Part shown: positions 1 to 64,000 of the stretch, piece after piece
Position numbering within the stretch: the stretch's first letter is position 1
Layout: each line of letters opens with the position of its first letter
Source of the DNA: Bacillota bacterium
GTDB taxonomy: Bacteria > Bacillota > SHA-98 > Ch115
DNA length: 64,000 nucleotides
Direction of reading: 5' to 3'
Assembly: GCA_013178415.1 (NCBI GenBank)
Contig: JABLXA010000007.1
Span: 62,001-126,000, forward strand
The notes under the pieces: generated by a model
What the model was told of the DNA's origin: nothing
The model's database searches: none
Seen by the model: only the letters and a program-made list of their open reading frames with translations
Made by a program: the position numbers and the translations under genes

Positions 1-1
1 A

Positions 2-2605
2 GAGGTAGACAGGGATAAAGAATCCTTTTCGATTGTGATTCCGCCGCCTAATGTCACAGGGTCCCTGCACATCGGCCATGCCCTCGATGAGACACTGCAG
101 GATATCATGGTCCGGTGGCGCCGGATGCAAGGATACAATACGGTGTGGATTCCGGGCACTGATCATGCTGGCATTGCCACTCAAGTCAAAGTCGAGGCGT
201 ATCTTGCCAAATCCGGGATCACCAGACATGATCTGGGGCGGGAACGTTTCTTAGAAGAAGTGTGGAAGTGGAAGCAAAAATATGGCTCGGAGATTATAAG
301 GCAGCTCCAACGTCTAGGGGCCTCCTGTGACTGGCAGAGGGAAAGATTCACCATGGACGAAGGGTGCTCCAGGGCTGTAAGGGAAGTCTTTGTAAGATTA
401 TTTGAGAAGGGCCTGATCTACAGGGGCGAATACATCATAAATTGGTGCCCCCGCTGCAAGACTTCCCTTTCAGATCTGGAGGTAGAGCATGAGGATGCGG
501 ATGGGAACCTCTATTACATCAAATATCCTTTCAAGGATGGTTCAGGACATATAACAGTGGCAACCACGAGGCCGGAGACCATGCTGGGTGATGTGGCCGT
601 AGCAGTTAACCCGGGAGATGATCGTTATAGGGGCATAGCCGGCAAGACCGTTATCCTTCCCATCATGAACCGGGAAATCCCGGTTATTGCAGATGAATAT
701 GCTGATCCGGAATTCGGGACAGGTGCTGTGAAGGTCACGCCGGGCCATGATCCCAATGACTTCGAAATAGGGAGGCGACATGAGCTCCCAATCATCTCCG
801 TTATTGGAGAGGATGGCCGAATGTCTCATGATGCAGGCAAGTATGAGGGGCTTGACCGGTATGAGTGCCGGGAAAAGGTGATAGATGAGCTAAGGGGTCT
901 AGGCCTCCTGGAGCGTGTCGATCCACACCTTCATGCCATTGGTCACTGCCAGCGATGTGACACAGTGGTAGAACCATTAGTTTCTAAGCAATGGTTCGTG
1001 AAGATGAAGCCGCTGGCCGGCCCGGCCATCAAAGCGGTGCAGGACGGCAGGATCAGGTTCATACCCGAGAGGTTCACCAAGATATATCTTGATTGGATGG
1101 AAAATGTCCATGACTGGTGTATTTCCAGGCAACTATGGTGGGGACACAGGATTCCTGCATGGTATTGCCGTGATTGTGGTGAGGTGATCGTGTCCCGTGA
1201 AGACCCGGCATCCTGCTCTAGATGCGGCAGCAATATTGAACAGGATCCAGATGTTCTCGACACCTGGTTCAGCTCAGCCCTTTGGCCATTTTCCACAATG
1301 GGATGGCCTGACAGGACCCCTGAGCTCGAGAAGTGGTACCCCACATCACTCTTGGTTACGGCATATGACATCATCTTCTTCTGGGTGGCGAGGATGATTG
1401 TCATGGGACTCGAGTTCATGGAAGAAGTGCCTTTTAGGGATGTATATATTCATGGCCTTGTCCGAAATCCTGAAGGCAAGAAGATGAGCAAGTCCCTGGG
1501 GACAGGTGTGGATCCTCTTGTCGTCGTGGATGAATACGGCGCTGACAGCTTGCGGTTTGCGCTGGTCATCGGGAACACTGCCGGTAATGACATGAGATAT
1601 CGACCCGATAAAGTCGAAGGAAGTAGAAATTTCGCAAACAAAGTATGGAATGCTTCCAGGTTTGCCATTACGAATCTATCTCCATATGTTGATGAAATTG
1701 CGGCATTTTCTGGCGATGAGGATAAGGCCGAGTCCATCCTGGAAGAGCTAGAGCCTTATATGCTCCTACCTGACAGGTGGATAAGAAGCCGCCTGAATCA
1801 AGTGGTCAAAGAGGTCACGGATAGGCTTGAGAAATATGATACTGGCGAGGCCGCCAGGGCGGTTTACGATTTCATATGGGATGAATTCTGTGATTGGTAC
1901 CTGGAGATAGTGAAACCGCGACTTTATGACGGTTCTAAATGGGATGAGCCTGCCAGACGGGCAGCCCGGCTCGTGTTGCTGGATACCCTGACGAAGTCTT
2001 TGAAGCTCCTTCATCCATTCATGCCGTTTGTCACAGAGGCTATATGGCAAAAGATGCCATGGCACGCTGGAGCGCTCATGGTGTCGAAGTGGCCTGAATG
2101 GCGCGAGGAAACTGATGGCGATTCAAGTATTGAAAAGATGCAGGTAATAATGGAGGTCACACGAGCTATCCGCAATATAAGGGCTGAGATCAATATACAT
2201 CCGGCGCAGCGGATAAATGCGGCACTGGGGGCTTCCCCGGAGCAGGCGGAGATTTTGCATGAGGGGCAGGATATAATCACCCGCCTGGCCGGATTAGAGA
2301 ATCTAGCCATTGAGCCTGCGGGACAGGCGAGGCGTAAACGTTCTATCTCGGCTGTAGCAAAGGGCGTCGAGATCTTTGTTCCAGTTGAGGGTGTCATTGA
2401 CATTGAAAAGGAGCAGAAGCGCTTATCTGGTGAACTAGATGAGGTAGCCAGGGCGCTGGAGACGAGCCGTCGCAAATTGAATAATAAGGCATTTATCGAA
2501 AAGGCCAAACCCGAGGTTGTGGAGAAGGAGAAAGCGAAATATCAGGAATATCTTGATATGCAGGCCAAGCTCTCCAGGCGGATTTCGGAGCTCAGCGGTG
2601 AATAA
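2..2605 (+). CDS. valS: Valine--tRNA ligase, 5' end outside the window
   Basis: Class I aminoacyl-tRNA synthetase that charges tRNA-Val in the cytoplasm. The open frame runs into the window edge: codons 2-34 read [11 protein letters not shown] before the conserved [16 protein letters not shown] block, so the true start lies upstream and the GTG at 35 is internal. The HIGH signature is within the first 30 visible residues, and the KMSKS loop reads [11 protein letters not shown] near residue 500. The editing domain sits between them, with several Cys pairs (CPRCK, CRDCG, CSRCG). The last 70 residues are a charged coiled coil ([19 protein letters not shown]), the usual ValRS tRNA-binding arm. 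About 868 codons are visible, close to the usual 880. nth follows after 7 bp, suggesting co-transcription. Confidence 0.97.
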
Positions 2606-2612
2606 CTGGGAT

Positions 2613-3290
2613 ATGAGCCGGATTTCAAACGAGGAGCGGATCTATGAGATCTGGGCGGCCCTTCGCCAGATGTACGGGCCCAAAAAGAATGAAACAAGGG
2701 ATCCATTGGACGTGCTGGTGCTCACCATACTGTCCCAGAATACCAGTGATGTCAACAGGGACCGGGCGTTTGAATCACTCCGGGCTCGCTTTAGCTCATG
2801 GGATGAGGTGCGTAAAGCGGATCCTTCTCTTGTGGAAAATGCCATAAGGATGGGCGGCCTTGCCAGGATCAAGGCCGCCCGGATCAGGCAGGCGCTCGAG
2901 AGGATCAAGGCGAATTTCGGGGAATGTAGTCTCAGGGGCTTGGAGAGGGTGACTCCTGAACGCCGGTTGGAGTATCTTCTGTCACTGGATGGGGTGGGGG
3001 AAAAGACAGCAAGATGCGTCCTGCTTTTCGGTTATGGCTATGGGGCATTCCCGGTGGATACCCACATTTATAGGGTTTCCCGCCGCCTTGGGTTGATTCC
3101 TGAGAAAGCGGATTTGCCTCTGGCGCACAAGATCCTTGGAGAAATGATCCCCCCGCATCTTGCCTATGAAACACACGTGAATATGATCGAGCATGGGCGA
3201 AAGAGGTGCAGGCCGAGAAATCCTCGCTGCGGGGAGTGTGAGCTGGCTTCTCTGTGCCCATTTTCCCGTCGTCGGGCGCCGCCCGGCTAA
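2613..3290 (+). CDS. nth: Endonuclease III-like DNA glycosylase/AP lyase
   Basis: Base-excision repair enzyme that removes oxidised pyrimidines. The helix-hairpin-helix reads LDGVGEKTARCVLLF, with the catalytic Lys of the GPD family. The catalytic Asp is in PVDTHIYRVSRRLG, and the C-terminal [4Fe-4S] loop has Cys spaced C-x6-C-x2-C-x5-C (CRPRNPRCGECELASLCP). I chose the ATG at 2613 (MSRISNEERIYEIW) because earlier in-frame codons lie inside valS; the ribosome site there is weak, so coupling to valS is likely. Length is about 225 residues, normal for the family. It is followed by an EndoQ-like nuclease and an Lhr helicase, giving a repair-flavoured neighbourhood. Confidence 0.95.
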   Translation: MSRISNEERIYEIWAALRQMYGPKKNETRDPLDVLVLTILSQNTSDVNRDRAFESLRARFSSWDEVRKADPSLVENAIRMGGLARIKAARIRQALERIKANFGECSLRGLERVTPERRLEYLLSLDGVGEKTARCVLLFGYGYGAFPVDTHIYRVSRRLGLIPEKADLPLAHKILGEMIPPHLAYETHVNMIEHGRKRCRPRNPRCGECELASLCPFSRRRAPPG

Positions 3291-3312
3291 GAGGATCAAA
3301 ATGGTTGTAGTT

Positions 3313-3503
3313 TATTTATGATAGATGCCCATGCTGCGTAGACCACCATGCTGCTATCGCAACACCATCAGATGGATGAAAATGGTAGCCATCTATTTTC
3401 AAGGCAGTGGAAAGAATATGGACATATAGGACAATGGCCGCCTCTATGAGGCACCTATGCCGCCGAGGCGGCGCCATTGTCACGATGAATTGCGGGTGAG
3501 TCA
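3313..3503. repeat. Interspersed intergenic repeat, copy 1
   Basis: The 220-bp gap between nth and the next gene holds a structured element rather than a gene. It contains GCCCATGCTGC, a GAAAAT...ATTTTC inverted pair (near 3378-3401, followed by AAGGCAGT) and a GC-rich palindromic part around 3440-3480. Copy 2 at 20990-21145 shares GCCCATGCTGC, GGATGAA, a GAAAATG...CTATTTTCAA segment and a GCGGCGCC segment in the same layout. No coding potential is visible. It is probably a small non-autonomous interspersed repeat, but only two copies can be seen here. Confidence 0.5.
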
Positions 3504-3514
3504 GTTCAGTAGAC

Positions 3515-4816
3515 ATGAGATTTATCGCTGATCTGCATATTCATTCTCATTACTCGAGGGCTACGAGTCGGGACTGTCGCCCTGATGAGCTTCACCTTTG
3601 GGCAGCGTATAAGGGCATCTCTCTTTTGGGAACCGGGGATTTTACCCATCCCATATGGCGAGAAGAACTCAAGACGAAGCTGCGACCGGCAGGGGATGGG
3701 GTTTATGAACTCAAGAACGAATTTAGGGCCGAGGGCGGTGATGTAATTCCATGGGCCGCCAGGGCTCAAGTCTTTTTTATGGTTACCGGTGAAATCAGCA
3801 CAATATATAAGAAGAATGGAAGGGTTCGCAAGCTGCATAATCTCATTATCCTCCCGAGCCTCGATGACGCCGAGAGGTTAAGCCGGCGACTTGGGACGAT
3901 TGGCAATCTCGATGCGGATGGGAGGCCGGTGCTTTCCATCGATAGCGCCGAGCTTCTCAAGATCGTCCTTGATGAATGCGGTGATGCGATTTTCGTCCCG
4001 GCCCACATCTGGACGCCACATTTCTCTGTATTTGGCGCACATTCGGGATTTGATAGCATAGATGAGTGTTACGGGGATCTGGTAAACAAAATCTACACCC
4101 TGGAAACCGGGCTTTCATCTGATCCTCCAATGAATTGGAGGCTCTCAAGCCTCGATCGGTTTGTCCTCACATCTAATTCAGATGCCCATTCCACCGCAAA
4201 TCTCGGGCGGGAAGCCAATATTTTTGATACTGAGATATCATTTCCAGCGATTTATGATGCACTAAAGAGAAAGGATCGCGACAAGTTCATAGGAACCCTG
4301 GAGTTCTATCCGGAAGAAGGCAAATATCATTATGATGGCCATAGAGCCTGCGGGATCCGCTGGACTCCGGCTCAAACCCGGGCCGCCGGGGGGATATGCC
4401 CGGTATGCGGCCGGAGGGTCACCGTCGGTGTCCTGCATCGCGTTGAGGAGCTCGCAGATCGACCTGAGGGGACAAAACCGCCATCGGCGCGTCATTTCGA
4501 GAGCCTCATTCCCCTCGCCAAGATCATATCTTCAGCGCTTGATGTTGGGGAGAAGACCAAAGGGGTTCAGCGTCACTACTTCGACCTTCTAAAGGAACTG
4601 GGACCGGAGCTGACGATCCTGAGAGAAACGCCTATCGAGGAGATAGAGCGCATCGCCGGCCCCGATATAGCTGAGGGTGTCCGGCGTGCTAGGACGGGTG
4701 AAGTCAACATAATGCCAGGGTTTGATGGCGAATATGGAAAGGTTGAAGTCTTTCCGTCAAGGTGGTGCCTTTCAAATTTCAACGCGCGTCAGGACGAAGT
4801 CTTCCCGTCGGATTGA
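3515..4816 (+). CDS. Endonuclease Q-like PHP-domain protein (TIGR00375 family)
   Basis: The N-terminal two thirds is a PHP metal-dependent phosphoesterase domain: DLHIHSHYS, GTGDFTHP, the Glu in VTGEIST, VPAHIWTP and SNSDAHS supply the usual His/Asp/Glu metal ligands. A zinc-knuckle-like segment follows (Cys at CGIRW and CPVCGRR), then a helical C-terminal region. Archaeal and Bacillus EndoQ proteins of this length (about 425 residues) nick DNA 5' of deaminated bases and abasic sites. Here that activity is inferred from the architecture and from the neighbours nth and lhr. The ATG at 3515 begins exactly at the conserved MRFIADLH motif. The upstream gap is filled by a repeat, so its promoter is not obvious. 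Confidence 0.85.
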   Translation: MRFIADLHIHSHYSRATSRDCRPDELHLWAAYKGISLLGTGDFTHPIWREELKTKLRPAGDGVYELKNEFRAEGGDVIPWAARAQVFFMVTGEISTIYKKNGRVRKLHNLIILPSLDDAERLSRRLGTIGNLDADGRPVLSIDSAELLKIVLDECGDAIFVPAHIWTPHFSVFGAHSGFDSIDECYGDLVNKIYTLETGLSSDPPMNWRLSSLDRFVLTSNSDAHSTANLGREANIFDTEISFPAIYDALKRKDRDKFIGTLEFYPEEGKYHYDGHRACGIRWTPAQTRAAGGICPVCGRRVTVGVLHRVEELADRPEGTKPPSARHFESLIPLAKIISSALDVGEKTKGVQRHYFDLLKELGPELTILRETPIEEIERIAGPDIAEGVRRARTGEVNIMPGFDGEYGKVEVFPSRWCLSNFNARQDEVFPSD

Positions 4817-4927
4817 AGAATTTACACCAAGTCACGTCGGGATATCCCTGTCTTGAATGTGTATGGGTAGAAGTGGTAACATAATATACGGACTACCACT
4901 CTTGGAAAAGGGAGCTTTCCTTGTTTC

Positions 4928-7900
4928 GTGAAGATGCAAGCCGGGAATATCTCATCACCCAGCAGTCGCTTTCCGTATTTTCACCCAGCTGTGGCCGCCT
5001 GGTTCGAGGAGACCTTTGGAGAACCGAGTCCGCCGCAGGCATTGGGTTGGCCTGCCATCGCTTCCGGCGAAAATGTCCTTATCTTGGCACCCACCGGGTC
5101 AGGGAAAACCCTTGCGGCGTTTCTCCAGTGTCTCAGCTGGCTCTTTTCCCAGTTTGAATCCGGCAAAGACATTGATTCCGGAGTGCAGGTCATTTATATC
5201 TCTCCGCTCAAAGCTCTGGACAATGATATTCACCGCAACCTCGAGCTGCCACTAGATGGGATCAAAAAAACAGGATCCCGTCTGGGAATGGATTTGCCTC
5301 GGTTGATAGCTGCCGTCCGCACCGGAGATACTCCTGCCAGCCAGCGCCAGAGAATGTTGAGGCATCCCCCACATATTCTCATCACGACCCCAGAATCCTT
5401 GTTTCTCATGCTCTGTTCCAAATCACGTGATATTCTCTCCACCGCCAGATTCGTGATCATTGATGAAATACATTCCCTTTTCCCGACCAAACGAGGGGTC
5501 CATCTTTCATTGAGTCTCGAGCATCTCGATACGCTGATCCGCCGGCGCGGTTTGAGTTCGCCCCAGAGAATCGGGCTTTCCGCCACTATACGACCTCTGG
5601 ATGAAGTGGCTCGATTCCTTGGTGGGGGAATTCCCGCCTTTGGCGGGGGAACTCCCGGCGATCTCAATGACCGGCGCCCCGTCTGGATTCCCCGCCCTGT
5701 AAAGATCATAGATACTGGACAGAGGAAAGAGCTGGATCTGAGGGTAGAGACCCCGGTGGAGAATCTAAGGGAACTCCCGGAGAAGACCATATGGCCAAGC
5801 ATATATCAAGAGCTGACATTTCAGGTGCTTACACATCGTTCGACCCTCATTTTCGTCAATAATCGCGCTCTGGCGGAGCGTATCGCGGCCAATATAAACG
5901 AATTGTCAGGACAACGGGTGGCTCGTGTTCATCATGGAAGCATTTCGCGCGAGGTTCGATATGAGGTGGAATCCCTTCTCAAGGCAGGCCAGCTCCGGTG
6001 TCTTGTGGCTACTTCCTCACTTGAGCTGGGCATTGATATTGGGTCAATCGATCTTGTAATCCAGGTCGAATCCCCCCATGAGGTAGCGCGCGGGCTCCAA
6101 AGGGTAGGCCGCGCAGGACACCTTTTGAACCTGCCTAGCAAAGGGCGCATCCTGGTCAAGACGCGTCAGGATCTCCTGGAAGCTGCTGTCATTGCACGGG
6201 AAATGACGATGGGTCGGATAGAGGAATGCCATGCTCCCCGCAACTGCCTGGATGTCCTGGCCCAGCATGTTGTCGGATTCGCCCTAGAGGGGCCCCTTCC
6301 TGTGGACGAGCTTTTCAATCTGGTAAGACAAGCCTATGGTTATTCCACATTGCCCCGATCGGCCTTTGAATCCGTCCTTGAAATGCTTTCTGGGAGGGTC
6401 AGGGATGATGAATTTCTCGGCGTGAAACCGCGCGTTTTTTGGGACCGGATAAATGGCAGGGTCAATGCTAGTGAAAGCGGCAAGCACCTTATCTACGCCA
6501 ATGGCGGGACCATTCCTGACCGCGGGTATTATGGTGTTTATCTGTCGGGATCCGGAGAGCGGCTCGGGGAACTTGACGAGGAGTTTGTCTTTGAGCGTCG
6601 TATTGGCGACCGTTTCATCCTTGGAACCAGCATATGGCAGATCGATGAAATACATAATGACAGGGTTATAGTATCGCCCGGAAAGGGGGCCCCGACTGTT
6701 CCTTTCTGGAGGGGCGAAGGGGTCGGTAGGCCCTACGAGCTTGGCTGTATCATGGGCGAATTCCTGGAGGAAGCTGAAAAGAGGCTTGATAGTACTGATT
6801 TCATGGACTGGATTTGCCGTGATTTCCCCATAGGCTCCATAGCAGCCCGGAATCTGTATGAATTTCTCAAAGCGCAGAAAGAGGCTACAGATCGTCTGCC
6901 ATCACGAAATTGTATTGTCCTGGAAGAATTTCAGGATGAACTCGGCAACTGGCGTGTAGCTATTCATTCCATTTTCGGCCGCAGGGTGAATGAGCCTCTG
7001 GCCATGCTGCTAGCCGATGCTATCCATGAGAAATATGGTCTATTGCTGGAGTGTGTCTGCCAGGATGATGGTATAATCTTCCTTTGTCCCGCCGCCGATA
7101 GGCCGCCATTATTAGATTTTATGTCTCTCGATGTGGAGAGCCTCGATGAGCGGCTTGCCCGGCTCATCAAGACCGCCCCTCTTTTCGGACTTGTTTTTCG
7201 TCATTCAGCCACGCGCGCGCTCCTGCTGCCGAGGCATGCATATGGCAAGAAACGCACGCCGCTGTGGCTATCGCGTCTCAAAGCGAAGGATCTCCTCCAG
7301 GTAATCGACAGGTACCCTTCATTTCCAATAGTCCTGGAAACCTACAGGGAGATCCTGGAGGACATATTCGACCTTCAGAGCTTGCGCCTTCTAATCTCTC
7401 GCATTCATGATAGTTCCATCCAGATACACCACGTGAGGAGAAAGACACCGTCACCTTTTGCGCAACCAATGGTCTTTGGCCTTATGGCAGCGTATATGTA
7501 TGAACTTGACACCCCAAAGGCTGAGCGCAAAGTGCATTCCATGGGGATAAATAGGGAAACGCTCCGGGCTCTGCTTTCTCAGGAGGAGATCCGGGGGCTC
7601 CTGGACACTGAGGCTATCAGAGAAGCAGAAAGGGCCGCGAGTGGGATTCATTCCATAAAGCATTTTGATGATCCAGATGAAGTGCATGCCTGGCTTCTTA
7701 AGATCGGGGACTACATACCTGCTGAGAGCGAGAAAGAATCATATAGCCATCGTAGTCGCGAGTTAGAACAAACTATGTCAAGACTCAAGGCTCTAGGGCG
7801 CGCGACTCAAGTTACATGGACAATTCCCGACCTTGCAAGGAAGGTAGACGCCTGGGTCTCGATGGAAAACCTGAACGACTATCGTGTGGCACTGGCTGGG

Positions 7901-9544
7901 CGAATTTCGGTAGATGGTGGCGATCTGGCAGCTGCTTACTCTGACACCATGGGATCAATGCTCTGCCACTTTGGAACGGGGTCTATAGGGGATGCTGGGT
8001 TGAAACCATTGAATAGCACCGGACAGGCTGAACCATCCCGGGAAGAAGCGCTGGACAGAATCGTCCGGAGGTTTGCTCAAACCCATGGTCCTTTCAATAT
8101 CCGGGATCTAAGGAATCGTTATGGACTTGGTGAAGTGGAATCAGCCGGTTCTCTCGGGAGGCTCGAAGCGGAAGGGCTGATCCAATCTGGGGAGTTCTTG
8201 CCATGGGGAAATGAGAGGGAATGGTGCTGTACATCCATTTTGCAGCGGATTCACAGGACCAGCCTGGCCAAGGCCCGGCGTGAAATAGAACCATGCGATC
8301 CCGAGACCTATGCGTTGTTTCTCGCCCGGTATCATCGGATAGATTCGCCAGGCATGGGGCAGGAGGCATTGGGCGGAGTCCTTGCTCAGCTCAGGGGGGT
8401 TTTCCTGCCCGCCAGAAAATGGGAAGGTGGCATTCTACAGGCGCGTATACAGGACTACTCGCCATCTATGCTGGATCATCTCATTAGCAGAGGACAGCTT
8501 ACGTGGGTGGGCGCTGGAGGCAGGATCGCATCTTTGAATGTAGCCTTCTGGCCGGCAGACCGCGATCTCCCTCCGGGCATGCCACATTTCGTGCTTCAGC
8601 AGGCCCGTTCGCTACCGGGTCAAACCAACGATGCCGCAATAGATCTGGGGCGACTATCGGACGATGCCCGCCAGGTCATCTCTGCCCTGCGTTCAGGGGG
8701 CGCCATGTTCCTAAACCAGATATGGCAGAGAACTGATCTTCCTCCGGAGCGGCTTATAGCTGCCATAATCGAGTTGGTTACCATGGGTTATGTGGCAAAT
8801 GATACATTTGAGCCGGTCAGGCAGATCGTGGAACGAAGATGGATGATGAACAAGGTCATAGATAGGATGGGAAGATGGTTTCTAGTCGAAGGTCCTGGTG
8901 ATGACCATGCGGAGAACCTTTCCGAGATGCTATGCGACATGTTTTTCGACAGGTATGGCATTGTCACGCGTGAAGTGGCCATGTCGGAGGGAATCTCCTG
9001 GGGTATCCTACATAATATTCTAGATGCATGGGAGGCTTCTGGCAGGATAAGAAGAGGGTATTTCGTCCAGGGTCTATCTGGTATCCAGTATGCACGGCCG
9101 GATGTCATCGAAGAACTGAGAAAGACCCGCGATGAGAAGGCCAAGTGTTTCCTCGGGCTGGTCGGCGGGGATCCGTCCAACCCCTGGGGCAGTATCCTTC
9201 CATGGCAGTTGGCATGTGGCAACAAACAGTCGGAATGCGGCAATGGCCTCAGTTCTCCTCTGCATCCCTCTTCTTTGTCAGCGATAGTGATGCGCTCAGG
9301 ACGACCAGTTTTGGCCGCAGATGGAGCAAAAGCCAGAATTCGCACTCTTTCTGATTTGCCGGATGACGAAATGATTCCTGCGCTTCAGGCCCTGATGAAT
9401 ATTCTATCCAAGATGAATGGCAGGCGACGGATAGAAATAGCGGAATGGAATGGCGGTCCGGTCCTCGGAACTCCGGCGGCGCATTACCTTGCTGAACTAG
9501 GGTTTGAGCGGGGACCGCGGACCATGATCAAGTGGTGCGGATGA
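4928..9544 (+). CDS. lhr: Lhr-type DEAD/DEAH helicase
   Basis: Large superfamily 2 helicase of 1538 residues. Walker A is APTGSGKT (residue ~54), the DEAD-box variant is DEIH (residue ~178), motif III is LSATIRP, and motif VI is RVGRAGH. The helicase core (first ~450 residues) is followed by an Lhr-core winged helix and beta-barrel and then a long C-terminal extension, as in full-length bacterial Lhr (about 1500 residues). Bacterial Lhr translocates 3'-5' on ssDNA and unwinds RNA:DNA hybrids; a repair or replication-stress role is usual but not proven here. The start is a GTG at 4928, about 15 bp after AAGGGAG. The gene is intact with a TGA stop. Confidence 0.93.
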   Translation: MKMQAGNISSPSSRFPYFHPAVAAWFEETFGEPSPPQALGWPAIASGENVLILAPTGSGKTLAAFLQCLSWLFSQFESGKDIDSGVQVIYISPLKALDNDIHRNLELPLDGIKKTGSRLGMDLPRLIAAVRTGDTPASQRQRMLRHPPHILITTPESLFLMLCSKSRDILSTARFVIIDEIHSLFPTKRGVHLSLSLEHLDTLIRRRGLSSPQRIGLSATIRPLDEVARFLGGGIPAFGGGTPGDLNDRRPVWIPRPVKIIDTGQRKELDLRVETPVENLRELPEKTIWPSIYQELTFQVLTHRSTLIFVNNRALAERIAANINELSGQRVARVHHGSISREVRYEVESLLKAGQLRCLVATSSLELGIDIGSIDLVIQVESPHEVARGLQRVGRAGHLLNLPSKGRILVKTRQDLLEAAVIAREMTMGRIEECHAPRNCLDVLAQHVVGFALEGPLPVDELFNLVRQAYGYSTLPRSAFESVLEMLSGRVRDDEFLGVKPRVFWDRINGRVNASESGKHLIYANGGTIPDRGYYGVYLSGSGERLGELDEEFVFERRIGDRFILGTSIWQIDEIHNDRVIVSPGKGAPTVPFWRGEGVGRPYELGCIMGEFLEEAEKRLDSTDFMDWICRDFPIGSIAARNLYEFLKAQKEATDRLPSRNCIVLEEFQDELGNWRVAIHSIFGRRVNEPLAMLLADAIHEKYGLLLECVCQDDGIIFLCPAADRPPLLDFMSLDVESLDERLARLIKTAPLFGLVFRHSATRALLLPRHAYGKKRTPLWLSRLKAKDLLQVIDRYPSFPIVLETYREILEDIFDLQSLRLLISRIHDSSIQIHHVRRKTPSPFAQPMVFGLMAAYMYELDTPKAERKVHSMGINRETLRALLSQEEIRGLLDTEAIREAERAASGIHSIKHFDDPDEVHAWLLKIGDYIPAESEKESYSHRSRELEQTMSRLKALGRATQVTWTIPDLARKVDAWVSMENLNDYRVALAGRISVDGGDLAAAYSDTMGSMLCHFGTGSIGDAGLKPLNSTGQAEPSREEALDRIVRRFAQTHGPFNIRDLRNRYGLGEVESAGSLGRLEAEGLIQSGEFLPWGNEREWCCTSILQRIHRTSLAKARREIEPCDPETYALFLARYHRIDSPGMGQEALGGVLAQLRGVFLPARKWEGGILQARIQDYSPSMLDHLISRGQLTWVGAGGRIASLNVAFWPADRDLPPGMPHFVLQQARSLPGQTNDAAIDLGRLSDDARQVISALRSGGAMFLNQIWQRTDLPPERLIAAIIELVTMGYVANDTFEPVRQIVERRWMMNKVIDRMGRWFLVEGPGDDHAENLSEMLCDMFFDRYGIVTREVAMSEGISWGILHNILDAWEASGRIRRGYFVQGLSGIQYARPDVIEELRKTRDEKAKCFLGLVGGDPSNPWGSILPWQLACGNKQSECGNGLSSPLHPSSLSAIVMRSGRPVLAADGAKARIRTLSDLPDDEMIPALQALMNILSKMNGRRRIEIAEWNGGPVLGTPAAHYLAELGFERGPRTMIKWCG

Positions 9545-10223
9545 TAGCATTGCGATCCTCAGTCTAGTCATTGGTTCTACATCGAACGATTCATCAGAAC
9601 TCACCCCTATTATTTTCAATAGGGCCTCTATAACCTTATAAGCAGAACATGTATATAATTATTTATACATCATGAGCTTTATTGAAATTTCTCGTTTTTT
9701 CCTCGGCACCATTCGACGCGATTTGCGGTGGGGGGGTAGTAAAATATGATCGAGGAATCTATCATAATGCCCATCATCGGTATTCTGTTCACGAAAGAGT
9801 GTTTCTGCTATCGACTTGTAGATAAAATACAGTCCTCGCCATTATTTATTACGACAATCGCCTCTCAATCTGAATCCAAGCCTGAAGGAGGACTGTAAAA
9901 AAGGCGAGATTACCTTACTCAACGGAAGTATAAATCACTTCTTAGAACCTTAGCTGAAGCTGAATTTGTTATATTAGATCCAGCGGGAGATAGCAATAGG
10001 TGTTTAGCATCTCAACGTTTCGATAGATAAGGTTTTTGGTGTATATAGGATGCAAACCATCGCGAAAGACCTTCTATGTCAATAGGTTTATCAAGAGATT
10101 TTAGGTAGTACAAATGTTCGTGCTCTTTGAAGGGACGGGATTCTCCCCTTCCACCGGCAATGGGCAGATTAAAATCCAATCCTTACCGGCGGTTAAAGAA
10201 CATTGAAAACCAAATATCTAATA
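9545..10223. other. Intergenic stretch with no recognisable gene
   Basis: About 680 bp separate lhr from the IS110 remnant. The sequence is more A+T-rich than its neighbours and no open frame with a ribosome site exceeds a few dozen codons. A GAAGGAGGACTG segment at 9880-9896 resembles a ribosome site, but the frame after it stops at once. I see no tRNA, clear terminator or repeat. It probably contains decayed material at the edge of the island that follows. Confidence 0.5.
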
Positions 10224-11305
10224 TTATGCTGCCCGACTAAGATGCCTGGCGCGGGGTGTGATAAACATGGCTTCGTCATAGCAAGTACGGTTTTTCCACA
10301 TGGCAAAAACAATCCGTACCCAGATATTTGCTAATGCCCGCAAGGCTTCATGGTGGGTTTCGCCCTGGCTTCTCTTGGTGTCGTAATATTCCCGTGCCCA
10401 GGAGACCTGCCTGATGCTCTGGAAGGCAAATAGGTGCATGGCTCGTCGGAAAGGTTTGACGCAGGATTTGCGTTGCCGGGCAAAGCGGTACTTGCCGCTC
10501 TGAAAGATTACCGGCGAGGTGTCAGCTAAAGCCTGAACCACAGCTGCGTTCTCGTAGCGTTCCCTATCATCGTCCCACTCCGCCAACAATCTTGGCGCCA
10601 GCCTCCCGGCCGCTCCTGGAAGGCTAGCGAAGATTTTGCTGTCGGAGTGCAATTGAAAAAGGCGGTTGATCTCCTCATCATAAGCAGCTATCTGCTCTTT
10701 GACTACTTCCAGCTGACCCACCAGAGCGAGCATTAAGCGGCACTTTGCCCGCACAGTGGGGGCGCTGGCTCGAAGCTGAGGCTCCTGCGCTTTCTGCCAG
10801 ATAGGGTTGGCTTCGAGAAGAACTCCGGGGCAACCGGATAATACTCCTTCAGGCAGGCAATGAGTTTATTGGTCAGCCGGGTGGATTCCTGGATGAGGCT
10901 GTCCTGGTCGCGGGTAAGCATCTTTAGTTCCGCTATTAGTTCAGTATCTGGCTTAAGTCTCTTCAGTTGCGCCAGATCGGACCGGCCAATGTTGGCCAGA
11001 AGCCGGGCATCGATGGGGTCGCTCTTTGCCCCGGAGGGCTTTCGCCGGTAATCCACAACCTTTGGATTCAAGGGGTAAACCGGAAAACCGGCTTCTAAAA
11101 GAAACTGCACCAGAAGGCCGTTTTTGGTTTCCACCAGGCAGGCGAAGCTTTCCGGATCGGGGTTGATACTCAATAGTTTTTGTTTCAACTGCTCTAAGCC
11201 TTCCCTTTTATGGGGAATGGTGAAGCATTTTAGGTCTTGACCTTTTTCATCGAGCACGGCTACGTCATGATGCAGGTCAGCCCAGTCAATCCCTACAAAG
11301 TACAT
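10224..11305 (-). pseudogene. IS110-family transposase, internally deleted and frameshifted
   Basis: The upstream part (10733-11305) has the DEDD transposase start MYFVGIDWADLHHDVAV, the internal KSDPIDARLLA motif and LKMLTRDQDSLIQEST. The downstream part (10224-10754) has the transposase C-terminal domain: RAKCRLMLALVGQLE, ASLPGAAGRLAPRLLAE, an SPVIFQSGKY block and KPFRRAMHLFAFQS. The two lie in different frames. The segment joining them is much shorter than in intact family members, so roughly 50-75 codons are missing as well. IS110 elements use a DEDD catalytic domain and a bridge RNA from a non-coding end. This copy cannot make a full transposase. It borders the RiPP locus and may have helped mobilise it. 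Confidence 0.88.
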
Positions 11306-11480
11306 GTTCAGAACCTCCCCAGAAAGAATTCTGCTGCAGACTGGCAGTGGGCCTTATCTAACACGGTGCTCGAAGCACAACCCTTCTATGAACCGCAGTC
11401 TGCAAATTTGATCCGGGAAAGGTAGCTCTTTCGTAAGCAGTCGAATTGCCAGGAGGTGGAATCCTTTTCCCGGAAACCTT
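11306..11480 (-). mobile_element. Probable non-coding end of the IS110 element
   Basis: This is the sequence 5' of the transposase start, which in IS110-group elements carries the bridge RNA and the element terminus. It has no open frame of note. The boundary is not marked by inverted repeats, as expected for IS110, so the right limit is a guess. It ends before the hairpin that precedes the RiPP precursor genes. Confidence 0.35.
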
Positions 11481-11494
11481 TTAACTATCTTTGC

Positions 11495-11527
11495 CAACTT
11501 AGGAGGGTATTCCTGCTGCCTAAGTTG
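11495..11527 (+). promoter_or_regulatory. 9-bp hairpin in the 5' leader of the precursor genes
   Basis: A perfect inverted repeat CAACTTAGG ... CCTAAGTTG (11495-11503 and 11519-11527) encloses a 15-base loop. It lies 30 bp before the first precursor ATG and just ahead of its ribosome site. There is no T-run, so it is not a standard terminator. It could be an operator, an mRNA-stabilising structure or an IS-related palindrome. Confidence 0.5.
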
Positions 11528-11556
11528 AGTTTAGCAGATAAGGAGGTGAGTCTCCA

Positions 11557-11709
11557 ATGGTAGACCAGGAGACGATACTTGTTGACGAAAATGCCTTAGA
11601 TATTGAGGAACTAGACCTGAGCGACTTAGAAACACTAGGAGAACTCTGCTTCACCCTAGATGCCGGTTGTGGTGCCGTTATTGTCTGTGGTGGTTGTAGA
11701 ATTTGCTGA
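11557..11709 (+). CDS. RiPP precursor peptide A (50 aa, five core Cys)
   Basis: A 50-codon gene with a strong ribosome site (AAGGAGGTGAG, 11540-11550) and ATG at 11557. The first ~29 residues are very acidic (IEELDLSDLETLGEL), typical of a RiPP leader. The last ~20 form a Cys-rich hydrophobic core beginning CFTLDAGCG and ending VIVCGGCRIC. The five Cys are at positions 31, 38, 44, 47 and 50, the last being C-terminal. Precursor B (11750-11890) is a clear paralogue: EELDLS-L, LC-TLDAGCGA and CGGC are conserved while the last residues vary. A radical SAM maturase, protease, exporter and glycosyltransferase lie downstream. I do not recognise this precursor family. A sactipeptide or ranthipeptide-like Cys thioether product is inference. 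Confidence 0.88.
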   Translation: MVDQETILVDENALDIEELDLSDLETLGELCFTLDAGCGAVIVCGGCRIC

Positions 11710-11749
11710 GACTATCCGATGATTAATGTAAAAGGAGGGTGGATTAGAA

Positions 11750-11890
11750 GTGGCTAATGAGGATCAGGTTCTCTTACGAGAGCTAGAGATGGAGGAACTA
11801 GACCTTTCGGAGCTGAACGATCTGGCCGAGTTGTGCTATACCCTAGATGCTGGTTGTGGCGCTTTAATCTGGTGCGGAGGATGCTGCTAG
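11750..11890 (+). CDS. RiPP precursor peptide B (46 aa, five core Cys)
   Basis: Second precursor, 40 bp after the first. It starts with GTG at 11750, about 11 bp after AAAGGAGGG. The acidic leader (MEELDLSELNDLAEL) matches precursor A, and the core LCYTLDAGCGALIWCGGCC ends on two adjacent Cys. The Cys positions are 29, 36, 42, 45 and 46, so the first four spacings equal those of precursor A and only the last differs (CGGCC against CGGCRIC). Val/Ile in A becomes Leu and Trp in B. Paired near-identical leaders with diverged tails suggest either a two-peptide product or two congeners made by one enzyme set. The gene is too short for ordinary gene callers. Stop is TAG. Confidence 0.88.
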   Translation: MANEDQVLLRELEMEELDLSELNDLAELCYTLDAGCGALIWCGGCC

Positions 11891-12041
11891 TACTACTTTG
11901 TTATGTAGGCAGCTGCCATCCAATTCGGCGGTCGGTAGCGTGGCTGACCCGCCCTGTAATCTGTGTCTGAAGGGCGACAGGCGGCCGCTTCTGCGATTAA
12001 GTTGCCATGTGCTACCTATCTGGCAGAATAGTACCAGGAAT

Positions 12042-12137
12042 ATGCTTGGAAATTCTCCTGAATGGGCTACATCCCACGATATATTGGGACAATGTCTGAG
12101 CATGGTCACAATATGTGGAGACTGCAAGTGTCTTTGA
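12042..12137 (+). CDS. Possible third, diverged or decayed Cys-rich peptide
   Basis: A 31-codon frame starting ATG at 12042 ends SMVTICGDCKCL and stops. The tail VTICGDCKC resembles the VIVCGGCRIC end of precursor A in hydrophobic run, CGxC pair and basic residue. The acidic EELDLS leader is absent and the upstream AGGA is very close to the start, so this is either a decayed precursor or chance. It sits between the intact precursors and the maturase gene. Confidence 0.25.
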   Translation: MLGNSPEWATSHDILGQCLSMVTICGDCKCL

Positions 12138-12814
12138 TCAATCTCCTAAGTCGGTCATTACAAATAACCGGTACATTTTTGCCCCCAAACTTGAAGCGAT
12201 GAGAATTTCTATTCCTGATCTAGAGGCGCATAACATAAAGTGGTAATCCCAGCGGGGGATATGTCCTCCTGTAGCCACGAGTTACCTTCGGCCATCGTCG
12301 ACTGCCGGTCGCTTGGCAGACGACAACAATCGCTACCGAGCGATCGGCGGTTTTCTAGGCGGAGGGGATGCTGATTAGGACGCGCATAAAATGACTGTAC
12401 AATTATTAAGGCTTATCGGGGCTTACTGTGAAACTGGGCTAGCACACTCATGATTTTGGCGATAAGAATTAGCTAACATGCAAGAAAATTAAGTAATATG
12501 AGAATAACCCGTATAGATCGGAGTAAATGTTCGTATATCTGTATTCACGCGAACAGATTCACATTTAAGTAGCCAACCTCACACAAATCTGTGATGGTCC
12601 ATTATTAATTCTAAGACACGCCAAAAGGGCGAAGGGCAGATCACTTTGGTAGATGTAGGTGATTTCTGGACTCCATAGCTGAAGCCAGGGGCATCATAGA
12701 TTACTTGAGGCATGGATTTACTCTCTGCGGCCTCAGCTATGATGAAGTGGCGCAATCTCTAGGTTTGGGCAGTATTGGGCTTGTATTTCTAATAATCTCG
12801 CCGAGGTGATAAGA
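12138..12814. other. 680-bp gene-poor gap inside the RiPP locus
   Basis: No convincing gene is visible. A structured patch at 12290-12360 has CTGCC/GGCAG within GTCG/CGAC, followed by a short ACCG...CGGT stem and TTTT, which could be a terminator for the precursor transcript. In 12660-12800 a frame without a good start reads GFTLCGLSYDEVAQSLGLG and may be the tail of a lost gene. The gap would let precursor mRNA be made separately, and in excess, from the maturase mRNA. Confidence 0.4.
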
Positions 12815-14239
12815 ATGAGGGAGCGCCATATATTGGACAATCTAAAACTCATTGATTGCGGCGATGGGCGGTATGGGGCATTTAGCCTTCTTTCAGGCAT
12901 TATGCTTAAGCTCAATGAGCGTTCTTATCATATACTGAGATTATTGGTGAAGGGGGGAGACGAGTTTGAGATAGCCGAAAGATTGCGCGGCTCATATAGG
13001 GAGATTAAGGGGGTTATTAACTCAGTATCCAATATAATCCACAAAGAACAAATAGCGAGTCCCACCAAGGAGTCGGTACTGGGCAAGCTGCAGCTAATAG
13101 TAACTAATTACTGTAATTTTAAGTGCAGATACTGCTACGCAGATGGTGGCATGTACCACCAACAGGTCCGGGGCCAAATGACTCCCGAGGTTGTACGCGA
13201 GGTATTCGAGCAGTTCTATGCAGTCTACCATCGGATAAAGGCGATTCAGATTTTCGGGGGTGAACCACTCTTAAATTGGAGAATAATAGATTTCATATGC
13301 AATTATCTAGAGCAGAAGTGCAGTAAAAAAGATGTTCCTAAAATAGGAATGAATACAAACCTTAGCATTTTGCCTGCGAGGATGATTGAGATCATAGGGC
13401 AACATGATATACATCTCTGCGTAAGCTTAGACGGGCCGCAGGAAATAAATGATATGTTGCGGATTCATAGAAGCGGCAAGGGGACATTCAAGACGGTCGC
13501 CAAAAACATCTGCCGACTCAAGGAGGCTACCGGTCAGCCGGATGCGCTCGAGGTTACATATACAATGGAGCATGTGAAAGCAGGCTTGACCCGCAGGGAT
13601 GTAGCTCGGTTTCTGCGTGACAAATTCGGGGTCACCACCATATTGATCTCAAATGTCGGTGACATGGGAAACCCAGAAGGATCCCAAATAAGATCACAGC
13701 TTCTCGTTGAGCAGGGGGAGGATTACTTCGGTGAGAGGCTACAGGAATCGCTAGGGTTGTTACATGAGGGGATATTGGATTTCGAGCCCCTCAAGATTCT
13801 GATATATTTGGCATTGAATTGGGGTTCAGAATACTATTGTACCGCTGGCATTAACACAATATCTGTGATGCCAAATGGAGATATGTACCCATGCCAGTTA
13901 TTTTGTGGTAAAGAGAAATTCTACATGGGGAATTGCCTAAGAGATGGCATTTTTGATAATGCACATTTCGGGCAAGTCCAGGGATATTTGCTAGATATGA
14001 AGAAGGATCATAACGCCCTATGCAGAAATTGCTTTGTGAAACCGTATTGCCATGCATGTATTGCTTATCAATACGATAAAACGAATGTCTTGATTCCCAT
14101 AGATGAGGCGTACTGCGATAGGACAAGAAGGACCGTAGAGGTCGCTATTGACACTTTGTTTAGCATGAGGACAAATGAAAAGATCTGGAAAGACTTTATC
14201 TCGAGCATTTACAAAATTGCAAACTGGGTATATGTATGA
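12815..14239 (+). CDS. Radical SAM/SPASM peptide maturase with PqqD-like leader-binding domain
   Basis: Residues 1-85 resemble a PqqD/RRE winged helix, the precursor-leader recognition fold: GRYGAFSLLSGIMLKLNERS, then YHILRLLVKGGDEFEIAERL. The radical SAM core follows with the CX3CX2C cluster motif CNFKCRYC (Cys ~100, 104, 107), FGGEPLLN and NTNLSIL. The C-terminal SPASM domain starts CTAGINTISVMPNGDMYPC and ends with CRNCFVKPYCHAC and a last Cys at AYCDRT, giving ligands for two auxiliary [4Fe-4S] clusters. Such enzymes install thioether or C-C crosslinks on RiPP precursors. The ATG at 12815 follows GAGGTGAT by 5 bp and is preferred over the GTG at 12806. It is the only radical SAM gene here, so it presumably acts on both precursors. 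Confidence 0.9.
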   Translation: MRERHILDNLKLIDCGDGRYGAFSLLSGIMLKLNERSYHILRLLVKGGDEFEIAERLRGSYREIKGVINSVSNIIHKEQIASPTKESVLGKLQLIVTNYCNFKCRYCYADGGMYHQQVRGQMTPEVVREVFEQFYAVYHRIKAIQIFGGEPLLNWRIIDFICNYLEQKCSKKDVPKIGMNTNLSILPARMIEIIGQHDIHLCVSLDGPQEINDMLRIHRSGKGTFKTVAKNICRLKEATGQPDALEVTYTMEHVKAGLTRRDVARFLRDKFGVTTILISNVGDMGNPEGSQIRSQLLVEQGEDYFGERLQESLGLLHEGILDFEPLKILIYLALNWGSEYYCTAGINTISVMPNGDMYPCQLFCGKEKFYMGNCLRDGIFDNAHFGQVQGYLLDMKKDHNALCRNCFVKPYCHACIAYQYDKTNVLIPIDEAYCDRTRRTVEVAIDTLFSMRTNEKIWKDFISSIYKIANWVYV

Positions 14240-14376
14240 AAAGCCTGCAAAAGGACATAGCTGGGGCATGAGGGGGGTCTTTTACGCCAATTTTTCCAGA
14301 TATTCTTACAAAGTCAAGGGGCGAGTGCAGGAACTGGCCATATCATTTGGATTTTGTTTCGGAGAGGAGGTTAACA

Positions 14377-14934
14377 TTGAAAAGGCTAAGTATTGATTCC
14401 ATACGCAGCCACTCTCTATCAATGAAAACAGGTGTTCTTGAGAAAATAAGGGAAATCTTAGATAAAAGTGAGTGGAAAATAGAGAATTCGATAATAGGTC
14501 TAGCGAAACCGAATTTGAATAGCGCTATTAGTACCTTGTCAATAAGCAAAATCATATCCGTGCCTGATACTGCACTCTTAATTCGTGAGCATAGCCACAT
14601 TTGTGTTAACCCTGAATTTCTCTTACGCGCCATAAAATTTTGCCAAAAAAATGGTTTTTCGTTTGTCTTCATGCATTCCCATCCCTATGACACTGCAGTT
14701 CCTTCGCGTGCAGATGAAATAGCGGAAGAAGGTATAATGCGAAAGGTCCTTGAAAGAATACCCAATAGTTTTCATGCAACGATTATTATTGGCATGAGAT
14801 GTATATGGGGGAGAATATGGTTAGATACACCTTTAAGGTGGGTTCCCTTAGATCATGTGTATATCACGGATGATCGATCCGATACCATATTGTATGAGTT
14901 GCATTGTATAGACCATCAATTTAAATATGCATAA
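14377..14934 (+). CDS. JAMM/MPN (Prok-JAB-like) metalloprotease
   Basis: A 185-residue protein with a complete JAMM zinc motif, H-x-H-x7-S-x2-D: MHSHPYDTAVPSRAD, with His100, His102, Ser110 and Asp113. Glu36 in WKIENSIIGLAK could be the general base. It has no signal peptide or membrane segment, so it should be cytoplasmic. JAMM enzymes cleave isopeptide or peptide bonds, often near Gly-Gly or at ubiquitin-like tails. The exporter downstream lacks a C39 peptidase domain, so this is the best candidate to remove the precursor leader; that is inference. The start is a TTG at 14377, six bases after GGAGAGGAGG; the earlier TTG at 14347 lacks such a site. A small frame at 14240-14376 is probably not a gene. 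Confidence 0.82.
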   Translation: MKRLSIDSIRSHSLSMKTGVLEKIREILDKSEWKIENSIIGLAKPNLNSAISTLSISKIISVPDTALLIREHSHICVNPEFLLRAIKFCQKNGFSFVFMHSHPYDTAVPSRADEIAEEGIMRKVLERIPNSFHATIIIGMRCIWGRIWLDTPLRWVPLDHVYITDDRSDTILYELHCIDHQFKYA

Positions 14935-15118
14935 TGGAACCCACGATAGCTCTATATAAGCCTATCTATCCTGGTGTCGATTGACATGTAGACTGGGAAT
15001 ATGGTCGGCGCTATGTGACTATAGCTAGGGGTGGGCGGGAATCTAGAATTGCAGTGCGATCTAGGATTGTCTCACAGATCAATGCAGACTTGCTATTTCA
15101 GCCCAGGGAGGGAATTCT

Positions 15119-16918
15119 ATGAAGGATTCCGATACTTGGTTAGGGCTCAGACGGGTATTTGGCTTCTTAAGGCCGCAATGGCCCTGGATGGCGATCAATC
15201 TATTTAGTGTTGCCCTTGGTGCGGCCTTAACTGTATTCATCGCCCACTTCATGAGACATACCATAGATATGTCTCTCAGTGCCAACCGGGATGCCTTCCT
15301 ATCTAACGTGCTAATCCTATTGATCTTGATTGCGCTCAACTTTCCAGCCGAATATCTTGCCCGGTATTCTACCGGGCGATTCACCGCATATGGCCTCCGC
15401 GATATACGATGGCGTGCCGGACGCCATATAGCAGGGATATCGACTTCATACTTAGATTCTGGCCACTCTGGCGATATCGTTTCCCGCCTTACCAATGATA
15501 TAGGTGTTTTGCAGGATTTCTTGCAAAGGGATTTCTCCCAATGCATCCTTCAACCACTGCTGTTCTTGGGTTCCTTCACTTACCTTGTGCTCACAAACTG
15601 GAGATTAGCGCTATTCAGCGTCGTCACAATGCCATTATTCACGTTTTGGGCGAATATGCTGGCCGGGCCGATAGCAAAGCATACCAATCAATTTCAGGAA
15701 AATCTAGGAAAATTGAATTCGCTGCTTCAGGATGCTATTGGCGGTATACAAATAGCCAAATCATTTAACCTCGGAGACCTTTTGATCAGGAATTATAAGG
15801 CAGCAAACGAGAAAACGATCGGTGAGGGGGTCAACATAGCAAGAGCTCAGGCTAAGGTATTCTCCCTGGGCATATTTCTATCTGTCTTACCTTTCATCCT
15901 GTGTATGGCCTATGGCGGATACCTTGTTATAGCGAATGAATTAACAATGGGGAGTCTGATTGCCTTCCTGAATTTGCTTAATTATCTGGTACAGCCATTA
16001 TCTATGATGCCCCAATTGATGGGCAGTCTGAAGGGATCCATGGCAGCTGGTCTTCGAATATTCGAATTATTTGAACAACCAATGGAGCGTACCGACGGCA
16101 TTCCACTCGAACCTGACAGCACAATTCCCCCCATCGCCCTAAGGAATGTGTCTTTCTCCTATGATGGCAAGGCAGAAGTATTGATAGATCTCTCTTTTGA
16201 GTTGCCTGCGGGATCTACCATAGCGCTCGTTGGACCAAGCGGTAGCGGAAAGACAACTGTGATCAAACTCATATGTGGGTTTTACGAACCTCATAGGGGG
16301 GAGATCCTGCTATATGGACATAACCTGAAGGAATGGAACCTTCAATGTGCAAGATCCTATATATCCTTGGTATCTCAGGACCCCTACTTGTTCCCGACTA
16401 CCATCGCTGAGAATATAGCCTATGGAAGGCCGGGGGCGAGTCTGGAGGAAATAATCAAGGCAGCTCAGGCCGCAAATGCTCATGAGTTTATAGTTCAATT
16501 ACCCGAAGGGTATAACACATTGGTGGGCGAAAGGGGAGCCAAACTCTCGGGGGGACAAAGACAGAGGATAGCGATAGCAAGAGCGATACTCAAGGATGCT
16601 CCAATACTGCTATTAGATGAGGCTACATCTTCGTTGGACTCAGAATCTGAGAGACTGGTCCAAGAAGCATTGAAATCGCTGATGAAAGGGAAAACGACCC
16701 TCGTGATAGCCCATAGACTGAGCACCATAGAAAATGCAGATATAATATATGTCATAGATGAGGGTAAAGTCGTAGAGCAAGGAAAGCACAGAGAATTGCT
16801 TGACGAAAATGGCCTTTATAAGCACCTTTATGACTTACAATTCAGGGATGGAAGGGATGAGACTCTTCCATCAGACGAGTGTCAGGACGGCATTGCGGGG
16901 GGAGTATTACCGACATGA
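15119..16918 (+). CDS. ABC exporter (fused membrane and ATPase domains) of the RiPP locus
   Basis: A 599-residue half-transporter that should act as a homodimer. Six transmembrane helices occupy residues ~20-310. The nucleotide-binding domain has Walker A GPSGSGKTT (~370), the Q-loop VSQDPYLF, signature LSGGQRQR (~475), Walker B ILLLDEATSS (~497) and the switch His in IAHRLST. There is no N-terminal C39 peptidase domain, so it is not a self-processing bacteriocin exporter. A good ribosome site, CAGGGAGGG, precedes the ATG. Its stop overlaps the glycosyltransferase start by 4 bp. The probable role is export of the mature peptide or self-immunity. Confidence 0.92.
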   Translation: MKDSDTWLGLRRVFGFLRPQWPWMAINLFSVALGAALTVFIAHFMRHTIDMSLSANRDAFLSNVLILLILIALNFPAEYLARYSTGRFTAYGLRDIRWRAGRHIAGISTSYLDSGHSGDIVSRLTNDIGVLQDFLQRDFSQCILQPLLFLGSFTYLVLTNWRLALFSVVTMPLFTFWANMLAGPIAKHTNQFQENLGKLNSLLQDAIGGIQIAKSFNLGDLLIRNYKAANEKTIGEGVNIARAQAKVFSLGIFLSVLPFILCMAYGGYLVIANELTMGSLIAFLNLLNYLVQPLSMMPQLMGSLKGSMAAGLRIFELFEQPMERTDGIPLEPDSTIPPIALRNVSFSYDGKAEVLIDLSFELPAGSTIALVGPSGSGKTTVIKLICGFYEPHRGEILLYGHNLKEWNLQCARSYISLVSQDPYLFPTTIAENIAYGRPGASLEEIIKAAQAANAHEFIVQLPEGYNTLVGERGAKLSGGQRQRIAIARAILKDAPILLLDEATSSLDSESERLVQEALKSLMKGKTTLVIAHRLSTIENADIIYVIDEGKVVEQGKHRELLDENGLYKHLYDLQFRDGRDETLPSDECQDGIAGGVLPT

Positions 16919-18006
16919 GCGAGATTCTTTTCATTTCCCGTGGCCTAGGATGGGGTCATAGCATAAGAGACATACTCATAGCGGAAGAGATATTCAGGAA
17001 TAGACCAGAAATATCTCTGGGGTTTTCATCTTACGATTCGGGGTATAGAGCATATGAGGCTTTTGGTAGGTGCTGCTTCAACCTTGACCTACCAGCTGCT
17101 GGATCAGTAGGGAGACGCATATGCAGATTGGCCAAATACATTCGAGAGGTTGCCCCTATGTTAATAGTCTCGGATGAGGAATTATTCGCGCTACCGCTAT
17201 CGCGAGGCCTTGGCATACCTTGCATCCTTATAACTAATTGGTTCCCCCCACCTGGGGACGAAGAAGGAATTGATATGTTCAATCAGGCGGACATGATTCT
17301 ACTTGCAGAACAATCTGGCTTCCCCAGGGCTAACAGAAGAATAACATCCCCAATCCTGTATACGGGACCCATATATAGGCGAAATGCGTATACAGCGCAG
17401 GATCTACAGGCTGCCAGAGAGTCTTTGGGCATCGGGGTGGAGGAGAGAATTATCTTGGTAACGCTGGGCGGCAGTGGGAGCATAACTACCATGGCGGCTA
17501 ATATATCTCTCCTGGAAATCATAATTGAAGCATTCCTGCAGTCACAGGCTGCTGAGAGTCTTTGTTTAGTATGTGGCTCTCTGGGTAAGTTTTTCTCATA
17601 TGCTTCTTCAGTAGATGAATGTATAAGAATTATAGATAATACACCAGACATATTGAAATTGGCTGCTATCAGCCATCTAGTCATAACAAGAGGAGGCATA
17701 AATACATTATGGGAGATGGCGGATATCGGGGTACCAACCTTGGCTATCCCATATCCTCCTAGCATCAACATGTTTGAAGAACTATATGTCCAGATTATGG
17801 CCAAGCGAGGACTCACGATATACATTTCCCAACAAGACCTAACAGTAGAGAAACTATTGACGGTTATGCAAGAAATACAAGGTCCTGATTATAGAAATAG
17901 GGTAAGGAGCAACTTCGCCAACCTGCATATAGAGTGGGGCGTCCCCAGAGCAGCTCAAGCCATAATGGCCCATTTCGATACCCATTGTTGGGCAAAAGGG
18001 AGATGA
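16915..18006 (+). CDS. GT-B fold glycosyltransferase (MurG/UGT-like) of the RiPP locus
   Basis: About 363 residues. The N-terminal Rossmann domain opens MSEILFISRGLGWGHSIRD, with the glycine-rich G-x-GH-x3-R motif of GT28/GT1 enzymes. The C-terminal domain has VTLGGSGS and the sugar-nucleotide-binding block LVITRGGINTLWEMADIGVP, close to the MurG/UGT consensus. No membrane helices are evident. The ATG at 16915 overlaps the ABC exporter stop (ATGA), so the two are translationally coupled. An N-terminal extension starting at 16879 would lie inside the exporter gene and is rejected. Glycosylation of the peptide, of a self-protection target or of a cell-surface acceptor are all possible. The donor sugar cannot be told from sequence. 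Confidence 0.8.
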   Translation: MSEILFISRGLGWGHSIRDILIAEEIFRNRPEISLGFSSYDSGYRAYEAFGRCCFNLDLPAAGSVGRRICRLAKYIREVAPMLIVSDEELFALPLSRGLGIPCILITNWFPPPGDEEGIDMFNQADMILLAEQSGFPRANRRITSPILYTGPIYRRNAYTAQDLQAARESLGIGVEERIILVTLGGSGSITTMAANISLLEIIIEAFLQSQAAESLCLVCGSLGKFFSYASSVDECIRIIDNTPDILKLAAISHLVITRGGINTLWEMADIGVPTLAIPYPPSINMFEELYVQIMAKRGLTIYISQQDLTVEKLLTVMQEIQGPDYRNRVRSNFANLHIEWGVPRAAQAIMAHFDTHCWAKGR

Positions 18007-18018
18007 TCACAGGACTGA

Positions 18019-18396
18019 ATGACATACCTGTATCATGCTCTGAAACGCATGGGGCTTTGCAATGATTCCACCTTTACTTTAAGGTCAGAGCAGTTCCCAG
18101 AGCTTGCCCAACTTGCGGGTATAGACCTCGACAGGTGCAGGAAATTGGCCTTTGACCTCGCAGAGGCTGATAATTCAACGAAAGTGAGCATCCCCCGGAA
18201 ATTGGATGGGTTCAGCCTTCATGGGAATGCGAGGATATTCTATAGGACATACAAGAGGTGCAAGACCCGGTATATAGTCATTTTTAACCCGGAACTTCGC
18301 GTCACGAGGAAGGAGAACGGGAACCAACGGGTTGAAAAAGCAAAGATGGAGATAAAGGAACTGAACAGCGAGCTATCGGAGGCCGCAAAGGATATA
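18019..18396 (+). pseudogene. Transposase fragment (IS1634/IS4-like)
   Basis: The frame from 18019 reads like an internal piece of a DDE transposase: NARIFYRTYKRCKTRYIVIF, NPELRVTRKENGNQRVEKAK, then MEIKELNSELSEAAKD. It lacks the N-terminal region and any catalytic domain. It then runs antisense through a tRNA gene, so the downstream portion is meaningless. It marks the right end of the RiPP island, next to tRNA-Arg. Confidence 0.6.
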
Positions 18397-18398
18397 AA

Positions 18399-18474
18399 TG
18401 GTGCGCCTAGCAGGACTCGAACCTGCGCACCCGGCTCCGGAGGCCGGCGCTCTGATCCTCTGAGCTATAGGCGC
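18399..18474 (-). tRNA. tRNA-Arg (anticodon CCG)
   Basis: On the minus strand the sequence folds as GCGCCTA acceptor, GCTC...GAGC D stem, CCGGC-CTCCGGA-GCCGG anticodon arm, a T arm with GGTTCGAGTCC, then TAGGCGC, discriminator A and an encoded CCA. The anticodon is CCG, reading CGG. Length is 76 nt. An element using its 3' end as attachment site would lie at lower coordinates, where the RiPP locus is. I did not find a matching partial repeat on the far side. Confidence 0.95.
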
Positions 18475-18690
18475 ACTTCTTCTATCCCTTTTGTGGTTAC
18501 ACTGTAATAATAACAGCTTGGCGCAGCTCTGTCAAATCTCCATTTTTTTCATTTAGATCGATTTCCCTTCAGACCAATTAGGTCTGAGGCAGGTGAGATC
18601 GGTCAGTCTAGATAACAAATGAGACAAATCAGTTGAAAGAGGTTGGGGCCAATATCCATTGGCATATCATATTATAGGAGGCGTTATCCG

Positions 18691-19680
18691 ATGAATGCGA
18701 TGAGTATAAGAAAAGGACCCTTGGGATTCAGATTGAGCGCGAGGGCTATTGTCATATCAGCGTTGATTTTGATTCTGACCGTATCTTCAGTGACCTTTGC
18801 TGAAAGCAAGAGGAGCGGTGGCTCATTCGTCTTCGGGGGTTCTATTCATGTTGACGCCGACGAAGTTGTTGAAGGCGGCGTGGTGTCCATGGGTGGAAAG
18901 GTCACGGTAGATGGGCGTGTGATAGGAGATGCAGTATCCATCGGCGGACCGGTTGAGGTAAATGGCACGGTCGAGGGAGATGTAGTTTCTGTCGGATCAA
19001 GGATTTATCTAGGCGAGAAAGCTAGGGTAACAGGGGATGTCACAAGCGTGGGCGGTTCTATCGAAAGGTCGCCCGGCGCCGTTGTGCAGGGCGATGTCAC
19101 AACTTCGGGCTTCCCATTCACGTTCAGATTCGGTAATATGATTTGGCCCCATATGCGCTGGGCACCCAGGCATATGCCATGGGAATTCTTCGGAGCCATG
19201 TGGATCATCAGGCTCATAGGCGCATTGGTCTTATCTCTGGCCATCGTTGCCATCTGGCCGAATCATACAGCCGCCGTGGCTTCAGCCATCGAGGCGAAGC
19301 TGGGGCGGATTACACTTGTTGGACTGGTGGCGTGGCTGCTTCTTGTGCCCTCCATCATAATCCTGGCTATTACCCTGATAGGTATCCCGCTCATCCCGCT
19401 CTGGGTCTTATTCTATATAGTAGCAGCGATGTTCGGGCATGCAGCTGTCTCGATCTTAGTGGGGGATAGAGTTGCAAAGCTGGCCAATGCCACTATGACG
19501 CAGCTTGTCAAGGTGCTTGTGGGCGCCCTCATCATTGCGCTTCTGGGCTGGGTCCCGGGGCTGGGAGCGTTAGTGGCTGTCGTCGTGGGTGTAATTGGCC
19601 TTGGGGGCGTGTTGGAAACCAGGTTTGGGACAAATAAGCCGTGGTTCCCATCCCGGCAGCCCCAGCCTCCTCAGCAGTGA
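18691..19680 (+). CDS. Exported bactofilin-like beta-helix protein with C-terminal membrane helices
   Basis: An N-terminal signal/anchor (AIVISALILILTVSSVTFAES) is followed by ~100 residues of short glycine/valine-rich repeats such as GGVVSMGGKVTVDGRVIGD and EGDVVSVGS. This pattern gives a right-handed beta-helix as in polymer-forming (bactofilin/DUF583-like) proteins. The C-terminal half has about four hydrophobic helices (WIIRLIGALVLSLAIVAIW, LVGLVAWLLLVPSIIILAI and others) and a Pro/Gln-rich tail. It probably sits in the membrane with the beta-helix outside. The ATG at 18691 follows TAGGAGGCG by 7 bp. The exact function is unknown; a cell-envelope scaffold is a reasonable guess. Confidence 0.78.
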   Translation: MNAMSIRKGPLGFRLSARAIVISALILILTVSSVTFAESKRSGGSFVFGGSIHVDADEVVEGGVVSMGGKVTVDGRVIGDAVSIGGPVEVNGTVEGDVVSVGSRIYLGEKARVTGDVTSVGGSIERSPGAVVQGDVTTSGFPFTFRFGNMIWPHMRWAPRHMPWEFFGAMWIIRLIGALVLSLAIVAIWPNHTAAVASAIEAKLGRITLVGLVAWLLLVPSIIILAITLIGIPLIPLWVLFYIVAAMFGHAAVSILVGDRVAKLANATMTQLVKVLVGALIIALLGWVPGLGALVAVVVGVIGLGGVLETRFGTNKPWFPSRQPQPPQQ

Positions 19681-19756
19681 TACAGCAGTACCGGCCGAAT
19701 GGTGCGATAGCACGGCAATCCTGGGGCGGGGAGCGTTCCGTAAAAGAGATGAATAT

Positions 19757-20686
19757 CTAGCGCCCGAGGAGGAGGCCGAGTATAAGTCCTAGGCCTGTAA
19801 GGATATAGGTCTTGATTGTGCCAGCATTGGCGGGGATGAGCTGCGCGGTGGCTTCATAGAAAGACCAGCATACCTTCGTAGCGCGGTATGCTTCAAGGCC
19901 TCCGATGAGACCTAGAAGCAACCATGGGCTACGAAAGTAGACAGCTAGTCCCACTATGGAGATCTCCGCCAATGCCATCAATATAGCGAAGACTGTTCGC
20001 GCCTTGCCTCGCCCCATCCGGACAACCAAATTGCGTTTGTTGGCGTGCAAGTCTGCCTCAAAGTCTGGGAATTCATTGATCCACAGGACTGCCGCGATGA
20101 GGATGCCGAGCGGAATGCTGATGAGTATCGGTCTTAGTGATAATTGGCCAGTTTGAACTACATAAGTTCCTAGCATCAATAATGGACCAAAGGTAAAGCC
20201 CACGGTGACTTCGCCAAAGCCGCGATATGCAAGGGATAATGGCCACATGCTGTAGCCAATGGCGAGAAGCCCGCCGATGGCAGCGATCCAGAAGGCGTGC
20301 CAGGTCCTGAAGATCCAGATGAGAATACCGATAAGCGCGGCAACCGTGAAGCTTGCTATGGCGATGATGATGACCTCATTTTCGGAGAGAAGCCCCCCTG
20401 TTATCGTCTTTTTCCCTCCTGAAAAGGGAGTCAGATTTTCCGGAGAGACAAATCTATCAGCGCCGGAACGCCAATCTACGACCTCATTGACGGCGTTTTT
20501 GCCCACCTCCACAGCATATATTCCAATGAGGGTGAGGAGAAACCATCCAATGGAAAAGGATGCTGCATCTACATAAGCCAGTGTCACAGCTGTGAGCATT
20601 GGCACTGTGGAGGCTATCCAGATCTTTGGATCTGCCAGTTGGATCAATCCGCGTTGCTGGCGTGCGGATAGAAATGTGAAGATCAA
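19757..20686 (-). CDS. UbiA-family prenyltransferase
   Basis: An integral membrane protein of 309 residues with about nine hydrophobic helices. The two Asp-rich Mg-diphosphate motifs of UbiA enzymes are present: NEVVDWRSGAD (N-x3-D-x4-D type) and NEFPDFEAD. Family members transfer prenyl chains to aromatic or other acceptors (MenA, UbiA, chlorophyll synthase, DGGGP synthase). No menaquinone genes are nearby, so the acceptor cannot be assigned; MenA-like is the default. The start is a TTG at 20686 preceded by GGGAGGGAGG. It is transcribed opposite to both neighbours. Confidence 0.85.
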   Translation of the reverse strand: MIFTFLSARQQRGLIQLADPKIWIASTVPMLTAVTLAYVDAASFSIGWFLLTLIGIYAVEVGKNAVNEVVDWRSGADRFVSPENLTPFSGGKKTITGGLLSENEVIIIAIASFTVAALIGILIWIFRTWHAFWIAAIGGLLAIGYSMWPLSLAYRGFGEVTVGFTFGPLLMLGTYVVQTGQLSLRPILISIPLGILIAAVLWINEFPDFEADLHANKRNLVVRMGRGKARTVFAILMALAEISIVGLAVYFRSPWLLLGLIGGLEAYRATKVCWSFYEATAQLIPANAGTIKTYILTGLGLILGLLLGR

Positions 20687-20984
20687 GTATCCTCCCTCCC
20701 ATTGATAAGGAATACGTATGACAAAGTCCGATGACCGCGCTTTGCTGATGGCGAGATTCTATGCAAGAGCGACGAGATTACATATGATATGAGCGATGAG
20801 AACCATAGGCCTGATTATGCCCAGAATTGACTATACCGCTATTTGTCTATTGAAGCAAGTATTTATCATGTGCTGAAGTCAGGAGTGGGTTGGCCTGGAA
20901 CCCTGATATCTATCTTGGCATAATTTATGTTAGAACAAAGGCAGGGAAGAAGCGTTCCCTGGTGAAAAGATCTAATTACTGTCA

Positions 20985-21145
20985 TATTATCTTCATGGCA
21001 GACGCCCATGCTGCTTCGGCAGCACCAGCGGAAGGATGAAGACCCGCGGGGCGGGCGACGCTGTTTTCTGGGTAGTCGGCCATGCCGCGAGAGCGGCGCC
21101 TACGAAAAATGAAAATGCCGCTCAGCTATTTTCAAAGTAGTTCCG
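20985..21145. repeat. Interspersed intergenic repeat, copy 2
   Basis: Part of the ~490-bp gap before the amidase. It shares the GCCCATGCTGC, GGATGAA, GCGGCGCC and GAAAATG...CTATTTTCAAAG segments with the copy at 3313-3503, in the same overall arrangement but diverged. CTGCTTCGGCAG forms a small perfect hairpin. The rest of the gap (20687-20984) shows nothing recognisable. Confidence 0.45.
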
Positions 21146-21180
21146 AGGAGGCATGGGTAGCTGGAAGGGAGTGGTGTCAC

Positions 21181-21732
21181 GTGCTGGGGATAAAGGCTTT
21201 GGTTTGTCTTGACCCCGGCCATTAGCCCGGGGGGAAGGATCCAGGAGCGGTGGGCCGGACGGGGACCCGTGAAGCTGATATCAACCTTAGCGTGACGCAA
21301 AGGATAGGGGATGAGTTGAAACGACACGGCATCTCAGTTTTGCTTACGAGGACAGATGATGTGTTCGTCAGCCTCAAGGATAGGGTAAACATGGCGAATG
21401 CCGCTGATGCCGCGATCTTCGTCTCGATACACTGCAACTCTGCAGAGGATGAAGGGGCTCATGGTACCGAAACATACCACAGCGTGGGCAGCAAACCGGG
21501 TAAGATTCTCGCGGAGACCATACACCAGTCCCTGGTGAAAGCTGCAGGTCTGTTCGATCGAGGAGTGAAAGAAGCCAAGTTCTATGTCTTGAGACGGACA
21601 AAAATGCCGGCTACACTCGTGGAATTGGCGTTCATATCAAACAAAGATGAGGAAAAGCTACTTAAAAGTGAGGAATTTCAACAGAAAACAGCGAAGGCAA
21701 TAGCGGAAGGAATCATCAATCATAGTTTTTGA
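21181..21732 (+). pseudogene. N-acetylmuramoyl-L-alanine amidase with in-frame TAG at the catalytic motif
   Basis: Reading from the GTG at 21181 (after GGAAGGGAG) gives MLGIKALVCLDPGH, then TAG at 21223-21225, then PGGKDPGAVGRTGTREADIN in the same frame to the stop at 21732. The zinc residues of Amidase_3 are all present: His14 just before the TAG, Glu in TREAD, His in SIHCNS and Glu in LVELAF. Without readthrough, only an internal start such as the GTG at 21250 is possible, and it would lack the first zinc His. Either the gene is newly dead or the TAG is read through. The intact ATPase-like gene follows after 12 bp. The enzyme would cleave the peptidoglycan amide bond. Confidence 0.8.
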
Positions 21733-21744
21733 GGGGGGCGCGAA

Positions 21745-23457
21745 TTGGCTAAGACACGGCAAGACCTTGCGGCAACTCTGAGCCGCATCGATTCGAGAGG
21801 ATACAAGGCTTATGAAGAGATACGCGGCGAATACGTATTTCCTGGTTTCCGTCTTTTCATAGATCATGTTCAGGCTGACCCATTTGCTCCTCCGAGCAGA
21901 TTTAGAATCCGTGTTCCTCAGGAGATAGCCAAATTTCCCAGCCGTTATTTAGAAAGTGCAATAAGGCGAATTGCCCTTGCTGACTATCTGACGCGCACTT
22001 TCAGCTCCGCGGCCGCCAGGTCGGCGCACGGCCACGGGACCGGTAAGAGCGGGCGCATATTCATGCCCCGTCCGGGTCAGGAGATTCTCATGAGGAATTC
22101 TGTACTGATCAGTGAAGATGGAATCGAGGCCAGATTTGCGGTAGGCCTTCCCGCGGCAGGGCGCAGGATATTGGGAAAGGTGGCGGAGGAGATCTGCTGT
22201 AGCCTTCTGCCCAAATTAGTGCATGAGGTTTTGATGTATCAGTCCCTGAGGGTTGACGACCTCGATCTCCACATTATGGTTGCAGAGGACAGCGAGGCCT
22301 TACGCGGGCTTTTGCAGGAACATCGGCTTGTGGCTTTTGTCGCCAATGGATCTATCCTGCCGCGCCGCAGCGGAGTCGATGATAGGCCGCTTGATCAAGG
22401 CGAGGTGATACCATTCACCTCTCCCCCATCATTAGAAGTGGAATTAGAGGCACCTAACCGAGGTAAGGTGCGGGGGATGGGGATCCCGGAAGGGGTAACC
22501 CTTATCGTCGGCGGAGGATATCATGGAAAATCCACTCTCCTGCGCGCCATAGAGCGTGGGATCTATGATCATATTCCTGGCGACGGGCGGGAATTTGTGG
22601 TGACCTCTCCAGTTGCTGTTAAAATCCGTGCCGAAGATGGACGAGCCATAACAAACACCGACATAAGCTTTTTCATCAGTAACCTCCCATTTGGCGCCGA
22701 CACTAGCGGCTTTTCCACGCAAAATGCGAGCGGCAGCACTTCACAGGCGGCTAATATCGTTGAGGCTCTCGAATCGGGCGCAAGAGTCCTCCTGGTGGAT
22801 GAAGATACATCAGCGACTAATTTTATGATAAGAGATAGACGTATGCAGGCCTTAGTAGCGAAGGAAAAGGAGCCTATAACCCCCTTCATAGACAGGGTCC
22901 GTCTTCTCAGTGAAAAGGGCATATCAACGATATTGGTCCTGGGCGGATCCGGCGACTATCTTGACGTTGCCGACACCGTGATCATGATGGATGAATATCG
23001 GCCCATAGATGTCACTGCGAAAGCCAGGGAGATCGCCGCGCTTTTCAAAACGGGGCGCAAAACAGAAGGGACTCGAGTAGATCTTCGTCTTGGCGCCAGA
23101 ATTCCAACTTCGCTTGGCTTCATGAGACCAGGTGATCGCAGGACTAAAACAAAAGCCAGGGGCACTGATACCATCATGCTGGGCCATGAAGAAATCGACC
23201 TCAGCAGTGTGGAACAGGTAGTGGACCCTGGCCAGACCCGCTTCATAGCTGATACATTGCGATATATTGGGAGCCGACTGCTTGATGGCAAATCCAATAT
23301 ACCGGAATTACTCGCAAGACTTCGGCGGGATATCGAGGAAAATGGCATGGACCTTGTTGCCCCCTATCTTCATGGTGAATACTGCCTCGCACGGCCTCTC
23401 GAGATTGCGGCGGCGCTAAACAGGGTGCGGACCCTTGAAATCAGGCAGAATCGCTGA
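21745..23457 (+). CDS. ABC-class P-loop ATPase (PF09818-type, COG3044)
   Basis: A 570-residue soluble ATPase of the ABC_ATPase family, which is not linked to transport. Walker A is VGGGYHGKSTLL (~residue 255), the signature-like segment is NASGSTSQAANI, and Walker B is VLLVDEDTSATNFMIRD. The N-terminal region (GYKAYEEIRGEY, FRLFIDHVQADPFAPPS) is typical of the family. Its cellular role is unknown. The start is a TTG at 21745 a few bases after GAGGGGGGCG. It is 12 bp from the amidase gene and probably co-transcribed with it. Confidence 0.87.
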   Translation: MAKTRQDLAATLSRIDSRGYKAYEEIRGEYVFPGFRLFIDHVQADPFAPPSRFRIRVPQEIAKFPSRYLESAIRRIALADYLTRTFSSAAARSAHGHGTGKSGRIFMPRPGQEILMRNSVLISEDGIEARFAVGLPAAGRRILGKVAEEICCSLLPKLVHEVLMYQSLRVDDLDLHIMVAEDSEALRGLLQEHRLVAFVANGSILPRRSGVDDRPLDQGEVIPFTSPPSLEVELEAPNRGKVRGMGIPEGVTLIVGGGYHGKSTLLRAIERGIYDHIPGDGREFVVTSPVAVKIRAEDGRAITNTDISFFISNLPFGADTSGFSTQNASGSTSQAANIVEALESGARVLLVDEDTSATNFMIRDRRMQALVAKEKEPITPFIDRVRLLSEKGISTILVLGGSGDYLDVADTVIMMDEYRPIDVTAKAREIAALFKTGRKTEGTRVDLRLGARIPTSLGFMRPGDRRTKTKARGTDTIMLGHEEIDLSSVEQVVDPGQTRFIADTLRYIGSRLLDGKSNIPELLARLRRDIEENGMDLVAPYLHGEYCLARPLEIAAALNRVRTLEIRQNR

Positions 23458-23484
23458 TATAGCGCTGTCGCGACGATGCACCGG

Positions 23485-23657
23485 CTATATGGCGTACTCT
23501 ACCATGACGCGCTGACCCTTGCGGGCGCTTTCTATCGCTGAAAACACCATTGCCAGAGACTTGATATTATCATGGCATTCGGTCTGGGGCTTCTCACCTG
23601 TGCGCAGGTAGTTGAGCATCTCGCGCAGTGCTCCATGCATACCTGTGGCGGTCATTG
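23485..23657 (-). pseudogene. C-terminal fragment of a Gfo/Idh/MocA oxidoreductase
   Basis: On the minus strand about 55 codons read GMHGALREMLNYLRTGEKP, then DNIKSLAMVFSAIESA and end RVMVEYAI-stop. This is the typical C-terminal end of a Gfo/Idh/MocA dehydrogenase. Nothing upstream continues it. It lies beside, and opposite to, the intact family member at 23949, so it is probably what remains of a second dehydrogenase gene. The remaining 270 bp of this gap show no gene. Confidence 0.65.
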
Positions 23658-23948
23658 GCGATAATGAAGAGGTCGTATTGTCGTACTATAGGTACTCGTT
23701 TCGACGGGATTTTCCTTCCATGACAGCGGTATACGGATTCATGTACTTCATGGATTTTAAAGGGATGTGACTTTGAAGGCAGGGATTTGCTATCCTGCAG
23801 CGAAAGATGGTCATTGAGAGAAGATGCGCATTTGGGGTGAGGATGGCTATTCGGCGTGAGACGCTGCAGCAGATGGCATGCCTCGGGAAATACTGGCTGG
23901 ATCATGCGCACAGGGAAGCATTAGATTTCTGTGAAGGAGGAGTGCGCT

Positions 23949-24968
23949 TTGCAGGAAATTCGGGTTGGTCTCATCGGCTGTGGGGGGAATATGCGTGGAC
24001 ATATAAAGAGGCTCATGGGCATTCCAGAAGTCAAGATCACGGCAATATCAGACCCATTGGAGGAAAACATACAGGAAGCTATAGATACGCTCGAACTAGG
24101 GCGAGTAAAGCGTTTTTCTGATTATACAGATATGCTAGCCAGGGTAGGTCTTGACGCTGTTGTTATATCTTCTCCTCATACCCTCCATGCAAGACAGATC
24201 TGCGATTCTCTCAGGTCCGGACTCCATGTTCTCGTGGAGAAGCCAATGGTCTGTTCTGTCGAGGATGCCTTAAAGGTAATCGCTCTGAAGGAGGAGATGG
24301 GCAAGGTAGTCCTTGTGTCTTATCAACGTCACTATGCTCCGAGCTATCGCTACGCGAGAGAGCTTATTCAGTCGGGGAAATGGGGCAAAGTGCAGTTTAT
24401 CACTGCGTGGCAGTGCCAGAATTGGAAGCGGGCTACTGTCGGCAAGTGGCGGCAGGACCCTGCCCTTTCGGGTGGCGGCCAGTTGAACGATTCTGGCAGT
24501 CACCTTCTTGACATCGTGCTTTGGATGACGGGACTTACCCCTAAGGAAGTCTTTGCCTATATCGATAACTGTGGAACGCCAGTAGATGTACTTTCAGCAA
24601 TTTCCGTATCATTCCAAGAAGGGGCCATTGGGAATCTTTCCGTCGTTGGCGATAGTAATACTGGTTTCGATGAAGGTATCAATATCTGGTGTGAAAATGG
24701 GATGATCGAGATAAGGGGAGCAGGGCATGGATCACTCATCCTTCGTGATCCTGATCCGCGCACGCCAGATGAAGCCGAACTACCCGCAGGCTCCATTCCT
24801 GACGCGAATTTCATAGCTGCGATTCGCGGCAGGGAGGAGGTTCAATCCACGGCAGAGGATGCCCTTAAGGTGATCGAACTCACCGAGGCTGTCTGGGAAT
24901 CGGCGAGAAGACATCAACCTGTCGCAGTCGATCATGTCCTATCGAGGCCTGAGGCATATGGTCGTTGA
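23949..24968 (+). CDS. Gfo/Idh/MocA-family NAD(P)-dependent oxidoreductase
   Basis: An N-terminal Rossmann fold opens with IRVGLIGCGGNMRGHIK, followed by ITAISDP and the conserved EKP motif in HVLVEKPMVC. The C-terminal alpha/beta substrate domain includes GGGQLNDSGSHLLDIVLWM, with the Asp/His pair of the catalytic region. These enzymes oxidise or reduce sugars, inositols or related polyols; the substrate is not readable from sequence. TTG at 23949 follows GAAGGAGG by about 10 bp and starts MQEIRVG; the frame extends to a GTG at 23931, which overlaps the ribosome site. The length of 339 residues is normal. It stands alone. Confidence 0.9.
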   Translation: MQEIRVGLIGCGGNMRGHIKRLMGIPEVKITAISDPLEENIQEAIDTLELGRVKRFSDYTDMLARVGLDAVVISSPHTLHARQICDSLRSGLHVLVEKPMVCSVEDALKVIALKEEMGKVVLVSYQRHYAPSYRYARELIQSGKWGKVQFITAWQCQNWKRATVGKWRQDPALSGGGQLNDSGSHLLDIVLWMTGLTPKEVFAYIDNCGTPVDVLSAISVSFQEGAIGNLSVVGDSNTGFDEGINIWCENGMIEIRGAGHGSLILRDPDPRTPDEAELPAGSIPDANFIAAIRGREEVQSTAEDALKVIELTEAVWESARRHQPVAVDHVLSRPEAYGR

Positions 24969-25083
24969 GGTCAGTCGATCTTAAAGGGCCAATAAAGGCC
25001 GGCCGATCGTACTATCTCGTGGGGTTTCCCAGCGGGGGCCGGACTTGAGTCAGCTGTCGATATTTTGATCAGGTTTTTGGGGC

Positions 25084-25620
25084 GGGTGGCGAGTTGTTGG
25101 TCATCCATCCAATTGCTAGTGACGAGTTTTTGGTCCCACTAGATCAAGGGTGGCGAATTTTCAGGCAGGTTGCGCGCGCAGCTGGCTGAGAATTCGTCAG
25201 CTTAGACCAAGGATGGCGAGATTCTAGGCACCCCAGACCAATGGTGGCGAGTTTTTAGGCAGGTTCCCCGCAGAAGTGGTTAAAAATTCGTCAGTTTCCT
25301 CGCCGGGATGGCGACATTCTCGTCACGATGGGATAGTTTTGGCAAAATCTGGGCCTACATCATCTTGAGCTGGCTAGAATTTAGGCAGGTTTTGCACAGG
25401 GGTGACCGAGATTTCGCCAGCCCCTGGTCCAGAGTGGAGAATTTCCCGCCAGCTCGCCCTTAGATTGGAAGATTATAGGTTATGATTATCCATAATAAGG
25501 GATTTTGTAGCATATATTGGCCTGGAGTGGCGAGATTTTAGCCCGCTTGGACGCAGAGGTGGCTGAGATTTCGGCAGCCTCTGCCCTCAAGTGCCGAAAA
25601 TCCTGCCACCTTACCTTTGA
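25084..25620. repeat. Array of imperfect palindromic (REP-like) repeats
   Basis: About 540 bp contain at least eight variants of TGGCGAGTTTTTAGGCAGG paired with an inverted-sense partner GGCTGAGAATTCGTCAG. The best full units start at about 25147, 25240, 25366 and 25525, and partial units lie at 25084, 25121, 25210, 25305 and 25433. Within a unit the right half is roughly the reverse complement of the left half, so each ~60-bp unit can fold into a stem-loop. Units degrade outward. The array runs into the 5' end of the open frame of the MFS gene. It resembles REP/BIME-type arrays but carries no RAYT transposase here. Confidence 0.65.
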
Positions 25621-25639
25621 ACTGGAGGAATTGTTTACC

Positions 25640-27001
25640 TTGCATTTCTCGCGTCTGCTCCAAGACCGGCGGAGGCTATCTCCTTCCTGGCGGATATACA
25701 GTCGAGCTCGAAGATCTCCAGTTGAGGAGAATGTACGCTATAATATATATAATGGGGTTGCGGCGCTCATCTCAATAAACCTCGTCACGCCTTTCTTAGG
25801 GATCTTTGCGTTGCGCATAGGAGCCACGAATACCGAAGTTGGGCTCCTTTCTGCTCTGCCTGCTCTGGTGAGCCTCGTCCTCGCCCTACCTGCGGCAACC
25901 CTTGTTGACCGCTGTCCAGACCATAAGCACTTTACCGTGCAGACCATCTTGCTCGCCCGTTTCTTATACGTGCCGCTTGCGCTAGTTCCCTTGTTTGCGT
26001 CCGAATGGCGGCCAACAGTATTGCTTCTCATGGTTGGCGTCATGACAATACCGCAGGCCCTCCTCAATGTTGCCTGGCAAAGCCTGATAGGATCTGTCAT
26101 TCCACCAGAGGTGAGAGCTGATGCTTTCGCCGAACGCAGCATATGGATGACTCTAAGCGGTATGGCGGCAGCGCTCTTTGGCGGTTGGGTAATGGATGCA
26201 CTCAGGTTTCCCATCGGATACCAGTTGGCTTTTGTGACCGCATTCTTCGCGGGTGTCGCGGAAGCTTACTTTCTGAATAGTCTCAGGCCATTCTCCACTG
26301 ACAAAGAAGAAGATCATCGGGATAGAGCCTATTGCAGGAGTAAGGGGATTCATCAGCGCCGGGGAATTATCATCTCGGTCGTCGAAGAATGGCACAGAGT
26401 GCGTTCTAACCAGCCTTATTTTCGGTTTCTTCTGGCAACCTTATATTTCCATTTTGCATGGATGGGCGCCTGGCCCCTCTTTACAATCTATCGAGTGGAG
26501 TATCTTCATGCTGATAATGTCTGGATGAGCCTATCAGTGATGGCAGGATCCTTGGGATCGGTCGTGTTCTTTCGTTTGTGGTCTAGGTTTAGCAAACGGA
26601 GGGGATATAAAGCCGCCCTCTCATGGAGTGCGGCAGGGCTGGCACTGACAGTAGTGATATGGATCTTCGTGAAAGACCTTTGGCTTGCGACTTTTCTGGA
26701 TTTTTGGGGCGGAGCGGTAACTGCGGGTATCAATCTTGGCCTGCTAAATCGCCTTCTGGAAGTGGCTTCCAAAGAGCATCATACTACAGACGTGGCTTAT
26801 TATAATATAACTGTCCAGCTTGCAGCGACAGTCGCACCGGTGCTTTGGACCGCTGGTTATGACAGGTGGGGCTGGGTAGTATCTATGGGAATCACGGCGG
26901 TAGCGCGTGCGCTCGCAGCAGTGGGATACTGGTTTGCGGGCATGGCAGAGCCACGCCCTTCATCAATTGCATATACAGTGAAGAAAGAGGAATCAAGCTA
27001 A
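25640..27001 (+). CDS. Major facilitator superfamily transporter
   Basis: A polytopic membrane protein with about 11-12 hydrophobic segments. Diagnostic stretches are GIFALRIGATNTEVGLLSAL, LPAATLVDRC (motif A-like) and AWQSLIGSVIPPEVRADAFA. Helices in the C-terminal half include LATLYFHFAWMGAWPLFTI. The substrate is unknown. The open frame extends back to 25517, but the first ~40 codons are repeat-derived sequence. I prefer the TTG at 25640, about 11 bp after CTGGAGG; no in-frame ATG precedes the first membrane segment. The next gene starts 2 bp after the stop, so the two form an operon. Confidence 0.8.
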   Translation: MHFSRLLQDRRRLSPSWRIYSRARRSPVEENVRYNIYNGVAALISINLVTPFLGIFALRIGATNTEVGLLSALPALVSLVLALPAATLVDRCPDHKHFTVQTILLARFLYVPLALVPLFASEWRPTVLLLMVGVMTIPQALLNVAWQSLIGSVIPPEVRADAFAERSIWMTLSGMAAALFGGWVMDALRFPIGYQLAFVTAFFAGVAEAYFLNSLRPFSTDKEEDHRDRAYCRSKGIHQRRGIIISVVEEWHRVRSNQPYFRFLLATLYFHFAWMGAWPLFTIYRVEYLHADNVWMSLSVMAGSLGSVVFFRLWSRFSKRRGYKAALSWSAAGLALTVVIWIFVKDLWLATFLDFWGGAVTAGINLGLLNRLLEVASKEHHTTDVAYYNITVQLAATVAPVLWTAGYDRWGWVVSMGITAVARALAAVGYWFAGMAEPRPSSIAYTVKKEESS

Positions 27002-27003
27002 CC

Positions 27004-27615
27004 ATGGGCCAGGCGAGGAAAGAGTACTGGGAGCTCACGGTCATTGATTCTGTGGTCGAGAATGCCAAAGGACTGACATCTTCGGTCGCGGGAGACATCG
27101 ATGGTGATGGCAGGGTGGAGGTGGTTGTCGGAGGGGTCGGAGTATTGTTCTGGTACCGTCCGAAAACCCTGGAGGAGGGGACCATAGACACCGATGTCAC
27201 TATCTATGTAGGTATGGCCTTACAAGATCTGGATGTGGATGGCCATCCAGGACTGGTTGTGGGATACACGACCGAAGGCTCAGTCTTGGTCTGGTACAAA
27301 CCTGAAAGAGGCGACTGGCAGCTCCACTGTATCGGGGAAAGCGCCGGGGATTGGCCACATGGGACGCTGATCGCGCCGGTCTTACCCGGTGGTGGACTGG
27401 CCCCGATCGCCACTTATCATAGCGCCAACAGTGGGCAAGCAGACTACCCGGAGATTTTCGAGATCCCCGCCGACCCAGCGGCAGGTCCGTGGAAGAAGCG
27501 GACCATCGCGCCGCTTATTTACAATGAAATGAGAAAAACCCCGTCCCGGGAATCGGGCGGGGTTCAGATGTTTGAGAGCCTTAAAGAGGCTCTCCAGAAT
27601 TCCGAAATCCTATAA
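27004..27615 (+). pseudogene. VCBS/FG-GAP-type beta-propeller protein, 3'-truncated
   Basis: ATG at 27004 comes two bases after the MFS stop. The protein has FG-GAP-like repeats with calcium-type loops: VAGDIDGDGRVEVVVGGVG, LQDLDVDGHPGLVVGYT and WYKPERGDWQLHCIGE. Such proteins normally carry seven blades over ~400 residues. Here homology ends near IAPLIYNEM (about 27530), after which the frame crosses two hairpins and stops at 27615. The tail (MRKTPSRESGG onward) is therefore not native. There is no signal peptide. It is a truncated remnant or a short stand-alone form; binding of a carbohydrate is only a guess. Confidence 0.6.
27533..27565 (-). terminator. Hairpin with T-run on the minus strand
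   Basis: On the minus strand ACCCCGCCC ... GGGACGGGGT is followed directly by TTTTT, a rho-independent layout. A second perfect hairpin, GAGAGCC/GGCTCTC, is at 27573-27593. No minus-strand gene ends here, so these may belong to material lost by deletion. Confidence 0.45.
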
Positions 27616-28080
27616 TGGCGGTCATGGACCTTTCTTTTTACGCTGTCATGGCATTAGTTGGGAATGAAGAAGAAAAAGAAAAAGAAGATTATAAGGATGA
27701 TGATGATCCACCACCACCACCAACCATCAAACGTCGGACGTTCCGGCATTCAAATCCCTCCTTCCCGAGAAAGGTTCGGGCTCTCACCGGCTCTGTGTCT
27801 GATATCCGGCAGCCGCTATATGATATGGGAAAACGAGGGGAAGTGTGACAAAATGCGGACAGGAAGGTCTCACAATCTGCCTGTAGAAGAATGTCGGTCC
27901 GCCTCCCCCTCCGTCTACGCGTGGCCATCATTGAGTGATCAAATGATCATTTTTATATTGCATTCTGGCCGACATTGCGCTATACTTATAGATACATTGA
28001 GAGATTGGATTGAAAGTGACGCGATATCGCCGGCTGGACTGTCTTTGATAGATGAGGCGCCGGTGATGCATAGGTTTCGT
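27616..28080. other. Gap with low-complexity tract before tRNA-Arg
   Basis: At 27660-27725 a purine-rich tract (GAAGAAGAAAAAGAAAAAG) runs into (GAT)n and then (CCA)n. In one frame this encodes DYKDDDDPPPPP. Short frames cover it (e.g. 27615-27848) but none has family resemblance or a good ribosome site. The last 200 bp lead into the tRNA gene; a promoter for the tRNA is likely but I cannot place it with confidence. Confidence 0.4.
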
Positions 28081-28156
28081 GGGCCTGTAGCTCAGTGGAT
28101 AGAGCAGCGGTTTCCTAAACCGTTGGTCGGAGGTTCGACTCCTCTCAGGCCCACCA
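28081..28156 (+). tRNA. tRNA-Arg (anticodon CCT)
   Basis: It folds as GGGCCTG acceptor, GCTC...GAGC D arm, GCGGT-TTCCTAA-ACCGT anticodon arm, GGAGG-TTCGACT-CCTCT T arm, CAGGCCC, A and an encoded CCA; 76 nt. The anticodon is CCT (reads AGG). Its 3' 45 bp are repeated exactly at 44303-44347, so this is the attachment site of the element to its right. The element's crossover leaves the tRNA intact. Confidence 0.96.
28112..28156 (+). repeat. attL (45-bp direct repeat, tRNA-Arg 3' end)
   Basis: The segment from TTCCTAAACC through CAGGCCCACCA is identical to 44303-44347 over 45 bp. It covers the anticodon loop to the CCA of tRNA-Arg(CCT). The core of such sites usually lies in the anticodon loop or T arm. 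Confidence 0.93.
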
Positions 28157-28174
28157 AAAAAGATCAGGAATCAC

Positions 28175-28200
28175 AAGGGGTTTCGACCCCTTACTTTTTT
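28175..28200 (+). terminator. Rho-independent terminator after the tRNA/attL
   Basis: AAGGGG-TTTCGA-CCCCTT followed by ACTTTTTTT. It lies inside the element, 19 bp after the tRNA CCA, so tRNA transcription now ends in element DNA. Confidence 0.75.
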
Positions 28201-28222
28201 TGTAAGATACCTCGAAAAGGCC

Positions 28223-28245
28223 TTTTGGGGATAATTTGGGGATAG
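28223..28245 (+). promoter_or_regulatory. Possible integrase arm site, left
   Basis: TTTTGGGGATAATTTGGGGATAG contains two tandem TTGGGGATA-like units. A near copy (TTGGGGATAAATTGGGGATAG) is at 44166-44186, just inside the right end. Paired repeats near both ends of an integrated element suit arm-type integrase binding sites. Confidence 0.5.
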
Positions 28246-28306
28246 TTTTTCTAAAATGGTTCCCTGCAAAACCGAAAGAACCATCATGAAACTAGAAGGG
28301 CAGGTT

Positions 28307-29548
28307 TCAGGCCTGCCCTTGCTTCTGTAGTCCTGTGTGCTTGGTGAAGAGGCTGTCGAGCTTTGCGGCGGCTGCTTGGTCTACGCTTCTTAAGGCATGG
28401 GCGTAAATATCGGCGGTGGTGCTAATGTTAGAGTGCCCCAGGCGTCTACTTACATTCTTTAAGGGGACTCCTTCTGCTATTAGCAGGGTGCCCGAAGTGT
28501 GGCGAAGATTCTTGAATGCGATATGAGGCAACCCATGGCGTTTTAAGAACTTAGAAAACCAATTACTGATAGTATCAGGGAACATCGGCCGGCCGTCCCA
28601 CGTAGTAAATATGCGGTTAGACTCTTGCCACAAGTCCCCTACTTTTAAGCGCTCCTCTGCTTGCTGCGCTTTATACTGCTTGAGTAGAGCTATTACTGAG
28701 GGTGGAATCGCTATAGCCCTGCTAGAGGTTTCCGTTTTGGGCTCCTTTGTGAAGACCCCCCGCCCTGGTAGATACTGACTGGCCTGGTGAATATCTATGG
28801 TGCTATTTTCAAAATCTACATCCTGCCATTCCAGACCCATTAGCTCTCCCCTTCTGGCTCCTGTAGCAAGGGCAAGAACGACCATGACCTTGTATTTTAG
28901 GGGCTCCGTATCAAGGGCAGCAAGCATTCGCGCGGTCTGCTCTTCGTCATAACACGGTGCCTGCGTCTTCTTGACTTTTGGCGGCTTAACCTTACTGGCC
29001 GGGTTGGAGGGGATCACCTCCCAGTCTACGGCATCCTGAAGTATAGCCGAAATCAGGCGGTGATGATGAAGGATGGTCCTTTCTGATAACCCTCCAGGTT
29101 TGCCGTCTTCCCGAACGCCGTCTTCCTGGAGATTCTTGTAGAATTCCAACAGGTGCATGGGCTTTAGCTTCTCTATGGGAATATGCCCCATAGCGGGCAG
29201 TATCCGAGAATCGAGCATTTCCTTGTATCGGAACAGCGTCTTTGGCGCGAGGTTAGTTTCCCCATAGTCCCGTATCCAACGTTCCATAAAATCTTTGAAC
29301 GTTAGCTTTGACGGCGCGATGTAGAGGCCCTTCTCTACTTCCAATGAAAATTCAGCCAAGAGCTTGTCTGCTTCCTTCCTAGCCTTGCAGCGTGTTAGCT
29401 TGTCGCAGCCTCTGCAGGACTTTTCCAGGCAGGGAGTGTCTACGCTAACCGTTTTTGTCTTCTTCTCCTGCTTGCCGTCCGGCCCCATACCGCAGGAGAC
29501 TATCAGGCGCCATGAATTCTTACCCCTCTTTTCAAGACTCCCTAGCAT
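28307..29548 (-). CDS. int: Tyrosine-recombinase integrase of the element
   Basis: A site-specific recombinase of 413 residues. It has an N-terminal AP2-like/arm-binding region with a Cys pair (CLEKSCRGCDKLTRC), a SAM-like core-binding domain (FMERWIRDYGETNLAPKTLF) and the catalytic domain. The catalytic residues are Arg in GARRGELMGLEW, Arg-His in LRHTSGTLL, His in RRLGHSNISTT and the nucleophile Tyr in ADIYAHAL. The position usually held by His in HxxR is Lys (FKNLRHT). The start at 29548 (MLGSLEKRG) has GGGGAGA upstream and overlaps the preceding gene by 17 bp. It lies next to attL and points toward it, as in most tRNA-integrated elements. Confidence 0.93.
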   Translation of the reverse strand: MLGSLEKRGKNSWRLIVSCGMGPDGKQEKKTKTVSVDTPCLEKSCRGCDKLTRCKARKEADKLLAEFSLEVEKGLYIAPSKLTFKDFMERWIRDYGETNLAPKTLFRYKEMLDSRILPAMGHIPIEKLKPMHLLEFYKNLQEDGVREDGKPGGLSERTILHHHRLISAILQDAVDWEVIPSNPASKVKPPKVKKTQAPCYDEEQTARMLAALDTEPLKYKVMVVLALATGARRGELMGLEWQDVDFENSTIDIHQASQYLPGRGVFTKEPKTETSSRAIAIPPSVIALLKQYKAQQAEERLKVGDLWQESNRIFTTWDGRPMFPDTISNWFSKFLKRHGLPHIAFKNLRHTSGTLLIAEGVPLKNVSRRLGHSNISTTADIYAHALRSVDQAAAAKLDSLFTKHTGLQKQGQA

Positions 29549-30599
29549 TAGATGTCTCCCCTTTCTTCTTTCCCGAAGGCCTGCGCGGATATTCCCTGCC
29601 TGTGATGCGTTGCCATGCGGCGCGGGCATCCCGCGAGAAAACCCGCCAATCTGAGTAAATCCACTCCGGGAATTTTCTGTTCCATATGGCCATTAACTCC
29701 CTCCAGGCGATGCCTGGATTTTCAGCAAGGAAGATGGACAATGATAAATGCTTTTCTGTCATGGGCCTGTCCCATCCGTCAAAGACATCCCTTCTAACTC
29801 TTACATACAGCTTGGCTACCTCCTGAGACGAAAGCCGCGGGTCTAACTCAAGAGTGACCCTCGCCGGTCCTATTGACGAGAAATGCAGGGTGCCTCTAGC
29901 TTTTGGGAGCGCCGGGACAACATCACAAAGAACAAATGCGACCGCCTGAGCTTCCTGCCATAAGGGAGCTATTCCCTGGAGACATGAAGCAAGATCTTTA
30001 AGGCGTCGCAATGGCCCGAAATGCGGGACAGGGACCTTATTTACCCATTTGTCTGTCCCCGGATATTCGAGGATGTCGACACTCCATTCAATCGGCCATG
30101 CTGCCTTTGCTTTCTCTGGCAGGGATAATATGCTCTGAAGGCAGCTAAAATCTCTTGAATTTTTGGGTTCTACATTCGCGGGAAGGGCGACCTTCACCCA
30201 GCGGGCCCCGCCCTGCTTTTGCGCTAATTGTTGTTTGACCCAGGTGTCAATCTCCTCGAGCTGGAGGAGTCTACCCTGTAATATCTCTTGACGAAAGGAA
30301 ATGACTTCTGGGAGCCGAGAGGCTTCAATGGCCCAAATCTGAGCCAGGGTGTCCAATCGCCTGTCAGGTGGTATCTCTTTTCGTTCCTCCTTCCTTTGGG
30401 CGTGCGCTGTGAGAGAGAAATGCGAATCGTAATGACGATATCTCTCTATAAGGTCCTCGAACTCAAACTCTCCGACGATAAATCCCTGAATAAGATCATC
30501 ATCCAATAAGGCCTGCCATATATCGTCTCTCACCTGGTGGCCAATGGCCGCGGCGAGCTTGCGGCGGATTTGTTCTTCTGTCAGTCTTTTTTGTGGCAT
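29532..30599 (-). CDS. Unknown 355-residue protein upstream of the integrase
   Basis: I do not recognise this protein. It starts MPQKRLTEEQIRRKLAAAIG (ATG at 30599, after GGGTGAT) and is rich in Trp, Arg and Glu. It has a predicted helical N-terminal half (FEFEDLIERYRHYDSHFSLT) and a C-terminal part with a helix-turn-helix-like segment around PGIAWRELMAIWNRKFPEW. No signal peptide, membrane helix or metal motif is seen. It overlaps the integrase start by 17 bp and is divergent from the XRE gene, so it is co-expressed with the integrase. It could be a cargo or defence gene, or a recombination accessory factor; nothing in the sequence decides this. Confidence 0.75.
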   Translation of the reverse strand: MPQKRLTEEQIRRKLAAAIGHQVRDDIWQALLDDDLIQGFIVGEFEFEDLIERYRHYDSHFSLTAHAQRKEERKEIPPDRRLDTLAQIWAIEASRLPEVISFRQEILQGRLLQLEEIDTWVKQQLAQKQGGARWVKVALPANVEPKNSRDFSCLQSILSLPEKAKAAWPIEWSVDILEYPGTDKWVNKVPVPHFGPLRRLKDLASCLQGIAPLWQEAQAVAFVLCDVVPALPKARGTLHFSSIGPARVTLELDPRLSSQEVAKLYVRVRRDVFDGWDRPMTEKHLSLSIFLAENPGIAWRELMAIWNRKFPEWIYSDWRVFSRDARAAWQRITGREYPRRPSGKKKGETSNARES

Positions 30600-30661
30600 T
30601 AAAATCACCCAATTACAATGATACTTTATAATTAAACCAGAGTCAAGAGGGGGTGCAAAAA

Positions 30662-30862
30662 ATGCTGCGGCTAAGAGAAGAACGGCTAAAGCGCGGATGG
30701 AGTCTAACGCAATTGACCATGCGTACGGCTATTGATACTGCTGCGCTATCGAAGATCGAACGGGGAAGGTGGCCCTGCGGTCCCGCCTGGCGACGGAGAA
30801 TCGCTGAGGCTTTCGGGATGGCCGAGGAGGAACTTTTCAAGCTGGTGGGTGAGGAGAAATGA
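30662..30862 (+). CDS. XRE-family HTH regulator
   Basis: A 66-residue helix-turn-helix protein: LREERLKRGWSLTQLTMRTA, then IDTAALSKIERGRW and RRRIAEAFGMAEEELF, the standard Cro/CI-type fold. ATG at 30662 follows AAGAGGGGG by 8 bp; a GTG at 30653 overlaps that site. It is divergent from the integrase operon and the intergenic 60 bp holds TATAAT-like sequence, so it probably controls the switch between the two operons. Its stop overlaps the next ATG (ATGA). Confidence 0.88.
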   Translation: MLRLREERLKRGWSLTQLTMRTAIDTAALSKIERGRWPCGPAWRRRIAEAFGMAEEELFKLVGEEK

Positions 30863-31077
30863 CGAGCACAATTAAACCGCCAGAAGCGGCGGAATTCCTG
30901 GGGATAAGCTACTGGAAACTGCTAGAGCTTGCGAAGGCAGGAAAGGTGCCCCATATCCGACTTCCAGGCCGGATCCTTTTCCGCCGAGAGAGTCTAGAGC
31001 GCTGGCTTGAAGAGCAAGAGCAGGCGAGCGTGCAGCGAGAATCGGCCCCTGTGGGAAAAATCAGGCAGCTAAGATAG
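30859..31077 (+). CDS. Excisionase-like HTH_17 (AlpA/Xis-type) protein
   Basis: A 72-residue winged-helix protein: PPEAAEFLGISYWKLLELAK, then AGKVPHIRLPGRILFRRESL and a terminal helix ERWLEEQEQA. This is the MerR-like HTH_17 domain of excisionases and AlpA regulators. It is coupled to the XRE gene by a 4-bp overlap. In PICI-type islands an AlpA/Xis protein sits in this place and controls excision or replication; that role here is inferred. Confidence 0.85.
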   Translation: MTSTIKPPEAAEFLGISYWKLLELAKAGKVPHIRLPGRILFRRESLERWLEEQEQASVQRESAPVGKIRQLR

Positions 31078-31114
31078 AAGACCCGGCGCGAACCGGGCCC
31101 CGAGCGGAAGGCAG

Positions 31115-33709
31115 GTGAAGCACTTGTCTGAATCAATTGTAGAACAAAAGGCGATAGAAGACAAAGTAGCGCAGATCAAGCGAGCGCTGGATATTCTCTT
31201 CGAGCCGGGGGATGTTGTAGAGTTGCGCTGTCTCAATACCCACAAGGGCACGATTTCAGGATACTTCAATGACTTTAACAAGCTGGCGAAGGAGGCCGCG
31301 AAATTAAGCGGGAAAGTGCCTGCAGTATATGTGACTCTAAACCCGGTAAACCCGGACCTGCTGGCGAGGAGCGCAAACAAAGTAAAAGTATATGCACGCG
31401 AGACGACCGCAGACCGAGACATCATCGCCCGGCGCTGGCTGCCTTTGGACTTCGACCCGGTGAGGCCAGCTGGCATATCAAGCACTGATGCTGAACACGA
31501 AGCAGCCCTTACCCGTGCGCGAGAGGTGCGGGAATGGCTGCGCGGCCAAGGCTGGCCAGAGCCTATTCTCGCCGATAGTGGGAACGGCGCGCATCTCTTA
31601 TATCGCATAGACCTCCCTAATGACGAGGCCGCGATGCGACTCGTCAAGAACTGCATTGACGCTCTGGCATTCAAGTTTACTGATGATGCAGTGACCGTAG
31701 ACCAAAAGCCATTCAATGCGGCGCGCATATGGAAACTCTATGGGACCCTCTGCTGCAAGGGCGACAGTCTGCCGGAGAGACCTCACCGGATGGCGGCTGT
31801 CCTGGAGACCCCGGAGAAGCTGGGGCTTGCATCAAAGGAACTGCTGGCCAAACTGGCAAAAATGCTGCCCGAGGAGCCGAAGCCGGAACAAAATCAGTAT
31901 CGGACGGGGTATAAGCCCTTCGACCTGCAAAGCTGGATCCGCGAGCACGGACTGAGCGTGACGAAAGAAAAGCCTTGGAACGGCGGGACTGTCTACGAGT
32001 TGGGGGAGTGCCCGTTTAACCCTGATCATAGGCGGACGGCGCATATCATTCAATCGGCGAGCGGTGCCCTGGCATTTGGGTGCTTTCATAATAGCTGCGC
32101 GGGCAAGGACTGGCACGCACTAAGAGATCTACTGGAGCCGGGCTGGAAAGAGAAGAAATCGCGGGCGCGTAGTAGCAATAAAGCCCCAGATGCGGCGCAG
32201 GGGGATATTGCGGGGGACTTCATTCACGAAACTGACTTGGGGAATGCGCGGCGACTTGTGAGGCTACACGGCAAAGACCTGCGATACTGCCATCCATGGA
32301 AAAAATGGCTCACATGGGACGGGCGGCGGTGGAAAATTGATGATACCGCTGAGGTTGCGCGGCGGGCGCGGGATACAGTGAGAAGCATCTATATAGAAGC
32401 GCGTAATGCAGATACGAAAGAACGTGCGGCGGCGCTGGCGAAATTCGCCATACAGTGTGAAGCAAGCTACAAAATCAGCGCGATGATCGAGCTTGCCAAG
32501 AGCGAGCCGGGGATCCCAATTCTGCATGAGGAAATGGATCGTGACCCTTGGCTTCTGAATGTCAAGAATGGGACCATCGACCTCCGAACGGGTGAACTGA
32601 GACCTCATAGACGCGAAGATTTCATAACCAAGCTGGCGCCTGTCGAATATGACCCGAAAGCAGAGTGCCCCCGATGGATGCAATTCTTGCATGAGATTAT
32701 GGACGGAAATAAGAACCTGGTGGAGTTTTTACAACGTGCGGCGGGGTTTAGTCTGACGGGCGATGTTTCAGAGCATGTGTTATTCATCCTTTACGGGACA
32801 GGCCGGAACGGGAAGAGCACATTCCTGAATACCCTGCTGGCGGCCCTGGGCGACTATGCGAGAACGACTTTGCCTGACATATTGATAAAAAAGAATAATG
32901 AGCAGCATCCGACAGAGCTTGCCGACCTCTTTGGACTGCGAATGGCCATCGTGAATGAAAGCGAGGATGGCGCGCGGCTAGCGGAATCACGCGTCAAATA
33001 TCTAACCGGCGCTGACAGGATAAGCGCGCGACGAATGCGTGAGGATTCTTGGGAATTTAAGCCGACTCACAAGCTATGGATGGCTACAAACTATAAGCCA
33101 GCAATACGGGGTATGGACCCGGCCATATGGAACCGCCTTAAACTTATCCCATTCACTGTATCCTTTGCTGGACGCGAGGATAGGCAATTGCCGAAGAAAT
33201 TGCAGGAGGAGTTGCCGGGTATCTTGCGCTGGTGTGTTGAGGGATGCCTAGCATGGCAGCGCGGCGGGCTAGGAGTACCCGAAGAAGTCAAGACGGCGAC
33301 AGATAGTTATAAGGAAGAAAATGACGTGTTGGCGGCGTTTATCGGTGATTGCTGCATCGTGAATCCTCTGGCCAAAGTTAAATCGAGCGAGCTCTATCAA
33401 GCATACCTCGGATGGTGCGGGGAAAATGGAGAAAGACCTTTGAGCCAAAAAATCTTAGGGCAACGACTAGCGGAGCGTGGATTCGCAAGCCATAAGAGAA
33501 GTGTTTTGTTCTGGTTAGGTATTGGTTTGAAAAGTAACCGCGAAGAGGAAAAAAATGGTGGGAGGGAGGGGAGTGAGAACTGGTTTAACTCTAAGGGGCA
33601 GTCTCGCGTACGCAATTATACCGAAAATCACTCCCCACACTCCCCACACTCCCCACACTCTCCAAATGGAGTAAAGGATGATTCTGAACGGGAGGAAGGA
33701 AGCGTATGA
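31115..33709 (+). CDS. Primase-helicase (AEP primase + D5/P4-type SF3 helicase)
   Basis: An 864-residue replication protein. The N-terminal ~230 residues look like an archaeo-eukaryotic primase/PrimPol: LPLDFDPVRPAG gives the DxD metal pair and SGNGAHLLYRID the sxH motif. A zinc-type segment (CPFNPDHR ... CFHNSCAGKDWH) follows. The D5_N and SF3 helicase have Walker A GTGRNGKST (~residue 562), Walker B RMAIVNESED and the motif C/sensor segment WMATNYKPAIRGMDPAIWNR. The start may be GTG 31115 or TTG 31124. Near the 3' end a 9-bp unit CTCCCCACA is repeated about four times, encoding SPH repeats. Autonomous replication of the excised element is the expected role. Confidence 0.92.
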   Translation: MKHLSESIVEQKAIEDKVAQIKRALDILFEPGDVVELRCLNTHKGTISGYFNDFNKLAKEAAKLSGKVPAVYVTLNPVNPDLLARSANKVKVYARETTADRDIIARRWLPLDFDPVRPAGISSTDAEHEAALTRAREVREWLRGQGWPEPILADSGNGAHLLYRIDLPNDEAAMRLVKNCIDALAFKFTDDAVTVDQKPFNAARIWKLYGTLCCKGDSLPERPHRMAAVLETPEKLGLASKELLAKLAKMLPEEPKPEQNQYRTGYKPFDLQSWIREHGLSVTKEKPWNGGTVYELGECPFNPDHRRTAHIIQSASGALAFGCFHNSCAGKDWHALRDLLEPGWKEKKSRARSSNKAPDAAQGDIAGDFIHETDLGNARRLVRLHGKDLRYCHPWKKWLTWDGRRWKIDDTAEVARRARDTVRSIYIEARNADTKERAAALAKFAIQCEASYKISAMIELAKSEPGIPILHEEMDRDPWLLNVKNGTIDLRTGELRPHRREDFITKLAPVEYDPKAECPRWMQFLHEIMDGNKNLVEFLQRAAGFSLTGDVSEHVLFILYGTGRNGKSTFLNTLLAALGDYARTTLPDILIKKNNEQHPTELADLFGLRMAIVNESEDGARLAESRVKYLTGADRISARRMREDSWEFKPTHKLWMATNYKPAIRGMDPAIWNRLKLIPFTVSFAGREDRQLPKKLQEELPGILRWCVEGCLAWQRGGLGVPEEVKTATDSYKEENDVLAAFIGDCCIVNPLAKVKSSELYQAYLGWCGENGERPLSQKILGQRLAERGFASHKRSVLFWLGIGLKSNREEEKNGGREGSENWFNSKGQSRVRNYTENHSPHSPHSPHSPNGVKDDSEREEGSV

Positions 33710-34020
33710 GATCAGACGTCCTTCTGAGGAGGCTGCAATCGCTGGACATAGAACTGACCCCCTGTGGTGATGAACTCCATTTCAATGCGCCAAAGGGGGC
33801 CCTCACTCCAGAATTGCTGCAAGAGATGAAGACGCATAAGCAGGAACTCTTAGCCATGCTGCGCTATGGGATACCTACGGCGCGTCTCTACCCCTACCTG
33901 GGGAAGGCAGTGAAGGTTCCTTCCGGGGAGGGGATCCTGTGGCAAGTATTTGCGGATCGTGTTGGGGTTGTTATAGGCGGTAAGGTGAGGTTTTACAAGC
34001 AAGAGGAGATAAATCAATGA
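33706..34020 (+). CDS. Small protein with TubC_N-like domain
   Basis: 104 residues, overlapping the primase-helicase stop by 4 bp. The first 55 residues resemble the TubC N-terminal docking-type domain also found next to phage primases: VLLRRLQSLDIELTPCGDEL, HFNAPKGALTPELLQEMKTH and KQELLAMLRYG. The C-terminal half (VKVPSGEGILWQVFADRVGV) is a small beta-rich part. The likely role is an accessory to the primase, by position. Confidence 0.65.
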   Translation: MRSDVLLRRLQSLDIELTPCGDELHFNAPKGALTPELLQEMKTHKQELLAMLRYGIPTARLYPYLGKAVKVPSGEGILWQVFADRVGVVIGGKVRFYKQEEINQ

Positions 34021-34409
34021 GGGGGAGCTTTAAGATGGACGGCGAGAAGATCTTTCGTGACCCGGTAATTGGATTTATGGTTACAGAAATAAGGCGTAAG
34101 GACGTTCGTGAGGGCGCATTTGTAACGGTGCAGCCAATTTCCATGAATTATGAGGGGTTAGCAAACGATGAGGAACTTGAACTTGCAGGCGCAGATCAAT
34201 TGCATGAACCAGAACGGGTTATCGGCATAATCCCGGCTGCTCCTGGGATTTATCAGGTGTGGGGCGTGATAGACGGCGCGGGCAAATGCGAAGTATTGGG
34301 CTATGAATTCCCCGGCATAGAGCCCCCGGACTGGGAAGAGTTGCGGCAGAACAGGGAGGCGAAGAGACATGGCAATAACACAAAAGTTGATGGACGCGCC
34401 TGCGTATAA
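34017..34409 (+). CDS. Hypothetical protein of the replication module
   Basis: 130 residues, overlapping both neighbours, with no domain I recognise. It is mostly polar with a hydrophobic stretch ERVIGIIPAAPGIYQVWGVI. The ATG at 34035 (MDGEKIF) is an alternative start. Tight overlaps on both sides support translation. Confidence 0.6.
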   Translation: MRGSFKMDGEKIFRDPVIGFMVTEIRRKDVREGAFVTVQPISMNYEGLANDEELELAGADQLHEPERVIGIIPAAPGIYQVWGVIDGAGKCEVLGYEFPGIEPPDWEELRQNREAKRHGNNTKVDGRACV

Positions 34410-34641
34410 GCGGGCCCGTGGGGCAATTAGACAGACGCATCATGTAGAGGAGCCGTCAAGCGGCAAGCATCCCGCCTGGTGCAATGAGTGCGCCTGGCGG
34501 ACGCACAATGTTGGTGGCTGTGCGGTGTTCAATGACTGTCGGGACCCCTGGCTGGAGAATGGAGTCTGTGAAGCATGGGCGGACGAGGAGATGAGGCAGG
34601 AAATTGAGCAAGCTATCGCCGACTATGAAGCAAGCCATTGA
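34369..34641 (+). CDS. Small Cys-rich protein
   Basis: 90 residues with five Cys in AWCNECAWRTHNVGGC, FNDC and NGVC, likely a zinc-binding module. It has an acidic helical tail (DEEMRQEIEQAIADYEASH). It overlaps the previous gene by 41 bp and the next by 17-38 bp. No family assigned. Confidence 0.6.
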   Translation: MAITQKLMDAPAYKRARGAIRQTHHVEEPSSGKHPAWCNECAWRTHNVGGCAVFNDCRDPWLENGVCEAWADEEMRQEIEQAIADYEASH

Positions 34642-34993
34642 ACGAATCTTTACAAGATATCGGCTGAACCAGGCGAGGGCGGCGCTGCTAATGTCCCGGC
34701 TGGAGCGCACAGGCGGGAGCATCATCCTCAGAATCCCCAAAGGTGAGAGTAAGTATGAGGACGGACTTGCAGACCTTGCGGACATAAGCCGGGAGCTGGA
34801 CGCATACGAGGCGGTATTCATGGCGCTGAACCGGATCGAGAGGATATTCGTCCGATTGAGGTATGACGAAGGGTTTTCCATAGCTGGAGTGGCGCGGGAG
34901 TTGGGGATAAGCGAACGGAGCGTATACAGGCTGAGGGATCAGGTATTTGGCAAAGCGGCGGCAGTATTGGGATGGCAGGAAAATGTCAGTTGA
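34625..34993 (+). CDS. Sigma-70 region 4-like phage regulator (DUF1492/ArpU-type)
   Basis: About 122 residues. It has an N-terminal helical region, a middle EYDAYE-like part (SRELDAYEAVFMALNRIE) and a C-terminal helix-turn-helix: VRLRYDEGFSIAGVARELGI, then SERSVYRLRDQVFGKA. This layout is that of the late-transcription activators placed just before terminase modules. The ATG at 34625 or TTG at 34604 could be the start. It probably switches on the packaging and capsid operon that begins after the terminator at 35041. Confidence 0.72.
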   Translation: MKQAIERIFTRYRLNQARAALLMSRLERTGGSIILRIPKGESKYEDGLADLADISRELDAYEAVFMALNRIERIFVRLRYDEGFSIAGVARELGISERSVYRLRDQVFGKAAAVLGWQENVS

Positions 34994-35040
34994 TTTAGCG
35001 AAAACCCTATGATACGGTTAAGATGGAAAATTAAGCTATG

Positions 35041-35068
35041 GGGGCCCGTCGAAAGGCGGGCTCTTTCA
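35041..35068 (+). terminator. Terminator between replication and packaging modules
   Basis: GGGGGCCCGTCGAAAGGCGGGCTCTTT forms a GCCCG/CGGGC stem followed by a short T-rich tail. It separates the early genes from the HNH-terminase block. Confidence 0.6.
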
Positions 35069-35082
35069 TTTGGGGTGATACC

Positions 35083-35433
35083 ATGCCGATGAAGCCATTA
35101 GGCCCTTGCCGGTATCCTGGGTGCCCTAATTTGCAGATACCTGGCGGGCATGGCTACTGTGAAGAGCATGTCAGGGAATACCGGCGCGAGGATGCAAGAC
35201 GCAGGGGAAGCGCAAGGCAACGAGGCTACACCAGGCGCTATGAGAAAGCACGAATGTGGGCCCTCAAACGGCAGCCCCTATGCGTGCTGTGCAAGGCTGA
35301 AGGCCGGCTGACTGCGGCGACTGTCACTCACCATATCAAGCCATTGGCAGAAGGTGGGAGCAATAGCGCAGATAACCTTCTTCCCTTATGTGAGGCCTGC
35401 CATGAACGCATGCACTCTAAGGAGGGGGGATAA
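35083..35433 (+). CDS. HNH endonuclease of the packaging module
   Basis: 116 residues: a zinc-type N-terminus (CRYPGCPNLQIPGGHGYCEEH) and the HNH core CVLCKAEGR, VTHHIKPLAEGGSNS, ADNLLPLCEACHERMHS. HNH proteins beside terminase are needed for DNA packaging in HK97-type phages, where they stimulate terminase cleavage. ATG at 35083 follows TTGGGGTGATA. It is positioned before terS, as in HK97-like phages and capsid-forming islands. Confidence 0.9.
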   Translation: MPMKPLGPCRYPGCPNLQIPGGHGYCEEHVREYRREDARRRGSARQRGYTRRYEKARMWALKRQPLCVLCKAEGRLTAATVTHHIKPLAEGGSNSADNLLPLCEACHERMHSKEGG

Positions 35434-35549
35434 GCTGTCGTCCCTTCTAGATGGCCATTTTTTCTAGACCCATCCCCTGGGGACCGGGTGCGGGGCCTTT
35501 TCTGAACGAGTGCAGTTAAAATCTGGTTTTTGCGGAGGGAGGATATGCC

Positions 35550-36014
35550 ATGAGCAGGCGGAAACCGACGGCCCTAAAGGTGCTGGAAGGCAACCCTGGG
35601 CGGCGTCCCTTGCCAAAAGGGGAGCCGAAGCCAAAGCCGGTGGCTCCTGGATGCCCTGACTGGCTGCCAACAGCAGCTGTGCGATATTGGAATGAGCTTG
35701 CGCCAAAGCTGGAGAAATTGGGTTTGCTTACCGAGATAGACGGCCAAGGCCTTGCAGACTACTGCTTATGCCTGGCCAGGCTGGAGGCAGCGGAAAAGGA
35801 TGTCGAAGCCCGAGGTCTGCTGGTGCCTGGCGACAGGGGATTAGTCAAGAACCCGGCATGTCAGCTGGCGCGAGAATATCGGGCAGCGGCGCAGAAGTGG
35901 GCGGCGAGATTCGGACTAGATCCTGCATCCCGAGCCGGGCTGGACCTCGCCAAAGAAAATGCCGAAGACGAGCTGGAAGAATTCCTGAAGGCAGGCAGAG
36001 ATAGTGGCGTTTAG
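35550..36014 (+). CDS. terS: Terminase small subunit, P27 family
   Basis: 154 residues. It opens with the family hallmark PTALKVLEGNPGRRPLPKGE and continues PKPVAPGCPDWLPTAAVRYW. It recognises the packaging site on element DNA and recruits the large subunit. The start follows GCGGAGGGAGG. It overlaps terL by 11 bp. A dedicated small subunit lets the element direct packaging into its own capsids. Confidence 0.9.
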   Translation: MSRRKPTALKVLEGNPGRRPLPKGEPKPKPVAPGCPDWLPTAAVRYWNELAPKLEKLGLLTEIDGQGLADYCLCLARLEAAEKDVEARGLLVPGDRGLVKNPACQLAREYRAAAQKWAARFGLDPASRAGLDLAKENAEDELEEFLKAGRDSGV

Positions 36015-37542
36015 TGAGGCGCGGGCGGCCCATGCCGTGAGGTTTATAAATCTCCTCAAGCATACCAAGGGCAAATGGGCTGGCCGGCCATTCGACCTTC
36101 GGCCATGGCAGGAGAAGGTCATTCGCGACGTCTTTGGCACTTTGAGGCCTGACGGGACGCGGCGATACCGGACGACATATATAGAGATACCCCGCAAGAA
36201 CGGGAAAACGAGCCTGGCTGCGGCTATAGCGCTGTATATGCTTGTGGCCGATGGTGAGAAGGGCGCGGAGATATATTCGGCGGCGTGTGACAGGGATCAG
36301 GCGGCGTTGACATTCGACATAGCGCGGGAGATGGTGCTGCAGGCGCCGGCGTTAAAGAAGATCCTGAAGGTGGTGGATTCGCAGAAGCGGATAGTTTACC
36401 CGGCCATGGGGAGCTTTTACCGGGTGATAGCGGCTGACGCGGACTCCTCGCATGGTTTTAACGCACATGCCATTATAGCGGATGAATTGCATGCCTGGCC
36501 GAACCGCAGGCTGTGGGACGTGCTGACGACTTCGACAGGGGCCCGGACGCAGCCCCTGATATTCACGATAACTACGGCGGGGTATGACCGAAACAGCATT
36601 TGCTATGAGCAGCACGACTACGCAAAGAAGATCCTTGACGGCGTGATAGAGGACCCTAGCTTCTATGCCGTGATTTACGCGGCTGATGAGGGCGATGACT
36701 GGGAGAGCGAAGAAACCTGGCGCAAGGCGAACCCGGCCCTGGGCGACTTTCGGAGCCTGGAGGAGATGCGCGAGCTATACCGGCGGGCGAAGGAGCAGCC
36801 AGGTTTGCAGAACACGTTCCGCAGGCTATATCTCAATCAATGGACTTCGCAGGAGACACGGTGGCTAGATATGGCGGCATGGGACGCATGCGGGGGCCCC
36901 GTGGAGGCCGAGAAGCTGAAAGGCCGGGACTGTTACGCCGGCATCGACTTATCGACTACCACAGACTTAACGGCTGTGGTGTTGGCCTTCCCGATGGAGG
37001 ATGGGACGGTGCGGGTGATACCGCACTTCTTTATTCCTGGGGATACGGCGCAGAAGAAGGAAGAACGCGATCGCGTGCCATATTTGACATGGGCAAAACA
37101 GGGATATGTACACATGACCCCTGGGAATTGCATTGATTATTCGTATGTCGAGGCGAAGATCAAGGAATTGGCCAAGGAATACAGCGTGGTGGAATGGGCA
37201 TATGACCGCTGGAATGCTGACATGTTGATCCAGCGGCTGCAGGAGGATGGCGCCAAAATGATACCGGTAGGGATGGGTTACGCAAGCCTTAGTGCTCCGA
37301 CGAAACACTTGGAGGCCCTGATTATGAACCGGCAGCTGGTGCATGGCGGGCATCCTGTGCTGAGGTGGTGCGCTGACAATGTGATGGTGGAGCAGGACCC
37401 GGCGGGCAATATCAAACCGTCGAAGGCCAAAAGCACACAAAGGATTGATGGGATCATGGCTTTAGTGCTGGCTATAAGCCGTCTGATGTTGAGGCCGCAG
37501 AAGCGCAACCCTTACGAAGAAAGGGGCGTGATCGTGTTGTGA
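36004..37542 (+). CDS. terL: Terminase large subunit
   Basis: 512 residues, the usual size. The ATPase domain has Walker A IPRKNGKTSLAAA (~residue 65) and Walker B AIIADELHAW. The nuclease domain has GIDLSTTTDLTAVVL, with catalytic Asp residues, and AYDRWNAD and RIDGIMALVLA near the C-terminus. The start is a GTG inside the end of terS. It pumps DNA into the prohead and cuts it at the end. The frame is intact, which argues against decay of this module. Confidence 0.93.
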   Translation: MAFSEARAAHAVRFINLLKHTKGKWAGRPFDLRPWQEKVIRDVFGTLRPDGTRRYRTTYIEIPRKNGKTSLAAAIALYMLVADGEKGAEIYSAACDRDQAALTFDIAREMVLQAPALKKILKVVDSQKRIVYPAMGSFYRVIAADADSSHGFNAHAIIADELHAWPNRRLWDVLTTSTGARTQPLIFTITTAGYDRNSICYEQHDYAKKILDGVIEDPSFYAVIYAADEGDDWESEETWRKANPALGDFRSLEEMRELYRRAKEQPGLQNTFRRLYLNQWTSQETRWLDMAAWDACGGPVEAEKLKGRDCYAGIDLSTTTDLTAVVLAFPMEDGTVRVIPHFFIPGDTAQKKEERDRVPYLTWAKQGYVHMTPGNCIDYSYVEAKIKELAKEYSVVEWAYDRWNADMLIQRLQEDGAKMIPVGMGYASLSAPTKHLEALIMNRQLVHGGHPVLRWCADNVMVEQDPAGNIKPSKAKSTQRIDGIMALVLAISRLMLRPQKRNPYEERGVIVL

Positions 37543-37859
37543 GACATTTATTCAATAACACATTCACCCAGAAGCGATTCACGACCTACTACAACGAGTT
37601 TAACGAGCCTATAAGCGAATGGGTGACCATAGGGACCATCCAGGGGCGGCTGAGGATAGCAAATATGCAGGATCGTTTTGTGGCGGCATCCCTGAACGTA
37701 ACGCTGGAGTATATCTTCTACTGCGGCCCGGAGGTGGACATACGCCAGGGCGACAGGATCGAGCTGGGAGACACCAAGGTAGAAATCCTGGCGGTAAAAG
37801 ACCCGAGTTTTGCACGACACCATCTTGAATGCGAGGGCAAGACCGATACGCGGCCATAA
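37539..37859 (+). CDS. Head closure / head-tail adaptor protein (SPP1 gp16-like)
   Basis: 106 residues with a small beta-barrel pattern: FTQKRFTTYYNEFNEPISEW, VTIGTIQGRLRIANMQD and VDIRQGDRIELGDTKVEILA. This is the head-closure protein family that seals the portal and gives the tail docking surface. It starts with GTG overlapping the terL stop. Finding it without tail genes is consistent with docking to helper tails. Confidence 0.78.
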   Translation: MRHLFNNTFTQKRFTTYYNEFNEPISEWVTIGTIQGRLRIANMQDRFVAASLNVTLEYIFYCGPEVDIRQGDRIELGDTKVEILAVKDPSFARHHLECEGKTDTRP

Positions 37860-37868
37860 GGGGGCGGT

Positions 37869-39779
37869 ATGATGAGCTTTTGGAGAAGGCTATTCGGCAA
37901 AGAGGAAAAACGAGCGTTCGGACTAAGGGACCCCGACGGCTGGGTGCCTCTTATGGGCTGGGGCACAAATGCCGGCATAACGGTAACCCCTGAGACAGCG
38001 CTGACACATCCGGCTGTCCTGGGCGCTGTGCGGCTAGTGGCGGAGCTTACGGCGTCCCTGCCCCTGGTAGTCTATGAGCGAACAGACAGCGGACGCAGGC
38101 GGGCTGAGGATCATCCAATATACGCATTGATGCACGAGGTCCCTAATCCGTTAATGACGCCTTTCACATTCAAGGAAACGGTTGCTACCAGCTTACTTCT
38201 ATATGGCAATGCTTATGTGCTGGTGCAGTGGGGCGATACCGGTATACCAGTGGCGTTGTGGCCATTACACCCATCAAAGGTGCAGGTGGAAATGCCGGCA
38301 GGGGGCCCTATCATCTACCAGGTGACTGGCGCTAACGGGCAGCGGACCCCATACAGCCCTGACGACATTCTGCACGTGCCCTTGCTAGCGCTGGACGGGA
38401 TCATAGGCCGGTCTCCCGTGCAGTTGGCGCGGGAAGCAATAGGCGCGGCGCTGGCTGCCGAAGAACATGCTTCGGGCTACTTCGCGAACGCGGCAAGGCC
38501 TTCTGGGGTGCTAAAGACTGCCGGCATCCTCACCCCCGAGGCTGCCAAGAGGCTGCGGGAGAGCTGGCAGGCTGCTTATGGACACGGCAAGGCCGGGACC
38601 GCGGTGTTGGAGGACGGGATCGAGTTTCAGCCAATAAGCGGGAACGCGCAAGAATCGCAGCTAATCGAATCCCGGCAATTCGCTATGAGGACCATAGCGG
38701 CGGCTTTAAGGATCCCTCCGCACATGCTGGACCCGACGGCGAGGGGCACTTACGCGAATGTCGAGACGCAAAGCCTGGAATTCCTGACGTTTAGCTTGCA
38801 GCCATTCCTGACGCGGATCGAAGAGGCCTTCACATTGAAGTTGTTCCTGCCAGGAGAACGGAACCGTTACTTTGTGGAATTCCTGACGGACGGGCTGTTA
38901 AGGACTGATACGCGAACACGGTACATGGCTTACCAGATAGCCATTCAGAGTGGATTCATGACCGCAAATGAGGCAAGGCAGAAGGAGAACCTACCACCAT
39001 TGCCGGAACCCCCGCAGAATAACCCAGTGCGGGCTATAGGGGTCCTTGAGACGCGAGCCGATAAGAAGCAGATAATCCTGGCGAGACATAAGCCGCAGAT
39101 CGAGGCGATAGCGCGTCGGGTGATAGCCAGGGAGCGGGAAGACATACTGGCCATAGTGGGAAAAGCACTTGGACGGCGGGATATAGGGCAGGCTGAGACC
39201 GCAATAGCTGAGTATTACAAGCAGTCTGGCTGGATAGGGAATGAGTTTACTCCTGCATTCCGGGAGCTTGCCGCAGAGAGCAATAAAGAGGCCGCCAGTG
39301 AAGTCAATGCTTCGGCATGGAAAGATGATGAGTTAGATAATTACATCAAAGGCCATGCTGAGGCATATGCGGCTAAGCACGCCGGAATAAGCCTGGCGAC
39401 AATTCAGCCGGCGCTTCGGCTAGGGGCTGAGGCTGCCATATTGGAGGCCCTGGAGAGCATCCTATCTGACATGGAAGCTACGCGGCCCGGCAAGATCGCG
39501 GCGCTGGAGGTTGCCAATATCGGCAATGATGCAGCGCTGGAGACCTACCGAAAGGCTGGTATTACAAGGATAACCTGGCAGGCCAATGCCAGCGCGTGCG
39601 AATTCTGCAAGAGGCTGAGCGGAAAGACGGTAGGCATAGGTGAACCTTTCGTGAATGTGGGCGAATCCATCCCTGGCCCGGCGGGGGACATGAGCAGGAA
39701 GCTGACGGCAAGGCAGCCAAGGATAAGACCGCCGATTCATCTTGGCTGTGAATGCACTTTAATTCCAGTTAGGGACTAG
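37869..39779 (+). CDS. HK97-type portal protein fused to a C-terminal head-morphogenesis-like domain
   Basis: 636 residues, longer than a normal portal of ~400. Residues 1-400 match HK97 portals: GTNAGITVTPETALTHPAVL, NPLMTPFTFKETVATSLLLY, LHPSKVQVEM, IAAALRIPPHMLDPTARGTY and ANVETQSLEFLTF. The following ~230 residues are helical and end in a minor-capsid/Mu F-like segment with Cys and His (ANASACEFCKRLSGKTVGIG, then PPIHLGCECTLIPV). Usually these are two genes. The fusion would build the morphogenesis protein into the portal at one copy per subunit. ATG at 37869 follows GGGGGCGGT. Confidence 0.86.
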   Translation: MMSFWRRLFGKEEKRAFGLRDPDGWVPLMGWGTNAGITVTPETALTHPAVLGAVRLVAELTASLPLVVYERTDSGRRRAEDHPIYALMHEVPNPLMTPFTFKETVATSLLLYGNAYVLVQWGDTGIPVALWPLHPSKVQVEMPAGGPIIYQVTGANGQRTPYSPDDILHVPLLALDGIIGRSPVQLAREAIGAALAAEEHASGYFANAARPSGVLKTAGILTPEAAKRLRESWQAAYGHGKAGTAVLEDGIEFQPISGNAQESQLIESRQFAMRTIAAALRIPPHMLDPTARGTYANVETQSLEFLTFSLQPFLTRIEEAFTLKLFLPGERNRYFVEFLTDGLLRTDTRTRYMAYQIAIQSGFMTANEARQKENLPPLPEPPQNNPVRAIGVLETRADKKQIILARHKPQIEAIARRVIAREREDILAIVGKALGRRDIGQAETAIAEYYKQSGWIGNEFTPAFRELAAESNKEAASEVNASAWKDDELDNYIKGHAEAYAAKHAGISLATIQPALRLGAEAAILEALESILSDMEATRPGKIAALEVANIGNDAALETYRKAGITRITWQANASACEFCKRLSGKTVGIGEPFVNVGESIPGPAGDMSRKLTARQPRIRPPIHLGCECTLIPVRD

Positions 39780-39789
39780 GAGGGAGAGC

Positions 39790-41460
39790 ATGAAGAGACG
39801 GCTCTTGGAGACCAGGGGCAGCGAACCGGAGGAGCTGGAGCTGCGGAACTTTGAGATGCGGCTGGCCGGCGATGATAATCAACCCGTGCTGACCGGCTAT
39901 GCTGCGGTATTCAACCAAGATAGCACGGGATTGTTCTTCTCTGAGCGTATCAGGCCAGGCGCATTCAAGCGGAGCCTCGAAGCGAAGCAGGATGTCCTGG
40001 CGCTGGTAGACCACGACCGAGCAAAAGTGATAGGCCGGGTGAGCAATGGGACCCTATCCCTGCGCGAGGATGATAAAGGCCTTCTGGTGGAAATACGGCC
40101 AAACATGGAGACCACCTTTGGCCGTGACGTAGTGGCCAATGTCAAACGGCGGGACATTACGAACATGTCGTTCGGCTTTATCGCCAAAAAGGACGCATGG
40201 ACCCCAGACAAGACCGGCAAGAATGTCGCCCGTGAGATCATCGAGGCCGATCTGCGGGAAGTATCCATAGTTAGTATGCCGGCATACGCCGGAACATCTA
40301 TACAGAAACGTGAGGAGGAATTGGACATGACGAAGAAAGAGCGGGAACTCCGCCAGAAGCTGGCGGGACTGAAGGAGCGGCATAGTGCCATACTGGGAAA
40401 GGACAATCTGACCGATGAGGAGCGCGCGGAGCAGCTATCCCTGGCCAAGGAGATCCGGAGCATAGAGGCGCAGATCGCGGAGATAGCGAAGGAGGCCCCT
40501 GCTGAGGCCCCTGCGGCTGCCCCTGTTGCTGTGGTCCCTGCGCCTGCTTCTGATGAGCAGCGGGCATTTAACGTGTATCTTCGTACGGGTGAGACGCGGG
40601 CCCTGAACGTCGGGACGGATGCTGGCGGCGGCGTGTTGGCCCCCCAGGGATTCATAGCTGAGGTGCTCCGTGCCAGACAGGAAACGGCTGTTATGCGGCG
40701 CGTGGCCCGTGTCATTGGCCCGGTAAATTCGGCGCAGGTGGAGATACCGCGGAGCCTTACCGGTGTTACCGCGACCTGGCTTGCCGAGAATGCGGCTATC
40801 GTGCCTGGAGATCCTAGCTTCGACAAGCTGACCTTCACGCTTCACAAGATGGGGGCCCTGACCCAAGTTAGCAATGAGCTCCTGGCCGACAGCGGAATAA
40901 ATGTGGAGGCCCTGCTTTCGCAGTTATTCGGCGAGGCCTTAGCGAAACTGGAGGATGCAGCGTTTTTCAATGGCAATGTCGCAGGACAGCCAAAGGGAAT
41001 CCTGCAGGATGCCAACATTCAGACCGTAGCGGCTGCAGCTGGTGCAGCGGTGAGTGTGGACGACATACTGAACCTCTATGATGCAGTGCCCCCGCAATAT
41101 CAGGGGACCGCTGTATGGGTGATGAATCCTGCTACTATGAGTCTACTTCGCAAGCTGAAGGATACTGCTGGTAGACTGATGCTGACCTCCGACTTGACCG
41201 GTCCGGCGCCAATAACCCTGCTTGGCAGGCCGGTATACCTGAGCTCCAACATGCCGGCGGTGGCGCTCAATGCGAAGAGCATCCTCTTCGGGGACCTTCG
41301 CGACGCCTATATAATCGTGGACCATGCGAATCTAGGCGTGCAGCGGAGCGCAGACCGGTACTTCGAGGCTGACCAGGTGGCATTCCGGGTGATAGCCCGT
41401 GTAGACGGCCAGGTGGCGCTGCCGGAAGCTGTGCGCATCCTCAAACAACCTGCGGCGTAA
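39790..41460 (+). CDS. Prohead protease-major capsid protein fusion (HK97 fold)
   Basis: 556 residues. The first ~185 are a U35-type prohead protease: LTGYAAVFNQDS, ALVDHDRAKVIGRVSNGTL (catalytic His), DITNMSFGFIAKKDAW (Ser) and REVSIVSMPAYAGTSI. A helical scaffold-like delta segment follows with heptad character (MTKKERELRQKLAGLKERHS) and an Ala/Pro linker. The capsid protein has TDAGGGVLAPQGFIAEVLRA, VEIPRSLTGVTATWLAENAA and VAFRVIARVDGQVALPEAVR. Protease and capsid genes are normally separate. An internal ATG at 40327 (MTKKEREL) after GAGGAGG could also give a stand-alone capsid protein. Confidence 0.9.
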   Translation: MKRRLLETRGSEPEELELRNFEMRLAGDDNQPVLTGYAAVFNQDSTGLFFSERIRPGAFKRSLEAKQDVLALVDHDRAKVIGRVSNGTLSLREDDKGLLVEIRPNMETTFGRDVVANVKRRDITNMSFGFIAKKDAWTPDKTGKNVAREIIEADLREVSIVSMPAYAGTSIQKREEELDMTKKERELRQKLAGLKERHSAILGKDNLTDEERAEQLSLAKEIRSIEAQIAEIAKEAPAEAPAAAPVAVVPAPASDEQRAFNVYLRTGETRALNVGTDAGGGVLAPQGFIAEVLRARQETAVMRRVARVIGPVNSAQVEIPRSLTGVTATWLAENAAIVPGDPSFDKLTFTLHKMGALTQVSNELLADSGINVEALLSQLFGEALAKLEDAAFFNGNVAGQPKGILQDANIQTVAAAAGAAVSVDDILNLYDAVPPQYQGTAVWVMNPATMSLLRKLKDTAGRLMLTSDLTGPAPITLLGRPVYLSSNMPAVALNAKSILFGDLRDAYIIVDHANLGVQRSADRYFEADQVAFRVIARVDGQVALPEAVRILKQPAA

Positions 41461-41527
41461 CCCGGGCGCCGTGGTTAAAGGGCGGGAGAACCCCCGCCCT
41501 AGTTTCACATAAAGGGGGCGCTGGAAT

Positions 41528-42064
41528 ATGTATGAGCTGGTTTCCAACAGCGAGGCATTGACCTACCTGCAGCTACCGGCGACGGTAGATCTAACACAGT
41601 TGATCACCAACATATCTGCCCGGATCGAAACTTATACAGGCCGGTGGTTTATAACCCGGCCCGTGGTGGATGTCCTTGACTCCGGCGGCGGGGGCATGCT
41701 GTTCCTGAGCCGGTATCCCGTGCAGGGGACCCCTACGGTGACGGACTTAACCGCGAATACGCAGGTGACAGACTTCCTGACATACAGCGGCAGCGGGATG
41801 CTGTATCGCGAGGGGGGCTGGGAGGCCGGCAGGCAGCGGTATCGGATAGAGTATCAGGCCGGTATATGCGCTGATGTGGCCACAGTGCCCGCGGATGTGA
41901 AGCAGGCGGCGCTGGAGTGGATCAAGGCCCGCTATGACCGGCGGGACCCGGCAATAAGGCGAGAGCAGTTAGGCGATTACTCCTATAGTGCTGATGAGCC
42001 GGACGGTATCCCCCCTGGCGTCAAGGCGGCGCTGTCCTTATGGTGTGTGCCGAGGGGGCATTGA
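41528..42064 (+). CDS. Head-tail connector (gp6-like)
   Basis: 178 residues: YELVSNSEALTYLQLPATVD, LTQLITNISARIETYTGRWF and the C-terminal VKQAALEWIKARYDRRDPAI match connector proteins of the gp6/YqbG type, which form a ring under the portal. It starts after AAGGGGGCG. With the head-closure protein it completes the neck, but nothing beyond the neck is encoded. Confidence 0.82.
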   Translation: MYELVSNSEALTYLQLPATVDLTQLITNISARIETYTGRWFITRPVVDVLDSGGGGMLFLSRYPVQGTPTVTDLTANTQVTDFLTYSGSGMLYREGGWEAGRQRYRIEYQAGICADVATVPADVKQAALEWIKARYDRRDPAIRREQLGDYSYSADEPDGIPPGVKAALSLWCVPRGH

Positions 42065-42065
42065 T

Positions 42066-42947
42066 ATGCTCTCTGAACAACAAAAGGCGCTTATCTTGAA
42101 CCATCTGGGGTTAGCAAGGTTTATGGCCCGAAAATTCCGGAATAACGAATATCTGAGTTACGATGACCTGCTTGGAATAGCTAATCTTGCCTTGGTGCGT
42201 GCAGCGGCGGCATTTCCGGAATCCGATGCCTGCAGAAGTGGCGTCCCTTTCAAGACTTTTGCCGCAAAGTATATGAGGATTGCGCTGCTGACAGCCCTTC
42301 GTGAGTCATTGCCGGTGCATGTGCCACAGGAGGCGAACCTACGGGCAGGCATTTTCAACCAGGCGGAGGCGGCGCGGATTGCGCGGGGGGACGACCGCAT
42401 GAGTGATGCGGAGCTTGCCGCGACCCTGGGCTGGACGGAGGATCAGGCGCGAAGAATACGGCGCCTGGTGCCTGCGCTGCACGCTGGTATGTCTTTGGAT
42501 GTGCCGGTTGAAGGCCCTGATGGTGACGAGGAACCTTTTGGTAATTTCTTTGAAGATCCTGAAGAAGACGTGGAGGCGGAGGTTTTGGACAGGCTAGCCC
42601 GCGAAGAAGAGCTTGAACGCCTGCGAGGGATCATTGCCGGGCTGCCGCATTCGATGAAATTGGCCATATCACTGCGTTTCGGTCTGCATACTCCCAAATG
42701 TGAGCGAATCACCATAGCGGAGGTGCTGAGCGTCTTTATCGGCATGGGCTGTGTTACATGCACGGCGTTAAAGAGGGTGAGGGAACATGCGGGCGTCGCG
42801 GGTGCAGGAGAGAGCAGAGGATATTCTTTGGACGATTGTTATGCTCGAAAGGGCGCTGCGGCAAAGGCGAAAGAGCGCCGGGGCGCGGACCTCTGGCGGC
42901 GTATTGCAAGCGGGGAAGAGGAAATCCCGATTTTATGCGAGCAGTGA
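42066..42947 (+). CDS. Sigma-70-like transcription factor
   Basis: 293 residues. Region 2 is LGLARFMARKFRNNEYLSYD, DLLGIANLALVRAAAAFPES and FKTFAAKYMRIALLTALRES. Region 3 is MSDAELAATLGWTEDQARRI and region 4 is AISLRFGLHTPKCERITIAE with a helix-turn-helix into LKRVREHAG. It probably directs transcription of element genes or of helper late genes. ATG at 42066 is one base after the previous stop. The last ~55 codons overlap the next reading frame, and homology ends near 42780, so the tail of this protein may be of little consequence. Confidence 0.8.
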   Translation: MLSEQQKALILNHLGLARFMARKFRNNEYLSYDDLLGIANLALVRAAAAFPESDACRSGVPFKTFAAKYMRIALLTALRESLPVHVPQEANLRAGIFNQAEAARIARGDDRMSDAELAATLGWTEDQARRIRRLVPALHAGMSLDVPVEGPDGDEEPFGNFFEDPEEDVEAEVLDRLAREEELERLRGIIAGLPHSMKLAISLRFGLHTPKCERITIAEVLSVFIGMGCVTCTALKRVREHAGVAGAGESRGYSLDDCYARKGAAAKAKERRGADLWRRIASGEEEIPILCEQ

Positions 42948-43206
42948 GCAAGAACGGTATGTTATAGCGAATGAGCGGGACTTTAGGAAGGCTAAGGCGT
43001 TGATGGATATTCTCCGGCCAATTGAGCTAACCTGGCTGGAGGCAGTAGTGTTGCTCCATTATTATTTTCGCAACCTGACCTTAGAGGATACCGCGACTGC
43101 GGCAGGGGCGCATATTTTTGAGATCATGAAGGCCCGCGACTCATTGCTTACCAAGGTAGCTAGAGCGGCAGGCTATATAGGCGAAGATCAGGCGCTGAAT
43201 CAATAG
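42787..43206 (+). CDS. Hypothetical HTH-like protein overlapping the sigma-like gene
   Basis: 139 residues from ATG 42787, overlapping the previous gene by 161 bp. The C-terminal 75 residues look real: RPIELTWLEAVVLLHYYFRN, then LTLEDTATAAGAHIFEIMKA, a helix-turn-helix-like segment similar to sigma region 4. The true start may lie later, near or after 42948. Alternatively a frameshift has split one longer sigma-like protein. The gene ends just before a terminator. Confidence 0.55.
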   Translation: MRASRVQERAEDILWTIVMLERALRQRRKSAGARTSGGVLQAGKRKSRFYASSEQERYVIANERDFRKAKALMDILRPIELTWLEAVVLLHYYFRNLTLEDTATAAGAHIFEIMKARDSLLTKVARAAGYIGEDQALNQ

Positions 43207-43212
43207 CGCATA

Positions 43213-43248
43213 GCCCGCTGGGGACTCTACATCCCCTGCGGGCTTTTT
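43213..43248 (+). terminator. Rho-independent terminator of the capsid operon
   Basis: AGCCCGC...GCGGGCT stem with an inner GGGG/CCCC pairing, followed by TTTTT. It ends the long packaging-capsid transcript immediately before the next promoter. Confidence 0.85.
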
Positions 43249-43249
43249 G

Positions 43250-43324
43250 TTGACTTCTCATACTAGTATGCTATACTGATACTAGTAATCTTACTGCTAT
43301 TAGTGCAGAATACTAGTATGGAGG
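43250..43324 (+). promoter_or_regulatory. Promoter with three ATACTAGTAT operator repeats
   Basis: TTGACT (43250-43255) and TATACT (43272-43277) are 16 bp apart. The palindrome ATACTAGTAT occurs at 43260-43269 inside the spacer, as ATACTAGTAA at 43279-43288 just after the -10, and at 43310-43319 touching the GGAGG ribosome site. The first gene downstream encodes a ribbon-helix-helix-type protein. Short palindromic half-site arrays like this are typical operators for such proteins, so autorepression is likely. Confidence 0.78.
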
Positions 43325-43331
43325 CGCAACC

Positions 43332-43628
43332 ATGAAGAAGCGGGTAATGCTTTATCTCACCGATGATGACTCCCGCAGGTTATCCTCTCTGGCGAAAAAA
43401 GCGGGCATGTCTATGAATGCCCTGGTGGTATCCCTTCTATGGCAGGCCGATATGCCAAGACGAAAGGCAGGAGAAGCCCTGGAATATGTCTGCAAGCGGT
43501 GCGGACGAAAGATCTTGGCTGATGTCGCCGATGTGATGCCTCCCGATGAATGCCCTTACCCTGCGTGTGGCGGCGTGCTGGCTCCCACAGGACGGGGACT
43601 TACCCTCATAGTAGGGCGTATCGAATAG
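43332..43628 (+). CDS. Ribbon-helix-helix-like regulator with zinc ribbon
   Basis: 98 residues. The N-terminal strand-helix-helix MKKRVMLYLTDDDSRRLSSL, AKKAGMSMNALVVSLL fits an RHH DNA-binding domain. A C-terminal zinc-ribbon-like part has CKRCGRKI and CPYPACGG. It lies under a strong promoter containing three palindromic sites, so it probably represses itself. The ATG is 7 bp after GGAGG. It is paired with a metalloprotease gene 16 bp downstream. Confidence 0.75.
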   Translation: MKKRVMLYLTDDDSRRLSSLAKKAGMSMNALVVSLLWQADMPRRKAGEALEYVCKRCGRKILADVADVMPPDECPYPACGGVLAPTGRGLTLIVGRIE

Positions 43629-43644
43629 AAAGGGGAATGGGAGA

Positions 43645-44034
43645 ATGGAATACAGGCGCAGGAATGCCAGGGAACTATATCGGTGCTTTCTTGACTTAGC
43701 GAAGGCCCGAGGTATCAGAGTGGTATTATATTCTCTGCCGAGCCCCATAGATGGGTTTTATCTGGGTGACAGAAATAGATGGCCAAATGGGTTAATAGTG
43801 CTGGAAAAGAAATTGAAGATTCGAGAGCGGGTATGGGTGCTTGCCCATGAGCTCGGACATTATTTCATGGACAAAGTGCTAAATATCGAAATTGGCAATA
43901 TTTTTCTAAAGAGCGTGACTGACGAGGATAAGAAGCGGCGGGTTCAGATAGAGGCTGAGGCTGATGATTTTGCGCGGTGGCTTATTACTGTTTATGGGGG
44001 CGATGAGGCCTACTTCCCTCCAAAAAGGTCCTAA
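43645..44034 (+). CDS. ImmA/IrrE-type metallopeptidase
   Basis: 129 residues with the zinc motif HELGHYFMD (HEXXH) and a downstream EAEADDFARWLI glutamate segment, the ImmA/IrrE (COG2856) signature. In mobile elements such proteases cleave a cognate repressor to trigger excision. Here the partner could be the RHH protein just upstream or the XRE protein at 30662. Its start follows AAAGGGGAATGGGAGA. It is the last element gene before attR. Confidence 0.88.
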   Translation: MEYRRRNARELYRCFLDLAKARGIRVVLYSLPSPIDGFYLGDRNRWPNGLIVLEKKLKIRERVWVLAHELGHYFMDKVLNIEIGNIFLKSVTDEDKKRRVQIEAEADDFARWLITVYGGDEAYFPPKRS

Positions 44035-44061
44035 GGCGGGTGGATTTCGAGGCGATACGAA

Positions 44062-44092
44062 GAGGCCCCGGCAAACGCCGGGGCCTTCTTTT
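44062..44092 (+). terminator. Rho-independent terminator after the ImmA-type gene
   Basis: GGCCCCGGC-AAAC-GCCGGGGCC followed by TTCTTTT; strong stem of 9-10 bp. Confidence 0.88.
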
Positions 44093-44165
44093 GCGTTTGG
44101 GATCCGGATTCTCCGCTACGCTGTTTTCATTTTCATCTACGGTTATGGCGACCGCAGGTATGGCA

Positions 44166-44186
44166 TTGGGGATAAATTGGGGATAG
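44166..44186 (+). promoter_or_regulatory. Possible integrase arm site, right
   Basis: TTGGGGATAAATTGGGGATAG, the near copy of 28223-28245, lies 117 bp inside attR. Confidence 0.5.
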
Positions 44187-44302
44187 TCTATTCAAAACTA
44201 CCCCCAAAAACGACCTATGGAAACCTATGGCAGAGAGAAAAAATCTGGCAATACCAAGCATTTCAGCATGATAACCAATGGAACAAAACGGTAGGTTTCG
44301 CA

Positions 44303-44347
44303 TTCCTAAACCGTTGGTCGGAGGTTCGACTCCTCTCAGGCCCACCA
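44303..44347 (+). repeat. attR (45-bp direct repeat of tRNA-Arg 3' end)
   Basis: Exact copy of 28112-28156. The tRNA 5' half is absent, so this is the right-hand attachment site of the element and not a tRNA gene. Confidence 0.93.
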
Positions 44348-44395
44348 GTATTTCCAAGGGTCCCAGGGCTCAAAGGACTACAGCAAAAGAGATTA

Positions 44396-44716
44396 CTATA
44401 GCAAAACATAAAAGGCCTCGGCACTCGCTGGGGTCTTTCTGTATCGCCTCGAAGTCCACCAGGTGGTTGGCGGAGGCTTTACCGAAATCGGCAAGATGCC
44501 CAAGTCGGTAGAATCCTTCAACACGTCGGCTACCGTCTGTTGCTGCACCGCACTTTTGCCATTGAGGAGCAAAACTTCAACCAACTTCACGGGGACATCC
44601 TCCGCCTCAGCTATTTGCTCCGGGGTGCGACCACGGGAGGATTGGTCGAGTACCGCTTTTTTCAGATTTGAAATTTCCGGTCCTTTTTCGCTGACCCGTC
44701 GCTGATCCCAACTCAC
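44396..44716 (-). CDS. Doubtful ORF, possible fragment
   Basis: 106 codons. The stretch LKKAVLDQSSRGRTPEQIAE, AEDVPVKLVEVLLLNG could be a helix-turn-helix or the C-terminal end of an Rpn-like nuclease. There is no clear start site, and the rest has no family character. It probably belongs to debris of an older integrative element. Confidence 0.3.
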   Translation of the reverse strand: MSWDQRRVSEKGPEISNLKKAVLDQSSRGRTPEQIAEAEDVPVKLVEVLLLNGKSAVQQQTVADVLKDSTDLGILPISVKPPPTTWWTSRRYRKTPASAEAFYVLL

Positions 44717-44824
44717 TTGACTGACTATCGCCTCCTGCGTCCGCCCCAGCAGGAGCAGCCACCAGGACGCACCAGAATGTCCTACAATGGCCGTCAGGAC
44801 ATCCGGAATTTATCATTCTGAGTG

Positions 44825-44853
44825 CGGGGGTTCGAGTCCCTCCGGGCGCGTCA
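44825..44853 (+). repeat. Orphan 3' tRNA fragment (old attachment site)
   Basis: CGGGGGTTCGAGTCCCTCCG followed by GGCGCG and TCA looks like a T arm plus the acceptor 3' strand of a tRNA-Arg(ACG)-type gene, with no 5' half upstream. It is followed by GTATTCTCAAGGGCTCCGGG, which parallels GTATTTCCAAGGGTCCCAGG right after attR at 44348. Further on, both share ACAGCAAAACAT...AAAAG and a GGCC/CGGCAC...GCTGGG hairpin. It is likely the att remnant of another tRNA-Arg element. Confidence 0.6.
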
Positions 44854-44929
44854 GTATTCTCAAGGGCTCCGGGCTCTATAGAGCTATCACAAAACGCAGT
44901 TTGACAGCAAAATGACAGCAAAACATGAA

Positions 44930-46098
44930 AAGAGGCCCGGCACATGCTGGGCCTCCATAATATCAATTCCCATCCTCCTATGACGTGGGGTTTCATAAAA
45001 CCTTCTCTAAGGGCTTTCTCCTCAGTTTCATAAGTCTCCCTCTTATTTCAATTCGCGGCTGAACGTTACGAGACCGGGAGTATGGCTATCACGAGCAACC
45101 TGGACTTCTCCCGGTGAGAGGAGGTGTCTGGCGATGCCGCATCGACGACGGCTTTATTAGACTGGCACACGCATCGTGCACATATCCTGGTCTTCAAGGG
45201 GGAATCATATCGGTTTCGTGAGAGCCAGCGACGAGCCCAGGGGAACGGTTGAAATCGGAATATTCACCTGTCAGGGTGGTCAATTTTTTCGTTATCGCGG
45301 TGGTTAACTTTCTAATTGATAAAAGCAACGGGTGGCAGCGGAAAGCCTGGCCTTTCGACCGGATACAAAAAAGGGGAAGGAGTCGCCGAAGAACGGTGCC
45401 CCTTCTCCCTAGACCCCTTCCACTTCATACGGACGCTATTGTCCCCAGTATTAAGTGAGAACCATTTTCTTCTCCATTATCGGCAGTTATTCCGGTATCC
45501 TCGCTGACATTTTGTACCGGAATCGACACCTGACTACGGATGCGCTGGCGGGAGAATACGGGGCGACTCATAGCTGTCAACTCCGCGGCCATTTGCCGTG
45601 CATTACCACATCCGTGTGTCTCATTCCTTCACCACCGTTACAGCGCCAGCCACCTCTGCGCCCTAATACCCTTCAAGTCTCTTACTTCCCTTTCGTCCCC
45701 ATTGATAGATTATCTACCGGTCGTTGCAGTAAAGTTTCAGCTTCTCTTGTGCAGGATTTTGACAACGTCAAGGAGATAAAGAGGGCCATAGCAGCTCAGG
45801 GAGTAGTATGCTCTTGTCAAGGAAGATAATGGAAAATAGCAGAAATAAGCAGGGGGAAGCATGCGTTTTCATGGCGAGAGAGGGGCTCTGATCATGGAGG
45901 GTGAAAAACTGTAATATCCAACCAGGGTATTATTGTAAACACGATTCTTCCATCGGGGAAGGCACGAGTTGTAACAGGGGTTCCCGAGCATATCCCTAAG
46001 GGGCCTTCGGCGCACATGTGCCACATGTGACCGCAGGATGTCCCTACGCCTTTCCTAATTGCCGCAAGATCTACCTTCGGAACGAATGAACTGAGTTG
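44930..46098. other. Gene-poor stretch with IS-derived scraps
   Basis: A GGCCCGGC...GCTGGGCC hairpin at 44933-44955 may be a terminator. At 45272-45330 the pattern GGTGGTCAATTTTTTC and GTGGTTAACTTTCTAATTG resembles the subterminal repeats of IS21-family elements, but no istA/istB frame follows. Frames at 45249-45830 have no recognisable product. I see no intact gene in this ~1.2 kb. Confidence 0.5.
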
Positions 46099-47104
46099 CT
46101 AACGGATTCTCCACGCTTCATCCAGCATGGCCAAATAGTTCCCGGGCGGGACAAAGTGGGCAATGCTATTACCCGAACCGAAAGCATATCCCCCTTCATT
46201 CCCCATCTCATTCATTAGAACGCGTGTATAATGTCTTATCTCCAGTTCGTTGCTCCGACAGAGCCTGTCCACATCAAAGCCCCCCAGGATAGCTATTCTA
46301 TTGCCATACTGTCTCTTGGCCTCTGTTACAGGTAAGATAGTATCTTGGTAGGAATGTTTAGCATCTATGCCGACATTTTCTATAATATCATCCATTATAG
46401 CGGCAAGATTCCCACAAGAATGCAGTATGCATGGCTTACCTGCATCATGGGCAATCTGTGCCAACCGCTTGTGCCAGGGAAGAACGAATCTCCTCAGGCT
46501 TTCAGGACTAATCAGGGTTTGAGTATTGAAGCCCATATCATCACTTATGACTACAGCACCCACCTGCTCTATATCGGCCATGCCCTTATACATAGCCTCA
46601 TAGAGGGCCCCCAAGCGGTCGAATATTGCCTCCACAAGTATCGGATCATCGAATATCAGATAGCAAAGCTGCTGATAGCCAACCAATTTTTGAGCGGTCT
46701 CAAAGATCCCTCCTATTTGCCCTATAATCTTCATGCCATCAGGGAGGATTGGTATTACCGTTTCGAACTCAGAATAGTCTATGGACGTAATAGCAGGCCA
46801 TGAGTAACTCTCGAAGCTCCGCCAATCCTTGATGGGATACTCACTCCTTGTATCTATCAGACTTCCTTTCACCATATCCAAACGTGGCCAAGCTGGCACA
46901 TAGTCATAACCGGCCTTATAGTAGAACTTTACCGTCGAAGCGCGATCCGGGAATTTCTCCCCGGTGACTGCCTCCATGATTTCCAAACAGTTCGTAGAAA
47001 GGTATTCTGTCGGGCCTTCCGTGGCGCCTGAGGACCTTTAGCAGGCGGTCAAAGTTCGGATTAGGCTTAATTACTGTATCCTCCAAGATTTTCAGCTCTG
47101 ACAT
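46099..47104 (-). pseudogene. Uroporphyrinogen decarboxylase-family methyltransferase, frameshifted
   Basis: Two frames join into one protein. The N-terminal part starts [20 protein letters not shown] at 47104 and runs to RIPFYELF. The rest starts at EIMEAVTGEKFPDRAST and runs to the stop at 46099. A single-base loss near 46988 separates them. The family (MtaA/UroD-like) includes GQIGGIFETAQKLVGY, ISDDMGFNTQTLISPESLRR (cobalamin methyltransferase-type Asp) and HSCGNLAAIMDDIIENVGID. Such proteins in sugar loci are of unknown activity; true heme enzymes and methyl-corrinoid transferases belong to the same superfamily. It is last in a minus-strand run of sugar-metabolism genes. A sequencing error cannot be ruled out. 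Confidence 0.8.
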
Positions 47105-47194
47105 ATTCGACTACCCCCATATTGTCTATGAAAGCCGTTCGGAAGGTCACGACTACTTTCGATATTTTAACCCTGTCATTCCTCTCCTCCTGGT

Positions 47195-47810
47195 TTAGCT
47201 CGATACACCCCCGGTTACCGTAATTAGATACAGGGCCATTGAAATCAATCGACATGTGCCACAATTCCCCGGAACCACCAATGGCGCCTCGTACAAGCTG
47301 TCCCCTGTTGTTACTCCTCCGCCGACCCCCCGGTTCCTATAGTAAAGCACACGATATCACTACAACCTCGTCCAGCCCCGAAGGCGTGCTCCCCTAAGGC
47401 TGCGGCATTGGCATCGTTCTCTGTGCATATTGCAGGTGGCTCCTTCCCTCATTACCCGGGCATCTCTTTGAGGACCTTTTCCAGATCTGCAAGTCTATCT
47501 GGTGGACCCTTTCAAGACAATCGAGGACCAGATCGGAATGCTTACCCCCTGCCATCCGGGTAGATTCGGAGTCGCGAAGATCATCGTTCCGTTCCTAAGG
47601 CCCACCTGACTCGCACTTGCTATTCCTTTAGCGGAGATGTTTGGCTGTTAATCCAAAAGCTTTCTTAGGCTCAATGCAAGATTTGTGGATATGTTCTTGA
47701 GCCCCCGGCTGCGTCGGTGCCAGCCTATGCTCTGGCTAGGGCCCGTCCGTTAGGGGCAATAAAGCCTGCCCCTATTCTGGTTCCGCCAGTATCCACCGCC
47801 TATAATGCAT
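47195..47810 (-). pseudogene. ROK-family sugar kinase (NanK-like), heavily degraded
   Basis: Minus-strand fragments in several frames match ROK kinases. The ATP loop is VDTGGTRIGAGFIAPNGRAL, followed by an in-frame TAG at 47725-47727. TENDANAAALGEHAFGAGRG carries the catalytic Asp, and VCFTIGTG and [10 protein letters not shown] come next. GNRGCIEL is the end of the zinc/ROK signature, with the usual Cys partly lost (NYGNRGC). At least three frameshifts and the stop kill it, and the C-terminal ~70 residues are missing. It follows a NanE tail, as in N-acetylmannosamine kinase operons. Confidence 0.8.
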
Positions 47811-47839
47811 TTCTCGTTATGTTTATCATGAAGTTTTAT

Positions 47840-47976
47840 CTATAGCTCAACCGCCTGCGCAAATCGCCTTATGATATTTTGGGGGCGCATTATGGCTCCG
47901 CCACCTATCACCCCGTAAGCACCCAGATTTATCGCTCTTTGAGGTGAAGCGGCATGGATTCCATCTGGGTGTAGCC
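47840..47976 (-). pseudogene. C-terminal fragment of NanE-like epimerase
   Basis: About 45 codons on minus read GIHAASPQRAINLGAYGVIG, GGAIMRPQNIIRRFAQAVEL and stop at 47840. This matches the end of N-acetylmannosamine-6-phosphate 2-epimerase (GAYAVVVG, AITRP-type motif). The N-terminal three quarters are absent; the fragment abuts the end of the next gene upstream, so a deletion joined them. Confidence 0.65.
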
Positions 47977-49443
47977 CTACACGAGCTTGTAAGCGTCATG
48001 TGTTGCTGCTACCTTCTCCAAGAGCTCTCCTGAAAGGGCATATGGATTCCACATGGCTTCGGCCAGGAGGGCGACCGGTAGCCACATCTTCTCCTCCCAG
48101 ACTCCATCCTCCACAAGGCCAAGTACGGTGCTTCGGGCTGGTTTCGCTTCCGCGATCGCTCTTATTGTTTCAAGCACACATCTAAAGTTTTTGCGCCATC
48201 CCACTTCAACATATCTCCAGCGGGGCATCTTCTCCTCTGCCCGCCTAGCTATGAATTCGGGATCATCTTCGCCGAGGATAAATTGCCCAGGCTGATGCTC
48301 GAAATTCGCCCAATCGAGGTTTGTCATACCCTTTATCACTATCCCTACTTTTTCCTTTTCGCCTCTAAGACGGGCAACACGCGACGTGTAGTCTACCGCA
48401 GATTCATAACCCTCGATGACATTGGGTTCGTAGGAGTACGGAAAGACAGGTCCTGGAGTTCCTATATTTTCCCACACCAGGTCTATCCGCTCATCTATCG
48501 CCCCAAGCTTGACGTAATTCTCCCTTATAGATGTGGCATGTACACCGAACTGCACCAAGATGTCTGGGTACTTTCGGAATAGCTCCCGGCCTATATGGTT
48601 CACCCAGTCGGCCGCAAGCTCTGCTATTGGCCTTGATCCGATGGTCATATCATCTGTCTCGGTAAATATTTGAAAATAGATACCATCACAGCGGGTGTCA
48701 CGAACCTCCGTCTCATATTTTTCCATAACGCGAGCTGTCCACTTTTCGAGCTCCTCTGATTTCGTTGGATCAACTTCCTCTCCCCACGACCATGAGTAAC
48801 CCCATATAACCTTTATACCTCTTTCATGAGCATATTCGATGATCTGCCGGGCATTGAGGGGAACAAAGTCATTCCAGATCACAACCATGTTCATCTTCCA
48901 GTGGCTCAGGTGATCTAGATATCGTTTATAATCATAGATCACGTGTCCCCAGGTCCAGAGCCCACGGTGTTTGATGATAGGGGCTCCCTCCAGGCTGACC
49001 TTATCGAATTTATCAATGAATGGCTGGCGCAAAGGGACCCCGCAGGAGCTCAGCACAGCAAATCTGTCGTAGATATAATGCTCGAAATCCCTGACGGCAT
49101 AAAGGACGCCGTTTTCATCGGAGCCTGTTAAGATTACCAGTTGTCTATCAGTCCTGTCTGGGTTCTCTGTTATGCGTACGGAGAAAGCCTCGGTTTTCGC
49201 TTCTTTGGTGCTGACTATCCCAGCATCCTGAAATCGCCGCACCAGCGGATTGGTGTCCCTGGTTCCTAGAATAACGAGGTTGTGCTGCATAACCTCATCA
49301 GTCACGCAACGGCCGTCTACAACCCTGACTAGATAGGGTAGGCTCTTTTGGACAAGCTGATTCACTTCTCTCAACGCATATCCCTCGACCCCTTCGGAGC
49401 TCCCGTAAATAACCACCCAGTCCTGTGTATGATCTCTATTCAT
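47977..49443 (-). CDS. Glycoside hydrolase-like protein (GH67/GH20-type architecture)
   Basis: About 488 residues. Residues 1-140 form a GH20b/GH67N-like alpha/beta domain: VVIYGSSEGVEGYALREVNQ, NLVILGTRDTNPLVRRF, LTGSDENGVLYAVRDFEHYI. A TIM-barrel part follows (HRGLWTWGHVIYDYKRYLDH, LSHWKMNMVVIWND, YAHERGIKVIWGYSWSW, YFQIFTETDD). The acidic residues in FTETDD are candidate catalytic groups. Specific activity (alpha-glucuronidase, hexosaminidase or other) cannot be read. No signal peptide, so it is probably intracellular. ATG at 49443 follows GGGAGG by 8 bp; a longer frame to 49629 overlaps the neighbour and is rejected. It appears intact in a decaying cluster. Confidence 0.72.
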   Translation of the reverse strand: MNRDHTQDWVVIYGSSEGVEGYALREVNQLVQKSLPYLVRVVDGRCVTDEVMQHNLVILGTRDTNPLVRRFQDAGIVSTKEAKTEAFSVRITENPDRTDRQLVILTGSDENGVLYAVRDFEHYIYDRFAVLSSCGVPLRQPFIDKFDKVSLEGAPIIKHRGLWTWGHVIYDYKRYLDHLSHWKMNMVVIWNDFVPLNARQIIEYAHERGIKVIWGYSWSWGEEVDPTKSEELEKWTARVMEKYETEVRDTRCDGIYFQIFTETDDMTIGSRPIAELAADWVNHIGRELFRKYPDILVQFGVHATSIRENYVKLGAIDERIDLVWENIGTPGPVFPYSYEPNVIEGYESAVDYTSRVARLRGEKEKVGIVIKGMTNLDWANFEHQPGQFILGEDDPEFIARRAEEKMPRWRYVEVGWRKNFRCVLETIRAIAEAKPARSTVLGLVEDGVWEEKMWLPVALLAEAMWNPYALSGELLEKVAATHDAYKLV

Positions 49444-49469
49444 TCGCTGTTCCTCCCTAGGAATCTTTG

Positions 49470-50381
49470 TTATTCGCTGTCTAACTTGACATCCGCTGAA
49501 CTGAGAGCTGTGGCGAATGCTTCTATAATGGGACCTACGACCCAGCCTGGCCAGATCTGCTCCCCCTCCTTGTATGTGGGATCTGATACTGCCATTTCGC
49601 GGGAACTCAGCGCATATTCTCCCCACCACCCTCCGGCGGGAGGCTGCACTTGAGCTAGCCAGGTTGCATTACGGGTAAATGATTCCGTGAATACTTTGTC
49701 ACCCAGAAGAAGGCAAAGTGAGAGGAGAGCCTGGGTAGCAGGCGCCTCTGAATAGAGCATATAAACAATGCTTCCGTCGTCCTGGTGTCTGAGGACGAAC
49801 TTGGCGGAATTTTGTGCCGCGTTAAAATACCTCCCGTCCCGGGTAACAAGATGCAGCTTGAACAGGGCGCTCGTAGCGGCTCCGATCATGTCAAGCTCTA
49901 TCGCCTTCATCCATTCTCCATGAGGGCTGCTTTTCCGTCTATACCAGGAACCATCCTCGAGCTGCTCGCTCACCAGCCAATTTCCCGGTGAAACGGCCCT
50001 ATCAAGTAACTTCTAGGCTCCCAGGAGTTCATAAGCTTTCAAGAGTCCAGAGATAAAGTCGGCTTTTACGTCAATGAATATCAAATCTGAATCCTGGTTG
50101 AACAAGTAGACCGCACGATCTTCATCGAATTCGAATCTTAGAAGCTTTTCCATACTCTCAAACCACTGGAGTTCCTGCAGGGGTTGTATAAACCTCTCCT
50201 CGCCTGTGAGTCTGTAGGTGGCAATCAGGCCAAGGACCACGTCAGCCTGGTTATCAGCGCGCAATGTGGGCATAAAATCCTTGAGGCCCTGGCTGTAGAT
50301 ACGGATGTTCCCGCTATCATCCATAGAGTTGAACAGCCACTGAGCTGCCTTAAGAAGACATTCCCTCATGAAATTACCCAT
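49470..50381 (-). pseudogene. Alpha/alpha-barrel (glycosidase/cyclase-like) protein with in-frame TAG
   Basis: One continuous frame of about 303 codons is interrupted only by TAG at 50013-50015 (minus): FISGLLKAYELLGA, stop, KLLDRAVSPGNWLVSEQLED. It has repeated helical hairpins of the six-hairpin type: CLLKAAQWLFNSMDDSGNIR, DVVLGLIATYRLTGEERFIQ, MIGAATSALFKLHLVTRDGR, ATQALLSLCLLLGDKVFTES. Such folds occur in unsaturated glycuronyl hydrolases and epimerases. ATG at 50381 overlaps the previous stop by 8 bp. It is either newly dead or read through. Confidence 0.7.
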
Positions 50382-50688
50382 TTTCCCCTACCTCCTTTAT
50401 GCAGAAGGTTACTGTCTCACCAGGCGTGTAGGGGGCACTTGGATCCAAACACTGCACATAGCCGCTTGAGGCATTCGGATGGGCAAGCCCGAGTTCATGC
50501 GGCCTTACACCACTGCTGAGGGCCACAACCCAGGGCATAACGGAGCCCAAGGAGTGAACGCATATATTCTTCCTCGCAGAGGCTTCTATCCTGTATCCAT
50601 CCCGAAGGATAAACCTGTCACCAACCGAATAGACCGGGCATTTCCCCTTAACTGATATCACTTCGACCATAAGGTCCTTCAGTCCCAT
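50374..50688 (-). CDS. TIGR04076-family protein
   Basis: 104 residues starting MGLKDLMVEVISVKGKCPVY (ATG 50688 after GGGAGGAGG). KGKCPVYSVGDRF and the C-terminal VQCLDPSAPYTPGETVTFCI fit the TIGR04076 family, small cytosolic proteins with conserved Cys often found beside UroD-family and sugar or methyl-transfer genes. The function is unknown. A longer frame to 50751 overlaps the ribosome site and is rejected. Confidence 0.72.
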   Translation of the reverse strand: MGLKDLMVEVISVKGKCPVYSVGDRFILRDGYRIEASARKNICVHSLGSVMPWVVALSSGVRPHELGLAHPNASSGYVQCLDPSAPYTPGETVTFCIKEVGENG

Positions 50689-50849
50689 GTCTAAAGGCCT
50701 CCTCCCTTTTGGCGCTTCGCGAACCGAGAGTGAAATTGTAGACCATTCCATGGCCTATAGGAAACATGCTGTGGCTGGCCAGTTGGCAACCACAGCATGT
50801 CATAGCCACCCTGAGAACCTCGCTCCCGTCTACTTGGCTCCCCTATCAG

Positions 50850-52736
50850 CTATTTCGCGCCCTTTATGAAATACTGTTCGGGACACGTATAGCCGGGGCT
50901 TCCCAGTATGGATGTATCCCACCTTGCTACTTCCGGGACGTTCCTGAAGTTATCTTTAACTACGCCAATTACTGGCCACTCTCCGACAGCGCCTATTATG
51001 GGAATGTTCTTCACGTAGAAACCTACCAGCTTGTCTATCAGGGTCTGCCTTTCTTTCTTATCAATTGTAACGCTGATCTTTTCGTATAGCTCCGTGAGTT
51101 CTTTTATCTCCTTGGGAGGCTCTTCTCCACCCTTTCCTTTCATCGCATACCACGCCCCCCACAGGGGAGCCCAGGCACAGGACTGGCTCATGGGGATCCA
51201 AGTATCTGGTGTAAGCAAGGGGTTTGTGAGTCCTACTCCTATACCCCAGTAGCTTATATCTTGTTCCCCGGCCTGCTGGCGAGTGGTGTAAAGGGACCTC
51301 TCCTCTGTCTTTACCAGGGCCTTTATGCCTATCTTCTCCCAGTAGTTCTTCACAAGCTCGCACTCATCCACTATGTCGGAATACCCGGGGTTCTCAAGGG
51401 TGATCGTCAATGTCTTGCCGTCAGGACGCAGCCTGAATCCATCTTTCCCTCTTTTGTCAAGCCCCATCTCATCCAGAAGTTTGTTGGCCCGCTCGGGGTC
51501 ATACCTGGCATAGCTCTTCTCCCACTCTTCGGAGTAGAGGGGGCTACCATTAAACGGGGATGCCTGCCGCGGTTCACCTAAGCCCATATAGAGAAGTTCA
51601 TTCATCTCCTCCCTGTTTATTGCCAGGGACAGAGCCTGTCTGAACCGCGGATCTTGGACGATCTTCCTCATTGTAAGGTCCTTATTGTTGAGATTTACCA
51701 TAAATCCAAGAGTGGACCCGGTCTTCCATCTCAGCACCCTGTAGCCAGCCTTTTTGCTCTCCTGTATAAAGAGGGGATAATTCTTGATAAGCATGTGCCG
51801 CAGCTGCATATCAACTTCCCCAGCTATGGCCTTCATATTGGCAACCTCAGTGTTCTCAACTAGGTCGAATACAACACGGTCGATATATGGCAGTTGGTTG
51901 CCCTTAGGATCTACCTTCCAATAGTAGGGGTTACGCTCTACTATCATTCTCGTGCCGCGGCCTGGGGGTACAGTGACTTTCCAGGCGTTGATCACAGGGA
52001 GCTCTGGATTAGTCCCGCGGGTTGCCTTATCGGTGAAGAGCTGATACCAATCCTCAAAACCTGCTTCCTTTACCATCTTGTCAAGCTTTTCTTTGGATGT
52101 GTACTTCGGGTGAAACTGCATCAGATAGTGCTTTGGGGCGAAGGGGGTTTGCATGGACAGATAGTCTAGGATAAGAGCATGGGGTTTTGCGAAGGAGAAC
52201 GATACGGTATAATTGTCGATTTTTTTAACCTTCCCGAGAGCGTTATCTATCATAAGCCAGGTAGGCTTGGATGGAGTAAGATCGTTATTGAGGATTATGT
52301 CCTCATACCAGAAGAGGATATCATCAGCTGTGAAGGGCTTCCCATCGGACCACTTCATATCCTTACGGAGTTCCACGATCAGCGTCTTACCATCGTTTGA
52401 GAATTTCCATCCCTTTGCTACATTGGGTTCGATCTGGGATGGATCCTTTCGGTTTCGTCTGAAGAGCGGATCGTAGGTAATGGTGTAGAAGTTCATAAGA
52501 TCTGACGGCCCCAGGTAGACTCTGTGCCAGGTGCCTCCATACTCGCCTATCTCTTCGACTGGCTCGACCACCAGCGGTTCCTGGGGCAATCTCTGCGCTA
52601 CAGGAGGTAGCTTGCCAGATTGAACCAGGCTTTTGAGCATCGGTGCATCATTATAGCTTCCCGCTCCATAGGCCAACGCGACACTGGAGAAAATTAGCAA
52701 TATTAGCAGAACCGCAACCAGATTCAAACGTCTCAT
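50850..52736 (-). CDS. Extracellular solute-binding protein, family 5 (oligopeptide/sugar-type)
   Basis: 628 residues. The signal peptide is MRRLNLVAVLLILLIFSSVA with an ALA-Y cleavage site and no lipobox Cys. SBP_bac_5 motifs include YDPLFRRNRKDPSQIEPNVA, KGWKFSNDGKTLIVELRKDM and KWSDGKPFTADDILFWYEDI. The large lobes resemble the long members that bind oligosaccharides or peptides. No permease or ATPase genes are adjacent, so it is orphaned or uses a distant transporter. Lack of a lipid anchor is unusual for a monoderm and would suit a periplasm or a loosely bound protein. The RpiR regulator lies upstream in the same direction. Confidence 0.92.
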   Translation of the reverse strand: MRRLNLVAVLLILLIFSSVALAYGAGSYNDAPMLKSLVQSGKLPPVAQRLPQEPLVVEPVEEIGEYGGTWHRVYLGPSDLMNFYTITYDPLFRRNRKDPSQIEPNVAKGWKFSNDGKTLIVELRKDMKWSDGKPFTADDILFWYEDIILNNDLTPSKPTWLMIDNALGKVKKIDNYTVSFSFAKPHALILDYLSMQTPFAPKHYLMQFHPKYTSKEKLDKMVKEAGFEDWYQLFTDKATRGTNPELPVINAWKVTVPPGRGTRMIVERNPYYWKVDPKGNQLPYIDRVVFDLVENTEVANMKAIAGEVDMQLRHMLIKNYPLFIQESKKAGYRVLRWKTGSTLGFMVNLNNKDLTMRKIVQDPRFRQALSLAINREEMNELLYMGLGEPRQASPFNGSPLYSEEWEKSYARYDPERANKLLDEMGLDKRGKDGFRLRPDGKTLTITLENPGYSDIVDECELVKNYWEKIGIKALVKTEERSLYTTRQQAGEQDISYWGIGVGLTNPLLTPDTWIPMSQSCAWAPLWGAWYAMKGKGGEEPPKEIKELTELYEKISVTIDKKERQTLIDKLVGFYVKNIPIIGAVGEWPVIGVVKDNFRNVPEVARWDTSILGSPGYTCPEQYFIKGAK

Positions 52737-52909
52737 TATCGTTCCCTACCTTTCCTAAATATGCTCGTAGGCCCCCAAGCGTTCAAATCTTCAAGTTCTC
52801 CCAATGTCGACTCTCAAACCGATAGTCCCAATACAAATCATCAGTATCTACCGGCTCTATCACCTCCTTGCAGGCGAACATGGATGGCATCTATAGACCC
52901 CGCCATGAT

Positions 52910-53791
52910 TTAGTAGAGCTTATCAGATACCGCTTCAGCTGTTGCCTTCACAGTAGAGACTGCCCTTTCATGATTTGCCATCATGACCCCAATAAATAGG
53001 ATGTCCATAACATGGAGCTGGGCAATTTTGGATTTGAGATTCCCGCTCTGGAGTGGCGCTTCTCGTGTGGCAGTGATCAGTCTTATATCAGACACTCTGG
53101 TTATGGGGGACTTAGCAGCGCTAGTGATACAGATAATTGTTGCTCCGCGCTTCTTTGCCACTTCCAGGGAGTGTATGACGTCTATGGTGCTACCAGTCTG
53201 AGAGAACCCTACTGCTACATCTCCGTGCTCAAGCGTGGCAGCAGCCATGGCCTGTAGGTGGGAGTCATTATAGGCATCGCATAAGATTCCAATTCGGAGA
53301 AATTTATACTTGGCGTCTTCTGCCGTGAAACCCGAAGCACCTACACCGTAGAAATGCACCCTACGAGCACGGACTATAGCGTCAACCGCTTTCCTAAGCT
53401 CATCAATGCTCAGGAGTTCAGCTGTTTGAGAGATAACCTCCATATTAGCCCTAGTGGTTTTCTGGACCATGGTAAGAAGAGAATCCTCGGGGGTAATATC
53501 GCCCTGGGGGCCAGCGTCCCCCAGGGAAGAGATATCCCTGGATGCCACGAGCTTGAACTCGTGATACCCCTTAAAACCGATGGAACGACAAAATCTGATA
53601 ACTGTAGACTCCCCTACCTCGCAGATATCTGCGAGTTCCGTAATGGATTGGTAGATAATCTCCGGCAGGTGATCCACCACATAGGAAGCTACCTTTTGTT
53701 CGGCAGGCGACAATGAAGAGTATGCACTCTTTATAAAGGGAATGATACTCTTTGCATTAGAGACATCTGGTATGTAGGTATTCTGCCCCAT
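52910..53791 (-). CDS. RpiR/MurR-family transcriptional regulator (HTH-SIS)
   Basis: 293 residues. The N-terminal HTH_6 domain is AYSSLSPAEQKVASYVVDHL, then SITELADICEVGESTVIRFC and RSIGFKGYHEFKLVASRD. The C-terminal SIS phosphosugar-binding domain is RRVHFYGVGASGFTAEDAKY, VAVGFSQTGSTIDVIHSLEV and ATIICITSAAKSPITRVSDI. Such regulators sense sugar phosphates such as N-acetylmannosamine-6-P or MurNAc-6-P. Its position ahead of the SBP and the NanE/NanK remnants suggests it controlled this amino-sugar region. Confidence 0.93.
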   Translation of the reverse strand: MGQNTYIPDVSNAKSIIPFIKSAYSSLSPAEQKVASYVVDHLPEIIYQSITELADICEVGESTVIRFCRSIGFKGYHEFKLVASRDISSLGDAGPQGDITPEDSLLTMVQKTTRANMEVISQTAELLSIDELRKAVDAIVRARRVHFYGVGASGFTAEDAKYKFLRIGILCDAYNDSHLQAMAAATLEHGDVAVGFSQTGSTIDVIHSLEVAKKRGATIICITSAAKSPITRVSDIRLITATREAPLQSGNLKSKIAQLHVMDILFIGVMMANHERAVSTVKATAEAVSDKLY

Positions 53792-54207
53792 ATGTCTCTC
53801 CCGGTGTAAATCTACATTATATCCATCGCCAATGAAGCTTTACTTCATGTTATAACATATGTTAAATGGATTTCAAGCAGGATGAGGTAACGCCATTCAC
53901 CCCGAAAGTCGATAGAGGGGAAGGAAAGGGCAGCTAAGGGTAAAATCAGGGTAATTTCTTTAAATAGCTCTACTTGGCTACTCAATGCAATGATTAGAAA
54001 TTCTTCGAGTTGAAGACCCTGGTCTATGCGGAATCCGATCGTGATTCTCGGGGAAGCATGATACAGTTCAGCCATGGCACAGGGTACATGCAGTTTTTGT
54101 GCTAATAAGAGCAGGAAAAGGAGGTGAGATATTTCGAGTGTAGGGACGCAAACGAGATGGTATACTCCTCGAAAAGGCCTGTAGCTGGTCATTTGAGAGG
54201 GGTTTAT

Positions 54208-55560
54208 ATGATGAGGAAACGTGAAAATGTCATCCAGGAAGTAGCTGCTGTAGCGGAGAGGCTATTACGTAAGATAGCGGCGCAGAAGCGCACGGTGGAT
54301 CTGCATGACATAGAGATGACCGTGAGAGAAGCCAGTTCAGCGATTGACAGACTTTTGCTCAAGGGCGCAGTTGATGAAGTGGGCACCGGATATAGTGGGA
54401 GCAAGATTCGTTGCGAGTGCGGGGGTAAGCTCAAGTTTGTGGGCAATCGCCCTTTCGTAGTGACGACCCTAAGCGGGGAGGTGAGAATTGAGCGAGCGTA
54501 TTATCACTGCGACCGTTGTGGGGCTTCGAAGGTGCCCATTGGTGAACAACTGAAGCTCTCGGGAAGTCATTTTAGCGAGGGAGTCATAAACAATCTCAGT
54601 TACTGCTGCGCAGAGCTGCCGTTTGAGCCGGCATCGGAGCTTATGGGCCGACTTACGGGGATATACGTATCCCCAAAGGAGGCACAAATTCTCTCAGAGA
54701 GCATCGGCAAGGAGACGGGCGAGGAGCTTGATGAGCAGGCGGAGGTTGCGATGAAGGATGGGCTTGATACGGATGCAAGGCCCGAAAGGCTCTATATGGC
54801 GATAGATGGTGTCATGATAAATGAGCAGGATGGTTGGCACGAAGCGAAAACGGCAGCGATTTATGATGCGAAAGAGCAAATTAATGCTGATGGCAGTAAG
54901 GAAGATGTTGCGAACGAGATAACTTACGTTGCCCGTGGGGGAAGCCCGGACGAACTCATAGGTTATATTTCGGTCGAGGCACAGAGACGTGGTGTGGAAT
55001 ATGCCAAAGAGCTGATAGTCCTTGGTGATGGAGCGGCATGGATTTGGAACATGGTTAGAAGCTACTTTCCGGGAGCGATCCAGATCATAGATTGGTATCA
55101 CGCATCGGAGCATGTATGGAGATTAGGCCGGGTTCTCTGGGATGGGGATGAGGAACGGTGCAAGTGCTGGGTAGAAGAACAGCTTGAGGTTCTAAAGGAC
55201 GTCAGGGTTGAGGATCTCATAACCAAACTCGCTGGCATAGTTGGTTTATCAGACGAAGCTGCGTCCGAGCGTGACAAGCTTATGAAGTATTTACAAGACA
55301 ATCGAGACCGGATGAGATATGACGAATACCGGGCCAAGGGGTATCACATCGGTAGCGGCGTAGTGGAGAGTGCGTGCAAGCATGTTGTACAAATGAGGCA
55401 CAAGAGGTCGGGGATGCGTTGGAGCGCTTCAGGGGCGCAGGAAGTGCTAAACCTCAGGGTTTTCCTCCTGAACGGCAGGTGGGATGACTTCTGGCGAAGA
55501 AGGAGGCAAGAAGGGGTTTCAGATAGCCATATGCTAGCAGGCTCTACAAAAGCAGCCTGA
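54208..55560 (+). CDS. ISKra4-like transposase
   Basis: About 450 residues. The N-terminal region has a zinc-ribbon (CECGGKLKF ... CDRCGASKV). The DDE-type core has MAIDGVMINEQDGWHEAKTA, VLGDGAAWIWNMVRSYFPGA, IQIIDWYHASEHVWRL and the C-terminal IGSGVVESACKHVVQMRHKR, SGMRWSASGAQEVLNLRVFL with the catalytic Glu. ATG 54208 or 54211 follows GAGAGGGG. The frame is intact, so the element may be active; I could not identify its terminal inverted repeats with confidence. Confidence 0.87.
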   Translation: MMRKRENVIQEVAAVAERLLRKIAAQKRTVDLHDIEMTVREASSAIDRLLLKGAVDEVGTGYSGSKIRCECGGKLKFVGNRPFVVTTLSGEVRIERAYYHCDRCGASKVPIGEQLKLSGSHFSEGVINNLSYCCAELPFEPASELMGRLTGIYVSPKEAQILSESIGKETGEELDEQAEVAMKDGLDTDARPERLYMAIDGVMINEQDGWHEAKTAAIYDAKEQINADGSKEDVANEITYVARGGSPDELIGYISVEAQRRGVEYAKELIVLGDGAAWIWNMVRSYFPGAIQIIDWYHASEHVWRLGRVLWDGDEERCKCWVEEQLEVLKDVRVEDLITKLAGIVGLSDEAASERDKLMKYLQDNRDRMRYDEYRAKGYHIGSGVVESACKHVVQMRHKRSGMRWSASGAQEVLNLRVFLLNGRWDDFWRRRRQEGVSDSHMLAGSTKAA

Positions 55561-55649
55561 CATGCCACTATGGTGGAAAGGTTGGAAGTGCCTGTGTGCC
55601 ACAATCGCTACATGCACCCCTTAATCCCCGCAGACTTATGATATAGTGG

Positions 55650-56459
55650 AGTCGACTTGGAACCAGGATCCGTCATGACCTGGAGCGTCAGGCTCGCTTC
55701 TTTAAGGACGTTCAACGCGGTCCACGCGCAGCCCCCAAACGAGACCCGGTTCGGGAATTGGTGGTAGCCCTGCGCAAGCAAAATCTTTCCGTTTGCAGAT
55801 GTGCATGAGCTGGACCTTTCTCCCCGGAAATTCCGAACGGCCTTTGCCGGCTTGTTCCTGTTCGTGCCGCTGTTGTGCGAGGTCAATCTCCAAGAAGTGG
55901 TCGAGTCCGCTTCCCTGCCTGGAAGTCAGATGATCCCGGCCGAACACGCTGTCCGTACGCTCTTGGCATTAAAGCTCTTGGGCAAAGAACGAACCAGCCA
56001 TGTGATGGAAATGGTCTTCGACCCCGGCATCGCTTTGTTTGCTGGCCTGAATGTTGTTCCGAAGCGTTCTTTCCTCTCTAGTTACAGCGCCAGGGTAGAC
56101 CCACATGCTAACCTTCTCCTGATGAGCAAGCGGATGCGATAAACTTCTTTCATTTGGACGCACTATCGTCAATGGTAGGACCAAAAGTGGATTTTGACCT
56201 GCAACTCACGCTCATGGTCAGTTCCCTCTACCGGATTATGGCCCAAAAGATTGGACGGGAGTACAGGCGGGCCACAGCGAAAACCCTTTTCCGAAAGCTG
56301 TTTGATGTCACAGGTCAGGTGAACATAACGGAGTCTATGATTACTGTAGAGCTTGCAAGGCGAGCTCATAACCCATTACTGGTTGCTGCTGGCCTTGTTC
56401 CTCAGACAATTAAGGTCCCCTGGCTTGATGACAAGATCCTGCATATCAAATTGGTTTGA
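55650..56459 (+). pseudogene. DDE transposase, degraded (IS1182/ISNCY-like)
   Basis: Pieces of one transposase in changing frames. At ~55676-55797 DLERQARFFKDVQRGPRAAP and KRDPVRELVVALRKQNLSV come from the N-terminus. At 55801-56140 VNLQEVVESASLPGSQMIPA, EHAVRTLLALKLLGKERTSH and GLNVVPKRSFLSSYSARVDP are from the middle. At 56154-56459 the C-terminal end reads DFDLQLTLMVSSLYRIMAQK, ELARRAHNPLLVAAGL. The catalytic centre between the last two pieces is deleted. No function is expected. Confidence 0.72.
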
Positions 56460-56666
56460 ACTGGTTGGCAGTCTGTTTTGCATATAATGGCAGATGTTAG
56501 CCCAATTAAATTACCGTGGAAATCGAGGCTAGGGCAAAATATCCCAGCCAACCATTCAGGTATTGATTTGTCCTCCGGATACTGTTAGACGGCAAATTGT
56601 TCTAGCACCGCAAAGTCAGATTAAATTGGTATGAAATTCGCGGATGTTTGTGGTCAGACTCATCTT

Positions 56667-56949
56667 CTACGGTTGATTTCGCGCAGCGCCCATAAAGATG
56701 CTGAGGAAAACACCGAGGATGGCGGAATGCTCCCCCAGGAATCTGATTATCGTCTCCCTCGGGACATCCTCCCACCCACACGTCGAGCAATCCAAGCAGA
56801 AGAAAGATCGGAGGAATCACGCTCAGCATCTCCGCGAAGTTGAAATATGTATTACTGAATATCTTTCGCCCTGTGGCGGGATGTAGGATGAGTATTGCGA
56901 CATCGATCTGTACCAAGCCGGCCCACGTCCTATCTTCATGGGTCACCAT
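56667..56949 (-). pseudogene. UPF0718/ArsP-like permease fragment
   Basis: Minus-strand TGRKIFSNTYFNFAEMLSVI and PPIFLLLGLLDVW are followed in another frame by VPRETIIRFLGEHSAILGVF, LSIFMGAA and a stop at 56667. These are the N-terminal parts of a DUF318 permease, the family of the methylarsenite exporter ArsP. It is frameshifted near 56775 and lacks its C-terminal two thirds. It lies beside arsR and arsC and so belongs to the same arsenic island. Confidence 0.65.
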
Positions 56950-57057
56950 ATTGCCGTGGGAGCGTAAACGTTATAGAATATAATCGGATAGAGATATGTT
57001 TATATATTGGTTGTGCCAGGATCTTCTGGCACCCGGTAAACAGCGGTCCGAGGTCAA

Positions 57058-57492
57058 ATGGGGATTACTTCCCGGCTCCCGGAGACGGGGTATCAGAAAG
57101 CTAAAGGGGTGATAATCATAGGATCTATTGAACAAGTCGTTCGAGCCTTGCAAGCTCTGGGGCAAGATATGAGGCTTAAGATCCTCAAAGTATTGGCAGC
57201 CGATAGTCACTGCGTATGTGAGCTTGAGAACATCTTTGGGGTCAGCCAGCCTGCCATATCTCACCACCTTGGCGTTCTTAAAGATGCTGGCCTCGTGGAA
57301 AGTATGCGGGAAGGCCAGTGGATATTCTACAAGATAAACAGGGCGGGCATTGAGAACGTCCTGCGCCTGCTGAGCAACTTCCTCCTGGACTCGGATATGG
57401 ACCAATTTCCGGAAATAGCCGAGATAATGAGCAGGGTTGAAGAAATCAAAAAAAATCCCCGTGCTGTATGCAGACGGACTTCAAGGGGTTGA
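57058..57492 (+). CDS. arsR: ArsR-family metalloregulator
   Basis: About 144 residues (fewer if a later start is used). The winged helix is [20 protein letters not shown], then [20 protein letters not shown] and [20 protein letters not shown]. The CVCEL motif in the alpha3 helix is the classic ArsR arsenite-binding Cys pair. ATG 57058 has GAGG five bases upstream; a GTG at 57109 after AAAGGG is an alternative. It heads arsC and acr3, which it should derepress on arsenite or antimonite. Confidence 0.9.
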
Positions 57493-57521
57493 CTGCTGTG
57501 ACCGGGACGGAGGGATGCGGT

Positions 57522-57938
57522 ATGAAGAGGAAGATCATGTTTCTATGTACTGGTAATTCCTGTAGAAGCCAGATGGCTGAGGGGTTTGCCAGGGCACTGT
57601 TCGGGGATAGTTGGGAGGTTTATAGCGCAGGGATCGAGCCTGCCGGCGTCAACCCCAGGGCTATTGAGGTTATGCGCGAGGTAGGGATTGACATCTCGAT
57701 GCAGACCTCGGACCCCATCGAATCCAGGCTTCTTAGGGAGATGGACCTGGTGGTGACCCTCTGCGGCGATGCTGAAGAGAGGTGTCCAGTAACACCACCA
57801 TCTGTAAGTCGCATTCACTGGCCGCTGCCAGACCCGGCCAGAGCAAAGGGTTCAGAAGAGGAAATCATGGCTGAGTTTCGCAAGGTGAGGGACGACATAA
57901 AAAGGCGAGTTGAGGACCTTCTTAGAGGACTCCCATAA
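57522..57938 (+). CDS. arsC: Thioredoxin-coupled arsenate reductase (low-Mr PTPase fold)
   Basis: 138 residues. The P-loop is [20 protein letters not shown] (CX5R; the first Cys is the nucleophile). The redox pair is in [13 protein letters not shown], which gives the triple-Cys relay of the Staphylococcus/Bacillus ArsC type, coupled to thioredoxin. ATG 57522 follows ACGGAGGG. All key residues are present, so this gene is functional in principle even though its efflux partner is broken. Confidence 0.92.
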
Positions 57939-57991
57939 GATGATTATTATGCGACCCAGGGGACGGAAGGAATCCAGGACGAGGAGTGACC

Positions 57992-58040
57992 AAAGGTGAT
58001 GCAAAATGCAAAATGCATAATGCATAATGCATAATGCATA
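57992..58040 (+). repeat. 7-bp tandem repeat (AAAATGC/ATAATGC)
   Basis: About five or six head-to-tail copies: two AAAATGC followed by three or four ATAATGC-type units, between arsC and acr3. It is a slippage-prone microsatellite with no visible gene role. Confidence 0.8.
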
Positions 58041-58140
58041 CATGATCCGTTCCCCAAGGATCAAGACACTCGCGCATCCTACCCGCCTCAGATTGTGAAT
58101 CTACTACTGAATAGGCCTTGAATTGATTGGAGGGAAAGGA

Positions 58141-58800
58141 ATGTCCGAACAGACTGTCACGCGGCTTTCTCTTTTGGATCGTCTTCTGACTCTGTGGATC
58201 TTTCTGGCTATCGCGGCGGGAGTGGCGCCTGGAAGCCTGTTTCTCCAACTCCCGGACCCCCTCAACCGCCTTTCGTTTGGGACGACATCGTTACCATTGC
58301 CATCGGCCTGATAGTGATGATGTATCCCCCTCTGGCCAAGGTGCGGTACAATGAGTTATGGAAGGTCTTCCGGAACGGTAGGGTGCTGGCGCTCTCCCTC
58401 GTCCAGAATTGGCTAATCGGCCCCATACTTATGTTTCTGCTGGCCGTTACTTTTCTCTGGGGATATCAGCAATATATGATCGGCCTTATCCTGATAGGGC
58501 TTGCGCGGTGTATCGCAATGGTCATCGTCTGGGACAGCCTGGCCCATGGCGACGCCGAGTATGCTGCGGCGCTTGTGGCTTTCAACTCCATCTTCCAGGT
58601 GCTTTTCTACTCCGTTTACTGCTATATTTTTATCACAGTTCTTCCAAGGTGGTTGGGCCTGGGCGGTATGGCGGTCCGCGTCTCCATCGCCGAAATCGCC
58701 CGCACTGTGGTCATTCACCTTGGCATCCCGTTTGTTGCCGGATTCCTCACTCGAGCCATCCTTGCGCCGTCCAAGGGGCAGGAACGGAGAGGTATTCCTG
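58141..58800 (+). pseudogene. ACR3-type arsenite efflux permease, frameshifted and 3'-truncated
   Basis: ATG 58141 follows [26 protein letters not shown]. The first frame reads to [12 protein letters not shown], then one base is missing near 58294 and the protein continues as [20 protein letters not shown] (an ACR3 hallmark), [20 protein letters not shown] (with the conserved Cys) and [20 protein letters not shown]. After about residue 215 of the usual 350 the homology stops abruptly near 58800, where sequence antisense to the serpin gene begins. Efflux is therefore lost. Its 3' junction is a deletion or recombination scar. Confidence 0.83.
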
Positions 58801-60049
58801 GAGACTCTTTTGAACGTGGATCAGCCAGCCTCCCCATGAACAAGATGGTCCCTGAACGGAGATCGCGAATCATGAAAATGAATGGTCGGTCCGCGCGGAA
58901 AACAGGCGGTTTATCCAGCATGATCGATTTGGTTCCCACTGCAACAGCTGTGGCGGCAGCTGCTTCGGTGCCTTCCTCATTGACTTCGACAAATGATTGA
59001 TGGATTACCTTGCTTATGAATATACCTTGGCGAGATGTGGTCATGCCGGAGAAATCAGCTGTATTCTCATCGAACGCATCTATCATCCCCAGGTCTTGCA
59101 GTGTTTCGTTCAATATGAACCTCTCCTCCAGCTTGAACCTCGGCAGGAAGACCTCAACTTCTCTCCTCGAGAGTTGGGAAAGCCAAGATCGCATGTTCTC
59201 AGGATCCAGTATGCCCTCAAGCTTTGCCAGTTCATATTCAGGTTTCGGAAGTAAGATGACCATTGACAGATCTCCGTCCGTGTACGGCATCTCCAGGAGC
59301 TGAATCCGGTTGTTTTCCGCATAGTTGAATTCCGCGGCCTTGTGCATCGTGGGGACGTCTACTGTCTCTTCTGGCGCGATATGGAACGGCATAAGCCTAG
59401 TGGCCTCGGGCTCGAATGGTCGTTCCCATTGCCCTTTGAAATAAATCGCATTGGTCAGAACAAGTCGCGTAAGTCTGGTGAGATCACCAGGTTTGATCAA
59501 ATCCTTTATTTTGTCATTGGTCTTTGATTCCACCCACTTATTGATCGACCGCCTGGTTTGCTCGCGGTTTTCGTCATCCGTGTAGTCAACCTCCTTGAAG
59601 CCTGCCCCATGGTATTTGTTAGTTATATCTAGGAACTCTTGGCGAAACTCGTAGCCAATCTGCCCCCATAGCGCATTGGCTACAGAAAGGCAATAACTTT
59701 TTCCAGGAGCATTGAACATTTCCGTAAGATCCGAAAAAGCGGGATGGAGTCTCTCCGGAGCCAGATCTAAATGCAGTACATCAGCCATCTGCTCAGCGGT
59801 TTCCCCACGCGCGCCCGCATATGTCATAGCCAGTGCGGATGAAATGCTATATGGTGAGAAGAAGAGGTTGCCCTCGTTCTTTGCCAGTTGCTTATAGAGA
59901 TCGATGGCGAAGGTATTATTTCCAACAACGATAGAATCGATATCTGCCTTATCTATGGCGGACACTCTGATGCCAAGACCAGAAAATACCGCGGCTAGGG
60001 CGCACACTAGCAGCAGGGTACCTCCCAAAATCAAGGATCGCCTTTTCAT
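58715..60049 (-). CDS. Serpin (serine protease inhibitor), 3' end altered
   Basis: 444 residues. An N-terminal signal/anchor ([20 protein letters not shown]) is followed by a full serpin fold: [60 protein letters not shown] and [20 protein letters not shown]. The reactive loop hinge is [13 protein letters not shown], small residues as in inhibitory serpins; counting from the hinge gives P1 Lys, P1' Ser (GTKS), predicting a trypsin-like target. The native protein should end at GRLADP or close to it. The last ~33 residues are read antisense from the acr3 remnant, so the original stop was lost. The tail is far from the reactive loop, so inhibition may survive. Confidence 0.9.
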
Positions 60050-60359
60050 CTTTTTACAACCTCGCTTTCAACCTTTTGCCATAGATCGAAGGGCTGTATA
60101 AACCTCCTTCCTCATACTAGGCCCAATCGATCATGGCGATGGCTTCGCCGTCATTCAAGATGGCTGCTGGTTCCCTGTTTTTGGACATGTGGCGCTCTCT
60201 CCACCTTTAACACCCTAATAGACTATTCGCATTTCCTTGTGTTTTCCCTACCGAGGGAATTCTCCTTTCCCAGGTATATTTTGGTTCTATGGATAGAAAG
60301 GAGCATGAGAAACATATGTATTCCATTCTCTTCCAACAGCATTCGCCCTCATATTCGAA
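60050..60359. other. Intergenic gap
   Basis: About 310 bp between the serpin start and the end of the ABC pair. I see no gene, terminator or repeat. The serpin promoter should lie here on the minus strand, but no clear boxes stand out. Confidence 0.5.
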
Positions 60360-62153
60360 TCACCTTGCCATATCGAGCTGCGCCCGATACAGCCTATGAT
60401 AGGCTCCCTTAGCCTTCAGTAGCTCTGAATGTGTGCCGCGCTCGATGATTCTGCCTGAATCGATGACAAGTATTTGGTCTGCATTGAGTATCGTAGAAAG
60501 ACGATGCGCAATCACAATGGACGTTCGCCCGCGCATGAGTGCCGCCACGGCTGCCTGGACCTTCCTTTCCGTCATTGTATCAACATGGGCCGTGGCCTCG
60601 TCAAGTATAAGGATACGAGTGTCTGCGATGAGCGCTCGAGCGAAGGATAGGAGTTGCCTTTGGCCGGAAGAGAGATTTGCACCCCTTTCAGTTAGAACCA
60701 TATCCAGGCCGGACTCCTTTTCCCTAAATAACTCCTCTAATCCCACTGCAGATAACGCATTCCACATCATATCCTCTGTCGCCTCGGGATTGCCGAAGGC
60801 TAGATTTTGCCTTATGGTTCCCGAGAAGAGGAATGGGTCCTGGAGAACTAGTCCTATGAGTTTTCGGTAAGCACCTAGCTCCATTTGAGAAATATCTGCC
60901 CCATCCAGGAGTATCCTTCCTTTCTGCGGCGCGTAGAACCTCAATACAAGGTTGATAATGGATGTCTTGCCGGAGCCTGTATGTCCGACCAATGCCACGG
61001 TCTGCCCGGGCTTTACATTGAAGTTTATATCTTCAAGCACCCAGTCAGGAGCATCTGTGTTTGGATCATTATCATAGGCGAACCATACATGGTCGAATTC
61101 CAAATTCCCGGAAACCTTCGATGGCACCGGGATGGGATCACCTTGGGGACGCTCTGGCTTCGTGTCCAGGATTCTTTCTATCCGCACGGCTCCCGCCATG
61201 GCCCTCTGAATTATCCTGTATGCTTGAGAGAGCCCCCGGAGTGGACCGAAGCAGGTCCCTTGATAACCTAGAAATGCCACCAATGTGCCGGCAGTCGTGG
61301 TTCCCTGGAGAACCCACCGCCCTCCGAACCAAATGGTGAGCGCTGTGCTGGTTATCCACGCGAAGTCAACTATGGGCCAGAAGAAAGCGAATATGGAGGT
61401 CGCGCGGATTCCGGCTTGAAGCAGGCCGTCATTTGCCTTTGCGAATTTATCTCCAAACCGTTTCTGCGCTCTGAAGGCCTGAATGACTTTCATGCCGGAA
61501 ATTCCCTCTTGGGATGTAGCGTTTACCACTGAGGCCTGTTCGCGTACATTGTCTTCAGCCTTATCTATCTTGCTGCTCAAAAAAGTCATGGCAAAGATAA
61601 CAGGAATCAGCGTAAACACTGTGATAACTGTAAGCCTCCAGTCAAGCCAGATCATGAGGGCCAGATAGCCTGCTAGGGTCAATGTATCCATCACCATGCC
61701 TACAATCGCGCTACTTACGAGATCAGATAATGCGTCCACGTCACTGGTGAGCCTAGTCACAACCTTGCCCACTGGGATGCCGTCAAAGTATGATACCGGT
61801 ATTCTCTGCAGGTGTTCAAAAAGGTCTTGACGCACACGAAAAATGGTATCCTGACCCACCTTGGCCATGAATCTTACCCTCAGGGCTATAAATAGGTTCA
61901 TCAAGGCAAGGATCGCAAGGGCCAATAGCCCCAGTTTCCAGAGTCCTACGAGATCTCCTCTGGCTATATGCATATCTATGGCAATCCGACTCAGGTAGGG
62001 CATGATTATAGAACCAGCTGAGCTTGCCATCATGAACAGCAACGCTGCGGCCAGTCTACCGGTGTGAGGCGCTAAGTATGGCAGAAATCTCAGAAGACTT
62101 CTCCAGTTCCTTCCTGTAGCTTCTACTGGGTTGTCTGATATACTGCTTGACAC
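60360..62153 (-). CDS. ABC exporter subunit (half-transporter B)
   Basis: 597 residues: six transmembrane helices (residues ~30-320) and an ATPase domain with Walker A VGHTGSGKTS, Q-loop LVLQDPFLF, signature LSSGQRQLLSF, Walker B ILILDEATAHVD and IAHRLST. The signature is LSSGQ, not LSGGQ. GTG 62153 follows GGAGGTGA and overlaps the upstream gene by 31 bp, so it is made with its partner. The likely role is heterodimeric export of lipids, drugs or peptides; nothing nearby fixes the substrate. Confidence 0.92.
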   Translation of the reverse strand: MSSSISDNPVEATGRNWRSLLRFLPYLAPHTGRLAAALLFMMASSAGSIIMPYLSRIAIDMHIARGDLVGLWKLGLLALAILALMNLFIALRVRFMAKVGQDTIFRVRQDLFEHLQRIPVSYFDGIPVGKVVTRLTSDVDALSDLVSSAIVGMVMDTLTLAGYLALMIWLDWRLTVITVFTLIPVIFAMTFLSSKIDKAEDNVREQASVVNATSQEGISGMKVIQAFRAQKRFGDKFAKANDGLLQAGIRATSIFAFFWPIVDFAWITSTALTIWFGGRWVLQGTTTAGTLVAFLGYQGTCFGPLRGLSQAYRIIQRAMAGAVRIERILDTKPERPQGDPIPVPSKVSGNLEFDHVWFAYDNDPNTDAPDWVLEDINFNVKPGQTVALVGHTGSGKTSIINLVLRFYAPQKGRILLDGADISQMELGAYRKLIGLVLQDPFLFSGTIRQNLAFGNPEATEDMMWNALSAVGLEELFREKESGLDMVLTERGANLSSGQRQLLSFARALIADTRILILDEATAHVDTMTERKVQAAVAALMRGRTSIVIAHRLSTILNADQILVIDSGRIIERGTHSELLKAKGAYHRLYRAQLDMAR

Positions 62154-63928
62154 AGCGCATCACCTCCGCGGCTTAGTGCCTCGTCATGCCATTGCTTTGC
62201 ATCCCCCATCTGGACGTCATAGAGGGCCTTGTAGGCGCCCCCAAGGGCCAAGAGTTCATCATGTGTACCTCTTTCGACGACCATCCCGCCATCCATAAGG
62301 AGAATTTCATCAGCCATCATGGCAGAGCTTACTCTTTGAGTGACGATGACGACCGTCCGTCCCTTGAATAACTCATTGAGCGCCCGGCGTAAAGTGGCCT
62401 CGGTTTTCATATCTAGGCTTGCCGAGGAATCATCGAGTATTATGATAGGCGGGTCTACAAGGAGGGCGCGAGCGATAGCAATGCGCTGCTGCTCTCCCCC
62501 AGAGAGCCCAAGCCCCCTCTCACCGATGATAGTCTCATACCCGAGCGGGAAGGCGGAAATAAAATCATGAGCTTGTGCTACCCTTGCTGCCTGCTCAATC
62601 AGAGATTGTGGAGCATCAGGCTTGCCGATGGCTATATTCTCCCGCACAGTATCAGAGAAGAGGAAATTGTCCTGGAATACAAATCCGATGTTGCGACGCA
62701 GCGTTTCAAGGGACCATTCCCTTACATCCACTCCATCAATGGTTACTCTCCCTGCAGTGGCGTCATAAAACCGCGGTATAAGGTTTGCAACAGTGGTCTT
62801 ACCTGAGCCTGTAGGGCCGAGAAGGGCGACTGTGCGGCCCGGAGGCACATCGAGGTTGAAATCAAGGATGGCTGCCTCATCACTATCTTGATAGTTGAAA
62901 CCAACCTTCTCAAATCTTATGTGACCCGCGATCCGATCTGGCATAAAAGGTTTGTCAGGCTCGGGCATCGAATCTGGCTCCCCCAGGACTTTGTAGATTC
63001 TTGCAGCTCCAGCGGATGCGCGCTGGACAAGCTCGGCCAGCCACCCGATTTGCCTTATTGGCCAGATTATCATCCCTGCGAACGAGGTGAAAGCCACGAG
63101 CGTCCCAAGGCTCATCTGGTGGTTTATCACTTTCATCCCGCCGGCTATGAGCGCGATGAGCCCTGTGGCTGCGCCCAGAAAGTCGAGGGTAGGGTGGGTG
63201 AGGGAATTAAGTCTTACGACATCCAGGTTCGCCTGATAGACCTTGGCGTTTTCCCTGCCGAATCTTTCTCCTTCTTCATATTCACGAGAAAATGCCTTCA
63301 CAACTCTGATACCTGAGATATTCTCTTGCGCAGCAGAGTGCAGGCGACCAGAGTATTCTTGAACCTTTCGATATATGGGACCAATGCGGGCGCCATAATA
63401 CATGGTCACGATGAATATCAAGGGGCATAGACTGAGGACAGCTATAGATAGGATAAGATCAAGGCGTAGCATCGCTATCAGCATTCCGACAGTCTGGATC
63501 ATATTTACCACAATAATAAGAACCACAAAACCCGTGCCATCCCGGACGGCATCAACATCCCTAGTCAATATGGACATGAGGTCTCCGGTTCTGTTCCTGT
63601 CGAAGAAAGGAAATGGCAAATAGAGGAGTTTCTGAAATATGAGAGATCTCAGGTCTCGACCTATGTAATTTCCGGTGTTCTCCTGAAAATAGATCTCAGT
63701 ATAGATTCCGACAGCCCGAATGAAGGCAAGGGCCACAAGCCAGAACCCAATTCGAGTAAGAGTGCCCATAGCTTGATCTGCGCCCTTCCCGATCACGTCA
63801 AAAGCTGACTTCATCAGCATAGGCACCACTATGATCGTTCCCCCGTCTATGATCATTCCGGTAAGAGCCGCAAAACGCCGCCACCAGTGACGTGGGCCAA
63901 GCCAGAATGCTTTCCAAAGGTACCGCAT
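62123..63928 (-). CDS. ABC exporter subunit (half-transporter A)
   Basis: About 601 residues with an ABC membrane domain and an ATPase domain: Walker A LGPTGSGKTTVANL, Q-loop FVFQDNFLF, signature LSGGEQQRIAIA, Walker B IIILDDSSASLD and the H-loop position VTQRVSS. Walker B ends in Asp (DD) where the catalytic Glu is usual, and the switch His is replaced by Gln. This subunit should therefore carry a degenerate ATP site, as in TM287/288-type heterodimers. ATG 63928 is 7 bp after GGAGG. It is first of the two-gene operon. Confidence 0.92.
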   Translation of the reverse strand: MRYLWKAFWLGPRHWWRRFAALTGMIIDGGTIIVVPMLMKSAFDVIGKGADQAMGTLTRIGFWLVALAFIRAVGIYTEIYFQENTGNYIGRDLRSLIFQKLLYLPFPFFDRNRTGDLMSILTRDVDAVRDGTGFVVLIIVVNMIQTVGMLIAMLRLDLILSIAVLSLCPLIFIVTMYYGARIGPIYRKVQEYSGRLHSAAQENISGIRVVKAFSREYEEGERFGRENAKVYQANLDVVRLNSLTHPTLDFLGAATGLIALIAGGMKVINHQMSLGTLVAFTSFAGMIIWPIRQIGWLAELVQRASAGAARIYKVLGEPDSMPEPDKPFMPDRIAGHIRFEKVGFNYQDSDEAAILDFNLDVPPGRTVALLGPTGSGKTTVANLIPRFYDATAGRVTIDGVDVREWSLETLRRNIGFVFQDNFLFSDTVRENIAIGKPDAPQSLIEQAARVAQAHDFISAFPLGYETIIGERGLGLSGGEQQRIAIARALLVDPPIIILDDSSASLDMKTEATLRRALNELFKGRTVVIVTQRVSSAMMADEILLMDGGMVVERGTHDELLALGGAYKALYDVQMGDAKQWHDEALSRGGDALCQAVYQTTQ

Positions 63929-64000
63929 AAGCATGCCTCCCTATGCTATAGATCGCCATGTCCGGGATCGGAAGGTAACATCGCCATACAGCCGCGCAGT

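Follow-up and report, generated by a model that had tools for sequence, protein, structure and literature searches.

Capsid-forming phage-inducible chromosomal islands (cf-PICIs), of which EcCIEDL933 and its relatives are the reference cases (Alqurainy et al., 2023, via PMC10690885, PMC10803314 and PMC11389934), encode capsid, protease, portal, connectors, terminases and an HNH protein, and need a helper for tails only (PMC10690885). The mean size of these islands is 14 kb (PMC10803314), trees of their capsids show three radiations (PMC11389934), and putative tape-measure (tmp) genes have been reported in some of them (PMC12987554). The same functions, carried by integrative genomes of 15-16 kb, are found in two records of cf-PICI-like layout, Escherichia phage vB_KppS-Ant (LR881103.1, 16.5 kb, an induced prophage), which has an annotated tape measure, and Pasteurella phage Pmp8 (OR544139.1, 15.3 kb), which has an annotated tail terminator. 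Encapsidation genes are also encoded by the Streptomyces satellites MulchRoom and MiniFlayer, which are missing key replication genes, end in direct terminal repeats and parasitise virulent phages (PMC10690885).

The element described here lies in a 64,000-nucleotide stretch of a Bacillota genome (the window, to whose numbering all coordinates refer unless another contig is named). It matches the cf-PICIs in its integrase with att sites at a defined locus, its AlpA/Xis-type regulator and primase, its complete own set of head and packaging genes (HNH, terS, terL, portal, protease, capsid, connectors), the absence of a recognisable tail module or lysis gene, and a size near 14 kb within a common range of about 14-16 kb. 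It departs from them in the order HNH-terS-terL-HCP-portal-protease/capsid-connector, the fusion of protease and capsid, a Mu-F-like domain on the portal, sigma-like genes after the connector, and a host lineage that is absent from the list in PMC10803314. The vB_KppS-Ant and Pmp8 genomes, in contrast, have separate protease and capsid genes, a capsid-first order and only distant sequence similarity to the element, which, unlike MulchRoom and MiniFlayer, has its own primase-helicase and integrates. We propose, with a probability of roughly 0.8, that the element is a capsid-forming phage satellite of the cf-PICI type from a Desulfotomaculum-related Gram-positive lineage, a label that reflects its nearest portal relative (from Desulfotomaculaceae, Bacillota) and a further relative of the same phylum.

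Borders and gene content of the element

Two direct repeats of 45 bp, 100% identical (28112-28156 and 44303-44347; spacing 16,191), delimit an element of 16,191 bp; they are the perfect att repeats around about 16.2 kb that the preliminary description had reported, and an exact match over 45 bp is not attributable to chance. The left repeat, attL, is the 3′ 45 bp of a tRNA-Arg(CCT) gene (28081..28156, plus strand), and attR (44303..44347, plus strand), defined from the repeat and from comparison with an empty site, is a perfect copy of that tRNA 3′ end. In the genome used for this comparison (G003, same order), tRNA-Arg directly abuts sequence that is found in the window only past the right repeat, with 53/58 identities across the junction and 36/43 in a second stretch further along; this is the arrangement expected of an empty attB and supports the borders. 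The element has a G+C content of 0.547, compared with 0.50-0.52 in the flanks, and a plasmid search found no plasmid that carries it. An ORF that spans the right att (43964-44401) is probably not a gene. Outside the element, the stretch 44825-44943 of the window consists of a truncated sequence resembling a tRNA 3′ end followed by one resembling the region downstream of tRNA-Arg in G003, and may have been left behind by a previous integration.

The integrase and a 358-aa gene (orf2) are on the minus strand, and all that follows forms a single rightward array that ends with an ImmA-like peptidase gene and is closed, 3′ of this gene, by a strong terminator-like hairpin of 11 pairs (44062-44087). 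This hairpin alone stands out, promoter- and terminator-like sites in the element being otherwise no more frequent than in shuffles. The tyrosine integrase (28307..29551, minus; PF00589, 8e-28; phrog_1) adjoins attL. Between it and the xis gene lies orf2 (29532..30608, minus), an addition to the gene list of the preliminary description; this conserved protein has homologues at 25-55% identity and no match in Pfam, PHROGs, phage records or PDB, and its AlphaFold model, built from three rows, is poor (mean pLDDT 46.6). In several islands or genomes of the same phylum, orf2 homologues adjoin integrase or primase modules, an arrangement that suggests a function in integration, excision or the control of lysogeny.

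The rightward array opens with a small Xre-type HTH protein of 69 aa (30653..30862, plus), recognised from its sequence and a weak PADLOC HTH match, which is a possible repressor. It is followed by an AlpA/excisionase-like HTH_17 protein (30859..31077, plus; PF12728, 2.9e-12; phrog_66), a D5-type primase-helicase (31115..33709, plus; D5_N PF08706, 4.8e-41; DUF5906 PF19263; Pox_D5 PF03288) and a small TubC_N-like protein (33706..34020, plus; PF18563, 5.7e-15) with a relative in the IMG/VR contig L008. No clear large Stl-type repressor is present among the ORFs of the element; the only candidates for an Stl-like repressor divergent from alpA are the Xre-type protein, encoded in the same direction, and the divergent orf2. 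Directly 5′ of the packaging genes is a regulator resembling sigma region 4 and late activators (34604..34993, plus; PF08281, 1e-7; phrog_36, phrog_248).

The packaging and head genes, all on the plus strand, encode an HNH endonuclease (35038..35433; PF01844, phrog_144), the terminase small subunit (35550..36014; Terminase_4 PF05119, 1.7e-21; phrog_83), the terminase large subunit with ATPase and nuclease domains (36004..37542; PF03354, PF20441, phrog_9), a head completion protein (Phage_HCP, 37539..37859; PF05521, 3.5e-6), a portal (37869..39779; PF04860, 8e-109) whose weak C-terminal Mu-F-like domain (Phage_Mu_F, PF04233) is likewise new to the gene list, an S78 prohead protease fused to an HK97-type major capsid protein (39790..41460; PF04586, PF05065) and a head-tail adaptor or connector (41528..42064; phrog_442, 1.7e-25). 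Downstream, also on the plus strand, are a sigma-70-like protein with region 2 (42063..42947; phrog_351, 8e-22; 33% identical to the product of the L008 gene after the capsid), a short sigma-region-4-like protein (42787..43206; phrog_3512, weak; L008 relative at 30%), a ribbon-helix-helix-like protein with a zinc-ribbon-like tail (43332..43628; weak PF05534/PF21983) and the ImmA/IrrE-type M78 peptidase (43645..44034; PF06114, 5e-7). The sigma-like, ribbon-helix-helix and ImmA proteins might conceivably sense a helper, as the preliminary description had suggested.

Thus, the earlier statement that the integrase, excisionase-like, primase-helicase, HNH, terS, terL, head closure, portal, protease-capsid and connector genes are intact holds by Pfam and PHROGs matches, all of these genes being open. 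The accompanying statement that tail and lysis genes are missing also stands: no tail, holin or endolysin gene was recognised with the same two libraries in the main ORFs of the element. These libraries do detect tail genes in two positive controls, a full phage (L184) and a relative of the element (L005). Several small ORFs match no family, so the absence covers recognisable tail genes only.

Relatives of the element and their tail genes

With the capsid as query, one contig of an assembled genome (L005, Desulfotomaculum copahuensis) and three close IMG/VR contigs (L006, L007 and L008) were recovered, and the portal query adds G367, from another family of the same phylum. The portals of these five relatives are 52-69% identical to that of the window element. 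Scans of IMG/VR proteins with the primase and orf2 as queries gave no matches.

The chromosomal relative in G367 (contig C22) has, in this order, integrase, primase, helicase, HNH, terS, terL, portal and capsid genes, with chromosomal-type genes about 2 kb further on and no recognisable tail gene. L006 (1-13293) has neither a recognisable tail gene nor an integrase, and its exact terminal overlap would close it into a 13.3-kb circle; the circle is likely though imperfect, since the overlap is only 20 bp and the junction breaks the reading frame of orf2, and L006 is possibly an episomal satellite. In L008, sigma-like genes follow the capsid, as they follow the connector in the window element, and there is no recognisable tail gene; neither L008 nor G367 has a recognisable connector. 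L007, at 4.9 kb, is too short for judging tail content. L005 adjoins tRNA-Ala, with an HTH gene and an integrase after a chaperone-like gene. Its connector is flanked by a tape-measure gene (TMP_3, 622 aa; L005:9588-11456), which follows the capsid, and by a small tail-chaperone-like gene (L005:12000-12254) on the far side; there is no other tail gene, but these two mean that the lineage does not lack tail genes altogether. Given that putative tmp genes are reported in some cf-PICIs, the tape measure of L005 does not place it outside the kind. The relatives differ in their replication modules and, where visible, in their insertion sites.

In a full phage with a TerL 62% identical to that of the element (L184, a 33-kb contig), the connector is followed by neck and tail genes, exactly where the elements have none, which indicates that the tools see tails where they are present. 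The preliminary description had read the locus as a candidate cf-PICI and had held that relatives with a complete set of tail genes in this position would mark it as a deletion derivative. The relatives are tail-less or nearly so (L006, L008 and L292 are without tails, and L005 has two tail-type genes only), and the cf-PICI reading is thereby supported.

A further island of the same class (L301:7577-15826, in G016:C11) contains a lone HK97 capsid gene together with a D5 primase (55%), an orf2 homologue (54%) and an integrase; no terminase or portal was seen in it.

Phylogeny and selection on the head genes

A tree of 60 portal rows separates the six elements from 54 phage portals by a branch supported at 100/100, and their clade has a long stem. 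A second, quick portal tree again unites the six (100 SH-aLRT), apart from the two Gram-negative cf-PICI-like records of 15-16 kb that made up its cf-PICI comparison. A TerL tree, also by a quick method, agrees for the three elements present in it (99 SH-aLRT). Proteins are 50-77% identical between elements while synonymous sites are near saturation: fourfold sites differ by 0.59-0.76 and second codon positions by 0.15-0.35, and 0 genes have an internal stop. Such near-saturated synonymous change in genes with conserved proteins indicates that the head genes are under selection and that the element is not a fresh deletion.

These observations bear on the view that the element is a defective prophage, that is, the decaying remnant of a complete siphovirus whose tail and lysis genes were lost recently. 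Its head genes are indeed of the ordinary HK97 type, its terL is 50-62% identical to those of full phages, and L005 retains two tail-type genes. Nevertheless, no recognisable tail is present in at least three relatives whose capsids and portals are 55-69% identical, the portal clade stands apart from phages, and perfect att repeats enclose a compact operon with a terminator-like end. Furthermore, selection has kept the open head set through a long separation, unlike the situation in a decaying prophage. We consider this origin very improbable.

A candidate helper in the same genome

The sole other candidate virion module of the genome is a siphovirus-like prophage (G000:C12, about 38.8-65 kb; L094 and L095, 38800-66000) with genes for a terminase, a portal, a Mu-F protein, head closure, a 2124-aa tape measure, a distal tail protein and a tail-fibre-like protein. 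Across the genome, the Phage_capsid and Phage_portal families match nothing but the genes of the element itself, so the prophage head is of a different type. The head-closure protein of the prophage has no sequence similarity to that of the element, a point against taking the tail compatibility of the two for granted; judged by its gene content, this prophage could be the tail donor. The genome has no contractile tail sheath, and two weak TMP_3 matches elsewhere fall below the cut-off. In an E. coli strain carrying EcCIEDL933, native prophages mobilised this cf-PICI at no detectable frequency (PMC11389934).

Should the element have no specific helper tail, it would release DNA-filled heads as head-only particles, as a domesticated or transfer-agent-like system or with tails acquired outside the cell; the lack of tail genes in the element and the persistence of related head sets in several lineages fit such a system. 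Against it, the tail-joining connector and the head completion gene have been kept, at 69% and 63% identity to L005, respectively, and the element has its own TerS and HNH for packaging plus an integrase, as in a mobile element; this reading is therefore very improbable. Least probable of all is an anti-phage island in which head proteins poison invading phages and mobility is incidental, for although satellites often interfere with their helpers, the ImmA-like gene weakly matches PADLOC capP and the G016 island carries a lone capsid, PADLOC finds no defence system beyond the peptidase and HTH look-alikes, and the packaging set is complete.

Discussion

Tail-less or nearly tail-less relatives, one of them in a different bacterial family, make a satellite that borrows the tails of other phages the most likely explanation of the locus. 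The life cycle predicted from gene content, with induction, small particles and tail theft, would run as follows. Entry or induction of a helper phage would lift repression, Xis and Int would excise the element, and its own primase-helicase would replicate it. The late-activator-like and sigma-like proteins may then turn on the packaging and head genes, upon which HNH, TerS and TerL would load the DNA of the element, probably by a cos mechanism, into small heads that it encodes itself. Finally, the head completion and connector proteins would couple these heads to helper tails, and the helper would lyse the cell.

More tentatively, we suggest that these elements may represent an independent radiation of tail-stealing satellites that arose in Desulfotomaculum-related hosts from the heads of Gram-positive phages, with late genes run by their own sigma-like factors. 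In this speculative scenario, which we rate as doubtful, the tape-measure gene can be gained or lost, and in some members the satellite itself would dictate how long the captured tails are.

Satellites of the cf-PICI type are already known in other bacteria, and the present element would extend them to a lineage absent from the list in PMC10803314, in which the heads form a distinct clade. The 16-kb island shares its genome with a siphovirus-like prophage, and the two offer a defined natural pair for tests. Moreover, the existence of relatives with and without a tape-measure gene opens tail borrowing to comparison.
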